Position numbers and translations under genes: made by a program. The notes beneath the pieces were generated by a model. The model did not search any database. It had not been told where the DNA came from and saw only the letters and a list, made by a program, of their open reading frames with translations. Below, piece by piece: positions 1 through 64,000 of a stretch of 64,000 nt of DNA; the first letter of the stretch is position 1; every line of letters begins with the position of its first letter. Source of the DNA: Streptomyces sp. Q6 (GTDB lineage Bacteria > Actinomycetota > Actinomycetes > Streptomycetales > Streptomycetaceae); contig NZ_CP146022.1 in assembly GCF_036967205.1 (NCBI RefSeq), forward strand, positions 4,526,001 to 4,590,000, given 5' to 3'.

Positions 1-1
1 G

Positions 2-1255
2 TGGGGTGACGAAGGCAAGGGAAAGGCCACCGACCTGCTCGGTGGATCCGTGGACTATGTGGTGCGCTACCAGGGCGGCAACAACGCCGGTCACACGGTC
101 GTCGTAGGCGACCAGAAGTACGCGCTGCATCTCCTCCCTTCCGGAATCCTCTCCCCGGAGTGCACGCCAGTCATCGGCAACGGAGTCGTCGTCGACCCGT
201 CGGTCCTGCTCTCCGAGCTGAGCGGTCTGAACGAGCGCGGCGTCGACACGTCCAAGCTCCTGCTCAGCGGTAACGCGCACATCATCACGCCGTACAACGT
301 GACCGTCGACAAGGTCACCGAGCGCTTCCTCGGCAAGCGCAAGATCGGCACCACGGGCCGCGGTATCGGCCCGACCTACGCGGACAAGATCAACCGGGTC
401 GGCATCCGCGTCCAGGACCTCTACGACGAGTCGATCCTCACCCAAAAGGTCGAGGCGGCTCTCGAGGTCAAGAACCAGCTCCTGACCAAGCTCTACAACC
501 GCCGCGCCATCGAGGCGCAGCAGGTCGTCGAGGAGCTGCTCGGCTACGCGGACCAGATCAAGGGCTACGTCGCCGACACCACCCTGATCCTGAACAACGC
601 GCTGGACGAGGACAAGGTCGTCCTCTTCGAGGGCGGCCAGGGCACGCTCCTCGACATCGACCACGGCACGTACCCCTTCGTGACGTCGTCGAACCCGACC
701 GCGGGCGGCGCCTGCACGGGTACGGGTGTCGGCCCGACGAAGATCAGCCGCGTCATCGGCATCCTGAAGGCGTACACGACCCGTGTCGGCGCGGGCCCGT
801 TCCCGACGGAGCTCTTCGACGAGGACGGCGAGGCGCTGCGCCGCATCGGTGGCGAGCGCGGTGTCACCACCGGCCGTGACCGTCGCTGCGGCTGGTTCGA
901 CGCGGTCATCGCCCGCTACGCGACCCGCGTGAACGGCCTGACGGACTTCTTCCTCACCAAGCTCGACGTCCTCACCGGCTGGGAGCAGATCCCGGTGTGT
1001 GTCGCGTACGAGATCGACGGCAAGCGCGTCGAGGAACTCCCGTACTCGCAGTCCGACTTCCACCACGCGAAGCCGATCTACGAGACCCTGCCGGGCTGGT
1101 CGGAGGACATCACGAAGGCGAAGACCTTCGACGACCTCCCGAAGAACGCGCAGGCGTACGTGAAGGCGCTGGAGGAAATGTCCGGCGCTCCGATCTCGGC
1201 GATCGGCGTCGGCCCCGGCCGCACCGAGACGATCGAGATCAACTCGTTCCTGTAG
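2..1255 (+). CDS. purA: adenylosuccinate synthetase, 5' end cut by window
   Basis: Cytoplasmic enzyme of AMP synthesis that joins aspartate to IMP using GTP. The frame is already open at base 2 and begins with [13 protein letters not shown], the GTP-binding P-loop found near the N-terminus of the family, so only about a dozen residues are missing. Further hallmarks are the NNAGHTV segment, the GTTGRGIGP loop and the [13 protein letters not shown] segment near the end. About 417 codons are present, as expected for a full protein of about 430. It stands alone and is followed at once by a strong hairpin. Confidence 0.97.
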
Positions 1256-1259
1256 GACG

Positions 1260-1301
1260 ACGACGTTCCCCGCGCAGGCATGCCTGTGCGGGGAACGTCG
1301 T
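1260..1301 (+). terminator. hairpin terminator after purA
   Basis: A 14-bp perfect stem (1260-1273 pairing with 1288-1301) closes a loop that is itself palindromic (CAGGCATGCCTG). It starts 5 nt after the purA stop codon and has only a short T run, as is common in Streptomyces. The next gene ends toward it from the other strand, so it could serve both. Confidence 0.85.
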
Positions 1302-1313
1302 TTCCGGGCCGGC

Positions 1314-1952
1314 TCATGGGCGGGTGTAGGTCTGCTCGTGGGGTGACGGGCAGTCCGTGGTGCCGGTCAGGCAGGCATGGGTGAGTGAGCGAAGGCGCGC
1401 GTCGATCCGGCTCTGTACGTCGTCGCCGCCCGAAGTCTGGCCGAGCGCGAACTGCAGTGTGGCAGCGAAGAGTTGGTAGGTGAGCGCCACGGTCGCCCTG
1501 CGCCGGTCGGGCTCCAGGAACTGGATCTGAGTGCGCGTCCAGTCCCATGCTCTGGCGTGCAGCTTGCTGTCCCAGCGCACCGAGGCGGAGCTCAACAACC
1601 CCGGGTCGGTACGGGCGGTCGCTCGGATCACGGGGTGCTCGCGCACCCGTCGGGCCGCGAGCACCAGCGTCTCCGACAGCCGGCACGCCGGATCCGACGG
1701 GCCGGAGAACCCGACGCGAGCCGCCACGCCGTTCAGTACGCGGTCCAGTTCGACCTCTGCGGACAGCAGGGTCAAGGCATCGACGTCGGGCCAGTTCCTG
1801 CGCAGGAACTGGCGGTCCGTGCGGGCGAGTTCGGCGACCTCGGTGCGCTGTACGCGGCGGGGGCCGTTGCGGCCCGCCACCTCGATGACGGCCCGGTACA
1901 CGGACGAGGCGCTGGGCGGGCCTGTTCGGCGCCGGTTCTCGTTCTGCGTCAT
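1314..1952 (-). CDS. TetR-family-like transcriptional regulator
   Basis: The N-terminal 55 residues resemble a TetR helix-turn-helix: a YRAVIEVAGRNGPRR helix, then VAELARTDRQFLRRNWPDVDAL in place of the usual recognition helix and 'W-P-s-k-e-a-L' motif. The rest is a helical ligand/dimerisation region with no recognisable effector pocket. I chose the ATG at 1952 (MTQNENRRR) because it starts close to the HTH; in-frame starts up to 2027 would add a basic, unconserved-looking extension. A long palindrome lies 79-110 nt upstream and is a good candidate autoregulatory operator. Family call is moderately sure; target genes are unknown. Confidence 0.7.
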   Translation of the reverse strand: MTQNENRRRTGPPSASSVYRAVIEVAGRNGPRRVQRTEVAELARTDRQFLRRNWPDVDALTLLSAEVELDRVLNGVAARVGFSGPSDPACRLSETLVLAARRVREHPVIRATARTDPGLLSSASVRWDSKLHARAWDWTRTQIQFLEPDRRRATVALTYQLFAATLQFALGQTSGGDDVQSRIDARLRSLTHACLTGTTDCPSPHEQTYTRP

Positions 1953-2030
1953 GGCGAGCAGCATCGCGCGACGTGGTGACCGCCGTCGGCCGGTTGCCCG
2001 GCAGGCCGCCCGAAGGTGTGAGGTCAAAAC

Positions 2031-2062
2031 AATGTCGCACTGACACGTGTCGGTGCGACATT
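2031..2062. promoter_or_regulatory. 32-bp inverted repeat, candidate operator or terminator
   Basis: AATGTCGCAC at 2031-2040 is repeated in perfect inversion as GTGCGACATT at 2053-2062, and the centre (2042-2051, GACACGTGTC) is a second perfect palindrome. It sits between the end of the 2129-2998 gene and the start of the TetR-like gene, both on the minus strand. The length and nesting fit a TetR operator. The flanking A/T runs would also allow a transcription terminator for the upstream gene. Confidence 0.6.
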
Positions 2063-2128
2063 TTTCCGCGCTGAGGGTTCAGGCAGGACGTCACCTCGCG
2101 CGCACGACGGCGGAATTGAGGACCGGAG

Positions 2129-2998
2129 TCACTCGACGCGGGCGAAGTGGTCCTCGCGGGTGGTCGCCGTGCTCCAGCGGGTCAGTTCCCCGTCCTCCAC
2201 CTGGAGGCGGTAGGCCTGGTACGGGGCCTTGCAGGCGGGGGTCGTGGAGATCGCGGGGGCGAGGGCGATCGGGTGGGTGGTCGGGGACGACTGGAACGGT
2301 GCGGTGTCCATCAGTCTCGCCGACCACGAGCAGCGTGTTCCGTCGACGGTGCGGGTACCGCTGACGACCGTGTCGCCGATGCCGCCGTTCGTGACGCGCA
2401 CGGTGTCGTCGCCGTCGCGCCAGGTCCCCACCAGGGCCGCGGGCACGCGGGACGTGGGGCCGCTCGCCCGGTCGATCTGGATCGAATGGTCCGCGGAGGC
2501 ACGCCACATGACGGTGCCCGCCAGGTTCTCCAGGGTGACCGGCTCGGGCAGGCAGTCGCTCCGCGGGGCGGTGTCGACCGTCATGTGGTGCTTCTTGCGC
2601 GAGGTGATCCGCCCCTCGGCGGTGCAGAACGCGCCGGACCTGCCGACGAGGACACGGACCGCGTCGCCCTTCGTGGCGGTCGCGGGGATGTCCAGACGCA
2701 TCATCGACGGGGCATCGGTTTCGTCCAGCAACGACGTCCATGCGCCCCCGAACTGCGTGCCCGCGGGGGTGCCGGGAAGCTCCTTGCCGGGCAGTTCGGG
2801 CGTGGGCGCCACCGAGCGCCCGGCCGAGCCCGCCGTGTCAGCGGAATCGGCCGAGCCGGCCAACGCGGGGACGCCGATACCGAGTCCGACGACGGCCGCC
2901 ACGGCCACGCTCAGTGTCAGACCGAGGCGCAGCCGTCGCGCGGGCGCGGGCGCGGGCGTGGGCGCCGTCGCGTCGGCGTCGTCGCTGGAGCGTGCCAA
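2129..2998 (-). CDS. single-pass membrane protein with extracytoplasmic domain
   Basis: About 289 residues: a short Ala/Pro-rich cytoplasmic tail, one hydrophobic segment (about residues 20-42), then an extracytoplasmic region. The TTG at 2998 was chosen because a G-rich Shine-Dalgarno stretch (GGGGGGA) lies 5 nt upstream and it gives MARSSDDADATAP, a plausible N-terminus. No upstream in-frame ATG precedes the kinase stop. The C-terminal part (GTW, G-GDTV, paired cysteines, a final D-G-x-L-x-R) has the same layout as the extracytoplasmic domain of the adjacent kinase, so the two look like paralogous sensor or ligand modules. No enzymatic motif is visible. Confidence 0.65.
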   Translation of the reverse strand: MARSSDDADATAPTPAPAPARRLRLGLTLSVAVAAVVGLGIGVPALAGSADSADTAGSAGRSVAPTPELPGKELPGTPAGTQFGGAWTSLLDETDAPSMMRLDIPATATKGDAVRVLVGRSGAFCTAEGRITSRKKHHMTVDTAPRSDCLPEPVTLENLAGTVMWRASADHSIQIDRASGPTSRVPAALVGTWRDGDDTVRVTNGGIGDTVVSGTRTVDGTRCSWSARLMDTAPFQSSPTTHPIALAPAISTTPACKAPYQAYRLQVEDGELTRWSTATTREDHFARVE

Positions 2999-3117
2999 GG
3001 TGTCCCCCCGAGGTGCGGCAGGTCTGGTGTACGGCGGTGGTGCGTGCAGGCACCACGGTTCCGTGGCGGCAGCCTGATGCAGTGCTGAGGCCCCGTCAAG
3101 GGCGGTTCCGCGCCTGG

Positions 3118-4987
3118 TCAGCCTTCCTTGTCGTAGGTGAGCGTCTGCTGCTTGCCGTCCAGGCCCGGCATCACGCGGCGCAACTGGCCCGACGGCAGGA
3201 TCGTGATCGTGCTCGACTTGCCGGGGGTGCAGGCCGACGCGGGCTCGGCGACCACCGGCTGCGTGCCGCCGATGCGCAGGGTGGACTCCGTGGCCGAGGT
3301 CAGCGTGCCCTGGAAGACGCAGTGATAGGGCACGCCGTTGTTCTGCGTGCCGTCGGCCGTCATGGACAGGACGGTGTCGCCCGGCCCGCCCTGCTGGATG
3401 GTGATCTCGCGCGGGTGGTGGCCGCTGGCGTTGTCGATCGCGCCCGCCCAGTGGCCGAGGAACTTCGTGGGGATGTCCCCCGCGGCCGACTGCGGGGTCT
3501 CCTGCGGCGAGGAGGACGCCGGCTGCGTGGACGGGGAGCCGTCCTGGGTGCCGCCCGGGTCGGAGGAGGACGGGACCGGCGCCGACACCGACTGCTTGGG
3601 GTCGTCGGACGCCTTCGGCGACGAGCCGTCGCCCTTCATCAGGGCGTACACCGAGCCGCCCGCGCCGATCGCCACGATCAGGGCGACCACGATCAGCGCG
3701 GCGGTGGAGCGGCCCCGGCGCGGTGGTTCCTGCTGCGGCGCGCCGAGGGGCGCCACCCCCGGACCGTAGGGCGGGGTATGGCCCCAACTCCCTTGGGGAT
3801 AGCCGTAGGAGGGCGGCTGCGGCTGGGCGTGCGGGTAGCCGTACGCGGATGCGGCCGGGGCCGCCGGGGCGGGCGCCGGGGCCGGGGTGTCCGGGCCGAC
3901 GACCATCGTGGGCAGGTGGTCGAACTGGGCCGCGCCGGGCTTTCCGGGCGGCGGCGGGACGCTCTCCCGGGCTGCTTCCCGGGCTCCTCGGCGGGCGGCG
4001 CGGGAGGCACGGGTAGCGCGGGCGGGAGCGGGGAGGCGCGGGCGCGGACGCCTGCTCCGGGTCCTCCGAGTCGAGCAACTGCACGGCGTGACGCCCGAGT
4101 TGGGCCACGAGTGCGCCCGGTAGCCACGGGTCGCGGGTGCGGCCGCCGTCGCCCAGGGTGTCCTCGGCGCCGGTCCGCTCCAGGAGCTCGTCGAGCGAGG
4201 GCCGGTCCTCCGGCTGCTTGCGCAGGCAGTCCCGTACGAGATCCTGAAGGCCCTCGGGGAGCTCCGACAGGTCGGGCTCCTCCTGGGCGATGCGGAACAT
4301 CAGGGCGTGCACCCCGCTGTTGGACGTGCCGAACGGCAGCGCGCCGGTGGCCGCGTACGCGAGGACGGACCCCAGGCAGAACACGTCGCACGCCGGGGTG
4401 ATCCGGTCGCCGCGCACCTGCTCCGGGGCCATGAAGCCGGGCGATCCGACGAGCGCTCCGGTGCGCGTCAGACCGCCGTCCGTGACGGTCTCCAGGGCAC
4501 GCGCGATACCGAAGTCGATGACGCGCGGGCCGTCGATGGTCACCAGCACGTTCGACGGCTTCAGGTCGCGGTGGATCAGGCCCGCGGCATGGATGTCCTT
4601 GATGGCGTGGGCGAGCCCGGCGGCCAGGATGCGCACGGAACGCTCCGGCAGCGCGCCGTAGTCGTGCGAGACGACCTGCTGGAGGGCGGGACCCGCCACA
4701 TAGCCCGTGGCCAGCCACGGGATGTCGGCCTCCGTGTCCGCGTCGAGGACGGGCGCCGTCCACGCGCCGCCGACCCGCCGCGCGGCCCGCACCTCCTGCC
4801 GGAAGCGGTTCCGGAATTCCTCCTGCTCCGCGAGCTCCTGGCGCACCAGTTTCACGGCGACGGTGCGCCCCCGCTCCGACCGCGCCAGGTACACCTGCCC
4901 CATGCCGCCCGCGCCGAGCCGCCCCAGCAGCCGGTACGCACCGATGCGCTGCGGGTCTCCCGGCCCCAGCGCCTCCAGTCTCTCCAT
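3118..4987 (-). pseudogene. Ser/Thr protein kinase with extracytoplasmic sensor, apparent frameshift
   Basis: Hanks-type kinase. The frame from 4987 encodes a glycine loop (GRLGAGGMGQVYL), the VAVK lysine, HRDLKPSN catalytic loop, DFG (IDFGIA) and APE-type segment. At about residue 320 that frame degenerates, and the expected Pro-rich linker, transmembrane helix and extracytoplasmic domain (PPPPGKPGAAQFDHLPTM onward) continue in another frame to 3118. Removing one G from the GGGG run at 4030-4033 restores one 622-residue protein. The start at 4987 (MERLEALGPGDP) has a GGGGGAGGG ribosome site. The frameshift may be a consensus error; if real, the kinase would lose its membrane anchor and sensor. 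Confidence 0.8.
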
Positions 4988-5326
4988 GTCGCGCCACCCT
5001 CCCCCGTGTGTGAGCAACTACCCGAGAATAGTGCGGACATACGACAGAGAGGGCGGTTCCGGCCTCTACGGTTCCGTAACGGACGAGACGGCGTCCCACC
5101 GGTTCCCGCGCGCGCCCGTCGGCTCGCTCGCGCCGGCATCCCGTGGGTATCCCGGGCTGCACTCCAGCGACACCCCGGCGGTATCCGCCGATCCCCGGTC
5201 CCACGTCCCCGGTCGCCCCGGTCCCCGGTTCCCGGCCTCCGGGGCGACAGACTGTCGCGTTCGTCCGCATCCCACAGACAGGACGCCGATGGTCTCCCGG
5301 GGCACGGGAGATCTACCCTCGGCCCC
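4988..5326. other. divergent intergenic region, 339 bp
   Basis: Lies between the divergently read kinase and aminotransferase genes and must hold both promoters. Visible are the kinase ribosome site, C/G-rich direct repeats of the type CCCCGGT between about 5195 and 5240, and a -10-like TACCCT at 5314-5319 just 7 nt before the aminotransferase ATG. I see no gene. Confidence 0.5.
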
Positions 5327-6685
5327 ATGACCCCTCAGCCGAATCCCCAGGTCGGCGCCGCCGTGAAGGCCGCGGACCGTGCGCACGTGTTCCACTCCTG
5401 GTCCGCACAGGAGCTCATCGACCCGCTGGCCGTCGCCGGTGCCGAAGGCTCGTACTTCTGGGACTACGACGGAAACCGCTACCTCGACTTCACCTCCGGG
5501 CTCGTCTACACGAACATCGGGTACCAGCACCCGAAGGTCGTCGCAGCGATCCAGGAGCAGGCCGCGACGATGACGACGTTCGCGCCCGCCTTCGCCATCG
5601 AGTCGCGCTCCGAGGCCGCACGCCTCATCGCCGAGCGCACCCCCGGCGACCTCGACAAGATCTTCTTCACCAACGGCGGCGCCGACGCCGTGGAGCACGC
5701 CCTGCGCATGGCCCGTCTGCACACGGGCCGTCCGAAGGTGCTCTCCGCGTACCGCTCGTACCACGGCGGCACCCAGCAGGCGATCAACGTCACCGGTGAC
5801 CCGCGCCGCTGGGCCAACGACAGCGGCAGCGCGGGCGTCGTCCGCTTCTGGGCGCCGTTCCTGTACCGCTCGCGCTTCTACGCCGAGACGGAGGAGCAGG
5901 AGTGCGCGCGTGCCCTGGAGCACCTGGAGGCGACGATCCAGTTCGAGGGTCCGGCGACGATCGCCGCGATCATCCTGGAGACCGTCCCGGGCACGGCCGG
6001 CATCATGCTGCCGCCCGCCGGGTACCTCGCCGGGGTCCGTGAGCTGTGCGACCGCTACGGCATCGTCTTCGTCCTCGACGAGGTCATGGCGGGCTTCGGC
6101 CGTACGGGCAAGTGGTTCGCCGCCGACCTGTACGACGTGACGCCGGACCTGATGACGTTCGCGAAGGGCGTGAACTCGGGGTACGTGCCGCTCGGCGGTG
6201 TCGCGATCTCCGCCGCGATCGCCGAGACGTTCGCGAAGCGGCCCTACCCGGGCGGTCTCACCTACTCCGGCCACCCGCTGGCCTGCGCCGCCGCCGTCGC
6301 CACCATCAACGTGATGGAGGAGGAGGGCATCGTCGAGCAGGCCGCGAGGACGGGCGCCGAGATCATCGAGCCCGCCCTGCGCGAGCTCGCCGAGCGGCAC
6401 CCGTCGGTCGGCGAGGTGCGCGGCGTGGGCATGTTCTGGGCCCTGGACCTCGTACGGGACCGGGAGACGCGCGAGCCGCTGGTGCCGTACAACGCGACCG
6501 GTGAGGCGAACGCCCCGATGGCCGCGTTCGGCGCGGCGGCGAAGGCGCACGGCCTGTGGCCCTTCATCAACATGAACCGCACCCACGTGGTGCCGCCGCT
6601 GAACGTCACCGAGGCGGAGGCCAAGGAGGGTCTCGCGGCGCTGGACGCGGCCCTCTCGGTGGCGGACGAGCACGTCGTGGCGTGA
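5327..6685 (+). CDS. class III PLP-dependent aminotransferase
   Basis: 452-residue fold-type I aminotransferase of the omega-amino acid group. Seen: the N-terminal SYFWDYDGNRYLDFTSG strand typical of class III, the FTNGGADAVEHA cofactor phosphate site, YRSYHGGT, the FVLDEVMAGFGRTG aspartate that holds the pyridine ring, and the FAKGVNSG lysine that forms the Schiff base. The substrate cannot be read from sequence; homologues are often labelled aspartate, taurine or beta-alanine aminotransferase family. The ATG at 5327 starts the conserved region and follows a TACCCT -10 box by 7 nt, suggesting a leaderless transcript. The GntR regulator at 7527-8213 may control it. Confidence 0.9.
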   Translation: MTPQPNPQVGAAVKAADRAHVFHSWSAQELIDPLAVAGAEGSYFWDYDGNRYLDFTSGLVYTNIGYQHPKVVAAIQEQAATMTTFAPAFAIESRSEAARLIAERTPGDLDKIFFTNGGADAVEHALRMARLHTGRPKVLSAYRSYHGGTQQAINVTGDPRRWANDSGSAGVVRFWAPFLYRSRFYAETEEQECARALEHLEATIQFEGPATIAAIILETVPGTAGIMLPPAGYLAGVRELCDRYGIVFVLDEVMAGFGRTGKWFAADLYDVTPDLMTFAKGVNSGYVPLGGVAISAAIAETFAKRPYPGGLTYSGHPLACAAAVATINVMEEEGIVEQAARTGAEIIEPALRELAERHPSVGEVRGVGMFWALDLVRDRETREPLVPYNATGEANAPMAAFGAAAKAHGLWPFINMNRTHVVPPLNVTEAEAKEGLAALDAALSVADEHVVA

Positions 6686-6698
6686 CGCCTGCCGAGGT

Positions 6699-6745
6699 CG
6701 GCGGCGGGGCGGGGGCTGTGCTCTGCCCGCGGGGCCCCGCCGCCG
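6699..6745. terminator. hairpin between convergent genes
   Basis: A 12-bp GC-only stem (6699-6710 pairs with 6734-6745) lies 14 nt after the aminotransferase stop and 18 nt beyond the end of the convergent minus-strand gene, so it can end transcription from either side. Confidence 0.65.
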
Positions 6746-6762
6746 GGTGACGGAACTCCGCC

Positions 6763-7413
6763 TCAGCTGAAGATGATCATCGAACCCTGGGCCAGGCTGC
6801 GCGTGGCCGCCTGGTGCAGGCCCAGCCAGACGTGACGCTCACGTGCGAAGGGGCTGTCGCCCGGCGGGACCGGCGCGGCCGGCTCCTCCAGGGACGTGGG
6901 CGCGGGGGGTGCGGGCGGCGGCAGCGGGGGGTTGGCCGCGTCTATGCCGATCGACGGGGCGACGTACTCCAGTTCGCGCAGCAGCGCGTGGGACGAGCCC
7001 AACGGGCCGCCCCCGGCGAGGAGTTCGTCGTTGGACAGTGGCTCGGTGAAGTCCACGGGGACGTAGGCGCCCGCGTGGTCGTAGTGCCACACCAGGTGCG
7101 AACTCTGCGCCGTCGACTCGAACATCTCCAGCAACTGCTCGTAGTCGCCACCCAGTTCGTCGACCGGGGTCACCGCGAGTCCGCACAGTTGCAGGAGATA
7201 CGCGCGGCGCAGGAAGTGCAGCGCGTCGTAGTCGAACCCCGCGACCGGCGCCACGTCGCCGGACAGGCCCGGCATGTACGCGTAGACCGGCACCGGCGGC
7301 AGTCCTGCCTCGTGCAACGCCTTGTCGTAGAGGGCGAGTTCTTCGGCGAAGGGGTTGTCGGGGCTGTGGCACAGTACGTCGACGAGGGGGACGAGCCACA
7401 GGTCACAGGCCAA
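6763..7413 (-). CDS. conserved hypothetical protein
   Basis: 216-residue soluble protein that I do not assign to a family. It starts MACDLWLVPLVDVL with a TTG codon preceded by AAGGAG at 5 nt spacing, which fixes the start. It is acidic and carries a Pro-rich stretch (PPLPPPAPPAPTS) about 50 residues before the C-terminus. There is no signal peptide or membrane segment. It lies downstream of the GntR regulator on the same strand (113 nt gap) and may be co-transcribed. Codon bias is normal for the genome, so I take it as a real gene. Confidence 0.7.
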   Translation of the reverse strand: MACDLWLVPLVDVLCHSPDNPFAEELALYDKALHEAGLPPVPVYAYMPGLSGDVAPVAGFDYDALHFLRRAYLLQLCGLAVTPVDELGGDYEQLLEMFESTAQSSHLVWHYDHAGAYVPVDFTEPLSNDELLAGGGPLGSSHALLRELEYVAPSIGIDAANPPLPPPAPPAPTSLEEPAAPVPPGDSPFARERHVWLGLHQAATRSLAQGSMIIFS

Positions 7414-7526
7414 GGGGGCTCCTTAGAGTCCGGTCGGTTGCGCGGGCGTGTTCGCGGCGTACGTCAGGGTAATGCGCGGTGTCCCGGCACAGCCCTGCCT
7501 TGCAGGTACCCGCTGAGCGGCCCGCG

Positions 7527-8213
7527 CTATCGGTCCGAGAGGCGCTCGATCAGCGCGAGCGAGTCCGTGTTGTACGAGGCGATGATCGCGTGCGCGGCGG
7601 CGGCGTCCCGGTGGCTCAGCGCGTCCACCAGATCGCAGTGCCCGGACCACAGGCGGCCCCGGAGGTCGCCGGCCCGGCGGAGCACCGGCACGGCGCACAT
7701 CCAGGACTGGACGCGCAGCCGGTGGAAGAAGTCGGAGAGGTACGGATTGCCGAACAGGGCGGACAGTTCGCGCCAGAAGCGCAGGTCGTAGCCGATGAGA
7801 ACGTTCAGGTCGCCGGCGCTCGCGGCGCGGGCGGCCTCCTCGCCGCGGCGCCGGACGCCGGCCAGGGCGGCCGGGGTGCCGGGGTTCTCCGGCGGGTTCT
7901 CGGTGAGGCCGCGGAAGATGCCGTCCGCGACGAGGCTGCGGGCCTCGATCATGGCGCGGTAGTCGGCGAGCGAGTACTCGTGGACGCGGAAGCCGCGGTG
8001 CTGGGCGGAATCGAGCAGGCCCTGCGCGGTGAGGTCGACCAGGGCCTCGCGGACCGGCGTGGCCGACACCCCGTACCCCTCGGCGATCTCCTTGACCGTG
8101 AACTCCTGGCCGGGGTCGAGGCGCCCCCCGAGGATCTCGTCGCGCAGCGCGTCCGCGATCTGCCGGCGCAGGGTGTTGCGGGTGACGGCGGGACCGTCGG
8201 GAACGGGCGGCAC
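7527..8213 (-). CDS. GntR-family regulator, FadR (FCD) subfamily
   Basis: Transcription factor of about 228 residues. Residues 12-75 form a winged HTH (LRRQIADALRDEILGGRLDPG, then VKEIAEGYGVSATPVREAL). The rest is an all-helical FCD effector domain with the usual YRAMIEARSLVADG helix and HR/HCDLVDALSHRD histidines that bind a metal or ligand. Start is GTG at 8213. FCD regulators usually repress nearby genes for amino- or carboxylic-acid catabolism, so the aminotransferase at 5327-6685 is a plausible target; that is inference. Confidence 0.9.
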   Translation of the reverse strand: MPPVPDGPAVTRNTLRRQIADALRDEILGGRLDPGQEFTVKEIAEGYGVSATPVREALVDLTAQGLLDSAQHRGFRVHEYSLADYRAMIEARSLVADGIFRGLTENPPENPGTPAALAGVRRRGEEAARAASAGDLNVLIGYDLRFWRELSALFGNPYLSDFFHRLRVQSWMCAVPVLRRAGDLRGRLWSGHCDLVDALSHRDAAAAHAIIASYNTDSLALIERLSDR

Positions 8214-8292
8214 GGGTCGGTTCCCCCGGTTCGGCTGGGCGATGTTCGTCCGGCCACCCTAGCCGCGCCCCGCCCCGAAGCCGTTCGAAGAG

Positions 8293-9035
8293 CTAGCGGG
8301 GCTCGGGCGGGCGCTGGCGCGGCATGTTCGGGCGCGTCCCGGGCGGCAGCGGGAAGCGGCCGTGCGGCGGTTCCGCGGGGCGCGGGACGCCGGGCACCGT
8401 GGACTGCATGACCAGCGGCGCGGGACCGGACCGGAACTCCACCATCCAGTCCGCCGTCTCGGAGCGCACCAGCTCCGTCACGTCCTCCGTGAACCGCCGC
8501 AGCACGCCCAGGCACCGCTCGGCGGCCTCGCTCGCCGTCCCCTCCGTCGGCCCGAGCACCTCGCGCACGCTCTCCGACGCCCAGTCGAACTGGAGCACCT
8601 GCAACCGCCGCTGCACGGCCTGTGCGGTGGCGACGTCCCTTATCCAGCCGGAGGTCAGCCCGAAGTAGCGGTCGCAGGCGACGCAGGCCACGGCGAGCAG
8701 CAGCGCCAGGTACCCCCAGGGAGCCACCCCGGGCATCGCGTCCGTCAGGTCGAGCAGCGGCAGCACGCCTCCGCACAACGCTCCGAGCGCCGCGCCCCGC
8801 GCAGCGCCCGCGCGCCCCGCCGCTTCCGCAGCCGGTCGGCGAGGTACCAGGACGCCGTCCGCAGGGCGCCCTGCTCGACCCACCGGTACAGCTCGTCGAG
8901 CCGCTCGGCGGGCTCGCCCCAGTCGCCGAGCGGGAACGCCCGCCCGCTGAGGTCGCGCGTGCCCCGGTCGCCGTTCTCACCCGGGCCTGCCCCCTCCTGG
9001 GGCGGCCCTTCGGGCTGCATATCCGGCTGGCTCAC
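8293..9035 (-). pseudogene. SLATT-domain membrane protein, apparent frameshift
   Basis: Two overlapping frames make one protein: from GTG 9035 (VSQPDMQPEGPP) to WYLADRLRKRRGARALR, then in another frame GAALGALCGGVLPLL, YLALLLAVACVACDRYFGLTSGWIRD and a soluble tail ending at 8293. The order (Tyr/Trp-rich N-terminal helix, basic helix, two hydrophobic segments, R-D-x-x-x-A-Q) matches the 2TM SLATT domain. One extra G in the GGGG run at 8795-8798 reunites the frames, so a consensus error is likely. SLATT proteins are predicted pore formers in conflict systems, but this copy sits beside ybaB-recR with no nucleotide cyclase. Confidence 0.7.
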
Positions 9036-9313
9036 CCGGCACTCCCTCGACTGGTACGGCTGGGGCTGAATGTGCAGCATCTTCCTACCGCCCAATGGGT
9101 GGCCAAGGACCCGTTTTCGCGGGTTTTCCGCCCAGAAGTGGGCCTTCATCAGGTATAGGAAAGCGGGCTGTTTCCGCGTATCTCACTCGAAAGAGTGCAG
9201 TGTGAGGTGCCGGGGCGGGCGTCCCCTGGACCACGTAGGCTCGTTTGAGGGGCCACGGCCCCCCTCAGGACCCTCGGAAGCGGACCTCAGACGGACCGGA
9301 AAAGGAGCTGATC

Positions 9314-9658
9314 GTGATCCCCGGTGGTGGCCAGCCCAACATGCAGCAGCTGCTCCAGCAGGCCCAGAAGATGCAGCAGGATCTCGCACAGGCCCAGGAG
9401 GAGCTGGCGCAGACCGAGGTCGACGGCCAGGCCGGCGGCGGCCTCGTCAAGGCGACGGTGACGGGCTCGGGTGAGCTTCGCGGCCTCGTCATCGACCCCA
9501 AGGCGGTCGACCCGGACGACACCGAGACCCTCGCCGACCTGGTGGTCGCGGCGGTCGCGGCGGCCAACGAGAACGCGCAGGCGCTCCAGCAGCAGAAGCT
9601 CGGCCCGCTCGCCCAGGGACTGGGCGGCGGCAGCGGCATCCCGGGCCTCCCCTTCTAG
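9314..9658 (+). CDS. YbaB/EbfC nucleoid-associated protein
   Basis: 114-residue DNA-binding protein of the YbaB family, usually encoded just before recR and thought to act on the nucleoid. Residues 7-35 form the charged coiled coil ([20 protein letters not shown]), followed by the conserved [22 protein letters not shown] beta sheet and a helical tail. The GTG at 9314 was chosen over an upstream in-frame ATG because AAAAGGAG lies 6 nt before it and it matches the usual N-terminus IPGGGQPNM. Confidence 0.93.
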
Positions 9659-9718
9659 GCCCGGCGCCGACTACCGTACGTACCGAGCGACAACCGCAGG
9701 CAGCAGGGAAGGCAATCC

Positions 9719-10318
9719 GTGTACGAAGGCGTGGTCCAGGACCTCATCGACGAGTTGGGCAGGCTGCCCGGCGTCGGTCCCAAGAGCGCGCAGCGGATCG
9801 CCTTCCACATCCTCCAGGCGGAGCCCACGGACGTACGGCGTCTCGCGCAGGCCCTGATGGAGGTCAAGGCGAAGGTCCGCTTCTGCGCGACGTGCGGCAA
9901 CGTGGCGCAGGAAGAGCTCTGCAACATCTGCCGCGACCCGCGCCGCGACCTGAGCGTCATCTGCGTGGTCGAGGAGCCCAAGGACGTCGTGGCGATCGAG
10001 CGGACCCGTGAGTTCCGTGGGAAGTACCACGTGCTCGGCGGGGCGATCAGCCCGATCGAGGGTGTCGGTCCCGACGACCTGCGTATACGAGAACTTCTCG
10101 CGCGGTTGGCCGACGGGACGGTCACGGAGCTGATCCTGGCCACCGATCCGAACCTGGAGGGCGAGGCCACGGCGACGTACCTCGCCCGGATGATCAAGCC
10201 CATGGGCCTGAAGGTCACCCGCCTGGCCAGCGGCCTCCCCGTCGGGGGCGACCTGGAGTACGCGGACGAGGTCACTCTCGGCCGCGCCTTCGAGGGGAGA
10301 CGACTGCTAGATGTCTGA
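9719..10318 (+). CDS. recR: recombination mediator RecR
   Basis: 199 residues, full length. RecR works with RecF/RecO to load RecA at gaps. In order: helix-hairpin-helix ([17 protein letters not shown]), a four-cysteine zinc finger ([16 protein letters not shown]), the Toprim domain starting VVEEPKD and containing [18 protein letters not shown], and a C-terminal Walker-B-like tail. GTG start at 9719 with GGGAAGG upstream. Its last 8 nt overlap the next gene, so the two are likely translated together. Confidence 0.97.
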
Positions 10319-11039
10319 GACGACGAACACCGCCACCGAGACCGCCGTGTCCCCGGCCAAGGGGTCCGGCGACGCGACCCTGCACGCCACGACGCAGAAC
10401 CCCGACGACTTCGCGGTCCAGATCTCGGACCAGGTCGCGTCGTTCATCGTGGCCGTGACCGAGGTCGCCAAGGGTGACGAGCCGGACTCGGCCGTGCCCT
10501 TCCTGCTCCTCGAGGTCTCCCAGCTGCTGCTGGCGGGCGGCCGGCTGGGCGCGCACGAGGACATCGTCCCGGACGAGCGCTACGAGCCCGACCTGGGCCC
10601 GGAGGCCGCCGCCGACGAGGCCGACGAACTGCGCGAGCGGCTGGCGCTGCTCCTCGACCCGGTCGACGTCTACTCCGAGGTCTTCGACCCGTACGAGCCC
10701 CGCAAGGCGCCGGTCGCGGCCCGCATCTCGGACGACCTGGCCGATGTGGTCACCGATCTGCGCCACGGCATGGCCCACTACCGCGCGGGCCGCGTCACGG
10801 AAGCGCTGTGGTGGTGGCAGTTCTCGTACTTCTCCAACTGGGGCTCGACGGCCTCGGCGACGTTGCGCGCCCTGCAGTCCCTGGTGGCGCACGTCCGCCT
10901 CAACCAGCCGCTCGACGACCTCGACGGCCTCGACACCGACGAGGACCTCTCGGCGGCCGAGGGCTCCCTGGAGGAGGAGGCCGGGAAGGTCATGGCGGAG
11001 GAGATCGCGGGCCCGCTGGGCCTTCGCCCCGTGAAGTGA
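10311..11039 (+). CDS. DUF5063 domain protein
   Basis: 242-residue acidic soluble protein of the actinobacterial DUF5063 family. The conserved core runs from [15 protein letters not shown] to [25 protein letters not shown]; the Trp-rich W-W-W-Q-F segment is the clearest signature. Function unknown. It overlaps recR by 8 nt (ATG 10311 inside the recR end), and the ybaB-recR-DUF5063 order suggests a role tied to DNA maintenance, which is only inference. Its stop codon lies inside a 12-nt tandem repeat. Confidence 0.85.
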
Positions 11040-11104
11040 TCCGCGAAGTGATCCGTGAAGTGATCCAGGAAGTGACCTGGCCCACTTTCCCGGTTGTCCC
11101 GTGA
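11036..11104 (+). other. 12-nt tandem repeat and coupled micro-frame
   Basis: Four copies of a 12-nt unit (GAAGTGATCCGC and variants) run from 11033 to 11080. A GTG at 11036 overlaps the DUF5063 stop (GTGA) and opens a 22-codon frame that reads the repeat as (V-I-R-E)n and stops at 11104. It could be translated by re-initiation, but nothing shows that it is. Confidence 0.35.
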
Positions 11105-11287
11105 GCGCGTGGGCATGCGCTCGTTCGGAGCGGCCGACCCCGTACCCGAAAACCCGGTGATCACGTCGTGAGCGGGACATCTCACGATGCGATATGGCCG
11201 GGGTGGATTTCGGCCGCTCGTTAGACTGAGCCGACCGCAGTACGCATACGTACATGCGGTGACAGACGGACTGAGCGAGGAGCGCAC

Positions 11288-12571
11288 GTGGGCCTTGTCG
11301 TGCAGAAGTACGGAGGCTCCTCCGTTGCAGATGCCGAGGGCATCAAGCGGGTCGCCAAGCGGATCGTCGACGCCAAGAAGAACGGCAACCAGGTGGTTGT
11401 CGTGGTGTCCGCGATGGGTGACACGACGGATGAGTTGATCGATCTCGCCGAGCAGGTATCCCCGATCCCTGCCGGACGAGAGTTCGACATGCTGCTGACC
11501 GCCGGAGAGCGTATCTCCATGGCACTGCTGGCCATGGCGATCAAAAACCTGGGCCACGAGGCGCAGTCGTTCACGGGCAGTCAGGCCGGCGTCATCACCG
11601 ACTCCGTCCACAACAAAGCCCGGATCATCGACGTCACGCCGGGGCGTATCCGCGAGTCCCTCGACAAGGGCAACATCGCGATCGTCGCCGGGTTCCAGGG
11701 CGTCTCGCAGGACAAGAAGGACATCACCACGCTCGGCCGTGGTGGGTCGGACACGACCGCCGTCGCTCTTGCCGCCGCGCTCGACGCCGAGGTCTGTGAG
11801 ATCTACACGGACGTCGACGGTGTGTTCACCGCCGACCCGCGCGTCGTGAAGAAGGCGCGGAAGATCGACTGGATCTCCTTCGAGGACATGCTGGAGCTCG
11901 CGAGCTCCGGCTCGAAGGTGCTGCTCCACCGGTGCGTGGAGTACGCCCGCCGTTACAACATCCCGATCCACGTGCGGTCCTCGTTCAGCGGGTTGCAGGG
12001 CACGTGGGTCAGCAACGAACCGCTCGTGAAGCAGCAAGGGGACGAACCCGTGGAGCAGGCGATCATCTCCGGTGTCGCGCACGACACCTCCGAGGCGAAG
12101 GTCACCGTCGTCGGCGTCCCGGACAAGCCGGGCGAGGCCGCCAAGATCTTCCGGGCCGTCGCGGACGCGGAGATCAACCTGGACATGATCGTCCAGAACG
12201 TCTCGGCCGCCTCCACCGGACTGACCGACATCTCCTTCACGCTCCCCAAGAGCGAGGGCCGCAAGGCCATCGACGCCCTGGAGAAGCAGAAGGCGAACGT
12301 CGGCTTCGACTCGCTGCGCTACGACGACCAGATCGCCAAGATCTCCCTCGTCGGCGCCGGTATGAAGACGAACCCGGGTGTCACGGCCGGGTTCTTCGAG
12401 GCGCTCACCGACGCGGGCGTCAACATCGAGCTGATCTCGACGTCCGAGATCCGCATCTCCGTGGTCACGCGGGCCGACGACGTGAACGAGGCGGTGCGCG
12501 CCGTGCACTCCGCCTTCGGGCTCGACTCGGACTCCGACGAGGCCGTGGTCTACGGAGGCACCGGCCGCTGA
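11288..12571 (+). CDS. ask: aspartokinase, alpha subunit frame
   Basis: 427-residue enzyme that phosphorylates aspartate, the first step to lysine, threonine, methionine and diaminopimelate. Visible: the N-terminal [12 protein letters not shown] motif, the LLTAGERIS substrate loop, the [16 protein letters not shown] nucleotide site, and two C-terminal ACT domains (from about residues 265 and 345) for feedback control. Starts GTG at 11288. Actinobacterial aspartokinases are alpha2beta2 with the beta subunit from an internal start; such a start exists here at 12050. It overlaps asd by 1 nt (TGATG), forming a classic ask-asd operon. Confidence 0.97.
12050..12571 (+). CDS. aspartokinase beta subunit, internal in-frame start
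   Basis: GTG at 12050 lies in the ask frame just before the first ACT domain ([16 protein letters not shown]), with AAGGGGA 7 nt upstream. This is where related actinobacteria such as Corynebacterium start the regulatory beta subunit, a 173-residue protein here. Use of the start is inferred from position and ribosome site only. Confidence 0.55.
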
Positions 12572-13635
12572 TGGCTGTGTCCTCCGCGCGGCGTCCGACG
12601 CTCGCGGTCGTGGGAGCGACCGGGAGCGTCGGTGCCGTTCTGCTCCAGATCCTGTCGCAGCACGCGGACATCTGGGGTGAGATCCGCCTGGTCGCCTCGG
12701 CGCGCTCGGCCGGCCGCAAGCTCAGCGTGCGCGGCCAGGAGGTCGAGGTCGTCGCCCTGGAGGAGTCGGTCTTCGACGGGGTCGACGTCGCGATGTTCGA
12801 CGTGCCCGACGACGTCTCCGCCCAGTGGGCGCCCGTCGCCGCGTCCAAGGGCGTGGTGGTCGTCGACAACTCGGCCGCCTTCCGGATGGACCCGGACGTG
12901 CCGCTCGTCGTCCCCGAGGTCAATCCGCACGCCGCGCGCGTGCGGCCGCGCGGCATCGTCGCGAACCCCAACTGCACGACCCTGTCGATGATCGTGGCCG
13001 TGGGCGCGCTGCACGCCGAGTTCGGGCTGCGCGAGCTGGTGGTGTCGAGCTACCAGGCCGTGAGCGGCGCGGGGCGCGCCGGGGTCGAGACGCTGCGGGC
13101 GCAGCTCTCCCTCGTCGCCGGTACGGAGCTGGGGACCAGCCCGGGTGATGTGCGGCGGGCCGTCGGTGATCAGACCGGGCCGTTCCCCGAGCCGGTCGCG
13201 CTGAACGTCGTGCCGTGGGCCGGATCGCTCCGGGAGGACGGCTGGTCGTCGGAGGAGATGAAGGTGCGGGACGAGTCCCGCAAGATCCTCGGCCTGCCCG
13301 CTCTGCCGGTCGCCGTCACCTGCGTACGGGTGCCGGTGGTCACCACGCACTCCCTGACCGTCCACGCCCGCTTCCAGAGCGAGGTCACCGTGGACCGGGC
13401 CCGCGAGATCCTCGCGACCGCGCCCGGTGTCGTGCTCTTCGACAATCCGGCCGCCGGTGAGTTCCCCACGCCGGCCGACGCGGTGGGCACCGATCCGACG
13501 TGGGTGGGGCGCGTCCGGCGCTCGCTCGACGATCCGACCGGGCTCGAACTCTTCGTGTGCGGGGACAATCTCCGTAAAGGCGCCGCTTTGAACACCGCGC
13601 AGATCGCCGAGTTGGTCGCGGGGGAGTTCGCTTAG
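12571..13635 (+). CDS. asd: aspartate-semialdehyde dehydrogenase
   Basis: 354 residues. Reduces aspartyl phosphate to the semialdehyde with NADPH, the step after aspartokinase. Seen: N-terminal nucleotide fold [14 protein letters not shown], the catalytic cysteine in NPNCTTLSM, the [16 protein letters not shown] substrate loop, and a C-terminal domain ending [17 protein letters not shown] at 12571 shares its A with the ask stop, so translation is coupled. Length is normal. Confidence 0.96.
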
Positions 13636-14014
13636 CGGTCGGGCCCTTCACATATCCGGATCCCCTCGTAGGATCTGTGTGAGTTCTGTGTGGGTGACGT
13701 CTCTCCGGCGTTGGTCTGAACCACTTGAACCCGGGTCCTTGAATGTTCGAAGATTCCCAGGAGATTCCCTCCCCGTCCTGCAACCGCACGCAGGGCGGGG
13801 AGCGTCATTGCGGTAGCCCTTGTGAGGGGCGGTGGCCTTTCAGGGGGTGCCGGCTCTTCGAGGCGCGGGCCACAAGGACTAATTGGGGCATAGGGGAAGA
13901 GCAGGTACGCATGTCGGCAACTGACGCATCGTCATCGGTGGGGATGACGAAGTCTGTCGCAAATGGGGCGCCGGACGCGTACAACCCTGACGGGGGGAAG
14001 CGTGTCCAACAGGC
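13636..14014. other. 379-bp leader/intergenic region before the sigma factor gene
   Basis: Contains a strong hairpin (13769-13802) and a possible short frame from ATG 13911 (MSATDASSSVGMTK), which runs into the sigma gene in another frame. Its third positions are less GC-biased than real genes, so I do not call it. No other gene is seen. Confidence 0.4.
13769..13802 (+). terminator. hairpin downstream of asd
   Basis: A 13-bp stem (13769-13781 with 13790-13802, one G-U pair) with an 8-nt loop, 134 nt after asd. It may end the ask-asd transcript or, if the sigma gene promoter is further upstream, act as an attenuator in its leader. Confidence 0.55.
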
Positions 14015-14701
14015 GTGGCAGAGGTACTGGACTTCACAGCGGTACAGGCGAGGGGCGCGGCCCTTCGTCCGCACCTCGCTCCCCTCGGAACGCGTCGGCC
14101 CCGTGGGGGCGCGGCCGGCGGCATGCCGGTGATCGCCCCCATGCCAGCGACGCGGCCGACGCGTGTACCGGCGCAGGCGCAGGGCGCTGACGAGGCGATG
14201 GAGGCAGCAGGCACCACCGTCGACCACCTGACCGAGACCTACCGGGCCCACTACCGATCGCTCCTCGGGCTCGCGGCACTCCTCCTCGACGACACCGCCT
14301 CCTGCGAGGACGTGGTCCAGGAGGCGTTCATCCGCGTCCACTCGGCGCGCAAGCGGGTCAGGGAGCCGGAGAAGACGCTGGCGTACCTGCGCCAGACCGT
14401 CGTGAACCTCTCGCGGTCCACCCTGCGCCGCCGCATCCTCGGGCTGAAGCTCCTCACCAAGCCGATGCCCGACATGGCGAGCGCCGAGGAGGGGGCGTAC
14501 GACCTCCTGGAGCGGGACGCCCTGAAGAAGGCGCTCAAGGGGTTGCAGCGGCGCCAGCGCGAGGTGCTCGTGCTGCGCTACTTCGCGGACATGACCGAGG
14601 CGCAGGTCGCCGACGCGCTGGGGATATCCCTGGGCTCGGTGAAGGCGTACGGGTCTCGCGGCATAGCGGCTCTGCGGGTCGCCATGGAGGAGCCGGTATG
14701 A
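14015..14701 (+). CDS. ECF-type RNA polymerase sigma factor (SigE-family)
   Basis: 228 residues from GTG 14015. After a variable 70-residue N-terminus, region 2 reads YRAHYRSLLGLAALLLDDTASCEDVVQEAFIRVH and region 4 reads LQRRQREVLVLRYFADMTEAQVADALGISLGSVKAYGSRGIAALR, both typical of actinobacterial ECF factors. The true start may be ATG 14123 (MPVIAPMPA), as the first residues are low-complexity. Its stop overlaps the next gene by 4 nt (ATGA), the usual arrangement with an anti-sigma factor. Confidence 0.9.
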   Translation: MAEVLDFTAVQARGAALRPHLAPLGTRRPRGGAAGGMPVIAPMPATRPTRVPAQAQGADEAMEAAGTTVDHLTETYRAHYRSLLGLAALLLDDTASCEDVVQEAFIRVHSARKRVREPEKTLAYLRQTVVNLSRSTLRRRILGLKLLTKPMPDMASAEEGAYDLLERDALKKALKGLQRRQREVLVLRYFADMTEAQVADALGISLGSVKAYGSRGIAALRVAMEEPV

Positions 14702-15915
14702 GCCTCCCGGGCCGCGGCCCCGACGACCTGTTCAAGAAGTCCGAGCGGGGCGAACAGGGCGAGCAACATGAGCAACACGAGCAGGGCAAGCAGGACGAGC
14801 ACGCTGGGAACGCAACTGTGAACGACGGACCCCGCCGTCCGGCCGATGCGGCGGCCGACGACGCGAGCGGCCCCGACACCCTCGGAGCCACCGGCCTCGG
14901 CAGCGACGAGCTGGCACTGCGGCGCATGATGCGCCAGGCGGTGCGCGAGATCGAGCCGGCGGACGAGGTGCTCGACCATCTGCGCCGGGCGGTTCCGGCG
15001 CGCCGGGCCCGTAAGCGGCAGGCCGCCGTGGGCGCCGTCGCCGCCGGGGTGTTCGTCGCGATGGCGGTGCCCGCGGTACTGCACGTGACGAGCTCCGGCG
15101 CAGCGGGCGACCGGCCGTGGATGGCGGGCAGCAGCTCGAAGACCCATGGCGGCGTCGACGCGGGCAAGGGCTCCGACGGTGCCGGCGCGGGCTCGCCGTC
15201 CGCGTCCCAGGGCAAGGACGGGGACGGCAAGAAGGGCGACAAGGGGAAGGCCTCCGGCGGTGCCACCGCCGGTACGGATCCCGCGTCGACGGCCGCCGCC
15301 AGCTCCCCGGTCTGCGCCGCGAACGAACTGGGCCAGCCCGTGCCGAGCGTCTCGGCCCCGGACGGCTCGGGCACGGTCTACGGCACGTTCCGCGTCACGA
15401 ACGTCTCGAACGCCAACTGCACGATCGACAGCCCCGGCAGCGTCTCCACCATCGCGCAGGGCGCGGCCGACCCGGCGAAGGTCGGCGTCATCGACCACAC
15501 GTCGGGCGACCCGGCGACCGGCCTGCCCGACCCGTCCACCGAGCCGAGCCAGCTCATCCTGGAGCCCGGCATGGCGTACGAGGTGAAGTTCGCCTGGGTG
15601 CCGTCCGCGAGCTGCCCCTCGACGGGTGGCGGTTCGAGCGGCGGCGACAGCGGCAGCGGTGGCGGCGACGGCTCCTCCGGCGGCGACGCGTCCCCCACAC
15701 CCACGCCGACGCCGACGCCGACCGGGGACACGGCGACGTCCACCGGCGACAGCACGGACTCCGGTCTGTCGACGCAGCTCGGTCACGAGGACACCGCCGA
15801 CGGCAGCATCGTCGTCTCGCACACGCCGGAGCCGGGCTCGCCCGTCGTCACGGCGAAGATCCCGGACGCGTGCGCGGGCACGCTGTACCGCACGGGCATC
15901 CTGCCCGCGTCGTGA
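14698..15915 (+). CDS. putative membrane-anchored anti-sigma factor
   Basis: 405 residues. N-terminus is a Gln/Glu/His repeat (GEQGEQHEQHEQGKQDEH), then a cytoplasmic helix region (ELALRRMMRQAVREIEPADEVLDHLRRAVPARRARKRQ), one transmembrane segment at about residues 115-130, a Gly/Lys/Ser-rich linker, and a secreted domain of about 190 residues with a Thr-Pro repeat (TPTPTPTPT) in the middle and conserved cysteines. Coupling to the sigma gene by ATGA overlap and the topology suggest it binds the sigma factor. No zinc-type anti-sigma (HxxxCxxC) motif is visible. Its stop abuts that of the next, convergent gene. Confidence 0.7.
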   Translation: MSLPGRGPDDLFKKSERGEQGEQHEQHEQGKQDEHAGNATVNDGPRRPADAAADDASGPDTLGATGLGSDELALRRMMRQAVREIEPADEVLDHLRRAVPARRARKRQAAVGAVAAGVFVAMAVPAVLHVTSSGAAGDRPWMAGSSSKTHGGVDAGKGSDGAGAGSPSASQGKDGDGKKGDKGKASGGATAGTDPASTAAASSPVCAANELGQPVPSVSAPDGSGTVYGTFRVTNVSNANCTIDSPGSVSTIAQGAADPAKVGVIDHTSGDPATGLPDPSTEPSQLILEPGMAYEVKFAWVPSASCPSTGGGSSGGDSGSGGGDGSSGGDASPTPTPTPTPTGDTATSTGDSTDSGLSTQLGHEDTADGSIVVSHTPEPGSPVVTAKIPDACAGTLYRTGILPAS

Positions 15916-16695
15916 TCAGGCGGGCTGTTCCCCGGCCTCGGTGAGGCCCAGTTCGGCGTCGCGCAGCGCCTCCGCCTCGCGGCGCACCAGGCGGAACCAC
16001 ATGAACACGACGAAGCCCGCGAAGACGAACCACTCGCCGGTGTAGCCGAGGTTCTGGAACGCCTTCAGGTCGAGGCCGCTGCCCTGCGGGGTGGTGGCCG
16101 GGACCGCCGTCATCGCCCCGTCCGCCCGGTCGAGGGTGACCCACGCGTCGTAGACGTCGTACGGGACGACGTTCACCAGGGACGCGGCGCTGATCATGCC
16201 GACCTGTCCGGAGGGCAGGCCACCGGCCGTCGTCACGCCGTTCGAGCCCGCCGACTCCGACGCCTGGAGGGCACCGACCACGGTGACCTCGCCCTTCGGC
16301 GGGGCGGGCGCCTTCGCTGCGGTGGCGGCGCCGGGCAGCCAGCCGCGGACGACGGGGAGCGCCGTGCCGGTGCCGTCGACCTTCAGGAGCGTCACGACGT
16401 AGAAGCCGGTTCGTCCGTCGAGGTCGCGGTCCGGGACCAGGAGCTGCTTGTCGTAGCGGCCGGTCGCCGTGGCGCGTTTGCCCGAGGTGTTCGTGTCGAC
16501 CGGCAGCAGCGAGGCGAGCGGCTCGGGGGCCGCCTTCTCGTTGGCCGTGCTGCGCTCGCTCGCGGTCCGGTGGTCCTGCACCCGGTCCTCGAAACGGCTG
16601 AGCTGCCACGAGCCCATGTAGACGCAGACGGGGATCGCCAGCAGGACGAAGATGTTGATCCCCCACCAGCGGGGGGTCAGCAGGAACCGGTACAC
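15916..16695 (-). CDS. SURF1 family protein
   Basis: 259-residue inner membrane protein of the SURF1/Shy1 family, which helps assemble cytochrome c oxidase. One membrane helix near each end (residues 12-32, WWGINIFVLLAIPVCVYMGSWQL, and about 225-243, TGEWFVFAGFVVFMWFRL) flank an extracytoplasmic domain with the family signatures GSWQLSR, TGRYD and LPVVRGWLP. Start GTG 16695 gives the usual VYRFLL N-terminus; TACCTT 7 nt before it suggests a leaderless message. It ends back-to-back with the convergent gene (TGA/TCA, no gap). Confidence 0.92.
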   Translation of the reverse strand: MYRFLLTPRWWGINIFVLLAIPVCVYMGSWQLSRFEDRVQDHRTASERSTANEKAAPEPLASLLPVDTNTSGKRATATGRYDKQLLVPDRDLDGRTGFYVVTLLKVDGTGTALPVVRGWLPGAATAAKAPAPPKGEVTVVGALQASESAGSNGVTTAGGLPSGQVGMISAASLVNVVPYDVYDAWVTLDRADGAMTAVPATTPQGSGLDLKAFQNLGYTGEWFVFAGFVVFMWFRLVRREAEALRDAELGLTEAGEQPA

Positions 16696-16754
16696 GCCTT
16701 CAAAGGTACGGGTCCGATGTAAAGGCCGATTCCGCGCCCCCCGCCCCGTGGGCC

Positions 16755-18554
16755 TCAGCTCGGCAAGTGACGCTTCGCGAAGTCCAGTTCGAGCGCGACC
16801 TGCTTGATGCGTTCCTCGACGACGAGCGAGCCGTGCCCGGCGTCGTACCGGTAGACCTCGTGCACGGCGTCGCGGGCGGCGAGCCGGTCCACGTAGTGGT
16901 CGATCTGGCGGATGGGGCAGCGCGGGTCGTTGAGCCCCGCCGAGATGTAGACCGGGGCCTTCACGTCGTCCACGTACGTGAGCGGGGACGACGCCGTGAA
17001 GCGGTCCGGGACCTCGTCGGGGGAGCCGCCGAACAGGGTGCGGTCCAGCGCCTTGAGGGCCTCCATCTCGTCCTCGTACGCCGTGACGTAGTCCGCGACC
17101 GGGACCGCCGCGAGGCCCACGGCCCAGGCGCCGGGCTGGGTGCCGAGGCCGAGGAGGGTCAGATAGCCGCCCCAGGAGCCGCCCGCGAGGACGAGCCGGT
17201 CCGGGTCGGCGAGGCCGGAGGTGACGGCCCACTCGCGGACGGCCGCGATGTCCTCCAGCTCGATCAGGCCGACGCGGTGCTTGAGGGCGTCGGTCCACTC
17301 GCGGCCGTAGCCGGTCGAGCCCCGGTAGTTGACCCGGACCACCGCGAACCCGTGGTCGAGCCAGGCCGCCGGGCCCGCCGCGAACGAGTCCGAGTCGTGC
17401 CAGGTGGGCCCGCCGTGGATCTCGAAGACGGTGGGCAGCGGTCCCGTCGCGCCGGCCGGCTTCTGTACGAGGGCGTGGACGCGGCCGCCGGGACCCTCCA
17501 CCCACACGTCCTCCACCGGCACGGACGCCGGAGCCTTCATGCCGGGCGGGTCGAGGACGACCGCACCGCTGGTCGAGCGGACGACCGGTGGCTGCGCGGC
17601 CGACGACCACAGGTACTCGACGCTGCCGTCGGGGCGGGCCGAGGCGCCGGAGACCGTGCCGAGCGGGGTGTCGACCTTGGTGAGGGCGCCGGTCGCGAAC
17701 TCGTAGCGCCACAGGTCGCCGCGGGCCTCGAACTCGTGGACGATCAGCAGCGCGGACCCGTCCGGGTACCACTCCGCCGACACGTCGCCCGGCAGGTCGA
17801 GGGCGAGATCGGTCTGCTCGCCGGAGGCGGTGTCCCACACCATCGGCTCCCAGCGGCCGCGCCGCTGGTGCCCGACGAGCAGCCGGGTGTCGCCCTCGAC
17901 GGGCGCGAAGCCGAGCACTTCGAGGCCCAGCTCCCGCTCGCCGCCCTCGGTGTCGTCGAGCTCGGCGACCGTCGACCCGTCGAGGCGGACCACACGCAGT
18001 GCCGAGTGCATCGCGTCGCCGTGCTCGGTGTGCTCGATCGCGATCAGCGTGCCGTCGTGGCTGAGGTCGCCGACGCCGGCGGACTCACGGTGCCGGTAGA
18101 TCTCGACGGGGCCGTCGGAGCCGGGGGCCACGACGTGGATCGTCGTCCCGTCCTCGTCCGTGGAGCGGCCGACGACCGCGGTGTGCCCGTCGCGGCCGAG
18201 GGCGAGCCCGGCCGGGTAGGAGGGCGCGAGCCCGGGGACGGCCTCGGTGTCGGGGCCGCCCGCGAAGGGCTGCCGCAGCCAGACGCCGAACTCGTCGCCG
18301 TCCTTGTCGCTGAACCACCAGATCCACGCGCCGTCGGGGGACAGCACCCCGTCCGTCGTCCCGTTCGCCCGGTCCGTCGCCTGGCGCTGCTCGCCGGTGG
18401 CCCTGTCCCACGCGTACAGCTCGTACGTCCCTGTCGCGTTCGACACGAACAGCGAGCGGTCCGGCGCGTCCTCAGCCCAGTCGGGCAGCGACACCCGCGG
18501 CGCCCGGAAACGCTTCTCCCAGTCGGGCATGGACCCGTTGCTCTGACTCGTCAT
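16755..18554 (-). CDS. S9 family (prolyl oligopeptidase-type) serine peptidase
   Basis: 599 residues, cytoplasmic. An N-terminal beta-propeller (Asp-Gly repeats such as LSPDGAWIWWFSDKDGDEFG, residues 30-340) caps a C-terminal alpha/beta-hydrolase. Catalytic residues are visible: nucleophile Ser in GGSWGGYLT, Asp in AGLNDPRCP, His in DAGHGS. The oxyanion loop is EIHGGPTW. Expected to trim short peptides; substrate unknown. Alternative start 24 nt in (MPDWEKRF). Lies 59 nt upstream of SURF1 on the same strand. Confidence 0.92.
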   Translation of the reverse strand: MTSQSNGSMPDWEKRFRAPRVSLPDWAEDAPDRSLFVSNATGTYELYAWDRATGEQRQATDRANGTTDGVLSPDGAWIWWFSDKDGDEFGVWLRQPFAGGPDTEAVPGLAPSYPAGLALGRDGHTAVVGRSTDEDGTTIHVVAPGSDGPVEIYRHRESAGVGDLSHDGTLIAIEHTEHGDAMHSALRVVRLDGSTVAELDDTEGGERELGLEVLGFAPVEGDTRLLVGHQRRGRWEPMVWDTASGEQTDLALDLPGDVSAEWYPDGSALLIVHEFEARGDLWRYEFATGALTKVDTPLGTVSGASARPDGSVEYLWSSAAQPPVVRSTSGAVVLDPPGMKAPASVPVEDVWVEGPGGRVHALVQKPAGATGPLPTVFEIHGGPTWHDSDSFAAGPAAWLDHGFAVVRVNYRGSTGYGREWTDALKHRVGLIELEDIAAVREWAVTSGLADPDRLVLAGGSWGGYLTLLGLGTQPGAWAVGLAAVPVADYVTAYEDEMEALKALDRTLFGGSPDEVPDRFTASSPLTYVDDVKAPVYISAGLNDPRCPIRQIDHYVDRLAARDAVHEVYRYDAGHGSLVVEERIKQVALELDFAKRHLPS

Positions 18555-18621
18555 GGCCCCATAGTGCCTGGGACGGCCGGGCGCTCGCGGCGATCCGGCG
18601 GCGGAGCCCCGCGGTCCGGGC

Positions 18622-18912
18622 TCAGACGCCCCGGATCCGGATGACGGCCCGACCGCCGTCGAGGTCGACGCGGGACCGGGACGGCGGCGCCCCGTCCTCC
18701 TCGTCGTCGCGGAGCACCAGCGCGCTCTGCCGCTCCTTGAGCTCGCTCTGCTTGCCCGGCGAGAACGTGGCGTGCAGCTGCTCGAACCCGGTGGCCGAGA
18801 TCTGGCTCCGCCTCCTGCGGCGGCCCGCCAGGCGCAGCCCCTGGTCCACGAAGGCGATCACGGTCAGCACGATCACCAGCCCCGGCAGCGTCACCATCAC
18901 GGCTATTCCCAT
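18622..18912 (-). CDS. small membrane protein, DUF6191 type
   Basis: 96 residues. One N-terminal membrane helix (MGIAVMVTLPGLVIVLTVIAFVDQ), a basic patch (RRRRRS), then a conserved FEQLHATFSPGKQSELKERQSALVLRDDEEDGAPP segment and a short tail, matching a Streptomyces-specific family of unknown function. The start at 18912 was chosen because it begins the hydrophobic segment; upstream in-frame codons are Cys-rich and unlike the family. GAGACT lies 6 nt before the ATG, so the message may be leaderless. Confidence 0.75.
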   Translation of the reverse strand: MGIAVMVTLPGLVIVLTVIAFVDQGLRLAGRRRRRSQISATGFEQLHATFSPGKQSELKERQSALVLRDDEEDGAPPSRSRVDLDGGRAVIRIRGV

Positions 18913-19402
18913 GGGCCCAGTCTCCCGGATGCCGAACCCGACGGGCAGGGGCAGAGTGGAGAGGTCCGTCTCGGGGTCGGCCGAGCAGCGCGCGCAGCAG
19001 GCCAGGAGGAACCTCGACTCCGTGTCGGCGAAGTCGCGCGGCATGCAGCAGAAGGCGCAGGCCCGCAGGCAGGGCAACCGCTGACCGCTCGTCCCCGGGC
19101 GGGTGGGGCCCCGACGGGGCCCGGCCGTGTGGTGCGTCGAGGGGAGCGGCCGGGCCCGTCCAGGGGCGGCAGGTTCTCGCAGGTGCTCCCGCTGGATCTT
19201 CGCCTGCCGTCAGCCATCGGCGTCGCGCGGGTGCGCGGGGGATGAACAGCACCGACGCGGTTCATCCGTGCCCTGGAGTACGCCGACGGTGAAGGGAATG
19301 TACGCCCGTGCGGCCCGCCCAGGAATACCCGGCGCATATATCTGTCCGCTTTTATCCGCGCGGCCGGATCACAGCGGCGGCCGGATCACAGCGGCGGCCG
19401 GA
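18913..19402. other. 490-bp region with no gene seen
   Basis: Lies between the DUF6191 gene and the 3' end of the XRE/TPR gene. It holds a short GC hairpin (about 19106-19122, GGGCCCC stem) and the start of a 17-nt tandem repeat. Frames that cross it lack coding character. It may carry the promoter and leader of the DUF6191 gene. Confidence 0.5.
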
Positions 19403-19414
19403 TCACAGCGGCGG
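19364..19414. repeat. 17-nt tandem repeat, three copies
   Basis: Three perfect copies of CCGGATCACAGCGGCGG run from 19364 to 19414 and cover the stop codon of the XRE/TPR gene. Copy number changes would alter the 3' end of that gene. It is a simple slippage-type repeat, not a CRISPR. Confidence 0.85.
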
Positions 19415-20764
19415 CCGGGCCGGGGCCGGGCCCAGGGTCGTGGTGCCGGGCGCCGCGCGGTGCCCGAGGCCCGTGCGGTAGGTGTCCAGGGCGGCCTCGA
19501 TGCGGCCCGCGCGGCGGTACAGGTCGCCGAGCAGCCGGCACAGGTCGGCCAGGTCCCCCGCCGCTCCCGCGCGTTCGAGCAGGCTGAGGGCGGTGACGTA
19601 GTGCTCCTCGGCGCGCTCGGTGCCGCCCGACTCCTGGGCGATCAGGCCGAGCATGCGGTGCGCGCCCGCCGCGTGCACGGCGCCGCGCTCGGGACCGATC
19701 ACGCCGAGCAGCGCCCGGAGCATCCGCTCGGCCTCCTCGGCGCGGCCCAACCGCCTCAGCACATCGGCCAGTTCGACCTCGACCTGCTGCGTGTAGAGGG
19801 CGGCCCGCTTGGCGGAGAGCATGTCGCGCGCGGTCCTCAGTTCGCTCTCCGCGTCGTCGAGCCGGCCCGCCTGCGCGTGGACGTATCCGCGCATCCAGTG
19901 ACAGTGCGCCAACTCGGTGCGGATCTGGAGCTGTTGGTACAGCTCGGCCGCCTTCGCCAGGGACGCGTCGGCCTGGGCGACCTTGCCCTCGGCGAGCAGG
20001 GTGCGGGCCACGGAGCGGTGCATCTGCGCGACGAGCGCCGGGTCGCCGACGTGCGGGGCGAGCGAGAGGGCCAGTTCGGCGGCCTGGGCGGCGCGCGCGT
20101 GGGCGCCCATGTCCATGTAGGGGGCGATGGACGCGGTGTAGAGGAGTACGAGGGCGTCCGGGTCGTGCAGCCCGGACGTGTTCAGCTCGTCCAGGGCCGT
20201 CTCCAGGAGGTAGCAGGCGTAGCGCAGGGACCCGGACAGGTAGTGGGCCACGGCCCGCGCCCGGATCACCGGCGCCCGCTGCGGCAGCGGCGCCCCCGCC
20301 TCGGTGAGCAGGGCGTCGGCGGTGTCGAAGTGGGCGCGCGCCAGGGTCAGTTCGCCGCTCTCCAGCGCACATTCGCCGAGTCCGAGTTCGGCCGCCGCGC
20401 GCTCCGCGTCGAGCCCGTGCCGCTCGGCCTCCGCGCTCAACTCCTGGTAGCACAGGGCGGCTTCGCTCGCGGCGCCCGTGGCGAGGGCGCGCTGCGCCTC
20501 GGTGAGCCGCAGCCTCAGGTCCGTCGCCAGATGCGCGGGCCGGCCCGTGGCCAGTTCCTCGTACGTGACACCGAGACGCTCGGCGATGTGCCGCAGCGCC
20601 GCGTCCGAGGGGCGGACGCGTCCCGCCTCCAGGGTGGAGATGTAGGCGGGGGTGTACGCGGGTTCGGCGACCTGGCGCTGGGTGAGTCCGCGCTCGGTGC
20701 GCAGGCGCAGGACGCGGCGGCCCACGTGCTCCGTGTCCTGCTGCTGAGCTGGTTCTTCGGGCAT
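19403..20764 (-). CDS. XRE-family regulator with TPR domain
   Basis: About 453 residues. Residues 12-70 are a Cro/C1 helix-turn-helix (RVLRLRTERGLTQRQVAEP, then YISTLEAGRVRPSDAALRHIAERLGV). From about residue 90 to the end lie helical repeats of about 40 residues with TPR character (e.g. LARAHFDTADALL, RAAQAAELALSL, AEEAERMLRALLG). HTH plus TPR is the layout of RRNPP peptide-sensing regulators. It is divergent from a small secreted-peptide gene (20886-21047) across 121 bp, an arrangement that fits a receptor-signal pair. ATG 20764 was preferred to TTG 20800, which has no spaced ribosome site. Confidence 0.82.
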   Translation of the reverse strand: MPEEPAQQQDTEHVGRRVLRLRTERGLTQRQVAEPAYTPAYISTLEAGRVRPSDAALRHIAERLGVTYEELATGRPAHLATDLRLRLTEAQRALATGAASEAALCYQELSAEAERHGLDAERAAAELGLGECALESGELTLARAHFDTADALLTEAGAPLPQRAPVIRARAVAHYLSGSLRYACYLLETALDELNTSGLHDPDALVLLYTASIAPYMDMGAHARAAQAAELALSLAPHVGDPALVAQMHRSVARTLLAEGKVAQADASLAKAAELYQQLQIRTELAHCHWMRGYVHAQAGRLDDAESELRTARDMLSAKRAALYTQQVEVELADVLRRLGRAEEAERMLRALLGVIGPERGAVHAAGAHRMLGLIAQESGGTERAEEHYVTALSLLERAGAAGDLADLCRLLGDLYRRAGRIEAALDTYRTGLGHRAAPGTTTLGPAPARPPL

Positions 20765-20810
20765 GCGGTGAGTGTCGCCTCTTGCCCCGTGTCCCGCCAA
20801 CCCCCTAGGT

Positions 20811-20885
20811 TGTGCGTCCAGTTAAGGGAAGTTAATTCTGCTTAATCGACAACTTACCGGTTGCTCGACAACTTGCGAGGTCCTC
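20811..20885. promoter_or_regulatory. AT-rich divergent promoter with direct repeats
   Basis: Unusually AT-rich for this genome. TTAA occurs three times (20822-20844), and CGACAACTT occurs twice (20847-20855, 20866-20874; period 19 nt). TTGTGC, 17 nt, TAATTC is a possible -35/-10 pair toward the peptide gene. The direct repeats are the best candidates for binding of the neighbouring XRE regulator. Confidence 0.5.
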
Positions 20886-21047
20886 GTGCGCGTCCGCAGC
20901 CCCTTGTTCTCCGCGCTCCTCGCGGGCGCACTCGCCGTGGCGGTGCTCGGCGCGGCCGGCTCGGTGACGCACGCCGCCGGCAACGAGCGCGAGGGCGCCC
21001 CGACGGCCACCGTGACGGTCGTCGACGACAGCACCACGCCGCGCTGA
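20886..21047 (+). CDS. small secreted peptide, candidate signal precursor
   Basis: 53 codons from GTG 20886, with GCGAGG upstream. Residues 1-5 are basic (VRVRS), residues 6-28 form a hydrophobic core rich in Ala/Leu/Val, and a likely signal-peptidase site follows THAA. The remaining 22 residues (GNEREGAPTATVTV onward) are polar. Third positions are almost all G/C, as in real genes here. No homologous family recognised. Position next to the XRE/TPR regulator suggests it is a secreted signal; a plain small exported protein is the alternative. Confidence 0.6.
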   Translation: MRVRSPLFSALLAGALAVAVLGAAGSVTHAAGNEREGAPTATVTVVDDSTTPR

Positions 21048-21229
21048 CCCGACGACACCGGCCGCACCGCCCGCACCGCACCCCACCACGCGCACCGCAC
21101 CGCACCGCACCTTCCAGCATCCGACGCCCGTACGGAACCCGCACGTCGAGCGGTCCCGAGTGGCAGGGCGTGCGGTGCCGGGTGAGGCTGGCGGGGTGAC
21201 CCGGGGGCGGTGACGAGAGGTGTCGAGGC

Positions 21230-23353
21230 ATGTTCGCAGCACTCGGTCGGTTCGTGGTCCGCCGGCCCTGGTGGGTCATCCTCGGCTGGGTCGTCGTGGC
21301 CGCGGCCGTGATCTCGTTCGCCCCGAAGCTGACGTCCAGCTCGGACGAGGCGAGCTTCCTGCCCGACAGCTACGAGTCGATCGAGGCCTCCGAGATCCAG
21401 GAGTCGCAGTTCCCGCGGCAGCAGAACATCGGCGCGGTCATCGTCTTCCAGCGCTCCGACGGCGAGCGCCTCAAGGCCACCGACTCGGCCGAAGTGGTGC
21501 GTGTATCCAGGGAGTTGGCGGACCAGAAGATCCCCGAGGTCGAGGCGGTCGTGCCCGGGAAGCCGTCGCCGAACGGGCTCGTGCAGACGTCGATGGTCGC
21601 GATGCCCAAGCTCACCGACCCGTCCGACACCTCGCAGCAGGACGCCGTGAAGACGCTGCGCACGGACCTCCAGGACGAGATCAGGGGCACCGGCCTGAAG
21701 GCCGGCATCACCGGCTCGGCGGCGACCGCGCTCGACGAGGCCGACGCGTCCGAGCGGGCCGGGATCCTGGTCGGCGTCGGCACGATCGTCATCATCATCG
21801 TGCTGCTCCTGGTCATCTTCCGCAGCCCGATCATCGCGCTGCTGCCGGTCGTCCTGATCGGCCTCATCTCGCCCCTGGCGACCGGGCTGATCGCGTCGGC
21901 GAACAAGGCCTTCGACATGAAGGCGGACTCGTCGATCCAGGAACTCCTCACGGTCGTCCTGTTCGGCGTCGGCACGGACTACATCCTGTTCCTCCTCTTC
22001 CGCTACCGGGAGGCGCTCCGGGCGGGGGAGAATCCGAAACAGGGCATGGTGCACGCCGTGGAACGGGTCGGCGAGGCGATCACCTCGGCGGCCGGCGCGG
22101 TCATCGTCGCGTTCGCGGCGCTCGCGCTGTCCTCGCTCGGCATGCTCAAGTCGATGGGCCCGGCGCTCGCCATCGCGGTGTTCGTGACGCTGTGCGCGGG
22201 CCTCACGCTGGTCCCGGCCGTCGTCTCGCTGCTCGGCACGAAGGTGTTCTGGCCGTCGAAGTCGTGGCAGCGCGAGCCGCAGGGCACGGGGTTCGCGAAG
22301 CTGGGCTCGGCGATCGCGCGCCGGCCGGCCGTGTGGGCGCTGGTGTCGGCGCTCTTCATGGGCGTACTGGCCCTCGGAGCCCTCGGATACCGGGCCAACT
22401 TCGACCTGGCGACGTCCGCGCTGCCCAAGGACAAGGAGTCCATGGTCGCGCTGAACGACCTGGAGAAGGGGTTCCCCGCGGGCTCGACGGACCCGACGAG
22501 CGTGTATCTGACGTCGGACGGGGGCGGGCGGCTCACGGTCGCGCAGACCGCCGCGTTCCGCAAGGCGCTGACCGAGGTCGACGGGGTCGGCACGGTCAGC
22601 ACGGCCACGCTCAGCGCGGACGGCGGGGCGGCGGCGTACAGCGTCGTCCTCGACGATCCACCGGCCTCCGACGCCGCGATGAACACGGTCCGCGACGACC
22701 TGCGCCCGGCCGCCCACGCGGACGCGCCGGAGGGGACGAGTGCGGCGGTCGGCGGGATCACGGCGGTCTACGTCGACATCAACAAGGCGGTGGACCGCGA
22801 CTACTCGGTGGTCTTCCCCGTCGCCGCGCTCTGCATCATGGTCATCCTCGGCCTGCTGCTGCGCAGCCTGGTGGCGCCCTGGTACCTGATGCTGTCGGTG
22901 GCGCTCGGCTTCGGCGCGACGCTCGGCGCGACGTCGTTCCTGTTCACGCAGATCGGCAGCCAGCCGGGGCTGATGTTCATGCTGCCGGTGATCATGTACT
23001 TGTTCGTGGTCGCGCTCGGCACGGACTACAACATCCTGATGGTGTCCCGGCTGCGCGAGGAGGCCCGCGCGGGCAGGAGCCCGCACGAGGCGGCGGGCAC
23101 GGCCGTCCGCCACTCCGGGCCGACCATCGCGTCGGCGGGCGTGATCCTCGCGGGCACGTTCGCGACGCTGATGCTGGCGGGCAACTCGACGCTGTCGCAG
23201 ATGGGGTTCGCGCTGTCGTTCGGCATTGTGATCGCGGCGTTCGTGATGGCGATGATCTTCACGCCGGCGCTCACCGCGCTGATCGGGCATGCGGCGTGGT
23301 GGCCGGGCCACGGGGACCGCGCGGCGGACGCCGACGACGCGCCCCCGCCGTAG
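21230..23353 (+). CDS. MMPL/RND-family membrane transporter
   Basis: 707 residues. Two repeats of one helix, a large extracytoplasmic loop, and five helices. The proton-relay motif occurs in both halves: FGVGTDYILFLLFRYRE and VALGTDYNILMVSRLREE. Such proteins export lipids, siderophores or polyketides; the cargo here is not evident. It begins 182 nt after the small secreted peptide gene on the same strand, so export of that peptide or co-regulation by the XRE regulator are possibilities only. The ATG at 21230 opens MFAALGRFVVRRPWWV, the usual N-terminus. Confidence 0.92.
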   Translation: MFAALGRFVVRRPWWVILGWVVVAAAVISFAPKLTSSSDEASFLPDSYESIEASEIQESQFPRQQNIGAVIVFQRSDGERLKATDSAEVVRVSRELADQKIPEVEAVVPGKPSPNGLVQTSMVAMPKLTDPSDTSQQDAVKTLRTDLQDEIRGTGLKAGITGSAATALDEADASERAGILVGVGTIVIIIVLLLVIFRSPIIALLPVVLIGLISPLATGLIASANKAFDMKADSSIQELLTVVLFGVGTDYILFLLFRYREALRAGENPKQGMVHAVERVGEAITSAAGAVIVAFAALALSSLGMLKSMGPALAIAVFVTLCAGLTLVPAVVSLLGTKVFWPSKSWQREPQGTGFAKLGSAIARRPAVWALVSALFMGVLALGALGYRANFDLATSALPKDKESMVALNDLEKGFPAGSTDPTSVYLTSDGGGRLTVAQTAAFRKALTEVDGVGTVSTATLSADGGAAAYSVVLDDPPASDAAMNTVRDDLRPAAHADAPEGTSAAVGGITAVYVDINKAVDRDYSVVFPVAALCIMVILGLLLRSLVAPWYLMLSVALGFGATLGATSFLFTQIGSQPGLMFMLPVIMYLFVVALGTDYNILMVSRLREEARAGRSPHEAAGTAVRHSGPTIASAGVILAGTFATLMLAGNSTLSQMGFALSFGIVIAAFVMAMIFTPALTALIGHAAWWPGHGDRAADADDAPPP

Positions 23354-23355
23354 CG

Positions 23356-23436
23356 GGTGCGGTCCGTCTCGCGGCTGCGGCTCCGTCGTGGCCGCGATCA
23401 GCCCCACTCACCCGCAGCCGCGAACAGAACCGCACC
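23356..23436. terminator. long two-part hairpin between convergent genes
   Basis: An outer 8-bp stem (23356-23363 with 23429-23436) and an inner 12-bp stem (23369-23380 with 23412-23423) start right after the MMPL stop and end 15 nt before the convergent SDR stop. It can terminate both transcripts. Confidence 0.7.
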
Positions 23437-23451
23437 GCCCCCGGCGAGGCG

Positions 23452-24246
23452 CTACCTCAGCCCATGCCGCCGCGCCACCATCCGCTCGGACACGCCCCGC
23501 GAGACGATCCGCCGCAGCGCGAACACCACCGGCGCGTTGCTTCCCACCGCGTACAGCGGCCGCACCCGGCCCGCCTCGATCACCGCGACCACCTTCGCCG
23601 CGACCTTCTCGGCCGAAATCCCCTTCGCCTCATGGGAGTTGAGGGCGGCGAGCATCGTGTCGTACGCGCCGCGGAACGGTGAGCGCTCCCCGACGTACTG
23701 GGTCCGCCGCTCACTGATCCCGGTGGCGATCGACCCCGGCTCGACGGTCGTGATGCCGACGCCGTACGGGGAGTACTCCCGCCGCGCCGCACTCGCGAAC
23801 CCCTTGATCGCCGCCTTCGACGCGACGTACGAGGACCGGTAGGCGAGCGGGAAGCTGGCCAGCATCGAGCCGACCATGACCACCCGTCCGCGCCGCCGCT
23901 CCCGCATCCCGGGCAGCAGCAGCTGGCTGAGCCGCACGGCCCCGAAGACGTTCAGCTGGAACAGCCGCTTCACCGCGTCCATCGGCAGCTCCTCGAAGGG
24001 CCCGCTCTGCGACTCGCCCGCGTTGTTCACGAGCACGTCCACCGCGCCGGCGGCGGCCGCGCACGCCTCGATGCTCGCGTCGTCGGCGAGGTCGAGCGGC
24101 AGGTAGGTGACGCCGGGCACCGGCGAGTCGAGCTTCTCCGGGTGACGGCTCGTGCCGTACACCGTGTATCCGCGCCGCACCAGCGCGGCCGCGACGGCCG
24201 CGCCGATCCCCGAGGACGCGCCCGTCACGAGCGCGGTGCCCGTCAC
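23452..24246 (-). CDS. short-chain dehydrogenase/reductase
   Basis: 264-residue classical SDR. Cofactor motif TGASSGIG at residues 8-15, NNAG at about 81, catalytic Ser in MVGSMLAS, and the YVASK motif; the Arg after the first strand (GTSRH) favours NADP(H). Substrate unknown. GTG 24246 overlaps the stop of the flavoprotein gene by 4 nt (GTGA), making it the last gene of a TetR-flavoprotein-SDR operon. Together with that gene it suggests oxidation of a steroid- or ketone-like compound. Confidence 0.92.
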   Translation of the reverse strand: MTGTALVTGASSGIGAAVAAALVRRGYTVYGTSRHPEKLDSPVPGVTYLPLDLADDASIEACAAAAGAVDVLVNNAGESQSGPFEELPMDAVKRLFQLNVFGAVRLSQLLLPGMRERRRGRVVMVGSMLASFPLAYRSSYVASKAAIKGFASAARREYSPYGVGITTVEPGSIATGISERRTQYVGERSPFRGAYDTMLAALNSHEAKGISAEKVAAKVVAVIEAGRVRPLYAVGSNAPVVFALRRIVSRGVSERMVARRHGLR

Positions 24247-25916
24247 GCCAGGCTCCGCGCCAGCGCGCGGCCCGCGGCCCGGCCGGAGAAGATGCAGCCG
24301 CCGAGGAAGGTCCCTTCGAGCGCGTTGTAGCCGTGCACACCGCCGCCGCCGAACCCGGCGACCTCCCCGGCCGCGTACAGACCGTCGAAGACCGACCCGT
24401 CGGGCCGTACGACCTGCGAGTCGAGGGTCGTCTCCAGGCCGCCCAGCGTCTTGCGGGTCAGCACGTGCAGCCGTACGGCGATCAGCGGACCCTGCGCCGG
24501 GTCGAGCAGCCGGTGCGGCTTGGCGACGCGGGTGACGCGGTCGAAGAAGTACGAGCGGGCGTTCTTGACGGCCATGAGCTGGAGGTCCTTGGAGTACCCG
24601 TTGTCGATCTCCCGGTCGCGGGCGACGATCTCCCGCTCGACCTGCGCGTAGTCGAGGGGCGTCGACGGCGTGAGCCGGTTCATCCCCTCCACCAGGTCCT
24701 TCAGGTTCCGGCGCACGACGAAGTCCTCGCCCCGGTCGAGGAACGCCTGGACCGGACCCGGCGCCCCCTTCTTCACCCGCTGGAGCACCAGCTTCAGGTC
24801 CTTGCCGGTGAGGTCGGGGTTCTGCTCGCTGCCCGAGAGCGCGAACTCCTTCTCCACGATGGCCCGGGTCAGGATGAACCAGGTGTGGTCGTGGCCGGTC
24901 GCGGTGATGTGCTTGAGCGTGGCGAGCGTGTCGTGCCCGGGGAACAGCGGCGCGGGCAGCCGCTTGCCCTCGGCGTCGAGCCACAGCGACGAGGGGCCCG
25001 GGATGATCCGGATGCCGTGGCCGGGCCAGATCGGGTCCCAGTTCTTGAGGCCCTCGGTGTAGTGCCACATGCGGTCGCGGTTGACGACCGAGGCGCCCGC
25101 GCCCTCGGTGATCCCGATCATCCGCCCGTCGACGTACGCGGGGACACCGGTCACCATCGTCTCGGGCGGCGAGCCGACGCGGTCCACGGGCCAGTTCTTC
25201 CTGACCAGTTCGTGGTTGCCGCCGATGCCGCCGGAGGTGACGACGACGGCCCGCGCGCGCAGTTCGAAGCCGCCGACGGTCTCCCGCGACGAGGCGACGC
25301 CGCGCGCCGTGTCGGAGGGGGCGAGGAGCGAGCCGCGCACACCGACGGCCGCGCCGTCCTCGACGATCAACTCGTCCACCTGGTGGCGGTACTTGAAGGT
25401 GACCAGGCCGCGCGCGGCGGCGTCGAGCACCGGCTCGCGGAAGACGCGCACCACCTCGGGGCCCGTGCCCCAGGTGAGGTGGAAGCGCGGCACCGAGTTG
25501 CCGTGCCCGGTGGCGGTGCCCGCGCCGCGCTCGGCCCATCCGACGTTCGGGGTGACCTTCAGCCCGAGCCCGTACAGGTAGTCGCGCTTCTCACCGGCGG
25601 CGAACTTCACGTACGCCTCGGCCCACTTGCGCGGCCAGTGGTCCTCGTCCTCGCGGTCGAACCCGGCGGACCCCAGCCAGTCGGCGAGGGCCAGTTCGTA
25701 GCTGTCCTTGATGCCCATCCGCCGCTGCTCGGGGCTGTCGACCAGGAAGAGCCCGCCGAGCGACCAGAACGCCTGGCCGCCCAGGTTCGCCGCGTTCTCC
25801 TGGTCGACGAGCAGCACGCGCTTGCCCGCACGGGTCAGTTCGTACGTGGCGACGAGCCCGGCGAGCCCGGCTCCCACGACGATGACGTCTGCCGTCTCGG
25901 CACCGGTGTCGCTCAT
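24243..25916 (-). CDS. FAD-binding dehydrogenase, KstD-like
   Basis: 557-residue flavoprotein of the fumarate reductase/3-ketosteroid dehydrogenase superfamily. Rossmann motif VIVVGAGLAGLVATYELTRAGKRVLLVDQE at residues 10-40, NLGGQAFWSLGG, and the C-terminal FAD-closing motif GLYAAGEVAGFGGGGVHGYNALEG. It lacks signs of a haem domain or signal peptide. Starts at ATG 25916, overlapping the TetR gene by 4 nt, and overlaps the SDR gene by 4 nt at its end. The natural substrate cannot be told from sequence. Confidence 0.9.
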   Translation of the reverse strand: MSDTGAETADVIVVGAGLAGLVATYELTRAGKRVLLVDQENAANLGGQAFWSLGGLFLVDSPEQRRMGIKDSYELALADWLGSAGFDREDEDHWPRKWAEAYVKFAAGEKRDYLYGLGLKVTPNVGWAERGAGTATGHGNSVPRFHLTWGTGPEVVRVFREPVLDAAARGLVTFKYRHQVDELIVEDGAAVGVRGSLLAPSDTARGVASSRETVGGFELRARAVVVTSGGIGGNHELVRKNWPVDRVGSPPETMVTGVPAYVDGRMIGITEGAGASVVNRDRMWHYTEGLKNWDPIWPGHGIRIIPGPSSLWLDAEGKRLPAPLFPGHDTLATLKHITATGHDHTWFILTRAIVEKEFALSGSEQNPDLTGKDLKLVLQRVKKGAPGPVQAFLDRGEDFVVRRNLKDLVEGMNRLTPSTPLDYAQVEREIVARDREIDNGYSKDLQLMAVKNARSYFFDRVTRVAKPHRLLDPAQGPLIAVRLHVLTRKTLGGLETTLDSQVVRPDGSVFDGLYAAGEVAGFGGGGVHGYNALEGTFLGGCIFSGRAAGRALARSLA

Positions 25917-26515
25917 CGGGTCTCCTTCGGTGTGCTGTAGGCGTTCAGTACGTTCATGAACAGGGCCTGGCGACGGGCGCGTACGGCGTCGTCGTCGGGC
26001 TGCATGAGAACCTGCACGGCCGTCCCGTCGTGCACGGCGACCAGCGCGTCGCCCAGCGCCCGCTCGTCCGGCACCCGCCGCCCGAGCCGGTCGAGGGCGG
26101 CGACGAACACCGGCAGGATCGCGTCCCTGATGGCCTCCTCGCGCGCGGCCATCACCCGGCGCAGGCCGGGGGTGCGCAGCGCGTGCGCGGTGAACTCGGC
26201 GGTGATCCGGAACCACGCGTCGTCCACCGGGTTCGCGTCGATGGCGGCCCGCACCGCGACCTCGGGATCGGCCGGGTCGATGTCGGCGAGGGCTGCCCGC
26301 ACATCACCGAGCATCCGCGCGGAGCGCTCCTCCCACAAGGCCAGAAAGAGCTCATCGAGGGAGGAGAAATTCGAGTAGAAAGCGCCGCGGGTGAACCCGG
26401 CGCGCTCACAGACCTGCTCGACGGTGGAGCGGCCGAAGCCCGCCTCGGCGAACACGTGCAGCGCGGCGTCGAGCAGCCGCTGCCGGGTGCGGGCACGCCG
26501 CAGGGTGATGGGCAT
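25913..26515 (-). CDS. TetR-family regulator, first gene of the flavoprotein operon
   Basis: 200 residues from ATG 26515 (MPITLRRARTRQRLLDAALHVF). HTH: STVEQVCERAGFTRGAFYSNFSSLDELFLALW, a near-consensus TetR domain at residues 10-60. The C-terminal domain is helical. A near-perfect 35-bp palindrome lies 24-58 nt upstream, so it very likely represses its own operon (TetR, flavoprotein, SDR). Longer in-frame starts at 26575 would lie inside the palindrome and are less likely. Confidence 0.92.
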   Translation of the reverse strand: MPITLRRARTRQRLLDAALHVFAEAGFGRSTVEQVCERAGFTRGAFYSNFSSLDELFLALWEERSARMLGDVRAALADIDPADPEVAVRAAIDANPVDDAWFRITAEFTAHALRTPGLRRVMAAREEAIRDAILPVFVAALDRLGRRVPDERALGDALVAVHDGTAVQVLMQPDDDAVRARRQALFMNVLNAYSTPKETR

Positions 26516-26538
26516 CGTCGCCTCCGTCGCCGCCGGTC

Positions 26539-26573
26539 GGATACAGGAACGTATTCGATACATTCCTGTATCC
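26539..26573. promoter_or_regulatory. 35-bp palindromic operator of the TetR operon
   Basis: GGATACAGGAA (26539-26549) is inverted exactly as TTCCTGTATCC (26563-26573), and the centre GTATTCGATAC is again palindromic. AT content is far above the neighbourhood. Position 24 nt before the TetR start indicates an operator overlapping the promoter. Confidence 0.8.
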
Positions 26574-26619
26574 ACAAGGGTCGGGGCGCCGCTGCTCAGC
26601 GGCGCCCCGACCCTTGTGG
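26572..26619. terminator. strong hairpin terminator
   Basis: A stem of about 22 bp (CCACAAGGGTCGGGGCGCCG and its complement) with a tiny loop, 14 nt downstream of the minus-strand exporter gene. It separates that gene from the TetR operator, which it touches by 2 nt. Confidence 0.85.
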
Positions 26620-26632
26620 CAGTGCTCCCCGG

Positions 26633-27217
26633 TCAGGCGAAGATCTCCACGAACGACCACACGGCGAGACCGAGCATGCAGACGCCGCCGACGCGCTGGA
26701 CCGTCTTGAGCGGGACCCGCTTGGCGATGAAGCGGCCGGCGATCAGCGCGAGCCCGGACACGGAGATCAGCGCGGCGAACGACCCGATGGCGGTCGACCA
26801 GGTGCCGTTGGTGGCGGCCAGGTTGGCGGTGGTGATCTGCGTGAGGTCGCCCCACTCACCGATGAAGACGGCCATGAAGGCGGTGCCGAACACCGGCCAG
26901 AAACCGGTGACGGTCTTGGGGCCCGCCTCGTCGCCGTCCTCGTCGTCGTCCCCGCCGCGCAGCAGCATGAAGGCGCCGAAGAGGAACATCAGACCGGAGA
27001 CGAGCTTGACGATCCAGCCCGGAAGCAGGCCGAGCAGGGATCCGGCGCCGACCGCGATGGCGACGTGCACGGCGAACGCCGCGGAGGTGCCGAACCAGAC
27101 GTACAGCGGCTTCATCCGCGTCCCCATGGCCAGGGAGGCGAACATGGTCTTGTCCGGGAGTTCGGCGAGGAAGATCAGTCCGAAGGCGGTGATGATCGCC
27201 ACGGGATCGAGGTGCAT
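26633..27217 (-). CDS. GDT1/TMEM165 (UPF0016) family cation exporter
   Basis: 194-residue membrane protein with six predicted helices in two halves. Each half has the family's acidic motif: ELPDKTMFAS near residue 17 and GEWGDLTQITT near 125, with an acidic loop (GGDDDEDGDEAG) between. Related bacterial proteins export Mn2+ (or Ca2+) in exchange for protons. The ATG at 27217 begins the first helix. Upstream lies a yybP-ykoY Mn2+ riboswitch, which supports a manganese-export role. Confidence 0.9.
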   Translation of the reverse strand: MHLDPVAIITAFGLIFLAELPDKTMFASLAMGTRMKPLYVWFGTSAAFAVHVAIAVGAGSLLGLLPGWIVKLVSGLMFLFGAFMLLRGGDDDEDGDEAGPKTVTGFWPVFGTAFMAVFIGEWGDLTQITTANLAATNGTWSTAIGSFAALISVSGLALIAGRFIAKRVPLKTVQRVGGVCMLGLAVWSFVEIFA

Positions 27218-27323
27218 CGCGGGAGTCTCTCTTGTCCGGGCCGGACCGGGCCCGTGAACCCACCCGCTGCGGGGGACCACTCGACCCGGCAGCGGCGCAT
27301 GAGTACGCGTACGGCTGCCTGAT

Positions 27324-27427
27324 CGAAGGTCTCGCCCGCCCGAGCCGACATCCGGCCCGAGCCCGGCCACCGGGAACCCGGGGGTTCCAGTGTGTCGACG
27401 ACCGGTTCGCGGGGCTACTCCCCTTCG
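27324..27427 (-). ncRNA. yybP-ykoY (manganese) riboswitch aptamer
   Basis: On the minus strand the leader has the family's conserved loop GGGGAGTAG at the 5' side, a variable arm, and GGCGAGACC at the 3' side. P1 forms between CGAAGG (27427-27422) and CCTTCG (27329-27324). It precedes the GDT1-type exporter by 107 nt, where this riboswitch is commonly found; it binds Mn2+ and turns expression on. TACCCT at about 27446-27441 is a possible -10 box. The expression platform lies between 27323 and 27218. Confidence 0.82.
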
Positions 27428-27541
27428 CTTGCTCCGTCAAGGGTACACGCCGGACCGCCGACAGCACCTGGCGCAGGTACTCGGGTGGATCTGAGTACGA
27501 GCGCGCTGCCGCGGCCGACGGCGGCGCGGAAAGCTGGAGCC

Positions 27542-27952
27542 ATGAACACAGACCCCCGGATCTCGCTCCGTGACCGCCTCCTCCCGACCGTCGTGCTCGC
27601 CGTGCTCGCGGCGGCCTCCTGGGCCGGCTGGCTCGGCTGGGACCAGCACCGTGACGTGCACCCCGACGGCTCCACCACCGGACCGTACGAGGCGTGGCAG
27701 GTGGTCGGCCTCGTCCTGACGCTGCTGCCGGCGCTGTACTGGGCCGCGTCCCGCCACGGCGTCCAGGCGGCCGTCCTCGGCACGACCGCGGGCCTGACGG
27801 GCGCCGCCTTCTACGACTGGTCGGACGACGCCAGCGGCCTCTACATGGTCGGCGTGATCATGGTGATGCTGGGCAGCGCGGCGGTGACGGCGATCGGGGC
27901 CTCGGTGATCGAGGCGCTGGGGCGCGGCGGCGGGCGGCGCGTCGCCGCGTGA
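27542..27952 (+). CDS. four-helix membrane protein, unknown
   Basis: 136 residues with four hydrophobic segments (about residues 14-32, 49-67, 74-92, 100-122) and charged ends. No motif I can tie to a function. ATG 27542 starts MNTDPRISLRDRLLP. Coding bias is strong. It is divergent from the riboswitch-controlled exporter and upstream of the SulP gene, with a 286-bp gap that holds no clear gene. Confidence 0.75.
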   Translation: MNTDPRISLRDRLLPTVVLAVLAAASWAGWLGWDQHRDVHPDGSTTGPYEAWQVVGLVLTLLPALYWAASRHGVQAAVLGTTAGLTGAAFYDWSDDASGLYMVGVIMVMLGSAAVTAIGASVIEALGRGGGRRVAA

Positions 27953-28238
27953 CGGCGGCATCGGGGTCGTGCCCTTCGCTACCCCTCGAGGGCACGGCCC
28001 ACCGCCTCGACCACGGGCGCCCCTCGGCGGGGTCGGCGTGCGCCCTGGGAGTGGACGGGTCGACCCCGATGTCGGCGTCAGGGTCCTCCCCGTGGGTCGC
28101 GCCTACCCGGATTCCCGCGCTCTATGCGGGGTCAACTCGGCCCGGCCACAAGGATATTGGGGGCGTCGGGGCGCGGTGCCGTAAAGTTGTGAGGTCATAC
28201 ACGTATCTCGCATCACGTCCCCCACCACTCACCAGGGC
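27953..28238. other. intergenic region before sulP gene
   Basis: No gene seen. An open frame starting on the membrane-protein stop codon (GTGA) crosses the whole region but runs on into the SulP gene out of frame and lacks coding bias. The stretch TAAAGTTGTGAGGTCATACACG near 28183 is the most AT-rich part and probably marks the SulP promoter. Confidence 0.35.
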
Positions 28239-29777
28239 GTGCCCGACCCGACCGGTACAGGAATCGCCCCCTTGTCTGCTTCTGCGCCCTCCACCGCCCC
28301 CTGGCCGCGCGGCCTCGTGCCCGACTGGATCCGCGACCCCACGGTGTGGCGCACGGAGGTCCTCGCCGGACTCGTCGTCGCGCTCGCCCTGATCCCGGAA
28401 GCGATCTCGTTCTCGATCATCGCGGGGGTGGACCCGGCGATCGGCCTGTTCGCCTCGTTCACGATGGCCGTGACCATCTCGGTCGTCGGCGGCCGACGCG
28501 CGATGATCTCCGCCGCCACCGGCGCGGTCGCCCTGGTGATCGCCCCCGTCAACCGCGAGCACGGCTTCGGCTACCTCGTGGCCACGGTGATCCTGGCCGG
28601 CGTCTTCCAGATCGTGCTCGGCGCGGTGGGCGTGGCGAAGCTGATGCGGTTCGTGCCGCGCAGCGTGATGGTCGGCTTCGTGAACGCGCTGGCCATCCTG
28701 ATCTTCACGGCGCAGCTGCCGCAGCTGACCCACGTGCCCTGGCCGGTCTACCCGCTGCTCGCCGCGGGGCTGGCCCTGATGGTGTTCTTCCCGAAGCTCA
28801 CCCGGGTCGTCCCGGCGCCGCTGGTGTCGATCGTGATCCTCACCGTCGTCACGGTCGGCGCGGGGATCGCGGTGCCGACCGTCGGCGACCAGGGCGCGCT
28901 GCCGTCGTCACTGCCCACGCCGGGCCTGCCGGACGTGCCGTTCACCCTGGACACCCTGACGACCGTCGCGCCGTACGCGCTCGCCATGGCGCTGGTCGGC
29001 CTGATGGAGTCGCTGATGACGGCGAAGCTGGTCGACGACCTCACCGACACCCGCTCGAACAAGACCCGCGAGTCCGTCGGTCAGGGCATCGCCAACATCG
29101 TCACCGGCTTCTTCGGCGGCATGGGCGGCTGCGCCATGATCGGCCAGACCATGATCAACGTACGGGTGTCGGGCGCCCGTACCCGCCTCTCCACGTTCCT
29201 CGCGGGCGCGTTCCTGATGGTGCTCTGCGTCGTCTTCGGCCCGGTCGTCTCGGACATCCCGATGGCCGCGCTCGTCGCGGTGATGGTGATGGTCTCGTGC
29301 GCGACGTTCGACTGGCACTCGATCGCGCCGAAGACCCTGAAGCGGATGCCCGCCGGTGAGATCACCGTCATGGTCCTCACCGTCGTGGTCGTCGTCGCCA
29401 CCCACAACCTCGCCATCGGTGTCGTCGTCGGCACGATCACGGCGATGGTCGTCTTCGCCGGGCGGGTCGCCCGTCTCGCGGACGTCACGGCGGTCACCGA
29501 CCCCGACGGCGGACAGGTCGTCTACTCCGTCAGCGGCGAACTCTTCTTCGCGTCCTCGGGCGACCTCGTCACCCGGTTCGACTACGCCGATGACCCCGAC
29601 CGGGTCGTCATCGACCTGTCCGCCACCCACGTCTGGGACGCCTCGTCCGTCGCGGCCCTGGACGCCGTCGAGGCCAAGTACGCCCAGCGCGGCAAGCAGG
29701 TCACGATCACCGGCCTGAACCACCCCAGCGCCCGCCTTCACGAGAAGCTGAGCGGCGAACTCACCGGCGGTCACTGA
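28239..29777 (+). CDS. SulP/SLC26-family anion permease with STAS domain
   Basis: 512 residues. About twelve membrane helices from residue 40 to 410, starting [36 protein letters not shown] (family signature), then a cytoplasmic STAS domain (residues 425-505; [28 protein letters not shown]). Such proteins carry sulfate, bicarbonate or other anions. There is no fused carbonic anhydrase. GTG 28239 is taken as start; a TTG at 28272 is possible. It ends overlapping the convergent DUF5994 gene by 7 nt. Confidence 0.92.
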
Positions 29778-30243
29778 CCCCGGCCCTGCGGTCCCTCGGC
29801 CGCCATCAGCGCGGCCCCGGTCAGGCGCAGGGCGGGATCGGCCGCCGCCTTCATGAGGCGGGCCGCGGTGTCCGCCCGGCTGTGCGGCGGGACGACGAGC
29901 AGGTCCCAGCGTCCGGCACCGTAGGAGAACAGCCTGATCGTGTGCGCGTCGAGCCCGGACGAGTACCAGGTGACGGCGACCGTGTGCCCCGTCACGAGGA
30001 GGGTCCGCGGCTCCTCGGGCCAGCTGCCGTGCTGCGAGGCGACCCGGGTCACGCGACCGCGCGAGGCGTCGAACACGTCGGTCAGGGCGGCCAGTTCGAC
30101 GGCCAGCGCGTCGCTGCGGGGCCACCAGGCCCCGCAGACGGCCCCGGCGGGAACGTCGGCGGGCGCAGCGCGAGCCGCGCGGGCGGGTGGACGGCCGGGC
30201 GTCCGGGGGCGGCCGGACCGTGGCGGATGTTCGGTGCGTTCAT
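29771..30243 (-). pseudogene. DUF5994 family protein, apparent frameshift
   Basis: The N-terminus (MNAPNIRHGPAAPGRPA to ARLALRP) and the rest (ADVPAGAVCGAWWPRSDALAVELAALTDVFD, RVTRVASQHGSWP, WDLLVVPP, ARLMKAAADP) are in different frames. Together they give a typical DUF5994 protein of about 157 residues, a Streptomyces family of unknown function. One extra C in the run at 30161-30163 (GGG on the plus strand) joins the frames. It lies in the neighbourhood of ANTAR and STAS genes, as is common for this family. Confidence 0.75.
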
Positions 30244-30527
30244 GACGCACGCCTCTCCTCGGGCCGCCCAGGGGCGGGCCCGTGTCATGGTGCGCCGGAA
30301 GCGACGCCGCGCGGAGTCGGCGTTCGTGGAGCGCCCGGTCGTCCCAGCCTACGACTCGGACCGTGCCCGGCGGAGGGCCCGGATTCCTTGCGTGGAAGGG
30401 GAGTTCACGTACGCGGAGCACGTACGGGGCGGGTAGGTCCCCGCGTCGATCACGTACGGCGATGGTCCTTTCCGGCGGGGCCTGTTCTTTGGGCGCCGGA
30501 GTACCGTGAAGGGACCGAGGGTTCCCC

Positions 30528-31175
30528 GTGCATCTGCTACCGGCGCTCGTGCCGTTCTCGGCGATCGACGACACCGGGTGCGCTGTGCCGGCGCCCAGGG
30601 ACAGGGTTCGCCCGATGAGAGAGCGTGTGCCCCGGCAGATTCCCGCGCGGCTGCGGCCCGACACGGGCAACCAGTGCCCCTCGCCCTGGGAGGCGGACCG
30701 GCTCCGCCGGCTGTCCCGCAGCCAAGTGGCCGACCGCATCGAGGAGTTGGGCGCACTGTACGCGGCGCACAGCGGCAGCGCGGCGTGCGAGGAGGAGTGG
30801 CGGACCCGGACCTTCGTGCGCCGTCTGGTGGCCGACACCCGGCGCCCCGGCTTCTCCCTGGTCGTCGCCGAGAACGGCTCGCTGACGGCCTGCGCCTACG
30901 GATTCCCGCTGCGCGACGGGCTGTTCGAGGTCCGGGCGATCGTCGTGCCCCGGCGGGTACGGGAGCAGTCGACGAGCCGCGACTGGAACCTGGCCCGCCG
31001 GCTGCAACGGCGGCTGCTCGTCGACGAGGGCCACGCCACCGGCCTCACCCTGGTGGACCGCACGGAGCTGCGGACCCTCGCGGCACTGCGGTCCTGGGGG
31101 TGGAAGGACACTCCGGCGAGCCCTCACGGCGCGCGGCTGCCCGATCCCCGGCACGTGCTGCTGCTCGCCCTCTGA
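30528..31175 (+). CDS. putative GNAT-like acetyltransferase
   Basis: 215 residues from GTG 30528 (ATG 30615 is an alternative). The middle (RTFVRRLVADTRRPGFSLVVAENGSLTACAYGFPL, then LFEVRAIVVPRRVREQSTSRDWNLARRLQRRLL, then LTLVDRTELRTLAALRSWGW) follows the beta4-alpha3-beta5 order of GNAT folds. A clear Q/RxxGxG/A acetyl-CoA loop is not evident, so activity is uncertain. It is separated from the divergent DUF5994 gene by 284 bp with no other gene. Confidence 0.6.
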   Translation: MHLLPALVPFSAIDDTGCAVPAPRDRVRPMRERVPRQIPARLRPDTGNQCPSPWEADRLRRLSRSQVADRIEELGALYAAHSGSAACEEEWRTRTFVRRLVADTRRPGFSLVVAENGSLTACAYGFPLRDGLFEVRAIVVPRRVREQSTSRDWNLARRLQRRLLVDEGHATGLTLVDRTELRTLAALRSWGWKDTPASPHGARLPDPRHVLLLAL

Positions 31176-31474
31176 GCGTCTCCCGGCCGCCCCGGCGACG
31201 GCGTCATCGGGCCAACCTCGGGAGCGCCCCCGGCGCCGCACGCTGCACAGCGGCGCGTCCGGCCTGACGGGAGCCGCGTGACGGATGGCGCAAAGCGCGC
31301 TGTGCGCCGGTGTGACCCGCCGTCCGGTGTGCTTCGCTCGGGCCAGAGCGGTCTCGGGGAAGTGCGGCGCCTTTCCGTGGGACCGTTCGGCGGTCCGGCG
31401 ACGGCGGCGGGGCGTGGGCGTACGGGCCCGCTCGGGGCCCGGCGAGCCGAGGGCCGACACATCAGGCGTTCAGG

Positions 31475-32631
31475 ATGGGGGACCGCGGCATGGCCGCACA
31501 CCCACAGCACTCACCCGAGGCGTGGCCCTCGGCCCGCACCGGCCGCACGGGCGGGTGGCCGGGCCTGCGCACCGCCCTCTCGGCCGTGTCCTGGCTGACC
31601 AGTCCGCTCTCCCCGGACGACTATCTCGGCCTGTTCGATCCCCTGTGGTCGGCGCGGCACCCCGCGGGCCGGGTCACCGCGGTGCGCCCGGAGGGCCCGG
31701 GGCGGCCACCCTCGCCATCCGCCCCGGCCGCGGCGCGCACGGCCACCTGGCAGGCCAGTATCTGCCGCTCGGCGTCGAGATCGACGGCGCATGGCACTGG
31801 CGTACGTACTCGATCACCTCGCCGGCTTCCGCCGGGCCCGCCGACGAGGTCACCGTCACCGTGAAGGCCCGTCCCGACGGCCGGGTCTCCCCGCACCTGG
31901 TGCACCGGACCCCACCCGGCACCGTGCTCCGACTCGGGCCGCCGCAGGGCGAGTTCACCCTGCCGCGCCCCCTGCCGGACGCGCTGCTGTTCGTGACGGC
32001 GGGCAGCGGGATCACGCCCGTCATGGGGATGCTGCGCACCCTGGCCGGAAACGGCGCCACCGCCCCCGACAGCCTGCTCCTGCACAGTGCGCCGTCCCCG
32101 GACGAGTGCCTCTTCCGTACCGAACTGGCCGAGATGCGGGACCGATTGCCCTGGCTGCGCGTCCGGCTGATCCATACGCGTACGGACGGACGGCTCACCC
32201 CGGACCGGATCGCCGCCCTCTGCCCGGACTGGCAGCGCCGGGACGCCTACGTGTGCGGCCCGAGCGGTCTCCTGGACGCGGCGGAGCGCCGGTGGGAGGC
32301 CGCGGGGGTGCGCGACCGGCTGCGCCTCGAACGGTTCCACCTGGCGCCGGTGCTGCCGGTCGCCACCGATGCCGTCGGCGGGCGGGTGCGCTTCACGCGC
32401 GAGGGCCCGTGGGTGGACGCGGCTGCCGGTACGCCGCTGCTCGCGGTGGGGGAGTCGGCGGGGCTGCCGATGCCGTACGGGTGCCGGCGCGGCCTCTGCC
32501 TCGGCTGCCTCGTACCGCTCGTCGACGGCCGGGTGCGCGATCTGCGCACCGGTGAACTGCGCGGGGAACCGGGCGAGTTGATCCAGACCTGCGTCAACGG
32601 CGCCGCGGGCCCGCTCGTCCTCGACGTGTGA
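31475..32631 (+). pseudogene. ferredoxin reductase (FNR plus 2Fe-2S), apparent frameshift
   Basis: The N-terminus (LRTALSAVSWLTSPLSPDDYLGLFDPLW) is in one frame. From AATLAIRPGRGAHGHLAGQYLPLGV on, all domains are in another: FAD site WRTYSITSP, NAD site FVTAGSGITPVMGML, and a C-terminal plant-type 2Fe-2S domain with Cys in YGCRRGLCLGCL and TCVNG. One extra G in the GGGG run at 31699-31702 restores about 385 residues. This matches the oxidoreductase that feeds electrons to acyl-CoA desaturases (Rv3230c type), and a desaturase gene follows. Confidence 0.85.
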
Positions 32632-32876
32632 GCCCGGACCCGGGGTACCCGGCCGGTGGCATCCGCCCCCGCACCCCGGGGCACCCGACCTCCGACCCCG
32701 CGACCTGCGATCCCGCGGGCGCTCCCACGACCCCGTGTTCTCACGGCTCCGCGTTCTCACGACCCCGTGCCGGCGCGACCCCGTGTCTTCACGATCCGCG
32801 TTCTCCCGACCCCGTGTTCTCGCGACCCCGCGTCCCGCGTTCCCAAGATCCCGTGTTCCCGAGGAGACTTCCATGA
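32628..32876 (+). other. low-complexity bridge frame between reductase and desaturase
   Basis: A GTG at 32628 overlaps the reductase stop (GTGA), and the frame stays open for 82 codons to a TGA that overlaps the desaturase ATG (ATGA at 32873). Product is Pro/Arg/Ser-rich and repetitive (DPVFSRPR-like units), because the DNA from about 32715 consists of degenerate 15-16 nt repeats of the CGACCCCGTGTTCTC type. It spans the gap exactly. Translation is unproven; no family resemblance. Confidence 0.35.
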
Positions 32877-34051
32877 CCGTCACCGGCACGACCACCGTCA
32901 CCGCATCCCGTGACCCGTCGCCGGAGGTGTCCGGCAGCGACGCCGCCGACGCGCTCGGCCGTGAACTGGACGCGCTGCGCGCCGAGTTCATCACCGCGCG
33001 CGGCGCCGACGACGCCCGCTACATCCATACTGTGATCGCCGTGCAGCGCGGCTGCGAGGCGGGCGGCCGTCTCGCGCTCTCCGTCTCCCTCTTCCCGCCC
33101 GCCTGGCTCGCGGGCACCGGCCTGCTCTCCGTCGCCAAGATCCTGGAGAACATGGAGCTCGGCCACAACATCCTGCACGGCCAGTGGGACTGGCTCGGCG
33201 ATCCGGCGATCCACTCGACCACCTGGGAGTGGGACTTCGTCACGCCCGCCGACGCCTGGAAACGCACCCACAACCACCTGCACCACACGTACACCAACGT
33301 CGTCGGCCGCGACCGCGACCTCGGCTACACCGTCCTGCGGATGAGCCCCGACCAGCCCTGGCACCCGGTCCATCTCCTCCAGCCCCTGTACACGGCGCTG
33401 CTCGCCCCCGTCTTCGAGTGGGGCATCGCCCTGTACGACCTGGAGGCCGACGAGATGGCAGTGGGACGCAAGAGCCCGCGCGCCTTCCTCGCCGACGCGA
33501 CCGCCATGGCGGGCAAGGCGGTTCGCCAGGCATTGAAGGACTACCTGCTCTTCCCGCTGCTCTCCGGACCCAGCGCCCTGCCCTGCCTCCTCGGCAACCT
33601 GACCGCGAACAGCGCCCGCAACGTCTGGGCGCACACGGTGATCTTCTGCGGCCACTTCCCCACCGACGTGCACACCTTCACGTACACGGAGGAGCAGATC
33701 GAGGGCGAGAGCCGGGGCGACTGGTACCGGCGGCAGATCCAGGGCTCGGCGAACATCGAGGGCGGCCCGCTCCTGCACGTCCTCACCGGCAACCTCAGCC
33801 ACCAGATCGAACACCACCTCTTCCCCGACCTGCCCAGCAACCGCTACGCGCAGCTCGCCCCACGGGTCAGGGAGATCTGCGCCCGCCACGGCCTCCCGTA
33901 CGTCAGCGGGCCGCTGTGGCGGCAGTACACGTCGATGTGGAGCCGGGTGCTGCGCCACGCCCTGCCGTCACACGGCCGCCCCGGGGGCGGGGATCACGGA
34001 CGTGTCGAACGTGCCGTCGATGATGCCCCGGGCCAGGTCCGTGAGGCGTAG
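32873..34051 (+). CDS. membrane fatty acid desaturase
   Basis: 392 residues. Three histidine boxes that hold the di-iron centre: GHNILHGQ, HNHLHHTYTN and HQIEHHLFP. Hydrophobic segments lie between. Of the DesA3 acyl-CoA/lipid desaturase type, expected to work with the reductase encoded just upstream. ATG 32873 has GAGGAG at good spacing. The last 28 codons run antisense through the end of the ANTAR gene, and the sequence there (HGRVERAVDDAPG) is unlike a normal C-terminus, so the true end may be earlier if there is a base error in the G-run near 33981. Confidence 0.92.
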   Translation: MTVTGTTTVTASRDPSPEVSGSDAADALGRELDALRAEFITARGADDARYIHTVIAVQRGCEAGGRLALSVSLFPPAWLAGTGLLSVAKILENMELGHNILHGQWDWLGDPAIHSTTWEWDFVTPADAWKRTHNHLHHTYTNVVGRDRDLGYTVLRMSPDQPWHPVHLLQPLYTALLAPVFEWGIALYDLEADEMAVGRKSPRAFLADATAMAGKAVRQALKDYLLFPLLSGPSALPCLLGNLTANSARNVWAHTVIFCGHFPTDVHTFTYTEEQIEGESRGDWYRRQIQGSANIEGGPLLHVLTGNLSHQIEHHLFPDLPSNRYAQLAPRVREICARHGLPYVSGPLWRQYTSMWSRVLRHALPSHGRPGGGDHGRVERAVDDAPGQVREA

Positions 34052-34717
34052 GTGGTGGGAGCGGGCGTAGCGGCGGAACGCCTGGAACGCCTCGTCGACC
34101 GAGGTGTCCCAGCGTTCGGCCAGCACCCCCTTGACCTGCTCCAGCAGGATCCGGCTGGTGAGCGCCGAGTCCAGCTGGGCGTTCTCCACATGTGACCGCT
34201 CCAGCGTGCGCTGCTGAAGGATCGTGATGGTGGCGACGTCGGCCAGCGCCTGGGCGAGGGCGATGTCGTCGTCGTCCAGGCGGTGGTCGTCGGTCTGGAA
34301 CATGTTCAGCGCCCCCACCACCCGGTCACGGAGGCGCAGCGGGATGGCGTGCGTGACGATGACCCCCGTCCCCCGGGCCCGCGGCGTGAAGCGCGGCCAG
34401 GACGCCGCCGCCCGCTGCTCCCGGAGGTCTATGTTCGTCCGGGCCGCGCCGCTGTGGAAGCAGTCCACGCACGGGCCCTGGTCGTGCTGGAGCGCGAAGA
34501 GTTCGAGCAGCCGGGTGTGTTCGTCGGAGGCGGCGATGACCTGGAGTTCGCCGTGTGCGTCCGCGAGCAGGATGCCGGCCGCCGAGACGTCCAGGAGTTC
34601 CACGCAGCGCGTGGAGAGCCGCTGCAGCAGATCGAGGACGTCGAAGTCGTCGATGAGTGAGTCCGCGATCTCGACGAAGACTTCGGCGAGCCGCTGTTCC
34701 CGGGCCATGCTGATCAT
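33968..34717 (-). CDS. GAF-ANTAR domain regulator
   Basis: 249 residues. GAF sensor domain at about residues 15-160 (LLDVSAAGILLADAHGELQVIAAS, HDQGPCVDC, AIPLRLRDRVVGALNMF). C-terminal ANTAR RNA-binding domain at 180-240 (NAQLDSALTSRILLEQVKGVLAERWDTSVDEAFQAFRRYARSHHLRLTDLARGI). ANTAR proteins bind tandem stem-loops in leaders and prevent termination. The start overlaps the upstream GAF-ANTAR gene by 4 nt, so the pair is coupled. Its 3' end overlaps the convergent desaturase gene by 84 bp. Confidence 0.9.
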   Translation of the reverse strand: MISMAREQRLAEVFVEIADSLIDDFDVLDLLQRLSTRCVELLDVSAAGILLADAHGELQVIAASDEHTRLLELFALQHDQGPCVDCFHSGAARTNIDLREQRAAASWPRFTPRARGTGVIVTHAIPLRLRDRVVGALNMFQTDDHRLDDDDIALAQALADVATITILQQRTLERSHVENAQLDSALTSRILLEQVKGVLAERWDTSVDEAFQAFRRYARSHHLRLTDLARGIIDGTFDTSVIPAPGAAV

Positions 34718-35481
34718 CCCTCTCCACCGGCGGGCGAATGAGGCCCGTATCCATCGTCGTCCATTACGGCGTCGAAGCGCAGCCGTCGGGCCACGACGTC
34801 CTCCGCCACGTCCCCGAGGGGGCGGTCACTGCTGTAGGCGTGAGCGCGCAGTCGCACCAGGGCCTCTTCCAACGTGGCGCCGAGCTGGACGCTGATCATG
34901 CCCGTCGCCTGGTGCACGACGGCCCGGTGCAGCCCTGTGGTGGGCCACAGCGGTCCGTCCGAGCCCGTGCCGTTCGGCCCGGCCGGGCCCCGCCGGTTGA
35001 GCAGGGTCGCGGTCAGGGCGGCGGCCAGCGTGTTCGCGTCGGCGAGCTGACGGTCGCTGAGGGCGCGCTTCCCGTCGCACAACAGGGTCAGCGTGCCGAT
35101 CCGGGCCCCGCCCAGGGCGAGCGGGAAGCAGCACACGCCGTGCACGCCGAGGCGCTGGGCGGCGGGCAGCAGCGCGGGCCACCGCTCGGGCCTGACGCGT
35201 TCGAGATCCGGCTCCAGTACGGGGACGCCGAACCGGACCGCGTCGGGGCCGGGCCCCTCGCCGAGGGTGAACTGCAACTCGTCGAACCGCAGGCTCAGCT
35301 CGGGGTGGCACCACAGGGGCTCCGGTGCCGGGGTGGCGTGCGGGCCCACGGGTGTCCGGGCGAACACGGAGACGGCCACGCCGACCACGTCCAGCGCGCG
35401 GGTGCCGGCCCGCGCGGGATCGACGCCGCTTCCCGGGCGCAGGGACCGCAGTACCTCGGCCATGCCGTCGCTGGTCGTCAC
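34714..35481 (-). CDS. GAF-ANTAR domain regulator, second copy
   Basis: 255 residues, GTG start at 35481. GAF-like region at residues 25-155 (FTLGEGPGPDAVRFGVPVLEPDL, FPLALGGARIGTLTLL) followed by an ANTAR domain (GLHRAVVHQATGMISVQLGATLEEALVRLRAHAYSSDRPLGDVAEDVV). Coupled to the next GAF-ANTAR gene by ATGA overlap. The two are diverged paralogues, possibly acting as a heterodimer. RNA targets are not evident in this window. Confidence 0.88.
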   Translation of the reverse strand: MTTSDGMAEVLRSLRPGSGVDPARAGTRALDVVGVAVSVFARTPVGPHATPAPEPLWCHPELSLRFDELQFTLGEGPGPDAVRFGVPVLEPDLERVRPERWPALLPAAQRLGVHGVCCFPLALGGARIGTLTLLCDGKRALSDRQLADANTLAAALTATLLNRRGPAGPNGTGSDGPLWPTTGLHRAVVHQATGMISVQLGATLEEALVRLRAHAYSSDRPLGDVAEDVVARRLRFDAVMDDDGYGPHSPAGGEG

Positions 35482-35546
35482 CGGTCTCCGTTCCGCCGGG
35501 TCCGGGATTCACCCGCACGGGGTGCCGACCGGTTCCCGGCGTACAT
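35478..35546 (-). other. 22-codon bridge frame between STAS and GAF-ANTAR genes
   Basis: The ATG at 35546 shares its A with the STAS stop codon (TAATG), and the frame ends at a TGA that overlaps the GTG start of the GAF-ANTAR gene (GTGA, 35478-35481). Product is short and Arg/Gly-rich (MYAGNRSAPRAGESRTRRN). The gap is spanned exactly. Whether it is translated is unknown. Confidence 0.3.
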
Positions 35547-36037
35547 TACGCGGCTCCGCGCGGTTCGGGGCGGGAGAGGGGCGCGGGCCCGGAGACGGTC
35601 CCCCGCCACGCGTCCCGGGCGCACGCGTACCGCGGGAACCGGGCGGCCAGGCCGCCGGCCCGCAGGACCAGGGCGGTCGCCGACGCGGTGTAGACGACGC
35701 GGGCCCAGCCGTGGCGCGCCCGGCAGTCCTCCCACGCCTCGCACAGCGGCCCGAGAAGGCTCCCGTCCGCGAACGTCACCGCGCTGAGGTCGACGACGAT
35801 ACGGAGCCGCCCTGACCCGGCGCGGGCCCGGTGCAGGGCGTCCGCCAGGGGAGCCATGGTCGTGAGGTCCAGCTCGCCGTGGCCCCGGACGGTGCGGCAG
35901 GCGTCGGCCGGGCCGGAGCGCGGCAGGTGGCCGGTGGGGTCGGGACGCGGCAGGTGGCCGATGAGGTCGGGCAGGTCGGGCAGGTCGGTGGGGTCGGGCA
36001 GGTCGGTGGGGTCGGGCAGGTCGGAGGGAGAACTCAT
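35546..36037 (-). CDS. STAS-domain protein
   Basis: 163 residues. The N-terminal 25 residues are a repeat (DLPDPT units) encoded by tandem 18-nt DNA repeats at about 35955-36030. Then a STAS fold: RTVRGHGELDLTTMAPLADALHRA, RIVVDLSAVTFADGSLLGPL, ARHGWARVVYTASATALVLRAGGL. The usual D-S-S/T phosphoacceptor is replaced by F-A-D-G-S, where the Ser may serve. STAS proteins of this size are usually anti-anti-sigma factors. No partner kinase lies next to it. A shorter start inside the repeat cannot be excluded. Confidence 0.75.
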   Translation of the reverse strand: MSSPSDLPDPTDLPDPTDLPDLPDLIGHLPRPDPTGHLPRSGPADACRTVRGHGELDLTTMAPLADALHRARAGSGRLRIVVDLSAVTFADGSLLGPLCEAWEDCRARHGWARVVYTASATALVLRAGGLAARFPRYACARDAWRGTVSGPAPLSRPEPRGAA

Positions 36038-36336
36038 CTGCCCCGCCTCCTCAGAGAGGGTGGCACGTCAGCTGCGCAGGGCCTCTGTTGCGCGGAACAC
36101 ACTGCACGGAGAGGGCCGGGGCTGGGGCGACCGTGTCTCGACGGTACTCGGCACCGGGTCGGAAGGTGCCGATCACGGGGAATCGGCCTCGGGGAGTGGG
36201 GCGCGGGAGCGCACCGGGGGCGTGCGCGTCGTGAGTGAACGCCCGGTCGTACGGACCGGCGGTGGCCGGGCGGCCGTTGGGCCGGATGGACCTGTCCGGC
36301 GCGGCGCCGGAGCCCCGCGCCTCGGATGCTCGCCGT
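36038..36336. other. 299-bp divergent intergenic region
   Basis: Between the divergent STAS and acyltransferase genes; expected to hold both promoters. I see no gene and no clear -35/-10 pair. A run of in-frame codons before 36337 lacks coding character. Confidence 0.35.
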
Positions 36337-37791
36337 ATGCCAGTCCACCTGCGACGCGCCCGCCTCGGGCCACCGACACCGGGAGCACTCCTGCCGCGGC
36401 TCGCCGGCGCCCTGGTGCACCGGGTGTGGGCGCTGGCCGAGCAGTACGGGCGGGTGACGGCCGAGCGGCCGGGGCGCTACCGGTTCGCGCGGCTCGGCGA
36501 CGGGGTGTGCCTCGCGTTCCCGCCGGGCGCCGTCTTCGGTGAACGGGCCATCGCGATCGGCGACGGCACCCTGGTCGGGGCGCAGGTGAGCCTCTCGGCG
36601 GGGTTCCCGTGCGCGACGGAGCCCGGCCCCGGGCTCCCCGGACTCGTGGTGCGGATCGGTGCCCGGTGCATGATCGCCCGGGGTACCCACATCGTGGGCC
36701 ACCACCGCATCGACATCGGCGACGACGTCTTCATCGCCCCGTACGCGTACCTCACCGACCAGAACCACGGCTACACCGACCCGGACCGGCCCATCGGCGG
36801 ACAGCCGCCCGTGAACGAGCCCGTCGTCATCGGCGACGGCTGCTGGCTCGGCACGGGCGTGACCGTGCTGCCCGGCACCCGCCTCGGCCGCAACGTCACG
36901 GTCGCGGCGGGCGCCGTCGTCCGCGGCACGTTCCCGGACCGGTGCGTGATCGCGGGCGTCCCGGCGCGGATCGTGCGCCGTTACGTACCGGGCAGGGGCT
37001 GGCAGCGGACCACCGACGAACCACGACGCCACCAGGAGGACACCATGAAGAAGGCACCCGAGGGCGACATCCCCATCATGATCGTCGGCGACTCGATCAG
37101 TCACGGCAGCAGCGGCGACTGGACCTGGCGCTACTTCTTCTGGAAGCACCTGAAGAACGAGGGCCTGAGCATCGACCTCGTCGGCCCGAAGGACACCCTC
37201 GACAACATCCGTACGGAAGAGGTCGGCGACGACGACGCGACGTACGCGGACCCGGAGTTCGACCGCGACCACGACGCCCAGTGGGGCCGCCCGTACGTCC
37301 AGGAGAAGGACGTCATCGAGGCCAAGGTCGCCGAGTACGAACCGGAGTACCTGCTGGTGCTGCTCGGCATCAACGACCTGTTCTGGTACGGGGTGACGCC
37401 CGACCGGTTCGCCGCCAACCTGCGGGAGTTCCTGGCGAACGCGCGGCGCCCGGCACCCGACGTACGGATCGTCATCGGCACCGTACTGGAGACGCAGAAG
37501 GCGCTCGACGACCCCGAGTTCGCGAAGCTGGTGGCGGCGACCAACGAGCAACTGCGCGCCGTCGCCGCCGAGTCGGGGGTGGCCGTCGCCGAGACGGCGG
37601 CCGAGTTCAGCGCCCCCGAGCACACCTGGGACGGCACGCACCCCAACCCCAACGGGGAGCTGCGCATCGCGGCCGCCTTCGCCGACCGCCTCGCCGAGAC
37701 GTACGGCCTGGGCGCCCCGTACCCCCGCCCCTACCCGGTCCTCGACGCGGTCGCCCCCGAAGCGAAGGCCCCCGTCGACATCCCCGACTGA
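36337..37791 (+). CDS. hexapeptide-repeat acyltransferase read through into SGNH hydrolase
   Basis: One open frame of 484 codons joins two enzymes. The first 225 residues are a left-handed beta-helix acyltransferase of the maltose/galactoside acetyltransferase group (RIGARCMIARGTHIVGHHRIDIGDDVFIAPYAYLTDQNHGYTD, VVIGDGCWLGTGVTVLPGTRLGRNVTVAAGAVV, IAGVPARIVRRYVPG). A Gln/Arg-rich linker leads straight into a GDSL/SGNH hydrolase with no stop codon. A good internal start at 37045 suggests the two halves may be separate proteins. A start at ATG 36337 (MPVHLRRARLG) was chosen because coding character begins there. Confidence 0.75.
   Translation: MPVHLRRARLGPPTPGALLPRLAGALVHRVWALAEQYGRVTAERPGRYRFARLGDGVCLAFPPGAVFGERAIAIGDGTLVGAQVSLSAGFPCATEPGPGLPGLVVRIGARCMIARGTHIVGHHRIDIGDDVFIAPYAYLTDQNHGYTDPDRPIGGQPPVNEPVVIGDGCWLGTGVTVLPGTRLGRNVTVAAGAVVRGTFPDRCVIAGVPARIVRRYVPGRGWQRTTDEPRRHQEDTMKKAPEGDIPIMIVGDSISHGSSGDWTWRYFFWKHLKNEGLSIDLVGPKDTLDNIRTEEVGDDDATYADPEFDRDHDAQWGRPYVQEKDVIEAKVAEYEPEYLLVLLGINDLFWYGVTPDRFAANLREFLANARRPAPDVRIVIGTVLETQKALDDPEFAKLVAATNEQLRAVAAESGVAVAETAAEFSAPEHTWDGTHPNPNGELRIAAAFADRLAETYGLGAPYPRPYPVLDAVAPEAKAPVDIPD
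37045..37791 (+). CDS. SGNH/GDSL-type hydrolase, internal start
   Basis: 248 residues if begun at ATG 37045, which has a perfect AGGAGG 4 nt upstream. SGNH blocks: I, IPIMIVGDSISHGSSG (catalytic Ser); III, LLVLLGINDLFWYG (Asn); V, HTWDGTHPNPNGEL (Asp and His). Probably a cytoplasmic esterase or lipase-like enzyme, since no signal peptide is seen. It shares the frame of the upstream acyltransferase, so both a free form and a fusion could be made. An acyltransferase beside an esterase suggests modification of one glycan or lipid. Confidence 0.75.
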   Translation: MKKAPEGDIPIMIVGDSISHGSSGDWTWRYFFWKHLKNEGLSIDLVGPKDTLDNIRTEEVGDDDATYADPEFDRDHDAQWGRPYVQEKDVIEAKVAEYEPEYLLVLLGINDLFWYGVTPDRFAANLREFLANARRPAPDVRIVIGTVLETQKALDDPEFAKLVAATNEQLRAVAAESGVAVAETAAEFSAPEHTWDGTHPNPNGELRIAAAFADRLAETYGLGAPYPRPYPVLDAVAPEAKAPVDIPD

Positions 37792-37802
37792 CGCGACCGG
37801 GG

Positions 37803-38588
37803 TCACCAGAACTGTGCGAGCACTCCCTCCTTGAACGGCGCGGGGGACACGGACAGCTCACCCGAGAACGGCCGGTTCAGCGTCAGCACGAGCACCAGGC
37901 TCACCCCGATGAGCCCGGCGACGCAGGTGACGAACATCAGCTGGGCCCGCCGGCTCTCGATGCCGTAGAGGAAGGTCAGCGGGAGCATGACGACCGCGCC
38001 GCCGTACACGAGGACGGTGAGCAGCATCGGCAGCTCCTGCTCGGCGTTGGCGAGACGGGTGCGGCGCGCGGCGGCGAGATCGGCGAGCGTCGCGACCGAC
38101 TGCTCGTAGTACGCCTGCTCGGCCGCGGTCTTCGGTTCGTACGTCTGGTACACGGTGTACAGCTCGGTGATCTCGGCGTTGGTCAGCTCCGGATCGGGCC
38201 GGCCCTCGCGCATCGGGGTCCACTGCTTGTCGACGACGGCGTGCACGTACGCGCCCATGGCCGCGGTCACCCGGTCCCGCTGCTCCGGCGGGAACGCGGC
38301 GGCCTCCCGCAGGACTTCCGCGGTCTGACTCGCCTCGGCGGCGACGTTCTCCTCGGCCGCCCCGAGCGCTTCCCACTCGGCCACGACGACGAACGCCAGG
38401 ATGATGCCGTAGATCGCGGCATACATCCCGAGCACGAGCCCGATCATCTCGTTGTACGCACCGTCCGCGATCTTCGGCATCCACCGCCTGGCCATCACAC
38501 ACCCCGCCACGGCGACGAACACGGCACCGCCGCAGATGAGCAGGCACAACGCGAACGTACTGAGGTGATTGAGCAGCCAGATATCCAT
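37803..38588 (-). CDS. DUF4239 membrane protein
   Basis: 261 residues from ATG 38588 (MDIWLLNHLSTFAL). Two N-terminal helices (residues 5-30 and 48-70), a soluble helical middle of about 110 residues, and two C-terminal helices (LLTVLVYGGAVVMLPLTFLYG, LMFVTCVAGLIGVSLVLVL), the layout of the bestrophin-like DUF4239 family. Function unknown. CAAGGT 6 nt before the ATG suggests a leaderless message. Convergent with the SGNH gene, 11 bp apart. Confidence 0.85.
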   Translation of the reverse strand: MDIWLLNHLSTFALCLLICGGAVFVAVAGCVMARRWMPKIADGAYNEMIGLVLGMYAAIYGIILAFVVVAEWEALGAAEENVAAEASQTAEVLREAAAFPPEQRDRVTAAMGAYVHAVVDKQWTPMREGRPDPELTNAEITELYTVYQTYEPKTAAEQAYYEQSVATLADLAAARRTRLANAEQELPMLLTVLVYGGAVVMLPLTFLYGIESRRAQLMFVTCVAGLIGVSLVLVLTLNRPFSGELSVSPAPFKEGVLAQFW

Positions 38589-38766
38589 CCGCCCACCTTG
38601 GCGCCCCACCCCACCGGGCCCCTCACCGACGCAACCAGGTCCACCCGAATGGAACCCGCCGCTCCAGGAACCGACCCGCGGAGTGGCTCCCCAACGGCTC
38701 CCGACCTGCTGGTAGTCGGCCTCGCCGTCAGCGTGATCCTCCTACGGAAGCGTCCGGTCGGTGGGC
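38589..38766. other. 178-bp gap with a sequence similar to one near tRNA-Pro
   Basis: No gene seen. It contains GAGTGGCTCCCCAACGGCTC at 38681-38700, similar to GTTGGCTCCCCAAGTGGCCC at 39793-39812 beside tRNA-Pro. The two may mark the edges of a former insertion that carries the toxin-antitoxin genes. Confidence 0.35.
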
Positions 38767-39213
38767 CTACAAGTCATCGGGCAGCAGCCGGAATGCTCCG
38801 TGTCCCGTCAGCGGCCGAACCATGCGGAAGTGCCGGTCCGAGGTGAACATGACCTCGGTCCGGTAGGCGGCGGCCAGAGCGACGTTCATGGCATCCGTCA
38901 AGCCGATGCCCTTCCCTCCGTCTGCGTCCCGGTAGCCCTCGAGCACTGTCATCGCCGTACGCACATGGGGGGTGATGTCGGGGATGGAGAACTTCCGCCG
39001 CTCAGTGCCCTTGGCGAGGAAGTCGAGCGCGCTGTACGCGGCCTGCGCACTGATCTTCGTGGTCACCAAGTAGTCGAGTTCAGCCAGGACCATGGGTGAG
39101 ATCACCATGTGTCCAACGGTGGAGAAGGCTTTGCGGTGGATGGCGCTGTCGTTCGTCGAGGAGACGAGGAGCCGATAGAGGGCATTGGTGTCAGCGATGA
39201 CGACGGAGCTCAA
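38767..39213 (-). CDS. PIN-domain toxin (VapC type)
   Basis: 148-residue putative ribonuclease. Acidic Mg2+-binding residues of the PIN fold are present: Asp in VVIADTNALYRLL, Glu in VLAELDYL, Asp in IGLTDAMNVALAA, and a late Asp in FTSDRHF. Starts with TTG at 39213, overlapping the antitoxin stop by 4 nt (TTGA), the usual coupling in vapBC operons. Codon bias is weaker than in core genes, in line with horizontal gain. Confidence 0.85.
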   Translation of the reverse strand: MSSVVIADTNALYRLLVSSTNDSAIHRKAFSTVGHMVISPMVLAELDYLVTTKISAQAAYSALDFLAKGTERRKFSIPDITPHVRTAMTVLEGYRDADGGKGIGLTDAMNVALAAAYRTEVMFTSDRHFRMVRPLTGHGAFRLLPDDL

Positions 39214-39455
39214 GAGCCCATCCCCTTCAGGGCTTCTTCGATGTCCTCATTGGTGAGATCGGGCCCCGTCCCGATGTCCGGAATCTCCATATCCCCCATG
39301 GGCTCGGTCGAGTAGGGCGGAACCTCGGCGGCGTCGATCGGCACGACACGGGCGACGGGGCGGCCGTTCTTGGTCACCGTGATGGTCTCGCCTCGCTCAG
39401 CGGCGGCGAGTATCTGCGAGGACCGCTGGTTGAAATCACGAGCAGTGGCTTCCAT
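39210..39455 (-). CDS. Phd/YefM-type antitoxin
   Basis: 81 residues. N-terminal Phd/YefM DNA-binding fold: EATARDFNQRSSQILAAAERGETITVTKNGRPVARVVPI. The C-terminus is acidic and likely unstructured, the part that wraps the toxin. It precedes and overlaps the PIN toxin gene. The palindrome CATGTAGTACATG includes its start codon, a likely autoregulatory site. Confidence 0.85.
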   Translation of the reverse strand: MEATARDFNQRSSQILAAAERGETITVTKNGRPVARVVPIDAAEVPPYSTEPMGDMEIPDIGTGPDLTNEDIEEALKGMGS

Positions 39456-39465
39456 GTACTACATG
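39453..39465. promoter_or_regulatory. 13-bp palindrome over the antitoxin start
   Basis: CATGTACTACATG is a perfect palindrome (one central base) whose end is the antitoxin ATG on the minus strand. In an AT-rich context (TACTACTT follows). Toxin-antitoxin complexes usually bind palindromes here. Confidence 0.5.
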
Positions 39466-39642
39466 TTACTACTTCGTGGCGGCGTTCATCCGTTGCCGGC
39501 GCAGGGGGCTCGGTCGGTGCCGATCATCGGTCGGCCTCGGTCACGGCGGGACAGCTTCCGGCCGGCAACTGAGCGGCCTGCCGGCGGCGGAGCGTAAGCC
39601 CCTCAGGTTCCTGCGCAGACACAGCCGACCCTGCTCGGTCAT

Positions 39643-39822
39643 TCATCCATGGCCGTGGACCTGCTTGTACTTCTTGATCGGGTCCTGTGGCAGTCCGCCC
39701 CGTTCGTTGACGGCGTGTCCCTGGCCCTTGGCCCATGCACGGACAAGAGATGGTGTGACGTCTGGCGTGGTCTCGTGAGGGCTGGCGAGCGAGTTGGCTC
39801 CCCAAGTGGCCCCCCAACGCAC
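39643..39822 (-). pseudogene. Lsr2-like C-terminal fragment beside tRNA-Pro
   Basis: On the minus strand the frame ending at 39643 reads PSLVRAWAKGQGHAVNERGGLPQDPIKKYKQ, close to the Lsr2 DNA-binding tail (IRAWA-x-x-G-x-x-V-x-x-R-G-x-[IL]-x-x-x-[IV]-x-x-x-Y). Only about 59 codons back to GTG 39822 are open, and the Lsr2 N-terminal dimer domain is missing. It may be a remnant of a mobile element that carried an Lsr2-like gene, or a small stand-alone protein. Confidence 0.5.
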
Positions 39823-39862
39823 ATCAGGGCCGGTACTGATTTCTCAGTACCGGCCCTGATGT
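39821..39862 (-). terminator. terminator of tRNA-Pro
   Basis: A perfect 19-bp stem (39821-39839 with 39844-39862) with a TTTC loop, 14 nt downstream of the tRNA on the minus strand. Confidence 0.85.
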
Positions 39863-39875
39863 GCTGTTTTGGCTG

Positions 39876-39949
39876 TCGGGGTGGCGGGATTTGAACCCAC
39901 GACCTCTTCGTCCCGAACGAAGCGCGCTGCCAAGCTGCGCTACACCCCG
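39876..39949 (-). tRNA. tRNA-Pro (CGG)
   Basis: 74 nt with a complete cloverleaf: acceptor CGGGGTG/CACCCCG, D arm (GCGCAGCTTGGCAGCGC), anticodon stem CTTCG/CGAAG around loop TTCGGGA (anticodon CGG), and T arm GTGGG TTCAAAT CCCGC. The CCA end is not encoded. It is a typical integration target, and element-like remnants lie on its 3' side. Confidence 0.95.
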
Positions 39950-39990
39950 ATGTCGTTGCTCCGCTCCCCGGTGGGGCGCGGCGACATCGA

Positions 39991-40734
39991 TTACTTTAGC
40001 GGACCTGCGGCCTGAGACGAAATCCGGTTTTCGGGGCCGCGGATCTCCGGCCTGATCCGGTCCAGGCCGACGAGGGCCAGCGCCAGGGCGTAGAAGGCCA
40101 GGCCGAAGACCACGGCGTTGGTGAGGACGCCCGCGTAGCCGTGGAGGTCGACGTCCAGGAACGGGTACGGGTAGCGGGCCGGTGTGCCCGGGGTCATGAT
40201 CGCGCCGCGGATCAGGGCGAACCCGAAGTAGGCGAGCGGGTAGAGCAGCCACAGGGCCGCGTGGCGCGGTCGGAGGGCGCCGGGACGGGTCAGCAGGAGC
40301 CAGTTCAGGGCGGCGCCGATGGGTGTGACCGTGTGCAGGAGCTGGTTGGAGACCTGGCGGGCCCCGGTGAGCGCCACCTGCGGGTCGTCCGTCATGGAGA
40401 AGCCGCTGGAGTCGTTGGCCAGGACGAAGTGGTAGACGAGGCCCGTGATGGAGATGAAGAGGAGCACACCGCCGGTGACCAGGGGTGGCAGCGGCGGCCG
40501 GGCCGTCCAGGCGCGCCACGCGGACAGCGCGAGGACGACCGCGACCAGGATGTTGGACTGGATCGTGAAGTAGCTCAGGACGCGCAGCGCGCTGTCGCTG
40601 ATCGACAGGTCGATGACGATCCCGGTCACCGCGGCGATGGCGACCAGGGCGCGGAACGCGGCGGCCAGGGGGCGGCGACGTGGAGGCACGACCGCCGCCG
40701 CGGGCACGGTGGAGATGCGGTGGGGCGTGATCAT
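39991..40734 (-). CDS. Pr6Pr family membrane protein
   Basis: 247 residues with six predicted helices (e.g. ALVAIAAVTGIVIDL, YFTIQSNILVAVVLAL, VTGGVLLFISITGLVYHFVL) and conserved polar residues in FTIQSN, VYHFVL and LLHTVTPI, matching the FAR-17a/AIG1-like Pr6Pr group. Function in bacteria unknown. ATG 40734 follows TACGGT by 7 nt, so probably leaderless. It starts 26 bp after the end of the phosphoesterase gene on the same strand. Confidence 0.85.
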   Translation of the reverse strand: MITPHRISTVPAAAVVPPRRRPLAAAFRALVAIAAVTGIVIDLSISDSALRVLSYFTIQSNILVAVVLALSAWRAWTARPPLPPLVTGGVLLFISITGLVYHFVLANDSSGFSMTDDPQVALTGARQVSNQLLHTVTPIGAALNWLLLTRPGALRPRHAALWLLYPLAYFGFALIRGAIMTPGTPARYPYPFLDVDLHGYAGVLTNAVVFGLAFYALALALVGLDRIRPEIRGPENRISSQAAGPLK

Positions 40735-40760
40735 GTACCCCACCGTAGAACGGACCGGGA

Positions 40761-41696
40761 TCAGCTGCCCGGGGTGAGGGTCAGGAGCGAGACCTCCGGC
40801 GGGCACGCGAAGCGGACCGGGGTGTAGCGGTTCGCGCCGCAGCCGGCCGAGACGTGCAGGTACGACGTGTTGCCCCCGGACTGGTGCGTGGACAGACCCT
40901 TCACGCGGTCCGTGTCCAGGTCGCAGTTGGTGACCAGCGCGCCGTAGAAGGGGACGCAGATCTGGCCGCCGTGGGTGTGCCCGGCGAGGATCAGCGGGTA
41001 GCCGTCGGCCGTGAAGGCGTCGAGGGCCCGCAGGTACGGGGCGTGGACGACGCCCATCGAGAAGTCGGGGCCCTCGACGGGGCCGCCCGCGACCTCTTCG
41101 TAGCGGTCGCGCTTGATGTGCGGGTCGTCCAGACCGGTGAGGCCGATCTCCATGCCCGCGACCTTCAGCGCACCCCGCGTGTTCGTGAGGTTCAGCCAGC
41201 CCGCCTCGTCGAAGCCGTCGCGCAGGCCCTCCCACGGGTTGTGGACGACACCGACGGCCGGCGCGTTGCCGTTCAGGCCGTGCTTGCCGGACATCTTCTG
41301 CGCCAAGTACCGGGCGGGGTTGCTGAATCGGGGCCCGTAGTAGTCGTTGGAGCCGAAGACGTACGCGCCCGGGAACTCCATCAGCGGGCCGAGCGCGTCG
41401 AGGACCTCGGGGACGCCCTCCGGGTCGGACAGGTTGTCGCCCGTGTTGATGACGAAGTCGGGGCGCAGGCCCGCCAGCGAACGCAGCCAGCGCTGCTTCT
41501 TGCGCTGTCCGCCGACCATGTGGATGTCGGAGACCTGGAGGATGCGCAGGGGGCGCATGCCGGCCGGCAGGACCGGGACCGTCACCCGCCTCAGCCGGAA
41601 GGAGCGGGCCTCGAATCCGGCGTAGGCGATGCCGGCGGCGCCCGCCGCCACGATGCCTGCTGAGACCTTCAGGGGAATCCCGTATCGCGCGTGCAT
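40761..41696 (-). CDS. metallophosphoesterase
   Basis: 311 residues from ATG 41696. A short N-terminal hydrophobic segment (IPLKVSAGIVAAGAAGIAYAGF) then a calcineurin-like domain with all metal motifs: QVSDIHM (D-x-H), VINTGDN (GD), FGSNDYYG (GN[HD] variant with N-D), and ILAGHTHGGQ. Probably membrane-anchored with the catalytic domain facing outward. In actinobacteria it is encoded beside the ponA2-type PBP gene, as here (Rv3683 counterpart), hinting at a role in the cell envelope. Confidence 0.93.
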   Translation of the reverse strand: MHARYGIPLKVSAGIVAAGAAGIAYAGFEARSFRLRRVTVPVLPAGMRPLRILQVSDIHMVGGQRKKQRWLRSLAGLRPDFVINTGDNLSDPEGVPEVLDALGPLMEFPGAYVFGSNDYYGPRFSNPARYLAQKMSGKHGLNGNAPAVGVVHNPWEGLRDGFDEAGWLNLTNTRGALKVAGMEIGLTGLDDPHIKRDRYEEVAGGPVEGPDFSMGVVHAPYLRALDAFTADGYPLILAGHTHGGQICVPFYGALVTNCDLDTDRVKGLSTHQSGGNTSYLHVSAGCGANRYTPVRFACPPEVSLLTLTPGS

Positions 41697-41773
41697 GTCT
41701 CCCATCGTGTCAGACCGGCACCGCCCCGGAAATCGGCGGGCGCCGCCGCCCCCGTACCTGCGACAATCAAGGC

Positions 41774-42238
41774 ATGACCACGCTCAAGTCGAAGCTGCAC
41801 GAAGACCTCAACGCCGCCATCCGGGAGCGCGATGAGCTGCGCTCCTCGACGCTCCGGCTGACCCTCTCCGCGATCACGAACCAGGAGGTCGCGGGCAAGG
41901 AGAAGCGCGAGCTCTCCGACGACGAGGTGCAGAAGGTGATCGCCAAGGAGGCGAAGAAGCGCCGCGAGGCGGCCGAGGCCTTCGAGAAGGGCGGGCGTGC
42001 CGAGTCCGCCGCCCGCGAGCTGGCGGAGGGCGAGCTGCTCGCCGTGTACCTGCCGCAGCCGCTCAGCGACGCCGAGCTGGAGCAGATCGTGGCGCAGGCC
42101 GTCGAGGAGGCGAAGGCGTCCGGCGCCGAGGGCCCCCGTGCCATGGGCCAGGTCATGAAGATCGCCAACCCGAAGATCGCGGGTCGCGCCGAGGGCGGCC
42201 GGGTCGCCGCGACGGTGAAGCGCCTGCTGGCGGGCTGA
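41774..42238 (+). CDS. GatB/YqeY domain protein
   Basis: 154-residue YqeY family protein: the tail domain of GatB as a free protein (KLHEDLNAAIRERDELRSSTLRLTLSAI, AEGELLAVYLPQPLSDAELEQIV, MGQVMKIANPKIAGRAEGGRVA). It resembles the tRNA-binding part of the amidotransferase but its role is unproven. ATG 41774; GACAAT lies 6 nt upstream, with no ribosome site, so the message is probably leaderless. Divergent from the phosphoesterase gene. Confidence 0.93.
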   Translation: MTTLKSKLHEDLNAAIRERDELRSSTLRLTLSAITNQEVAGKEKRELSDDEVQKVIAKEAKKRREAAEAFEKGGRAESAARELAEGELLAVYLPQPLSDAELEQIVAQAVEEAKASGAEGPRAMGQVMKIANPKIAGRAEGGRVAATVKRLLAG

Positions 42239-42260
42239 CCCCGTCACGACCGCCACGTAC

Positions 42261-42314
42261 GCGTACGAGAAGGGCGCCCCCGTCCACAGACGGGGGGCGC
42301 CCCTTCTCGTACGC
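42261..42314. terminator. strong bidirectional terminator
   Basis: A stem of about 24 bp (GCGTACGAGAAGGGCGCCCC and complement, 42261-42284 with 42289-42314, one or two unpaired Gs) lies between the convergent yqeY and PBP genes. Confidence 0.88.
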
Positions 42315-42356
42315 CGGGCCGGAGCCGAGGCGGGTCAGGGATCTGGGAGACCGGCC

Positions 42357-44612
42357 CTAGCGGTCCCAACCGCCGTTCCCGTTCCCCCCGTTGCCGTTCC
42401 CGCCGAGGACGTCCGACGGGAAGGAGACGCCGGGCAGCGGGTTGTCGCCGCCGCCGTCCCCGTTGTCACCGTCGTCCCCGTTGCCGCCGTCGTCGTGGCC
42501 GCCCTTGTCCTTGTCCTTGTCCCGGTCCTTGTTCTTCTCCGGGTCCGGGATGTTGACGAGGTTGAAGCTCGGCGCGGGCTTGCCCGACAGGGCGCCGGTC
42601 ATCGCCGCCCGCCAGATCGGCCCCGGCGTGTCGGCGCCGTAGACCTCGCTGTGGTAGCGGCCGCCGATGGTGATGTCGGTCATCGGCTCGCTCTGCGACG
42701 CGCTGCCGACCCAGACCGCGCCGGACAGGTTCGGCGTGTAGCCGACGAACCACGCGTTCTTACGGGCGTCGGTCGTACCCGTCTTACCGGCGTTGGCCCG
42801 GTCCTGGAGGCCGGCCTGCTGGCCCGTACCGGAGTCGACCACGCCGCTCAGCAGCGTGTTGACCTTGTCCGCGGTCTCCGTCGACATGGCGCGCGAGCAC
42901 TGCGTCTTCGGCACGGCCAGGCCCTTGCCGTTCGGGCCGGTGATCGACTCGATGGCGACCGGCGTGCAGTACGTGCCCTCGTTGGCGAACGCGGCGTACG
43001 CGGACGCCATCGTCAGCGGCGACAGACCCGTCGAACCGAGCGTCATCGACGAGGGCACCTCGGGCACCTTGTCGCCGTTGCCCTGCACCACGCCGAGCTT
43101 GTCGGTCATCTCGACGACCGGGCACATGCCGGTGTCGGCGATCATCTGCACGAAGTACGTGTTGATGGACTTCGCCATCGCCTCCTTGAGGCGATAGGGG
43201 CCGACCTCGGCCTCGTTCTCGTTCTCCACCTGGTAGTTGCCGTCGTTGCGCCAGGGCTTGCCGCTGCACGTCTGCACCGAGCTCGGGTACGGCATCTCGT
43301 ACGGCGCCGGATACTCCTGCGTCACCGGCTTGCCCTTCTCCAGGGCGGCCGCCGCGAGGAACGGCTTGAACGTCGAACCCGTCGGGAAGCCGTAGTTGGA
43401 GCCGCCGTAGGCCGAGTTGACCGAGTAGTTGATCTCGGTCTCGTTCTTGCCGTAGCCGTACGGCTTCGACTGGCCCATGCCGAGGATCTTGCCGCTGCCG
43501 GGCTCGACGAGCGTGGCGGCGGTGGCGACCTTGTCCGACTTGTAGACGTTGCTCTTGATGGAGGCCTGGACCGAGTCCTGGGTCTGCGGGTCGAGCGTCG
43601 TCTTCACCGTCAGGCCGCCGCGGTTCCAGACCTTGGCGCGCTCCTCCTTCGTCTTGCCGAACGTCGGGTCGGTCAGGAAGACCTTCTCGACGTACTTGCA
43701 GAAGAAGGCGGCGCCCCTGGTCGCTGTGATGCAGCCGTTCTGCGGCCTGCTGACCTTGAGGCCGAGGTCGGTCGCCTTGGCCCGGTCCGCCTCGGCCTGC
43801 GAGATGTCGTGCACCTCGGCCATTCGCTGGAGCACGACGTTGCGCCGCTTCTTCGCCTCGGCCTCGTCGTTGACGGGGTCGTAGCGGCTCGGCGACTGCA
43901 CGATGCCGGCGAGCATCGCCGACTCCGCCACGTCCAGGTCCTTGGCCGACTTGGAGAAGTAGCGCTGGGACGCGGCCTCGACGCCGTACGCCTGCTGTCC
44001 GAAGTACGTGATGTTCAAGTAGTTGGCGAGGATCTTCTTCTTGCCGAGCTCGTCCTCGACCTGGATCGCGTACTTCAGCTCGCGGACCTTGCGGCCGATC
44101 GTCTGCTGTGTCGCCTGCGCCAGCTTGGTCGGGTCGTCGCCCGCCTCTTCCATGAAGACGTTCTTCACGTACTGCTGCGTCAGCGTCGAGGCGCCCTGGG
44201 CGACGCCGCCACCGCGCGCGTTGGCGTTGATGGCGCGCAGGATGCCCTTCGCGTCGACGGCCCCGTGCTCGAAGAAGCGCGAGTCCTCGATCGCGACGAT
44301 CGCCTTCTGCATGTACGGGGAGATCTGGTCGAGCTTCACCACGGTGCGGTCGCGCGAGTAGACCGTCGCGATCGTGCCGCCCTGGCTGTCCAGGATGGTG
44401 GTCCGCTGGCTGAGCGGAGGTGTCTTCAGGTTGGCGGGGATCTCGTCGAAGCCCTCGACGGATCCCTTGGCCGCGAGGCCGAGCGCGCCCGCAGCGGGCA
44501 GCGCGATTCCGGCGAGCACGGCTCCTGAGAGCACGCTGACACCGAGGAACTTGGCGGCCTGTTGGGCCGGCGACATCCCGCCGCCGCTACCGGCCGAGCG
44601 CTTCTTTCCCAT
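42357..44612 (-). CDS. bifunctional class A penicillin-binding protein (PonA type)
   Basis: 751 residues from ATG 44612 (MGKKRSAGSGGG). Cytoplasmic tail, one membrane anchor (residues 18-45), GT51 transglycosylase with the catalytic EDSRFFEH and QGASTLTQQYVKN motifs, then a transpeptidase with S-x-x-K (GSTFKPF), S-x-N (KSINTYF) and KTGTTD. A charged tail rich in Lys/Asp and Gly/Asn (DRDKDKDKGGHDDGG) ends the protein. It polymerises and cross-links peptidoglycan. Divergent from wblA, as in other actinobacteria. Confidence 0.96.
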   Translation of the reverse strand: MGKKRSAGSGGGMSPAQQAAKFLGVSVLSGAVLAGIALPAAGALGLAAKGSVEGFDEIPANLKTPPLSQRTTILDSQGGTIATVYSRDRTVVKLDQISPYMQKAIVAIEDSRFFEHGAVDAKGILRAINANARGGGVAQGASTLTQQYVKNVFMEEAGDDPTKLAQATQQTIGRKVRELKYAIQVEDELGKKKILANYLNITYFGQQAYGVEAASQRYFSKSAKDLDVAESAMLAGIVQSPSRYDPVNDEAEAKKRRNVVLQRMAEVHDISQAEADRAKATDLGLKVSRPQNGCITATRGAAFFCKYVEKVFLTDPTFGKTKEERAKVWNRGGLTVKTTLDPQTQDSVQASIKSNVYKSDKVATAATLVEPGSGKILGMGQSKPYGYGKNETEINYSVNSAYGGSNYGFPTGSTFKPFLAAAALEKGKPVTQEYPAPYEMPYPSSVQTCSGKPWRNDGNYQVENENEAEVGPYRLKEAMAKSINTYFVQMIADTGMCPVVEMTDKLGVVQGNGDKVPEVPSSMTLGSTGLSPLTMASAYAAFANEGTYCTPVAIESITGPNGKGLAVPKTQCSRAMSTETADKVNTLLSGVVDSGTGQQAGLQDRANAGKTGTTDARKNAWFVGYTPNLSGAVWVGSASQSEPMTDITIGGRYHSEVYGADTPGPIWRAAMTGALSGKPAPSFNLVNIPDPEKNKDRDKDKDKGGHDDGGNGDDGDNGDGGGDNPLPGVSFPSDVLGGNGNGGNGNGGWDR

Positions 44613-45063
44613 GCAGGGCAGCCTACGTTCTGATTCTCCGGACAGGCGTATATGCCTTGGCCTAAGCTGCACTCAACTGTCACAGCAGTGCGGTCTCGTA
44701 TCAAGACGTGGGACGGACCCGAAACGTTCCCGGCATTTTTTCCGTGCCTCTTGTAGTCATTCCCGTCCCCTCCCGCGGGCCTCCCGCGCAGGGCTCACGG
44801 GGTGTCCGAATCCGCCTCGTGTGTCATCCGATGACCGTTGTGGCGCAAGTGAACTGTCCTGCTTTGCCGGGGTTATTACGCATGTCCCTCGGTCACTCCG
44901 TCGGGTGATCTGCCGCTTACGCATAGTCCGTTCGGGCCATTCAAGATTGGGCCCGAAGGGGGTGTTGCGCTGTGCCCACCTTCCGTAACGTCCTCAACTG
45001 GCGGCGGTGAATATGCCGCTGCCGCCGTGGGGGAGCCTCGATTCGGGAGAGGACGGCGCCGGT
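44613..45063. other. 451-bp divergent promoter region of PBP and wblA
   Basis: No gene seen. Contains an 8-bp hairpin (TTCGGGCC at about 44931-44960 with GGCCCGAA) and a CATAGT box at 44932-44937 that could be a -10 for a long wblA leader. AT content is locally raised from 44850 to 44960. The length suggests complex control of wblA. Confidence 0.5.
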
Positions 45064-45408
45064 ATGGGCTGGGTAGTCGACTGGAGTGCGCAGGCCGCCT
45101 GCCGCACTACCGATCCGGATGAACTGTTCGTTCAAGGAGCGGCGCAGAACCGCGCGAAGGCGGTGTGCACGGGATGCCCCGTGCGGACCGAGTGCCTCGC
45201 CGACGCGCTGGACAATCGCGTCGAGTTCGGCGTGTGGGGTGGCATGACGGAGCGGGAGCGCCGCGCGTTGCTGCGCAGGCGTCCCACCGTCACCTCGTGG
45301 CGCAGCCTCCTTGAGACGGCACGTACGGAGTACGAGCGCGGCGCGGGCCTGTTGCCCGCGGAGCTGGAGAACGACGAGACGTACGAGAGGTACGCGGCCG
45401 TCGGGTAG
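45064..45408 (+). CDS. wblA: WhiB-like regulator WblA
   Basis: 114 residues. Four cysteines of the 4Fe-4S cluster: C in AACRTTD, then CTGCPVRTEC (C-x2-C-x5-C), followed by the GVWGGMTERERR turn and a basic DNA-contact tail. N-terminus GWVVDWSAQAACRTTDPDELFVQGAAQ is that of WblA. In Streptomyces WblA is needed for aerial hyphae to form spores and represses many antibiotic clusters. ATG 45064 was chosen as in known WblA; an earlier in-frame start at 45007 adds an unconserved stretch. The location between the PBP and ATPase genes supports the identity. Confidence 0.95.
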   Translation: MGWVVDWSAQAACRTTDPDELFVQGAAQNRAKAVCTGCPVRTECLADALDNRVEFGVWGGMTERERRALLRRRPTVTSWRSLLETARTEYERGAGLLPAELENDETYERYAAVG

Positions 45409-45441
45409 ACGGACCGCGTCACTCGCCGACGTACGTACGGC

Positions 45442-46749
45442 TCACTTTGCTCCGGCCGGAGTGCCACCGGCCGCGAGCCGCTCTCCGATGTCCCTGAGGC
45501 CTGCCAGGTCGTGCACGTCGCCGGGCAGGGCCGCGATCTCGGTCACGGCCACTTCGGGGTGCAGCGCGGTGAAGCGGTCACGCGTGCGCTGTTCGCGCGC
45601 GACCACCTGCATGCGCTCGGCGTGCAGGCGCAACAGGCCTGCCGTCAGTTGTTCGATGCTGGGATCCGCCTGCGCGGAATCCGCGGGTTCGGCGGAATCG
45701 GACGGGACCTCCGCTGGGGCGGGGGAGCCTGAAGCGGGAGCGGTCCGGGGATCGGCCTCGGGAGAGGTACGAACCTCTTCCTTCCCGGTCGCCTGATCCA
45801 CAATGCGACGCTCGTCAAGATTTTCTGCGGCGGCCAGGGCGCGCTCGGCCGACAGGCGTCCCGCGCCGCTGCCGTGCACCCGGTTCAGCACGAGACCGGC
45901 CAGCGGCATCCGCTCCGCGGCCAGCCGCTCCACGAAGTACGCGGCCTCGCGCAGCGCGTCCCGCTCGGGCGCGGCGACCACGAGGAACGACGTGCCGGGC
46001 GCCTGAAGCAGCTTGTACGTGGCGTCGGCGCGGGTACGGAAGCCGCCGAACGTCGTGTCCATCGCGGCCACGAACGTCTGCACGTCGCGCAGGAGTTGAC
46101 CGCCGAGCAGCTTGCCGAGCGTGCCGGTCATCATCGACATCCCGACGTTCAGGAACTTCATGCCCGCGCGCCCGCCGATCTTCGCCGGGGCCATCAGCAG
46201 CCGGATCAGCTTCCCGTCGAGGAAGGAGCCGAGCCGCTGCGGCGCGTCGAGGAAGTCGAGCGCGGAGCGCGACGGCGGGGTGTCGACGACGATCAGGTCC
46301 CACTCGTCGCGGGCGCGCAGCTGCCCCAGCTTCTCCATCGCCATGTACTCCTGCGTGCCCGCGAAGCCCGCCGAGAGCGACTGGTAGAAGGGGTTGGCGA
46401 GGATGGTCCGCGCGCGCTCCTCGTCCGCGTGCGCCTCGACGACCTCGTCGAAGGTGCGCTTCATGTCGAGCATCATCGCGTGCAGCTCACCACCGGCCGC
46501 GTCGTCGATGCCCTTCACCCGGCGCGGGGTGTTGTCCAGCGAGTCGATGCCCATCGACTGCGCGAGCCTGCGGGCCGGGTCGATGGTCAGGACGACGACC
46601 TTGCGGCCGCGCTCGGCGGCCCGCAGCCCGAGCGCCGCGGCGGTGGTGGTCTTGCCGACGCCGCCCGCGCCGCAGCACACCACGATGCGGGTGGCCGGGT
46701 CGTCGAGCAGCGGGTCGATGTCGAGCGTGTCGGAAGGGTTCAGCGTCAT
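45442..46749 (-). CDS. ArsA-like P-loop ATPase (second of pair)
   Basis: 435 residues. Walker A with the deviant lysine (CCGAGGVGKTTTAAALG), switch I (TIDPARRLAQSMG), and Walker B-like IVVDTPPSRSALDFL. An insert after residue 320 (EEVRTSPEADPRTAP to DSAQADPS) is Pro/Ser/Glu-rich. Counterpart of Rv3680, one of two unequal ATPases thought to form a heteromer linked to redox or glycerol stress. Encoded downstream of its partner, separated by a 38-codon bridge frame. Confidence 0.92.
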   Translation of the reverse strand: MTLNPSDTLDIDPLLDDPATRIVVCCGAGGVGKTTTAAALGLRAAERGRKVVVLTIDPARRLAQSMGIDSLDNTPRRVKGIDDAAGGELHAMMLDMKRTFDEVVEAHADEERARTILANPFYQSLSAGFAGTQEYMAMEKLGQLRARDEWDLIVVDTPPSRSALDFLDAPQRLGSFLDGKLIRLLMAPAKIGGRAGMKFLNVGMSMMTGTLGKLLGGQLLRDVQTFVAAMDTTFGGFRTRADATYKLLQAPGTSFLVVAAPERDALREAAYFVERLAAERMPLAGLVLNRVHGSGAGRLSAERALAAAENLDERRIVDQATGKEEVRTSPEADPRTAPASGSPAPAEVPSDSAEPADSAQADPSIEQLTAGLLRLHAERMQVVAREQRTRDRFTALHPEVAVTEIAALPGDVHDLAGLRDIGERLAAGGTPAGAK

Positions 46750-46862
46750 CGATGGCGTCCTGTCATGCGCTCAGTCGTGCGCTCGGTCATGCGCTTGGTC
46801 GTGCGCTTGGTCGTGCGCTCGGCCATGAGATCCGTCATGCGATCCGGCAGGCGTTCCGTCAT
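46746..46862 (-). other. 38-codon tetrapeptide-repeat bridge frame between ATPase genes
   Basis: The ATG at 46862 overlaps the stop of the first ATPase (ATGA), and the TGA at 46748-46746 overlaps the ATG of the second (ATGA). Between them about eight copies of a 12-nt unit (CGCACGACCAAG, CGCATGACCGAG and variants) encode a basic repeat of the form M/T-T-E/K-R. The frame exactly fills the gap. Copy number changes keep it open since the unit is a multiple of 3. It may serve only to couple translation, or make a basic peptide. No homologue recognised. Confidence 0.4.
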
Positions 46863-47833
46863 GGTTGTGACCCCTGGATCCCTTGCTGTCGCAGTTCCTC
46901 GGCGAGCGTGTAGAGGCCCGCGAGGTCCAACCCCTCGGTGAGCAACGGCAGTTCGTGCAGCGGCAGGCCCGCCTCGGTGAGCAGTTCACGCTGCGCCCGC
47001 TCCAGCGCGTACCGCTCCGCGTACTCCCCGGCCTGGGTGAGCAGCGGTCCTACGAGCCGCTTCGCGCTGCCGAGCCCGGCGGCGGTCAGTGCCTCGGTGA
47101 CCGCGGGCCGCACGGAACGGTCCGCGCTCAGTGCCAGGGCGGGTTCCCCGAGGAGCGCGGGCCGCACCATGTTCACCATGATCCGTCCCACCGGGAGCTT
47201 CGCGGCGCGCAGTTCGGCGACCCCGTCGAGGGTCTCCTGCACCGGCATCTCCTCCAGGAGCGTCACCAAGTGCACCGCGGTCTCACGGGACTTGAGGACG
47301 CGCATCACGGCCTGGGCCTGGTTGTGTATCGGCCCGATCTTCGCGAGCCCGGCCACCTCGTCGTTCACGTTCAGGAAGCGCGTGATGCGCCCGGTCGGCG
47401 GCGCGTCCATCACGACGTGGTCGTACGCGTAGACGCCCCGCTTGTCCTTGCGGCGTACCGCCTCGCACGCCTTGCCCGTCAGAAGTACGTCCCGCAGGCC
47501 CGGCGCGATGGTGGTCGCGAAGTCGATGGCGCCCAGTTTCTTCAGGGCGCGGCCCGCGCCGCCGAGCTTGTAGAACATCTGGAGGTAGTCCAGCAGCGCC
47601 AGTTCGGGGTCGATGGCGAGGGCGTACACCTCCCCGCCGCCGGGCGCGACGGCGATCTTCCGTTCTTCGTAGGGAAGTGCCTCGGTCTCAAAGAGCTGTG
47701 CGATGCCCTGTCTGCCCTCCACCTCCACTAGGAGCGTGCGCTTGCCCTCCGTCGCGAGGGCGAGCGCGAGTGCGGCGGCGACCGTGGTCTTTCCGGTACC
47801 GCCCTTGCCGCTGACGACCTGGAGCCTGCTCAC
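46859..47833 (-). CDS. ArsA-like P-loop ATPase (first of pair)
   Basis: 324 residues from GTG 47833. Walker A VVSGKGGTGKTTVAAALALAL, switch VEVEGRQGIAQLFE, and DHVVMDAPPTGRITRFLN. Counterpart of Rv3679. It lies at the head of the ATPase pair and is convergent with wblA. The DUF4177 gene starts 85 bp away on the opposite strand, so promoters for both lie in that short gap. Confidence 0.92.
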   Translation of the reverse strand: MSRLQVVSGKGGTGKTTVAAALALALATEGKRTLLVEVEGRQGIAQLFETEALPYEERKIAVAPGGGEVYALAIDPELALLDYLQMFYKLGGAGRALKKLGAIDFATTIAPGLRDVLLTGKACEAVRRKDKRGVYAYDHVVMDAPPTGRITRFLNVNDEVAGLAKIGPIHNQAQAVMRVLKSRETAVHLVTLLEEMPVQETLDGVAELRAAKLPVGRIMVNMVRPALLGEPALALSADRSVRPAVTEALTAAGLGSAKRLVGPLLTQAGEYAERYALERAQRELLTEAGLPLHELPLLTEGLDLAGLYTLAEELRQQGIQGSQP

Positions 47834-47918
47834 GTATTCGAGCCTAACCAGTCGGCCGCCCGATCACGCAGGAGCCTCCGGAACGCCGCCCCTCAGTTCG
47901 GCGGCTACAGTCGGCCCC

Positions 47919-48083
47919 ATGGCTAAGAAGTGGGAATACGCGACCGTGCCGCTCCTCGTGCACGCGACGAAGCAGATCCTGGACACCTGGGGCGAGGACG
48001 GCTGGGAGCTCGTACAGGTCGTACCGGGACCGAACAACCCGGAGCAGCTGGTGGCGTACCTGAAGCGTGAGAAGCAGGCATGA
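47919..48083 (+). CDS. DUF4177-type small protein
   Basis: 54 residues: AKKWEYATVPLLVHATKQILDTWGEDGWELVQVV, the DUF4177 signature (W-E-Y ... G-x-x-G-W-E-L). Function unknown. ATG 47919 follows TACAGT by 7 nt without a ribosome site, so probably leaderless. It overlaps the RidA gene by 4 nt. The pair matches Rv3678A-Rv3678c of M. tuberculosis. Confidence 0.85.
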   Translation: MAKKWEYATVPLLVHATKQILDTWGEDGWELVQVVPGPNNPEQLVAYLKREKQA

Positions 48084-48547
48084 GCGCTGTAGAGGAGAAG
48101 CTGGCCGCGATGGGCCTGGCGCTGCCGCCCGTCGTGCCGCCGGTCGCCGCGTACCAGCCGGCCGTGCGGTCGGGAGCGTACGTCTTCACGGCCGGGCAGC
48201 TGCCCATGGTCGACGGCACGCTGCCGGTGACCGGCAAGGTCGGCGCCGAGGTCACCGCCGAGGAGGCCAAGGACCTGGCCCGTACGTGCGCCCTGAACGG
48301 ACTGGCCGCGATCAAGTCGGTCGCCGGTGACCTGGACCGCATCGCGCGCGTCGTGAAGGTCGTCGGCTTCGTCGCGTCCGCGCCCGACTTCACCGGGCAG
48401 CCCGGCGTGATCAACGGCGCGAGCGAACTGCTCGGCGAGGTCCTCGGCGAGAAGGGCGTGCACGCCCGCAGCGCCGTCGGCGTCGCGGTGCTGCCGCTCG
48501 ACGCGCCGGTCGAGGTCGAGTTCCAGGTGGAGCTCGTCGAGGCGTGA
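48080..48547 (+). CDS. RidA family protein
   Basis: 155 residues. RidA/YjgF fold, enzymes that deaminate reactive enamines and imines. Signature stretches: VRSGAYVFTAGQLPMVDGTL, AEEAKDLARTCALNGLAAIKSVAGDLDRIARVVKVVGFVAS, and GVHARSAVGVAVLPLDAPVEVEFQVEL. The Arg in HARSAVG corresponds to the catalytic Arg of the family. ATG overlaps the DUF4177 stop (ATGA). Confidence 0.93.
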   Translation: MSAVEEKLAAMGLALPPVVPPVAAYQPAVRSGAYVFTAGQLPMVDGTLPVTGKVGAEVTAEEAKDLARTCALNGLAAIKSVAGDLDRIARVVKVVGFVASAPDFTGQPGVINGASELLGEVLGEKGVHARSAVGVAVLPLDAPVEVEFQVELVEA

Positions 48548-48609
48548 GCCGCTGACCCGGGTGACGGGTGGGTCTCGAACATCCGCCCGTCACCGGTTAG
48601 CCTCCGGCC

Positions 48610-49482
48610 ATGGCAAACGGGCAGTGGTACCCACCCGAGTGGCCGGAACGCATCCGGGCCCTCGCCGACGGCACGCTCACGCCCGCGACGCCGAGGCGCG
48701 CCGCGACCGTGATGCTGCTCAGGGACGTCCTCCCGGGCGGCATCGAGGTGCACATGCTCCGCAGACGTACGTCGATGGCGTTCGCGGCCGGTGCGTACGC
48801 GTATCCCGGCGGCGGCGTGGACCCCCGTGACGACGACCGGCAGGTCCGCTGGGCCGGACCGTCGCGCGCGCGGTGGGGCGAGCGGCTCGGCGTCCCGGAG
48901 AAGGAGGCCCAGGCGATCGTCTGCGCCGCCGTCCGCGAGACGTTCGAGGAGGCGGGCGTGCTGCTCGCCGGGCCCACCCCGGACACCGTCGTCGAGGACA
49001 CCACCGGCGACGACTGGGCCGCCGACCGGCAGGCGCTGATCGGCCGCGACCTGTCCTTCGCCGAGTTCCTGGAGCGCCGCGGGCTCGTGCTGCGCTCGGA
49101 CCTGCTGGGCGCCTGGGCCCGCTGGATCACCCCGGAGTTCGAGCCGCGCCGCTACGACACCTGGTTCTTCGCCGCCGCGCTCCCGGCCGGGCAGCGCACC
49201 AGCGACGACTCCTCCGAGGCCGACCGCACCGTGTGGATCGGCCCCCGAAGCGCCGCGTCGGCGTACGACCGGGGCGAGTTGACGATGATGCCGCCCACCA
49301 TCGCGACGCTGCGCACCCTGGCGGCGTACGAGGACGTGAGCGGGGCGCTCGCCGGTTCGACGGAGCGCGACCTCACCCCCGTACTGGCACAGGCGCGCCT
49401 GGAGGACGGCGAGTTGGTGCTGTCCTGGCCGGGGCACGACGAGTTCACCAAGCACATTCCCACGGGGGGAACCCAGCGATGA
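48610..49482 (+). CDS. NUDIX hydrolase, NUDT19-like
   Basis: 290 residues. Starts with RAATVMLLRDVLPGGIEVHMLRR, YPGGGVDPRDDD, and a NUDIX box AAVRETFEEAGVLL. A long insert between the first sheet and the box and the C-terminal RWITPEFEPRRYDTWFF segment resemble the NUDT19/CoA-related group. TAGCCT lies 6 nt before the ATG and suggests a leaderless message. Its stop overlaps the metallo-beta-lactamase gene. Confidence 0.9.
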   Translation: MANGQWYPPEWPERIRALADGTLTPATPRRAATVMLLRDVLPGGIEVHMLRRRTSMAFAAGAYAYPGGGVDPRDDDRQVRWAGPSRARWGERLGVPEKEAQAIVCAAVRETFEEAGVLLAGPTPDTVVEDTTGDDWAADRQALIGRDLSFAEFLERRGLVLRSDLLGAWARWITPEFEPRRYDTWFFAAALPAGQRTSDDSSEADRTVWIGPRSAASAYDRGELTMMPPTIATLRTLAAYEDVSGALAGSTERDLTPVLAQARLEDGELVLSWPGHDEFTKHIPTGGTQR

Positions 49483-50309
49483 CCGAAGCCGCCGCCCTGC
49501 CCGGACAGCCGCGCGGCGGGGTGCTCTCCGGCCCCGCCACCGCCCGCGCCGTCAACGTCCTCGCGCCCAACGCGTCCGCGATGACCCTCGACGGCACCAA
49601 CACCTGGATCGTCGCCGAGCCCGACAGCGACCTCGCCGTCGTCATCGACCCGGGGCCGCTGGACGACGCCCACCTGAAGAACGTGATCGACGTCGCCGCG
49701 AAGGCCGGCCGCCGCGTCGCGCTCACCCTGCTCACGCACGGCCACCCCGACCACGCCGAAGGCGCGGGCCGGTTCGCCGAGCTGACCGGCACGAAGGTGC
49801 GCGGGCTCGACCCGGCGCTGCGCCTGGGCGACGAGGGGCTCGCGGCCGGTGACGTCGTCACGACGGGCGGCCTGGAGCTGCGCGTCGTCCCGACCCCCGG
49901 CCACACCGCCGACTCGCTCTGCTTCCATCTCCCCGCCGACCGAGCGGTACTGACCGGCGACACGATCCTCGGCCGGGGCACGACGGTCGTCGCGCACCCC
50001 GACGGCCGGCTCGGCGACTACCTGGACACGCTGCGCCGGCTGCGCTCGCTGACCGTCGACGACGGCGTGCACACGGTGCTGCCCGGCCACGGCCCCGTGC
50101 TCGACGACGCCCAGGGCGCCGTCGAGTTCTACCTCGCCCACCGCGCCCACCGCCTCGCCCAGGTCGAGACGGCGGTCGAGAACGGGTACGCGCGGGCGGC
50201 CGACGTCGTCGCCCACGTGTACGCGGACGTGGACCGGACGCTGTGGCCGGCGGCCGAGCTGTCCGTCCTGGCCCAGCTCGACTACCTGCGCGAACACGGC
50301 CTGATCTAG
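49479..50309 (+). CDS. metallo-beta-lactamase fold hydrolase
   Basis: 276 residues. Zinc motif THGHPDHAEG, later His in PTPGHTADSL, Asp in LTGDTILG, and VLPGHGPVL near the end, followed by a small helical (LACTB2-like) domain HRLAQVETAVENGYARAADVVAHVY. Related LACTB2 proteins cut single-stranded RNA; here the role is unknown. Overlaps the NUDIX gene by 4 nt. Counterpart of Rv3677c. Its stop overlaps that of the convergent sigma gene. Confidence 0.92.
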   Translation: MTEAAALPGQPRGGVLSGPATARAVNVLAPNASAMTLDGTNTWIVAEPDSDLAVVIDPGPLDDAHLKNVIDVAAKAGRRVALTLLTHGHPDHAEGAGRFAELTGTKVRGLDPALRLGDEGLAAGDVVTTGGLELRVVPTPGHTADSLCFHLPADRAVLTGDTILGRGTTVVAHPDGRLGDYLDTLRRLRSLTVDDGVHTVLPGHGPVLDDAQGAVEFYLAHRAHRLAQVETAVENGYARAADVVAHVYADVDRTLWPAAELSVLAQLDYLREHGLI

Positions 50310-51214
50310 ACCTCGTCGGGGTCCCGCGGCCACTCGATGCCGAGGGTGGCCAGGCGGGCGGGGTCGGCGATGATGTCGACCTCGACGACCCTGCCCCCGC
50401 GGAACGTGAAGGCGAGGACCGAGTAGACCTCGCCGCCCGGCGCCGCCACGATGCCCATGCCGTCGCCGACGAACGCCGGGTGCGACACCGGGGCCGTACG
50501 CCCGTACAGCGCGGCCTGACCGGCCACCTCCAGGGCGCCGCGGACCAGCTTCGACGCCGTGCCCGGACCCGCGTCGACGCGCAGCAGCACGTCCGGGTCG
50601 AGGAGTTCGAGCAGCGCCTCGAAGTCACCGGCGCGGGTGGCGGCCAGCCAGGCCTCGACGACCACGCGCTGCCGGGCGATGTCGGTGTCGGGCGGCACGG
50701 CGGCCCCGGAGACCCGGCGCCGCGCCCTGCTCGCCAGCTGCCGGGTCGCCGCAGGGGTGCGCTCCACGATCGGCGCGAGCTCCTCGAACGGCACGGCGAA
50801 CATGTCGTGCAGCACGAACGCGAGCCGCTCGGCCGGGGCGAGGGTGTCCAGGACGACGAGCAGCGCGAGCCCGACCGAGTCCGCCAGTTCGGCCTCGTGG
50901 ACGGGGTCGGCGGTCCTGACCACCGGGTCGGGCACGCGCGTCTCCGCGGAGCCCGCCTCACCTGCCTCCAGGGGGTCCTCACGGCGCGACGCGCGCGTCC
51001 GCAGCATGTCCAGGCAGATCCGCCCGACGACGGTCGTCAGCCAGCCGCTCAGGTTCCGCACGTCGTCGGCGCCGTCCCGCTGCAACCGCAGCCAGCTCTC
51101 CTGGACCGCGTCCTCGGCCTCGCTGAACGATCCCAGCATCCGGTACGCCACGGCCCGCAGCCGGCCGCGCTCCGTCTCGAAGCGCGCCGCCAGATCGGTG
51201 TCGGACTGCACCAT
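50306..51214 (-). CDS. ECF41-type sigma factor with C-terminal SnoaL-like domain
   Basis: 302 residues. Region 2 (RLRAVAYRMLGSFSEAEDAVQESWLRLQR, SGWLTTVVGRICLDMLR) and region 4 (DTLAPAERLAFVLHDMFAVPFEELAPIVERTPAATRQLASRARRRV) followed by a 110-residue SnoaL_2 domain (RQRVVVEAWLAATRAGDFEALLELLDPDVLLRVD) that in this family regulates the sigma factor in place of an anti-sigma protein. The usual oxidoreductase/carboxymuconolactone partner gene is not adjacent. ATG 51214. Confidence 0.9.
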   Translation of the reverse strand: MVQSDTDLAARFETERGRLRAVAYRMLGSFSEAEDAVQESWLRLQRDGADDVRNLSGWLTTVVGRICLDMLRTRASRREDPLEAGEAGSAETRVPDPVVRTADPVHEAELADSVGLALLVVLDTLAPAERLAFVLHDMFAVPFEELAPIVERTPAATRQLASRARRRVSGAAVPPDTDIARQRVVVEAWLAATRAGDFEALLELLDPDVLLRVDAGPGTASKLVRGALEVAGQAALYGRTAPVSHPAFVGDGMGIVAAPGGEVYSVLAFTFRGGRVVEVDIIADPARLATLGIEWPRDPDEV

Positions 51215-51299
51215 GAGTGATTTCCCCCTGTGTCGGTTCCACGTTGCCTACGGTGCCTGCGTCGTCTTCGGTGCCCACGTCGCTTCGTGCGGCCGGTGA

Positions 51300-52106
51300 T
51301 CAGGGCCGTGGGGCCTTGACGCCGTGCTCGCGCGCGTACGCGTCGGCGAGCCACGGCCCGATCTCCTCGGTGTACGTGCGCAGGGCCGCGAGGTCCCCCG
51401 TCGGCTCGCGCGCGGCGTCGGCCGCGTCCCGCATCGCCCCCGCCCACCGCGGGTGGTACCCGCCGAAGACCTCCGCCATCTCGCCCAGGTCGCTCGTCCA
51501 GCCGTTCCAGCGGGGCATGACCAGCGTGAAGCCCGTACGGACGAGATGGCGCGCCATGCCGCGCTGGAGGCCCCGCAGATCGGCGGGAGCGGCCTCGGCG
51601 ATCCGCTCGCGCCAGCGCGGCAGGAGCAGGGCCAGGTCGCCGTTGGTCTCGCGGGCGAGCAGCGAGGTGGGCCGGTAGCGGGGCAGGTACTCGGCGAGGT
51701 CCTCGCCGAGCAGCGGGGTGCACAGGCAGGCCACGAACCAGCCCAGGTCGTACGTCTCCAGGTCGCTCAGGAGCCGCGCCCGGCTGAAGAGCAGCGTGCC
51801 CGCGCCGTCGATCTGCGTGAACTCCTTGTCCAGGGACTCGTCGAGCACGCGCGCTTCCGCCCGGTCGGCGTCGGTGGGCTCGTGGCGCAGGGCGAGCAGC
51901 AGGTCGAGGTCGGAGCGGCCGGGGCGGGCGGTGCCGCGCGGCACGGACCCGTACAGGTACGCGCTCGTCATCCGGGCCCCGAACACGTCGAGCAGCCGGT
52001 CACGCGCGGCGGCCACGACGGGGCGGAACGGGTCCTCGACACGGGCCAGGGAGCCCTCGCGCGCGAGGTACCCCTGGGCGTCGAGTCCGCGGGTCAGGTC
52101 GGCCAT
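51300..52106 (-). CDS. nucleotidyltransferase, aminoglycoside adenylyltransferase-like
   Basis: 268 residues. Pol-beta-type signature AYLYGSVPRGTARPGRSDLDLLLAL (G-S ... D-x-D) at about residues 50-75, with a third acidic residue in TQIDGAG, then a helical C-terminal domain (FVACLCTPLLGEDL, RWRERIAEA). Resembles DUF4111-type and aminoglycoside nucleotidyltransferases, but substrate is unknown and resistance should not be assumed. Lies 85 bp upstream of the ECF41 gene on the same strand. Confidence 0.75.
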   Translation of the reverse strand: MADLTRGLDAQGYLAREGSLARVEDPFRPVVAAARDRLLDVFGARMTSAYLYGSVPRGTARPGRSDLDLLLALRHEPTDADRAEARVLDESLDKEFTQIDGAGTLLFSRARLLSDLETYDLGWFVACLCTPLLGEDLAEYLPRYRPTSLLARETNGDLALLLPRWRERIAEAAPADLRGLQRGMARHLVRTGFTLVMPRWNGWTSDLGEMAEVFGGYHPRWAGAMRDAADAAREPTGDLAALRTYTEEIGPWLADAYAREHGVKAPRP

Positions 52107-52203
52107 GAGCCAACTGTGCAGGGAAGCGGCGGGGACGGCACGTCATTTCCGCCTGCCCGGACCCGGCACGGCGGGATGCGCGGGAAGACGGGGGAGTACG
52201 AGA

Positions 52204-52236
52204 AGGGGCCCCGCCGCGCGATGCGGTGGGACCCCT
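52204..52236 (-). terminator. hairpin downstream of crp
   Basis: A 14-bp stem with two G-U pairs (52204-52217 with 52223-52236), 100 nt after the crp stop on the minus strand. It lies before the nucleotidyltransferase start and separates the two genes. Confidence 0.55.
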
Positions 52237-52240
52237 GCTC

Positions 52241-52280
52241 GTCGAGCCGTGTCGAGCCGTGTCGAGCCGTGTCGAGCCGT
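52241..52280. repeat. 10-nt tandem repeat, four copies
   Basis: GTCGAGCCGT occurs four times in perfect tandem in the 3' region of crp, beside its terminator. Not a multiple of 3 and not in a gene. A simple slippage repeat. Confidence 0.85.
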
Positions 52281-52335
52281 GTACGGCGCTGTGCCGCCGG
52301 GTGGCTCTCGTGGTCGCCACGGGCCCGCTACCGGG

Positions 52336-53010
52336 TCAGCGCGAACGCTTCGCGAGGCGCTCCACGTCCAGGAGGATCACGGCGCGGGCCTCCAGGCGCA
52401 GCCAGCCGCGGCCCGCGAAGTCGGCGAGGGCCTTGTTCACGGTCTCGCGGGAGGCGCCGACCAGCTGGGCCAGCTCTTCCTGCGTGAGGTCGTGCACGAC
52501 GTGGATGCCCTCCTCGGACTGCACGCCGAAGCGGCGCGACAGGTCGAGCAGCGCGCGGGCGACACGGCCCGGCACGTCGGAGAAGACCAGGTCGGACATC
52601 TGGTCGTTCGTCTTGCGCAGTCGCCGGGCGACGGCGCGCAGCAGGGCGGCGGCCACCTCCGGGCGTGCGTTCAGCCAGGGCTGGAGGTCGCCGTGGCCGA
52701 GGCCGAGCAGCTTCACCTCGGTCAGCGCGGAGGCGGTGGCGGTACGCGGGCCCGGGTCGAACAGCGACAGCTCGCCGATCAGCTCTCCGGGGCCGAGCAC
52801 GGCCAGCATGTTCTCCCGGCCGTCGGGGGAGGTGCGGTGGAGCTTCACCTTGCCCTCGGTGACCACGTACAAGCGGTCTCCCGGGTCGCCCTCGTGGAAC
52901 AGGGCGTCACCGCGCGCGAGGGTCACCTCACTCATGGAGGCGCGGAGCTCCGCGGCCTGCTCGTCATCGAGCGCCGCGAAGAGCGGGGCGCGCCGCAGAA
53001 CGTCGTCCAC
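52336..53010 (-). CDS. crp: Crp/Fnr-family global regulator
   Basis: 224 residues from GTG 53010 (VDDVLRRAPLFAALDDEQ). Cyclic-nucleotide-binding domain (GDALFHEGDPGDRLYVVTEGKVKLHR, GELIGELSLFDPGPRTATASA) at residues 12-125, dimer helix, and C-terminal HTH (TQEELAQLVGASRETVNKALADFAGRGWL). This is the Streptomyces Crp needed for spore germination and acting on many antibiotic clusters. A motif matching the reported Crp site lies 98-111 nt upstream. An earlier in-frame start would add an Arg-rich stretch absent from the family. Confidence 0.96.
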   Translation of the reverse strand: MDDVLRRAPLFAALDDEQAAELRASMSEVTLARGDALFHEGDPGDRLYVVTEGKVKLHRTSPDGRENMLAVLGPGELIGELSLFDPGPRTATASALTEVKLLGLGHGDLQPWLNARPEVAAALLRAVARRLRKTNDQMSDLVFSDVPGRVARALLDLSRRFGVQSEEGIHVVHDLTQEELAQLVGASRETVNKALADFAGRGWLRLEARAVILLDVERLAKRSR

Positions 53011-53107
53011 GAGTTTCTCTCCTATGTCGCCTGCACTGTGGGGGGACTGCCGGGAAACGCCTCGGAAAGGTATTTCCCGTTCCCCATTTTGCCGGACGGT
53101 CCAAACA

Positions 53108-53121
53108 GTGTGATCAGTCAC
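53108..53121. promoter_or_regulatory. candidate Crp-binding site
   Basis: GTGTGATCAGTCAC fits GTG-N6-GNCAC, the consensus I recall for Streptomyces Crp, with a palindromic TGATCA centre. Location between the divergent crp and nth genes suggests autoregulation. Confidence 0.45.
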
Positions 53122-53232
53122 TCGGACACAAGTCTGCCGCACCCGCGTCACAAGCCGAGGGGGAGGGGGCCAATCGGGGGCCGATCCGACTGCTCCGGGG
53201 CGGATGTCGGTGCCGGGCTCTAGGCTGGCCGG

Positions 53233-53373
53233 GTGTTCAAAAAGCCGGTGAGAGCGCAGGCGGAGGAGGCCGAGACGATGTCAGCCGACCATGATTCCGC
53301 TGTGGGCGAACAGGGCACGTGGGTGCCCCGGCTGTGCGCCGTTCCGGGGTCCGTACAGGGGAAGGCCGCGTAG
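53233..53373 (+). CDS. possible 46-residue protein upstream of nth
   Basis: GTG 53233 opens a 46-codon frame (VFKKPVRAQAEEAETMSADHD) that stops 3 nt before the nth ATG. TAGGCT lies 6 nt before the GTG, so a leaderless transcript could begin on it. The composition is unremarkable and I recognise no family. It could be a leader peptide that couples translation to nth, or chance. Confidence 0.35.
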   Translation: MFKKPVRAQAEEAETMSADHDSAVGEQGTWVPRLCAVPGSVQGKAA

Positions 53374-53376
53374 TCG

Positions 53377-54462
53377 ATGCCCGCGAAGAAGAAGACGCCA
53401 GCCGTCGTGAAGACCTCAGCCGCGAAGACGACGACACCGGCGACCAAGACACCGGCGACGAAGACACCGGCGACCAAGACACCGGCCGCGAAGACGACCG
53501 AGGCGACCAGGACGACCAAGGCGACCAGGACGACGAAGACGCCGGCCACCAAGACACCGGCCACCAAGACACCGGCCACCAAGACGTCAGCCGCGAAGGC
53601 GCCTGCCGCGAAGGCGCCTGCCGCGAAGGCGTCTGTCGCCAAGACGGCGAAGGCCCCCGCCGCCCAGCGCGTCGCCGCCAAGCCCGAGTCCCGTACCGCC
53701 CTCGTCCGCCGGGCGCGGAAGATCAACCGGGAGCTCGCGGAGGCGTACCCGTACGCGCACCCGGAGCTGGATTTCGAGAATCCCTTCCAGCTCCTCGTCG
53801 CCACGGTGATGTCCGCCCAGACGACCGACCTCAGGGTCAATCAGACGACGCCGGGCCTGTTCGCCAAGTACCCGACCCCCGAGGACCTCGCCGCAGCGAA
53901 CCCGGAGGAGGTCGAGGAGCTGATCAGGCCCACCGGGTTCTTCCGCGCCAAGACGCGGTCGATCATGGGCCTGGCCAAGGCCCTGACGGAGGAGTTCGGC
54001 GGCGAGGTCCCCGGCCGCCTCGAAGACCTGGTCAAGCTGCCGGGCGTGGGCCGCAAGACCGCGTTCGTCGTGCTCGGGAACGCGTTCGGACGGCCCGGCA
54101 TCACCGTCGACACCCACTTCGGCCGCCTCGTGCGCCGCTGGAAGTGGACGGACGAGACGGACCCGGACAAGGTCGAGAAGGCGATCGGCGAGCTGTTCCC
54201 GAAGAGCGAGTGGACCCAGCTCAGCCACCACGTGATCTTCCACGGCCGCCGCATCTGCCACGCCCGCAAACCGGCCTGCGGCGCCTGCCCCATCGCCCCG
54301 CTCTGCCCGGCGTACGGCGAGGGGGAGACGGACCCCGAGAAGGCGAAGAAGCTCCTCAAGTACGAGAAGGGCGGCTTCCCCGGCCAGCGCCTCAACCCCC
54401 CGCAGTCGTACCTGGACGCGGGCGGTGTCCCGGCCCCGCCCCTGGGCGGCACGATCGGGTGA
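53377..54462 (+). CDS. nth: endonuclease III with a long Lys/Ala/Thr repeat tail
   Basis: 361 residues. Residues 1-105 are a histone H1-like low-complexity tail of (A)TKTPAT and AAKAPA units. The enzyme begins near residue 107 ([25 protein letters not shown]). Helix-hairpin-helix with catalytic Lys, [13 protein letters not shown]; catalytic Asp, [11 protein letters not shown]; 4Fe-4S cysteines [21 protein letters not shown] glycosylase/AP lyase that removes oxidised pyrimidines. The core alone is the normal length for the family, so the tail is an addition that probably binds DNA non-specifically. Counterpart of Rv3674c. Confidence 0.93.
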
Positions 54463-54527
54463 CGGGGGAACGAACGGGGGACGGTCGGGCGTTGGGCCCA
54501 TCACGACAGGGGACGGGACGACGATGA
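54459..54527 (+). other. 22-codon bridge frame between nth and the NUDIX gene
   Basis: A GTG at 54459 overlaps the nth stop (GTGA), and the TGA at 54525-54527 overlaps the next ATG (ATGA). Product is Gly/Arg/Thr-rich ([18 protein letters not shown]). It spans the gap exactly. Translation unproven. Confidence 0.35.
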
Positions 54528-55291
54528 AGCACGTGAGCGAGATCGGCAGCGATATCAGCGGGTTCGACGGCGGTACCGGTGACCAGGGCGACGCCCACGG
54601 CGGTGCGGGAGCCCCCGGGATCTCGGACATCACCCTGAGCACGGACGGCCTGCCCGGCTGGCTCGACCCCGTCGCCCACGCCGCCACCACGATCCGCGGC
54701 GAGCAGCTCAGCCGCTTCCTGCCGCCCGAGGACGGCGCGGGCCGCCAGTCCGCGGTCCTGATCCTCTTCGGCGAGGGCGAGCGCGGCCCCGAGCTGCTGC
54801 TCATGGAGCGCGCGGGATCGCTGAGATCGCACGCGGGCCAGCCCTCGTTCCCCGGCGGCGCCCTCGACCCGGAGGACGGCGACCCGCGCACGGAGGGCCC
54901 GCTGCGGGCCGCGCTGCGGGAGGCCTGGGAGGAGACGGGCCTCGACCCGAGCGGCGTCCAGCTCTTCGGGGCGCTGCCCAAGCTGTACATCCCGGTGAGC
55001 GGATTTGTCGTGTCGCCCGTACTGGGATGGTGGCGGGTGCCGACACCCGTCGCGGCGGTGGACCCGGCGGAGACGGCCCGCGTCTTCACGGTCCCCGTGG
55101 CGGATCTCACGGACCCGGCGAACCGGGCGACGACGATCCATCCGAGCGGCCACAAAGGCCCCGCGTTCCTGGTGGAATCGGCGCTGGTGTGGGGGTTCAC
55201 GGCCGGAGTGATCGACCGGCTGCTGCATTTCGCGGGCTGGGAGAGGCCCTGGGACCGAGCGAAGACGGTCCCACTCGACTGGCGCTCATGA
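54524..55291 (+). CDS. CoA-pyrophosphatase-like NUDIX hydrolase
   Basis: 255 residues from ATG 54524. QSAVLILFGEGERGPELLLMERA, then the CoA-specific LRSHAGQPSFPGGALDPEDGD and the NUDIX box PLRAALREAWEETGLDP. The UPF0035 motif before the box (LR-S-H-A/P-G-Q-x-x-F-P-G-G) marks the CoA diphosphatase group. The N-terminal 40 residues are Gly/Asp-rich. Lies between nth and marP as in mycobacteria (Rv3672c). Confidence 0.92.
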   Translation: MKHVSEIGSDISGFDGGTGDQGDAHGGAGAPGISDITLSTDGLPGWLDPVAHAATTIRGEQLSRFLPPEDGAGRQSAVLILFGEGERGPELLLMERAGSLRSHAGQPSFPGGALDPEDGDPRTEGPLRAALREAWEETGLDPSGVQLFGALPKLYIPVSGFVVSPVLGWWRVPTPVAAVDPAETARVFTVPVADLTDPANRATTIHPSGHKGPAFLVESALVWGFTAGVIDRLLHFAGWERPWDRAKTVPLDWRS

Positions 55292-55488
55292 CAGGGTGCA
55301 GCAAGACACAGGGCAACACCACGTACCGCGGCGCGACCCGCGGCGGCACGAGCGAGACCAGCAGGACGCGGAGCAGACCGACGCGACGCGGCACGACCCC
55401 GACCGGCACCACACAAGGCAGTACGGCGCACAGCGGCACGACGCTACGCGGCGAGATACAAGGCAGCGAGATACAAGGCGAGGCATGA
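55288..55488 (+). other. low-complexity frame between NUDIX and marP genes
   Basis: The ATG at 55288 overlaps the NUDIX stop (ATGA) and opens 66 codons of Thr/Gly/Arg/Ser-rich sequence (e.g. GTTPTGTTQGSTAHSGTTLRG), ending with a 15-nt duplication (GAGATACAAGGC units) and a TGA 4 nt before the marP GTG. Looks like a bridge frame that has drifted slightly. Alternatively plain intergenic repeat DNA. Confidence 0.35.
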
Positions 55489-55492
55489 ATCG

Positions 55493-56692
55493 GTGAACGT
55501 GCTGGACATCCTGCTGCTCGCGGCCGCCGTGTGGTTCGCGATCGTCGGCTACCGCCAGGGGTTCGTCGTCGGCATCCTGTCGGTGATCGGCTTCCTCGGC
55601 GGCGGCCTCGTCGCCGTCTACACGCTGCCGGTCGTCTGGGGCGCCGTCAGCGACGACGCGGAGGTCACCACGACAGCCGCGGTCGTCGCCGTGGTCGTCG
55701 TGATCGTCTGCGCCTCGGTGGGCCAGGCCTTCACCACCCACCTCGGCAACAAGCTGCGCAGATACATCACCTGGTCCCCGGCCCGCGCGCTCGACGCGAC
55801 GGGCGGTGCGCTGGTCAACGTCGCGGCGATGCTCCTGGTCGCGTGGCTGATAGGTTCCGCGCTCGCCGGCACCACGCTCCCCACGGTCGGCAAAGAGGTC
55901 CGCAGCTCCAAGGTGCTGCTCGGCGTCTCACGGGCGCTGCCCACGCAGGCGGACACCTGGTTCGCCGACTTCTCCTCCACGCTCGCGCAGAACGGCTTCC
56001 CGCAGGTCTTCAGCCCGTTCGCGAACGAGCCGATCACCGAGGTCAAGCCGCCCGACCCGGCCCTGGCGAACAGCCGGGTGGCCCTTGAGGCGAAGCGTTC
56101 CATCGTCAAGGTCGTGGGCCAGGCGCCCAGTTGCGGCAAGGTCCTCGAAGGCACCGGCTTCGTCTTCGCGGACCGCCGGGTCATGACGAACGCGCACGTG
56201 GTCGGCGGCGTCGACGAACCCACCGTCCAGATCGGCGGCGAGGGCGTCCGGTACGACGCGAAGGTCGTCCTCTACGACTGGAAGCGCGACATCGCGGTCC
56301 TGGACGTGCCGTCGCTGAAGGCACCCCCGCTCCAGTTCACGTCGACGGACGCGCAGCGCGGCGGCGGCGCGATCGTCGCGGGCTTCCCGGAGAACGGCGC
56401 GTACGACGTGCGTCCCGCGCGGGTCCGGGGCCGCATCACGGCCAAGGGCCCGGACATCTACCACCGCGGCACGGTCGAGCGCGACGTGTACTCGCTGTAC
56501 GCGACGGTCCGTCAGGGCAACTCGGGAGGACCGCTCCTGACGCCCGAAGGCAAGGTGTACGGCGTCGTCTTCGCCAAGTCCCTCGACAGCGCGGAGACGG
56601 GCTACGCGCTGTCCGAGGACGAGATCCGCACCGACATCACGCAGGGCCGCTCAGCGGTCCAGCAGGTCGACAGCGACGCCTGCGCGCTGTGA
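55493..56692 (+). CDS. MarP-type membrane serine protease
   Basis: 399 residues from GTG 55493. Four N-terminal helices of the CvpA type (residues 1-130), then a periplasmic chymotrypsin-like protease with His235 (MTNAHVVGG), Asp266 (DWKRDIAVLD) and Ser344 (RQGNSGGPLL). Cysteines near residues 211 and 398 could form the redox-sensitive disulfide known in M. tuberculosis MarP (Rv3671c), which protects against acid by cleaving a peptidoglycan hydrolase. The adjoining NUDIX and hydrolase genes are the same as in mycobacteria. Confidence 0.93.
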   Translation: MNVLDILLLAAAVWFAIVGYRQGFVVGILSVIGFLGGGLVAVYTLPVVWGAVSDDAEVTTTAAVVAVVVVIVCASVGQAFTTHLGNKLRRYITWSPARALDATGGALVNVAAMLLVAWLIGSALAGTTLPTVGKEVRSSKVLLGVSRALPTQADTWFADFSSTLAQNGFPQVFSPFANEPITEVKPPDPALANSRVALEAKRSIVKVVGQAPSCGKVLEGTGFVFADRRVMTNAHVVGGVDEPTVQIGGEGVRYDAKVVLYDWKRDIAVLDVPSLKAPPLQFTSTDAQRGGGAIVAGFPENGAYDVRPARVRGRITAKGPDIYHRGTVERDVYSLYATVRQGNSGGPLLTPEGKVYGVVFAKSLDSAETGYALSEDEIRTDITQGRSAVQQVDSDACAL

Positions 56693-56710
56693 GGTGAGGT
56701 GAGGTGAGGT
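56691..56710. repeat. 5-nt tandem repeat GAGGT, four copies
   Basis: Four perfect copies directly at the marP stop codon (the TGA at 56690-56692 overlaps the first copy). Simple slippage repeat in the 3' region. Confidence 0.8.
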
Positions 56711-56722
56711 GCCGGGTCGCGG

Positions 56723-56908
56723 TCACTCGCGGCCGGTGTGCCGGATCCGCGCCGTGACCCACCGGGCCCGACGCCGCAGAATGCGCGGAATACCCAGCCG
56801 GGGATCGTGCGCCACAGGGTCCTGCGGCGCTCCCCTCTGGGGAGTGCCCAGCGTCATCGCTGGGCGGCGGTTGCGTGCTGCGTCACTGTAGTCGTGCGTC
56901 CAGCCCAT
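56723..56908 (-). CDS. small conserved-looking protein
   Basis: 61 residues from ATG 56908: MGWTHDYSDAARNRRPA to a basic end (GIPRILRRRARWVTARIRH). Third positions are moderately GC-biased and the C-terminus is amphipathic and Arg-rich. I recognise no domain. It lies between convergent marP and the downstream epoxide-hydrolase-like gene, 164 bp after the latter on the same strand. Confidence 0.5.
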   Translation of the reverse strand: MGWTHDYSDAARNRRPAMTLGTPQRGAPQDPVAHDPRLGIPRILRRRARWVTARIRHTGRE

Positions 56909-57072
56909 ACACCGACGTCTGCCCGTGCCCCAAGGTCGGTAATCACCCTCACAGCCCTCAAATTGGCCTATGCGCCAGGCATTTGGCTGTTCGTAGGACA
57001 GACGTTCCCGCCCGCATACCGGGCGCTCACGAACCGTCACGGAAACGGCCGTCGGCGGGGTCGCCGAACACG

Positions 57073-58026
57073 TCACCGATCGGGTTCGGGGTCCTTCAGC
57101 CAGTTGACGAGCTCGGTGGAGAACGCCACGGGGTCCTCCTCGTGCGGGAAGTGCCCGAGACCCTCGAACAGCCGCCAGCGGTACGGCGCCTCGACGTACT
57201 CGCCGGAGCCGGCCGCGCTGCGCGTACGCATCACGGGGTCGAGCGCGCCGTGCAGATGCAGCGTCGGCACCCGCACCGGCCGCTTCATCCGCCGGTTGAA
57301 CTGGATCCCGTCGGGGCGGGCGAGCGAGCGCACCATCCACCGGTACGGCTCGACCGAGCAGTGCGCGGTCGACGGGATGCACATGGCGCGCTGGTACGCC
57401 TCCACGGACGTGTCGTCGGGCTGCCGCGGCCCCGACCACGAGCGGATCAGCTTGCCCACCAACGCCCCGTCGTCGGCGACCAGTTGACGCTCGGGCAGCC
57501 AGGGTCGTTGCAGACCCCAGACGAACGAGCCCGAACGCGACTGCCGGTAGTCCGCCACCATCGCCGAGCGCCAGCGCCGCGGGTGCGGCATCGAGGACAC
57601 GGCGAGCCGCCGCACCAGCTTCGGCCGCATCACGGCCGCGGTCCAGGCGAGGTACCCGCCGAGGTCGTGCCCGACGAGCGCCGCGTCGGGCTCGCCGAGC
57701 GAGCGGATCACGCCGGTGACGTCGAGCGCGAGGTTCGCCGGGTCGTAACCGCGCGGCGTACGGTCGCTGCCGCCCACTCCCCGCAGGTCCATGGCGACCG
57801 CCCGGAACCCCGCGTCGGCGAGCGCGACGAGCTGGTGCCGCCACGACCACCAGAACTGCGGGAACCCGTGCAGGAGCAGGACCAGCGGCCCGTCACCCAG
57901 TTCGGCGATGTGGAAGCGCGCGCCGTTGGCCGCGACGTCCCGGTGGAGCACCTCGGTCCCGCCGGGGATGTCGAGTCGTACGAGAGAGGCGGGCGGTTGG
58001 GCCGATGGGGTGGCGGGGTCCGTCAT
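57073..58026 (-). CDS. alpha/beta hydrolase, epoxide hydrolase-like
   Basis: 317 residues from ATG 58026. HGFPQFWWSWRHQL (oxyanion and lid motif of epoxide hydrolases), nucleophile Asp in LVGHDLGGYLAW, acid residue in GALDPVMR, and His in EGLGHFPHEE. The Asp nucleophile in place of Ser favours epoxide hydrolase or dehalogenase over esterase. Overlaps the holin-like gene by 4 nt; both are downstream of nhaA. Counterpart of Rv3670 (EphE). Confidence 0.9.
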   Translation of the reverse strand: MTDPATPSAQPPASLVRLDIPGGTEVLHRDVAANGARFHIAELGDGPLVLLLHGFPQFWWSWRHQLVALADAGFRAVAMDLRGVGGSDRTPRGYDPANLALDVTGVIRSLGEPDAALVGHDLGGYLAWTAAVMRPKLVRRLAVSSMPHPRRWRSAMVADYRQSRSGSFVWGLQRPWLPERQLVADDGALVGKLIRSWSGPRQPDDTSVEAYQRAMCIPSTAHCSVEPYRWMVRSLARPDGIQFNRRMKRPVRVPTLHLHGALDPVMRTRSAAGSGEYVEAPYRWRLFEGLGHFPHEEDPVAFSTELVNWLKDPEPDR

Positions 58027-58532
58027 GAGGACGAGCGTGCCACAGCCTCGATGGCCTCGGGGACACGGTCGCCCTTGGTGACCTCTCGCGGGTGCGGCTT
58101 GGCGTTCTGGAGTACGCCCGCCGACTCCTTGAACGAGGCGGCGACCTTCTGCGGTCCCTTGCCCTTCTTGGCCTTCTTGGCGAAGACGGTGCCGATGGCG
58201 AACAGGACGAGCGCGAGCAGCACGTTCGCCGCGAAGGAGAGCAGGAAGCACCAGCCGAGGTTCCAGCCGCCCTCGCCGTTGTGCCCGCCGGTCCAGGCCT
58301 GGATGCCGTAGGCCAGGGCGAAGCTCAGCATCGGCAGCGAGAAGACCAGCACGGCGGCACCGACCGAGAACAGGCCGCCGCTGGTCGCCCCGCGCTTCAC
58401 GTCCTGCTTCAGCTGGGCCTTCGCCAGGGCGATCTCGTCGTGCACCAGTGCGGACATCTCGGTCGTCGCCGAGGCGAACAGCTGGCCGATGCTGCGTTCG
58501 GCGCCGACCGGGCTGCCGTCGGGTGCGCTCAT
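58023..58532 (-). CDS. phage holin superfamily III-type membrane protein
   Basis: 169 residues from ATG 58532. Residues 15-50 (SIGQLFASATTEMSALVHDEIALAKAQLKQDVKRG) are the actinobacterial DUF1469 signature, followed by two helices (GLFSVGAAVLVFSLPMLSFALAYGIQ and LGWCFLLSFAANVLLALVLFAIGTVF) and a Lys-rich tail. Not tied to a prophage; its role is unknown. Counterpart of Rv3669. Coupled to the hydrolase gene by ATGA overlap. Confidence 0.88.
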   Translation of the reverse strand: MSAPDGSPVGAERSIGQLFASATTEMSALVHDEIALAKAQLKQDVKRGATSGGLFSVGAAVLVFSLPMLSFALAYGIQAWTGGHNGEGGWNLGWCFLLSFAANVLLALVLFAIGTVFAKKAKKGKGPQKVAASFKESAGVLQNAKPHPREVTKGDRVPEAIEAVARSSS

Positions 58533-58572
58533 CGCGTACTCCCTCTTCTGCTGTACGTGTCTGGGTGTCAGA

Positions 58573-59973
58573 TCATGCCGGACGCTCGCCCCCGTCGCCT
58601 GCCCCGCCCGCCACTTCGGCAAGCCTGCGGTGCTCCGCGGCCTTCTTCTCGTAGATCGCGGCCATCCGCAGGTGGTACTCCGGCTTGTCCTTCTCGTAGA
58701 CGTCGGGGATGCCGTCGGCGTCCTCGTCGCGCTCCTCCTCCTCCCACAGCGCGCGGTACTTGGCGTTCCGGATCTTCAGCAGGATGCTGCTGAGGACGGC
58801 CGCGATCAGGGAGCCCATCAGGACGGACGCCTTGATCTCATCGGTCAGCAGTTCGTCCCCGGCGAAGGCGAGTTCGCCGATGAGCAGCGAGACCGTGAAG
58901 CCGATGCCGGCGAGCGAGGCGACCGCGAAGACGTCCGGCCAGGCCAGCTCGTCCGACAGCGAGGCCTTGGTGAACCGTGCCGTCAGCCACGTACCGCCGA
59001 AGATGCCGAGGGCCTTGCCGACGACGAGTCCGAACACCACGCCGAGCGTCTCGGGCTTGGTGAACACATCGCCCAGGGCGCCGCCGGACACCGCGACCCC
59101 GGCGCTGAGCAGGGCGAACAACGGCACCGCGAGCCCGGCCGACACCGGGCGCACGAGGTGCTCGATGTGCTCGCCGGGCGAGTGCTCCTCGCTTTCTTCC
59201 CTGGTGCAGCGCAGCATCAGGCCCATCGCGACACCGGCGATGGTGGCGTGGACGCCGCTGTTGTACATGAGCGCCCAGATGACGAGGGCGAGCGGCACGT
59301 AGATGTACCAGCCGTGGACGCGCTTCCTGAGCAGCAGCCAGAAGACGGCGAGGCCGACGGCGGCGCCGCCGAGCGCGGCGAAGTCGATGTCGCTGGTGAA
59401 GAAGACCGCGATGATCAGGATCGCGAAGAGGTCGTCGACGACGGCGAGGGTCAGCAGGAACGCGCGCAGGGCGCTCGGCAGGGACGTACCGATGACGGCG
59501 AGGACCGCGAGGGCGAAGGCGATGTCGGTGGCCGTGGGCACGGCCCAGCCGTCCAGGGAGCCGCCGCCGATGGTGTTCACGACCACGTACACGAGGGCCG
59601 GGACGGCCATGCCGCACAGCGCGGCGACGACCGGGAGCGCGGCGGCCTTGGGGTCGCGCAGGTCACCGGCGACGAGTTCCCGCTTGAGCTCGATGCCGGC
59701 GACGAAGAAGAACAGGGCGAGGAATCCGTCGGCGGCCCAGTGCTCGGTGGTGAGGTTCAGGCCGATGGCGCCGGGGCCTATGTGGAAGTCGCTGAAGGTC
59801 TCGTAGCTGTGGCTGAGGGCCGGGACGTTGGCCCAGATCAGGGCGCAGATGGCGGAGACGAGGAGGAGCACACCGCCGACGGTCTCGGTGCGGAGGGCGT
59901 CGGCCACGAAATTACGCTCGGGCAGGGAGAGCCGGCCGAATGCTTTGTGGTCGTTCTTGCGGGGCGCGCTCAC
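58573..59973 (-). CDS. nhaA: Na+/H+ antiporter NhaA
   Basis: 466 residues, about twelve helices. Key residues: Asp pair in LLTLAVVDDLFAILII (ion site), the TDIAFALAVLAV unwound helix, FFFVAGIELKRELVAGDL, and ALAGIGFTVSLLIGELAF. The C-terminal 70 residues (EEEERDEDADGIPDVYEKDKPE) form a charged cytoplasmic tail longer than in E. coli NhaA. It exports Na+ in exchange for H+ at high pH. Heads a minus-strand unit nhaA-holin-hydrolase. Confidence 0.95.
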   Translation of the reverse strand: MSAPRKNDHKAFGRLSLPERNFVADALRTETVGGVLLLVSAICALIWANVPALSHSYETFSDFHIGPGAIGLNLTTEHWAADGFLALFFFVAGIELKRELVAGDLRDPKAAALPVVAALCGMAVPALVYVVVNTIGGGSLDGWAVPTATDIAFALAVLAVIGTSLPSALRAFLLTLAVVDDLFAILIIAVFFTSDIDFAALGGAAVGLAVFWLLLRKRVHGWYIYVPLALVIWALMYNSGVHATIAGVAMGLMLRCTREESEEHSPGEHIEHLVRPVSAGLAVPLFALLSAGVAVSGGALGDVFTKPETLGVVFGLVVGKALGIFGGTWLTARFTKASLSDELAWPDVFAVASLAGIGFTVSLLIGELAFAGDELLTDEIKASVLMGSLIAAVLSSILLKIRNAKYRALWEEEERDEDADGIPDVYEKDKPEYHLRMAAIYEKKAAEHRRLAEVAGGAGDGGERPA

Positions 59974-60197
59974 GCGGGGGACCTCCGGTCGGGTACGGCT
60001 GACTGCTTTGCCGACCAGACTTCCCGGCGCACCCTGTGGATCCCTGACGGATCCCTGTCACGTCCTTGACGTGACCTTGACTTTGACCTCGACCCTACAG
60101 GGTGCGTGCGGGACGTCACGTGGCGATCATCACGATACGCACGAAACGGGCACCCGGCGCGCTCGCCGGATGCCCGTTCCCTCAGTGCTCGCGGGGG
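59974..60197. other. intergenic region between acs and nhaA
   Basis: 224 bp holding the acs terminator (60147-60179) and the nhaA promoter. The stretch CTTGACGTGACCTTGACTTTGACC (60064-60087) is a short TTGAC-rich repeat; on the minus strand it may include nhaA control elements. No gene seen. Confidence 0.4.
60147..60179 (-). terminator. terminator of acs
   Basis: Stem AACGGGCA-CCGGCG with CGCCGG-TGCCCGTT (one mismatch), 18 nt after the acs stop on the minus strand. Confidence 0.7.
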
Positions 60198-62156
60198 TCA
60201 GTCCTCGCTGGACGCCGCCGGCAGCTTCGTCTGGATCAGGTCCATGACGGAGGAGTCGGTGAGCGTGGTGACGTCACCCAGCTCCCGGTTCTCCGCGACG
60301 TCGCGGAGCAGGCGCCGCATGATCTTGCCGGACCGCGTCTTGGGCAGCTCGGCGACCGGCAGGACCCGCTTGGGCTTGGCGATCGGGCCGAGCACGGCGC
60401 CCACGTGGTTGCGCAGGTCGGCCACCAGGTTCTCGTCGTCCGCGTTCGCGCTGCCGCGCAGGATCACGAAGGCGACGATCGCCTGACCGGTCGTCTCGTC
60501 CGCGGCGCCGACGACGGCGGCCTCGGCGACGGCCGGGTGCGAGACCAGCGCCGACTCGACCTCGGTGGTGGAGATGTTGTGACCGGAGACGAGCATGACG
60601 TCGTCCACGCGGCCGAGGAGCCAGATGTCGCCGTCCTCGTCCTTCTTGGCGCCGTCACCGGCGAAGTACTTGCCCTCGAAGCGGGACCAGTACGTGTCGA
60701 TGAACCGCTGGTCGTCGCCCCAGATGGTGCGCAGCATCGACGGCCACGGCTCGGTGAGGGCGAGATAGCCACCGCCGCCGTTCGGCACCTCGTTCGCCTC
60801 GTCGTCCAGGACGGTCGCGGAGATACCGGGCAGCGCGCGCTGGGCGGAGCCCGGCTTGGCCTCGGTGACGCCCGGCAGCGGCGAGATCATGATCGCGCCG
60901 GTCTCGGTCTGCCACCAGGTGTCCACGACGGGGCACTTGTCGGCGCCGATGTTCTTCCGGTACCACATCCAGGCCTCGGGGTTGATCGGCTCACCGACCG
61001 AGCCGAGCACCCGCAGGCTGCTGAGGTCGAACTTCGCGGGGATGTCGTCGCCCCACTTCATGAACGTACGAATGGCCGTGGGCGCCGTGTAGAGGATCGA
61101 GACGCCGTACTTCTGCACGATCTCCCAGAACCGGCCCTGGTGCGGGGTGTCCGGGGTGCCCTCGTAGATGACCTGCGTCGCACCGTTCGAGAGCGGCCCG
61201 TACGTGATGTACGAGTGCCCGGTGACCCAGCCGATGTCGGCCGTGCACCAGTAGACGTCCGTCTCCGGCTTGAGGTCGAAGACGGCGTGGTGCGTGTAGC
61301 TGGCCTGCGTCAGGTAGCCGCCCGAGGTGTGCAGGATGCCCTTCGGCTTCCCCGTCGTGCCCGACGTGTACAGGATGAAGAGCGGCTGCTCGGCGTCGAA
61401 CGCCTGCGGGGTGTGCTCCGCCGACTGCTTGCCGACGACGTCGTGCCACCACACGTCGCGGCCCTCGGTCCACGCCACGTCCTGCTCGGTGCGCCGCACG
61501 ACGAGGACCTTGGCCACGCCCTCCACACGGGTGAGGGCGTCGTCGACCGCGGGCTTCAGCGCGGACGGCTTGCCGCGGCGGTAGCCGCCGTCGGCCGTGA
61601 TGACGACCTTGGCGTCGGCGTCCTCGATGCGCTTGGCGATGGCGTCGGCCGAGAAGCCGCCGAAGACGACCGAGTGCGCGGCGCCGATGCGGGCGCAGGC
61701 CAGCATCGAGACGACGGCCTCGGGGATCATCGGCAGGTAGACGGCGACGCGGTCACCGGCCTGGACGCCCAGCTCGGTCAGCGCGTTCGCGGCCCGGCTG
61801 ACCTCGTCCTTGAGCTCGGCGTAGGTGATCGCGCGGCTGTCGCCGGGCTCGCCCTCGAAGTGGATCGCGACCCGGTCGCCGTTGCCGGCCTCGACGTGCC
61901 GGTCGACGCAGTTGTACGCGACGTTCAGCTTGCCGTCCTTGAACCACTTGGCGAACGGCGGGTTCGACCAGTCGAGGGTCTCGGTCGGCTCCGTGGCCCA
62001 GGTCAGGCGGCGGGCCTGCTCGGCCCAGAAACCGAGCCGGTCAGCCTTGGCCTGCTCGTACGCCGCCGCCGTGACGTTGGCGCTCGCGGCCAGGTCAGCC
62101 GGCGGCGCGAAGCGACGCTCCTCCTTCAAGAGGTTGGCCAGGCTTTCGTTGCTCAC
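60198..62156 (-). CDS. acs: acetyl-CoA synthetase
   Basis: 652 residues from GTG 62156. ANL superfamily: FILYTSGTTGKPKGILHTSGG (P-loop), TADIGWVTGHSYITYGPL, VDTWWQTETGAIMISPLPG (adenylate site), DDVMLVSGHNISTTEVESAL (hinge), and PKTRSGKIMRRLL with the lysine that is acetylated for control. Converts acetate, ATP and CoA to acetyl-CoA. Monocistronic, with a candidate DasR site 90-101 nt upstream. Matches SCO3563. Confidence 0.97.
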   Translation of the reverse strand: MSNESLANLLKEERRFAPPADLAASANVTAAAYEQAKADRLGFWAEQARRLTWATEPTETLDWSNPPFAKWFKDGKLNVAYNCVDRHVEAGNGDRVAIHFEGEPGDSRAITYAELKDEVSRAANALTELGVQAGDRVAVYLPMIPEAVVSMLACARIGAAHSVVFGGFSADAIAKRIEDADAKVVITADGGYRRGKPSALKPAVDDALTRVEGVAKVLVVRRTEQDVAWTEGRDVWWHDVVGKQSAEHTPQAFDAEQPLFILYTSGTTGKPKGILHTSGGYLTQASYTHHAVFDLKPETDVYWCTADIGWVTGHSYITYGPLSNGATQVIYEGTPDTPHQGRFWEIVQKYGVSILYTAPTAIRTFMKWGDDIPAKFDLSSLRVLGSVGEPINPEAWMWYRKNIGADKCPVVDTWWQTETGAIMISPLPGVTEAKPGSAQRALPGISATVLDDEANEVPNGGGGYLALTEPWPSMLRTIWGDDQRFIDTYWSRFEGKYFAGDGAKKDEDGDIWLLGRVDDVMLVSGHNISTTEVESALVSHPAVAEAAVVGAADETTGQAIVAFVILRGSANADDENLVADLRNHVGAVLGPIAKPKRVLPVAELPKTRSGKIMRRLLRDVAENRELGDVTTLTDSSVMDLIQTKLPAASSED

Positions 62157-62245
62157 GACGCTTCTCCCATTCCCAGGGTGTCCGTTGTGTCCCAGGCCAC
62201 AGCTCATCAGACGGTGACCCCTGCTGACAAGGGCCGCCGTCGAAA

Positions 62246-62257
62246 TGGTTTAGACCT
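62246..62257. promoter_or_regulatory. candidate DasR site (dre) upstream of acs
   Basis: TGGTTTAGACCT matches the dre core TGGTCTAGACCA at 10 of 12 positions and is a local AT-rich palindrome. DasR is the GlcNAc-responsive GntR repressor of streptomycetes and controls acetate genes in related actinomycetes. Confidence 0.45.
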
Positions 62258-62405
62258 GTTGTCGGTGGTGCGGCGGCTTTCGGTGCGGCACTTGGTCTCA
62301 CGACCGGAACGCCCAAGCGGTTCACTCGGTAACGCTTCCGCCCGCCCGCCCCAAGTACCGGTGAAGAGCCAGTGAGCAGTCCGAGTCGGACGAAGGAGAC
62401 ACCGA

Positions 62406-63014
62406 GTGGAACGGACAAGGGGTGGGCCCGCCGCCGCGGCGCGCGATCCCGAACTCTTCGCGGAGTTCTACCGGAGACACCTGGACGCGGTGATGCGCTT
62501 CGTCGCCCGGCGCGTCGACGACCCGCACACCGTCGCGGATCTGACGGCGGAGATATTCCTCGCGGTCCTCGACTCCGCGCACACCTACCGGCCGGGCCTC
62601 GGCAGTGAGACCGGCTGGCTGTACGGCATCGCCCGCAACGTCGTCTCCGCCGAGCGCCGCAGGGTCGCCCGCGACACCCGGCGCGATCAACGCGTCAGCG
62701 GGCGGCGCCTGTTGGAGGCCGACGACATCACGCGCATCGAGGAGCGCGTCGACGCGGAGCGGCGGGGGCGGCGCGCGGCCGTCGCCATGGAGTCGCTGCC
62801 GGACGGCGAGCGGGCCGTCCTGGAGCTGATCGCGGTCGACGAACTGACCGTCACGGAGGCCGCCGCCGCCCTCGGCATCCGCCAGGTCACCGCCCGCGTC
62901 CGACTGCACCGCGCCCGCAAGGCGCTGCGCGCGTACGCCACCGACGACGCACGGACCGTCTCCGCACCCACCACACCCACCACACCCACGTATGCGACCG
63001 GGGGAGAAGCATGA
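62406..63014 (+). CDS. ECF sigma factor
   Basis: 202 residues, GTG 62406 with GAAGGAG upstream. Region 2: FAEFYRRHLDAVMRFVARRVDDPHTVADLTAEIFLAVL; region 4: MESLPDGERAVLELIAVDELTVTEAAAALGIRQVTARVRLHRARKALR. The C-terminus is a Thr-Pro-rich tail. It overlaps the next gene by 4 nt (ATGA), which encodes its probable anti-sigma factor. Confidence 0.9.
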   Translation: MERTRGGPAAAARDPELFAEFYRRHLDAVMRFVARRVDDPHTVADLTAEIFLAVLDSAHTYRPGLGSETGWLYGIARNVVSAERRRVARDTRRDQRVSGRRLLEADDITRIEERVDAERRGRRAAVAMESLPDGERAVLELIAVDELTVTEAAAALGIRQVTARVRLHRARKALRAYATDDARTVSAPTTPTTPTYATGGEA

Positions 63015-63687
63015 GCACGAGGACGACGTTCGAGGACCGGCTGCTGAGCGAGTTGCAGCAGGAGATCACCCGGCGCGCGGCCGCCGCGCCGGCCACCGCG
63101 ACGGCGCCGCCCGTACGGGTCCGCCGTGTGGTCACCCGCCCCGGCTCGCGCTCGCCGCAGGGGTCTGCGCGGCGGCGGGACTCGCCACGGTGCTGGCACC
63201 GGGTTCCCCCACCGACACCCCGGCCTACGCGCTGGAGCGGCACGACGACGGCAGCGTCACGCTGACCATCGAGGACCTGGCCCTCGACTCCGAGGGGCAG
63301 GCCGACCTCGCCGGACGGCTGAAGGCGGAGGGCATCACCGTCAGCAGCGACACCCTGAAGGAGGGCTACCGGTGCAGGAGTCCGCGCGGCACGAGCCTGC
63401 CCGGCTCGTTCACGCCCGACCACGGTTCCTCGCCCCGGGACGGCAAGACCGGCACCCGGGCGGTGGAGCGGGACCTGGTGCGGAGCGCCGCCGTGGCCGG
63501 GACCTGGAAGGTCACGCTCCGCAGGGGTGACTCGCTGGCCTTCGAGAACCAGGAGCCGGTCAAGGGCAAGGGCCGGACGGGGATGTTCTACGCCGTGCGC
63601 GGCGAACTCGCCCCGTGCGTACCGGTACCGGTCGAGCAGCCCGCCACGGAGCCGACGGGATCGCCGGACATCCGCACGGCGAAGTGA
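63011..63687 (+). pseudogene. putative anti-sigma/CU044_5270-type protein, apparent frameshift
   Basis: N-terminus MSTRTTFEDRLLSELQQEITRRAA to VRVRRVV in one frame; membrane helix RLALAAGVCAAAGLATVLA and secreted domain (TPAYALERHDDGSVTLTIEDLALDSEG, RRGDSLAFENQEPV) in another. One extra C in the CCCC run at 63139-63142 joins them into about 225 residues with one membrane segment. Coupled to the ECF sigma gene, so likely its membrane-bound regulator. Confidence 0.75.
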
Positions 63688-63689
63688 GA

Positions 63690-63730
63690 ACGGGGGTGCG
63701 GCCGGGAAGGGGACCCGGCCGCACCCCCGT
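63690..63730. terminator. bidirectional terminator
   Basis: Stem of 16-17 bp (ACGGGGGTGCGGCCGGG with its complement) and a 7-nt loop, between the convergent anti-sigma and carbonic anhydrase genes. Confidence 0.85.
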
Positions 63731-63738
63731 CCGGCTGT

Positions 63739-64000
63739 TCACGCCGGGCTGGGCTGGCCTTCCTCCGCGCCGTCCACGTGGCCGAAGACCGGATCGCCCT
63801 CGGTGAGCAGATACGCCTGCGCCTCACCGACGTGGAAGTACATCCCGTGCAGTTCGAGCGCGCCCTGCTCCAGGGCCCGTGCGACCGACTCGTGCGCCCG
63901 CAGATGCTCCAGCTGCTGGACCACGTTGGTCAGGCAGAGCTGCTCGATCGCGTCGGCGGGCGCGCGGCCCGCGAGCCGCGCCCACGGCAGAGCCTTGTCT
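63739..64000 (-). CDS. beta-carbonic anhydrase, C-terminal part (runs off window)
   Basis: The last 86 codons of a gene whose 5' end lies beyond base 64000. IEQLCLTNVVQQLEHLRAHESVARALEQGALELHGMYFHVGEAQAYLL is the C-terminal helix-strand of beta-class carbonic anhydrases (the GWxY-type segment here reads G-M-Y-F). It interconverts CO2 and bicarbonate. Metal-binding Cys/His are outside the window. Confidence 0.85.
   Translation of the reverse strand, partial: DKALPWARLAGRAPADAIEQLCLTNVVQQLEHLRAHESVARALEQGALELHGMYFHVGEAQAYLLTEGDPVFGHVDGAEEGQPSPA

Follow-up and report, generated by a model that had tools for sequence, protein, structure and literature searches.

Precedents for coupling across gene junctions

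Mycobacterial interspersed repetitive units (MIRUs) lie at start codons and carry an ORF coupled by a −4 spacing; according to the excerpted text of PMC12548453, this arrangement is believed to keep the effect of the insertion small. They are the closest precedent for the bridges considered here, namely, frames that start on the stop codon of one gene and end on the start codon of the next. Like MIRUs, bridge inserts are found where a stop and a start codon overlap and have the −4 spacing to the following gene; the ORF inside them is, to judge by its geometry, placed as coupling would require. Unlike MIRUs, which are dispersed, apparently mobile copies of one kind of repeat with a unit of 40–100 bp, bridges are single-copy and unrelated in sequence; they consist partly of tandem repeats grown in place, range from 2 to 222 codons and keep their frame. 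The second related system is termination-reinitiation at ATGA or TGATG overlaps, in which a restart codon likewise lies on the stop codon. A 4-nt overlap is in fact the commonest state at two of the junctions described below (81/105 loci at the ArsA junction and 48/76 at 48610/49479), whereas bridges would comprise two such steps in series across 13–661 nt. Operon gaps of 50–660 nt are usually taken as uncoupled. The basis for this is that, in gene pairs of H. volcanii and E. coli, reinitiation is almost completely lost once the gap reaches about 20 nt, as given in the excerpt of PMC10666635; for the same reason, coupling across a long gap would depend on a bridge. Finally, translation of a gene can be promoted by a short ORF that precedes it or lies between it and its neighbour, as described in the accessible parts of the reports on uORFs (PMC8092293) and on Salmonella mgtQ in the mgtC–mgtB gap (PMC12548453). 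Bridges resemble these ribosome-delivering ORFs, but mgtQ encodes 8 aa, acts by changing RNA structure and, in the same excerpt, does not span the 219-nt gap, whereas a bridge reaches across the whole of its gap. The literature searched, which lies mostly outside subscription journals and was partly represented by excerpts, yielded the MIRU precedent and uORF delivery and no report of frame-conserved gaps.

Bridge frames in the window and in relatives

The window, a 64,000-nt stretch of the Streptomyces sp. Q6 chromosome (NZ_CP146022.1), was reported in a preliminary description to contain four such frames and two more that start in this way but end freely, and all six are present in the sequence. 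As read from the sequence, they are open, have lengths divisible by 3 and start on GTGA, TAATG, ATGA or GTGA, with four of the six terminating on a downstream ATGA or GTGA. Both ends of each bridge carry a start codon overlapping a stop codon by 4 or 1 nt. The gene borders at the four exact bridges were reproduced by gene calling, the start codons being predicted throughout. One tRNA is the only RNA family recognized in the window at gathering thresholds.

The first bridge ORF (46746..46862, minus strand, 38 codons) leads from the ATGA on the stop codon of an ArsA-like P-loop ATPase gene (46859..47833, minus strand; Pfam ArsA_ATPase, E = 4.9e-23) to the ATGA on the start codon of a second ArsA-like P-loop ATPase gene (45442..46749, minus strand; ArsA_ATPase, E = 3.8e-26), across a gap of 109 nt. 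Most of it is a 12-nt tandem array of 8.5 copies (46762..46863, minus strand; Tandem Repeats Finder score 92), the units of which mostly start with ATGAC or ACGAC, resembling the start of the downstream gene. Five of the 110 Streptomyces loci sampled were dropped as not adjacent; among the 105 comparable ones, 81 have a 4-nt overlap and 24 have none. An exact open bridge is found in 22 of these 24, including the window, with gap lengths of 13–244 nt; the gap is 13 nt in locus L202 and 96 nt longer in the window. Bridge frames are free of stops by definition; in the ArsA bridges (606 codons), the other two frames contain 12 and 3.

The second bridge ORF (54459..54527, plus strand, 22 codons) spans the 61-nt gap between an endonuclease III gene, nth (53377..54462, plus strand; Pfam HhH-GPD, 9.4e-27; EndIII_4Fe-2S, 2.8e-5), and a NUDIX hydrolase gene (54524..55291, plus strand; Pfam NUDIX, 1.5e-11), from GTGA on the nth stop codon to ATGA on the NUDIX start codon. 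Exact open bridges of 19–222 codons and 29 different lengths are present in 58 of 74 comparable loci (80 sampled, six dropped as not comparable) and in 21 of 30 loci, including the window, of another sample. Of the 33 distinct gap lengths measured to a fixed anchor, 28 belong to the bridge class and 5 to another. The frame is wrong in 7/74 loci, and in only one locus does an early stop occur despite the right frame and a restart codon; the two other frames of the bridges (2769 codons) contain 27 and 20 stops. In 6/58 bridges, the downstream match begins, in the alignment, ahead of the landing start. A promoter-like stretch lies at the end of the gap, so that the NUDIX gene may be independent of coupling; the possibility that the whole gap is an ordinary promoter gap was rejected after comparison across loci.

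Two further junctions were absent from the preliminary list. In the window, the genes at 48610–49482 and 49479–50309 (48610..50309, plus strand) overlap by 4 nt, and among 76 relatives' loci (80 sampled, four dropped as not comparable) the two genes overlap in 48, have an exact open bridge between them in 21 and show neither state in 7. Junction C1:4722296, outside the window, shows 26 overlaps and 4 gaps, all four of which are bridges; it was the only one to give loci among three chosen for search from six overlap junctions drawn at random, and its bridge in genome G009 had been seen before the choice. The samples of 30, 30 (each including the window) and 80 loci may have species in common.

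The remaining frames behave differently. The low-complexity gap at 32628..32876 (plus strand), with repeats of about 16 nt, is exactly framed in the window, and no bridge is found in the four closest orthologue pairs, three of which end on TAG and the fourth of which (L174) has stops inside the downstream match, nor in 20 more distant pairs, which also end on TAG. The TAATG...GTGA frame at 35478..35546 (minus strand) has no counterpart in the one comparable relative (L145), where TAA stands without a restart codon. The orthologues of these two frames are too few to decide, and chance is the default reading for both. The two frames with free ends are not bridges: 11036..11104 (plus strand) consists of 12-nt repeats carrying GTGA, and the next called gene starts at 11288, whereas 55288..55488 (plus strand) ends 4 nt before the downstream GTG at 55493 of the NUDIX–MarP junction, which served as a control. 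In 70 relatives, with both ends conserved, gap lengths at this control fall 34/20/16 into remainders 0/1/2 modulo 3. ATGA or GTGA lies on the stop codon in 74/74 loci, yet without frame constraint, and 20/74 loci still score as bridges, mostly in a 13-nt form; thus, restart codons and exact fits alone are no proof of a bridge. The proposal that growth of a junction is tolerated chiefly where its length and frame let a terminating ribosome reach the next gene is therefore partly supported. The evidence is comparative (22/24 for ArsA, 58/74 for Nth-NUDIX, 21/76 for 48610/49479 and 4/4 for C1:4722296), and the proposal appears to hold at 46746 and 54459 and at the two added junctions; 32628 and 35478 are without such support.

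Frame keeping, its proposed origin and single-genome counts

We estimate at a little under 0.8 the probability that 46746–46862 and 54459–54527 are bridge ORFs, in which two termination-reinitiation steps would hand a terminating ribosome to the next start codon. The ancestral state would be a gene pair translationally coupled through a 4-nt stop/start overlap (ATGA or GTGA), which sometimes gains DNA, in several cases probably via tandem duplication. DNA gained in frame with the downstream gene would become an N-terminal extension of that protein. DNA in the next frame and free of stops would be translated by a ribosome restarting on the overlapping ATG or GTG, which would then terminate on the TGA overlapping the downstream start codon and restart again. 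The third frame would break coupling and is seldom kept. Later length changes are mostly multiples of three, and coupled expression would be the trait under selection. More generally, at some Streptomyces junctions DNA that has grown usually keeps a length and frame that would be passable from stop to start, and the encoded peptide seems irrelevant. We lean slightly towards the broader view that Streptomyces has ORFs selected for translation and not for content, serving as ribosome conduits that hold two genes in coupling over gaps of up to several hundred nucleotides, and that coupled junctions grow by a two-of-three-frames rule (downstream extension or bridge). If this is true, bridge ORFs would let coupling survive long operon gaps and would account for some of the small, unconserved ORFs between genes; a conserved gap frame with an unconserved gap sequence would then be a sequence-only test for operon pairs that need coupling.

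Among independent sister pairs of differing length, the frame is kept in 30/39 at three bridge junctions (binomial against 1/3, P = 3.1e-8) and in 20/77 at four control junctions (Fisher's test between the two sets, P = 3.1e-7), the division into bridge and control junctions having been made after the pattern was seen and two of the three bridge junctions having come from the preliminary description. The comparison excluded overlapping loci, pairs without a length difference (16 from bridge and 19 from control junctions) and loci lacking the anchor (3 at Nth-NUDIX, 4 at NUDIX–MarP, 10 at 52336–51300 and 34 at 40761–39991). By parsimony, overlaps became bridges 19 times and broken junctions twice, and bridges changed to bridges of another length 47 times and to broken junctions 9 times. 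The latter figures also bear on polarity, whereby translation across the gap would shield the transcript from Rho-dependent termination and landing on the start codon would be secondary. Such protection would account for the missing stops and, from what is generally known of polarity, would suit long, GC-rich gaps. However, relief needs no exact end on a start codon, and out-of-frame lengths are nevertheless under-represented (47 versus 9 changes); we regard polarity as the principal explanation as improbable, albeit worth keeping in mind.

Chance has more to offer in single genomes, since in GC-rich DNA stops are rare and ATGA and GTGA common, so that a few exact fits are expected. The 1.664 Mb surrounding the window contain 629 gaps of 5–400 nt between same-strand genes. 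Motifs resembling starts and stops are present at both ends of 62 of them, the length classes being 23 (bridge), 28 and 16. Fifteen gaps are open exact bridges, against a mean of 11.4 in re-paired and shuffled gaps (P = 0.17), which amounts to no excess in this genome and leaves the earlier claim that four exact fits are too many weakly founded. The window alone has 4/27 gaps bridged against 0.94 expected (P = 0.008, post hoc), and the richest 64 kb of the 1.664 Mb holds 5 exact bridges (P = 0.021). Neither do 400-kb stretches of the relatives G009 and G056 show an excess (3/144 and 4/134 bridges; null expectations 2.5 and 2.6), and their orthologous gaps of differing length share the frame in 43/122 cases, near chance, with few informative junctions. 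Shuffled gaps, which had been put forward as the yardstick, thus reveal no genome-wide excess in this genome and the two relatives; an equal frequency, taken as a refutation, would have rejected an effect limited to coupled junctions. Some junctions that are overlaps in other genomes have a gap whose upstream stop offers no restart codon (CTGA or TAG), namely C1:5044420 in the same genome and the G009 counterparts of C1:4443564 and C1:4689459; these gaps are unbridged, which speaks against a universal rule. Chance would also suit the frames at 32628 and 35478, which have no conserved counterpart. For 46746 and 54459 it is contradicted by the concentration of distinct Nth-NUDIX gap lengths in one class (28/33), by the difference between bridge and control junctions in independent pairs (30/39 versus 20/77) and by the four bridged gaps out of four at the junction outside the window, making it a poor candidate overall.

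Bridge peptides and bridge DNA

The preliminary description had alternatively proposed that the peptides matter themselves, i.e. that bridges are small genes. Open frames of up to 222 codons, frequent peptide endings (RKQGMS in ArsA bridges, RGWR in Nth-NUDIX bridges) and a rise of GC content with codon position, which is present to some extent in ArsA bridges (0.613/0.684/0.792) and slight at 48610/49479 (0.766/0.736/0.803), would agree with this. Against it, lengths vary from 2 to 222 codons, the shared endings coincide with a Shine-Dalgarno-like stretch before the next gene, and Nth-NUDIX bridges have a GC content by codon position of 0.757/0.779/0.717 versus 0.709/0.499/0.948 in genes. Codon-level purifying selection was not detected in the bridges: substitutions by position are flat at 59/42/54 in 17 pairs, compared with 818/523/3105 in the coding reference. 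By junction, they number 49/36/42, 3/3/3 and 7/3/9 from 12, 2 and 3 disjoint pairs, respectively, the numbers being small at two of the three. Substitutions without a codon pattern imply that it is the frame, not the peptide, that is preserved; the proposal of functional peptides is left unsupported and we consider it very unlikely.

Minus-one frameshifting at the upstream stop, giving a C-terminally extended protein, would agree with the bridge frame being the −1 frame there, but the start codon on the stop, not needed for a frameshift, is nearly always kept, restart-capable stops (ATGA, GTGA or TTGA) being present in 76/76, 72/74 and 71/76 loci at the three bridge junctions (219/226 in total) and in 17/70, 1/33 and 8/64 at plain gaps, so that this reading can be given hardly any weight. 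Insertion of mobile MIRU-like repeats at the overlap would produce the same geometry, with DNA inserted at the start codon and carrying an ORF in −4 coupling (excerpt of PMC12548453), and is just as implausible, because bridge DNA matches strongly only itself in its genome and its sequence differs between junctions and between species. No dispersed copies of the 32628, 46746 and 54459 bridges were found in their own genome, each having one strong match, itself, and a dispersed element was thereby ruled out. Local repeats suggest instead that the bridge DNA grew in place.

Exact bridges within one genome

The window, with a GC content of about 0.71, comes from an 8.95-Mb genome, in which it occupies positions 4,526,001-4,590,000 of the larger contig. 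All six frames listed in the preliminary description are present in the sequence. Four of them are exact bridges, open frames running from a restart codon on the upstream stop to an overlap with the downstream start, and for these a purpose-built gene caller trained on the 1.664 Mb surrounding the window reproduced the flanking gene borders (start codons are predicted). The frames at 11036-11104 and 55288-55488 end freely and were rejected as bridges.

Across the 1.664 Mb, 4-nt overlaps occur in 128 of 928 same-strand pairs. Among 629 same-strand gaps of 5-400 nt, the upstream stop carries a start-like motif in 162 and the downstream start a stop-like motif in 222; both are found in 62, versus 57 expected under independence, and the length classes of gaps with both motifs are 23:28:16, the first being the bridge class. 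Exact open bridges number 15/629, versus a mean of 11.4 in re-paired, shuffled gaps (P 0.17). Thus, the earlier impression of too many exact fits does not extend genome-wide, and since the count in the own genome is close to the shuffled expectation, frame-limited expansion would fail the genome-wide comparison with shuffled gaps that had been proposed for it. The window itself, which was picked for its richness in bridges, holds 4 in 27 gaps, with 0.94 expected (P 0.008); clustering across the 1.664 Mb has a P of 0.021.

Bridge junctions in relatives

The idea that intergenic DNA expands only in frames preserving coupling is supported at two of the four exact bridges, those of the ArsA (22/24 loci) and Nth-NUDIX (58/74) junctions, and is not supported at 32628 and 35478. 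At the ArsA junction (46746-46862, minus strand), both flanking genes encode ArsA-like ATPases. We compared 110 loci including the window, five of which were not comparable; 81 have a 4-nt overlap and 24 lack it. In 22 of these 24, an exact stop-free ORF joins the upstream stop to the downstream start, with gaps of 13, 19, 37, 49, 52, 58, 67, 70, 73, 97, 109, 142, 145 and 244 nt. The other two are L243, whose 132-nt gap falls in the wrong class, and L043, for which no start could be located. The bridge of the window, mostly built of a 12-nt tandem repeat, is 96 nt longer than the 13-nt bridge of relative L202, and its peptide ends in MTGRHR, the peptide of L202 being MTGRHS. Peptides of most other ArsA bridges end in RKQGMS despite different lengths; therefore, those bridges are partly of one origin. 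In overlapping loci, the N-terminal extension of the downstream protein often varies, up to 71 codons. This variable N-terminus (45442-46749 and relatives) is junction growth in the other permitted frame.

The junction between endonuclease III and NUDIX genes (Nth-NUDIX, 54459-54527, plus strand) was comparable in 74 of the 80 loci listed for one gene of the window, all of which are Streptomyces records except one labelled Actinobacteria bacterium. Bridges of 19-222 codons are present in 58, with 29 distinct gap lengths of 52-661 nt; the others comprise six overlaps, seven wrong frames, two loci without a restart codon and one early stop. Over 2769 codons, the two other frames of these bridges contain 27 and 20 stops. 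Measured to a fixed anchor, the gap has 33 distinct lengths, 28 in the bridge class and five in others. A second sample (30 loci including the window) yielded 21 bridges, two overlaps and seven others, five of the latter missing the restart codon. In many species (L112-L141, L202-L281), the 3' end of the gap is promoter-like, with GGAAC ... CGTT followed by GGGGGTGGCG before the ATG, and presumably resembles an ECF sigma-factor promoter; by eye, length variation sits upstream of this stretch. Near the junction, the 5' part of the endonuclease III gene (53428-53682) carries arrays of 15-, 18- and 30-nt repeats and a Pfam Extensin_1 match under the family cut-off.

The third bridge junction, 48610-49482/49479-50309, is an overlap in the window, and the 76 comparable loci comprise 48 overlaps, 21 bridges and seven others. 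At C1:4722296-4723725, which lies outside the window, 26 loci overlap and four have gaps. All four gaps are bridges (25, 37, 55 and 175 nt), one of them already known before the locus search.

The frames at 32628-32876 and 35478-35546 may be due to chance or recent. For the former no counterpart was found: the four nearest orthologue pairs comprise three that end in TAG and one with stops inside the downstream match; a further 20, more distant, also end in TAG. For the latter, the sole comparable relative lacks the restart codon.

Controls and what is conserved

At four control junctions in the same loci, gap lengths vary freely modulo 3 (remainders 0/1/2: 34/20/16, 5/9/9, 19/24/27 and 7/11/12). 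The sharpest control is NUDIX-MarP (55288-55488), where frame preference is absent although both ends are conserved, the stop being ATGA or GTGA in 74/74 loci and the downstream start GTGAA in 70/74; even so, 20/74 loci are scored as exact bridges. A 13-nt gap is present in 14/74 loci, and 12 of these 14 are scored as bridges; the remainder have gaps of 47-249 nt, many of which, by eye, end in promoter-like TATAGACG or GCGAGGC. Here, a promoter may have replaced coupling.

Among independent pairs of unequal length, the frame is kept in 30/39 at the three bridge junctions (15/20, 9/12 and 6/7) versus 20/77 at controls (Fisher P 3.1e-7; bridge pairs versus 1/3, binomial P 3.1e-8), the two sets having been sorted post hoc, though two of the three bridge junctions came from the original finding; locus samples may have species in common, and the bridges come from one genus. 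The tree of the 80 listed loci, on which the independent pairs were defined, was built by a fast method and midpoint-rooted. Parsimony gives 47 changes from bridge to another bridge length, nine to a broken state, four in which the restart codon disappears and three to overlap; from overlap, 19 lead to bridge, two to a broken state and three to restart codon loss. Eleven junction families comprise eight or more loci, and surveying all of them revealed two more with overlap throughout (80/80 and 65/65), and one bridge in 224 loci of five plain-gap families. Three random junctions were searched, and sequence was obtained for only one. At some junctions, gaps with CTGA or TAG stops stay unbridged; thus, the bridge rule is a tendency.

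The reading frame is kept in bridges, and even substitutions and GC by codon position give no sign of peptide conservation, although for two of the three junctions the counts are small. Between equal-length bridges differing by at most 25%, substitutions by codon position are 49/36/42 (12 pairs), 3/3/3 (2 pairs) and 7/3/9 (3 pairs), with 818/523/3105 in the upstream ArsA gene as a reference. Nth-NUDIX bridges have a GC content of 0.757/0.779/0.717 at the three codon positions; the values are 0.766/0.736/0.803 for 48610/49479 and 0.613/0.684/0.792 for ArsA bridges, where they climb somewhat. The low second-position GC of genes (0.709/0.499/0.948) is absent at all three. Restart codons are present in 76/76, 72/74 and 71/76 loci at bridge junctions, and in 17/70, 1/33 and 8/64 at plain gaps. 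Mean anti-Shine-Dalgarno pairing before the bridge start and the gene start, respectively, is -5.3 and -6.2 kcal/mol for ArsA, -6.5 and -9.9 for Nth-NUDIX, and -6.3 and -6.5 for 48610/49479 (own gene starts, -6.0; random positions, -3.1).

A candidate mechanism and related arrangements

According to PMC10666635, an untranslated gap of about 20 nt almost abolishes reinitiation in E. coli and H. volcanii gene pairs. A bridge would put two overlaps in place of one long gap: a ribosome ending the upstream gene would reinitiate at the overlapping ATG/GTG and translate through the filler DNA; at the next ATGA it would terminate on the TGA and reinitiate on the downstream gene. Junction growth would lengthen the downstream protein, form a bridge or break coupling, depending on the frame, the last being uncommon. 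Bridge anatomy and its conservation are established at the sequence level, and ribosomes probably take this path. The benefit would more probably be coupling than protection from Rho, and bridges ending exactly at the start codon point to the former.

Mycobacterial interspersed repetitive units (MIRUs), as described in PMC12548453, have a similar anatomy, and bridges would work like them. Dispersed copies, the defining feature of MIRUs, were absent when the own genome was searched with the 32628, 46746 and 54459 frames; thus, bridges are not MIRUs. Salmonella mgtQ, according to PMC8092293, is a gap ORF that acts via RNA structure and does not span the gap.

Elsewhere in the genome, C1:4859599-4863073 contains a 343-nt repeat-rich gap, with CACCAGACGCACGAG-like repeats, that is spanned by a 116-codon open exact bridge. 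The window genes 11288-12571/12571-13635 share a 1-nt TGATG overlap, and their counterpart in a relative (G056) has a 31-nt gap with an 11-codon exact bridge. Perfect tandem repeats are found at 19360-19418 (17 nt x 3.5) and 52241-52282 (10 nt x 4.2).
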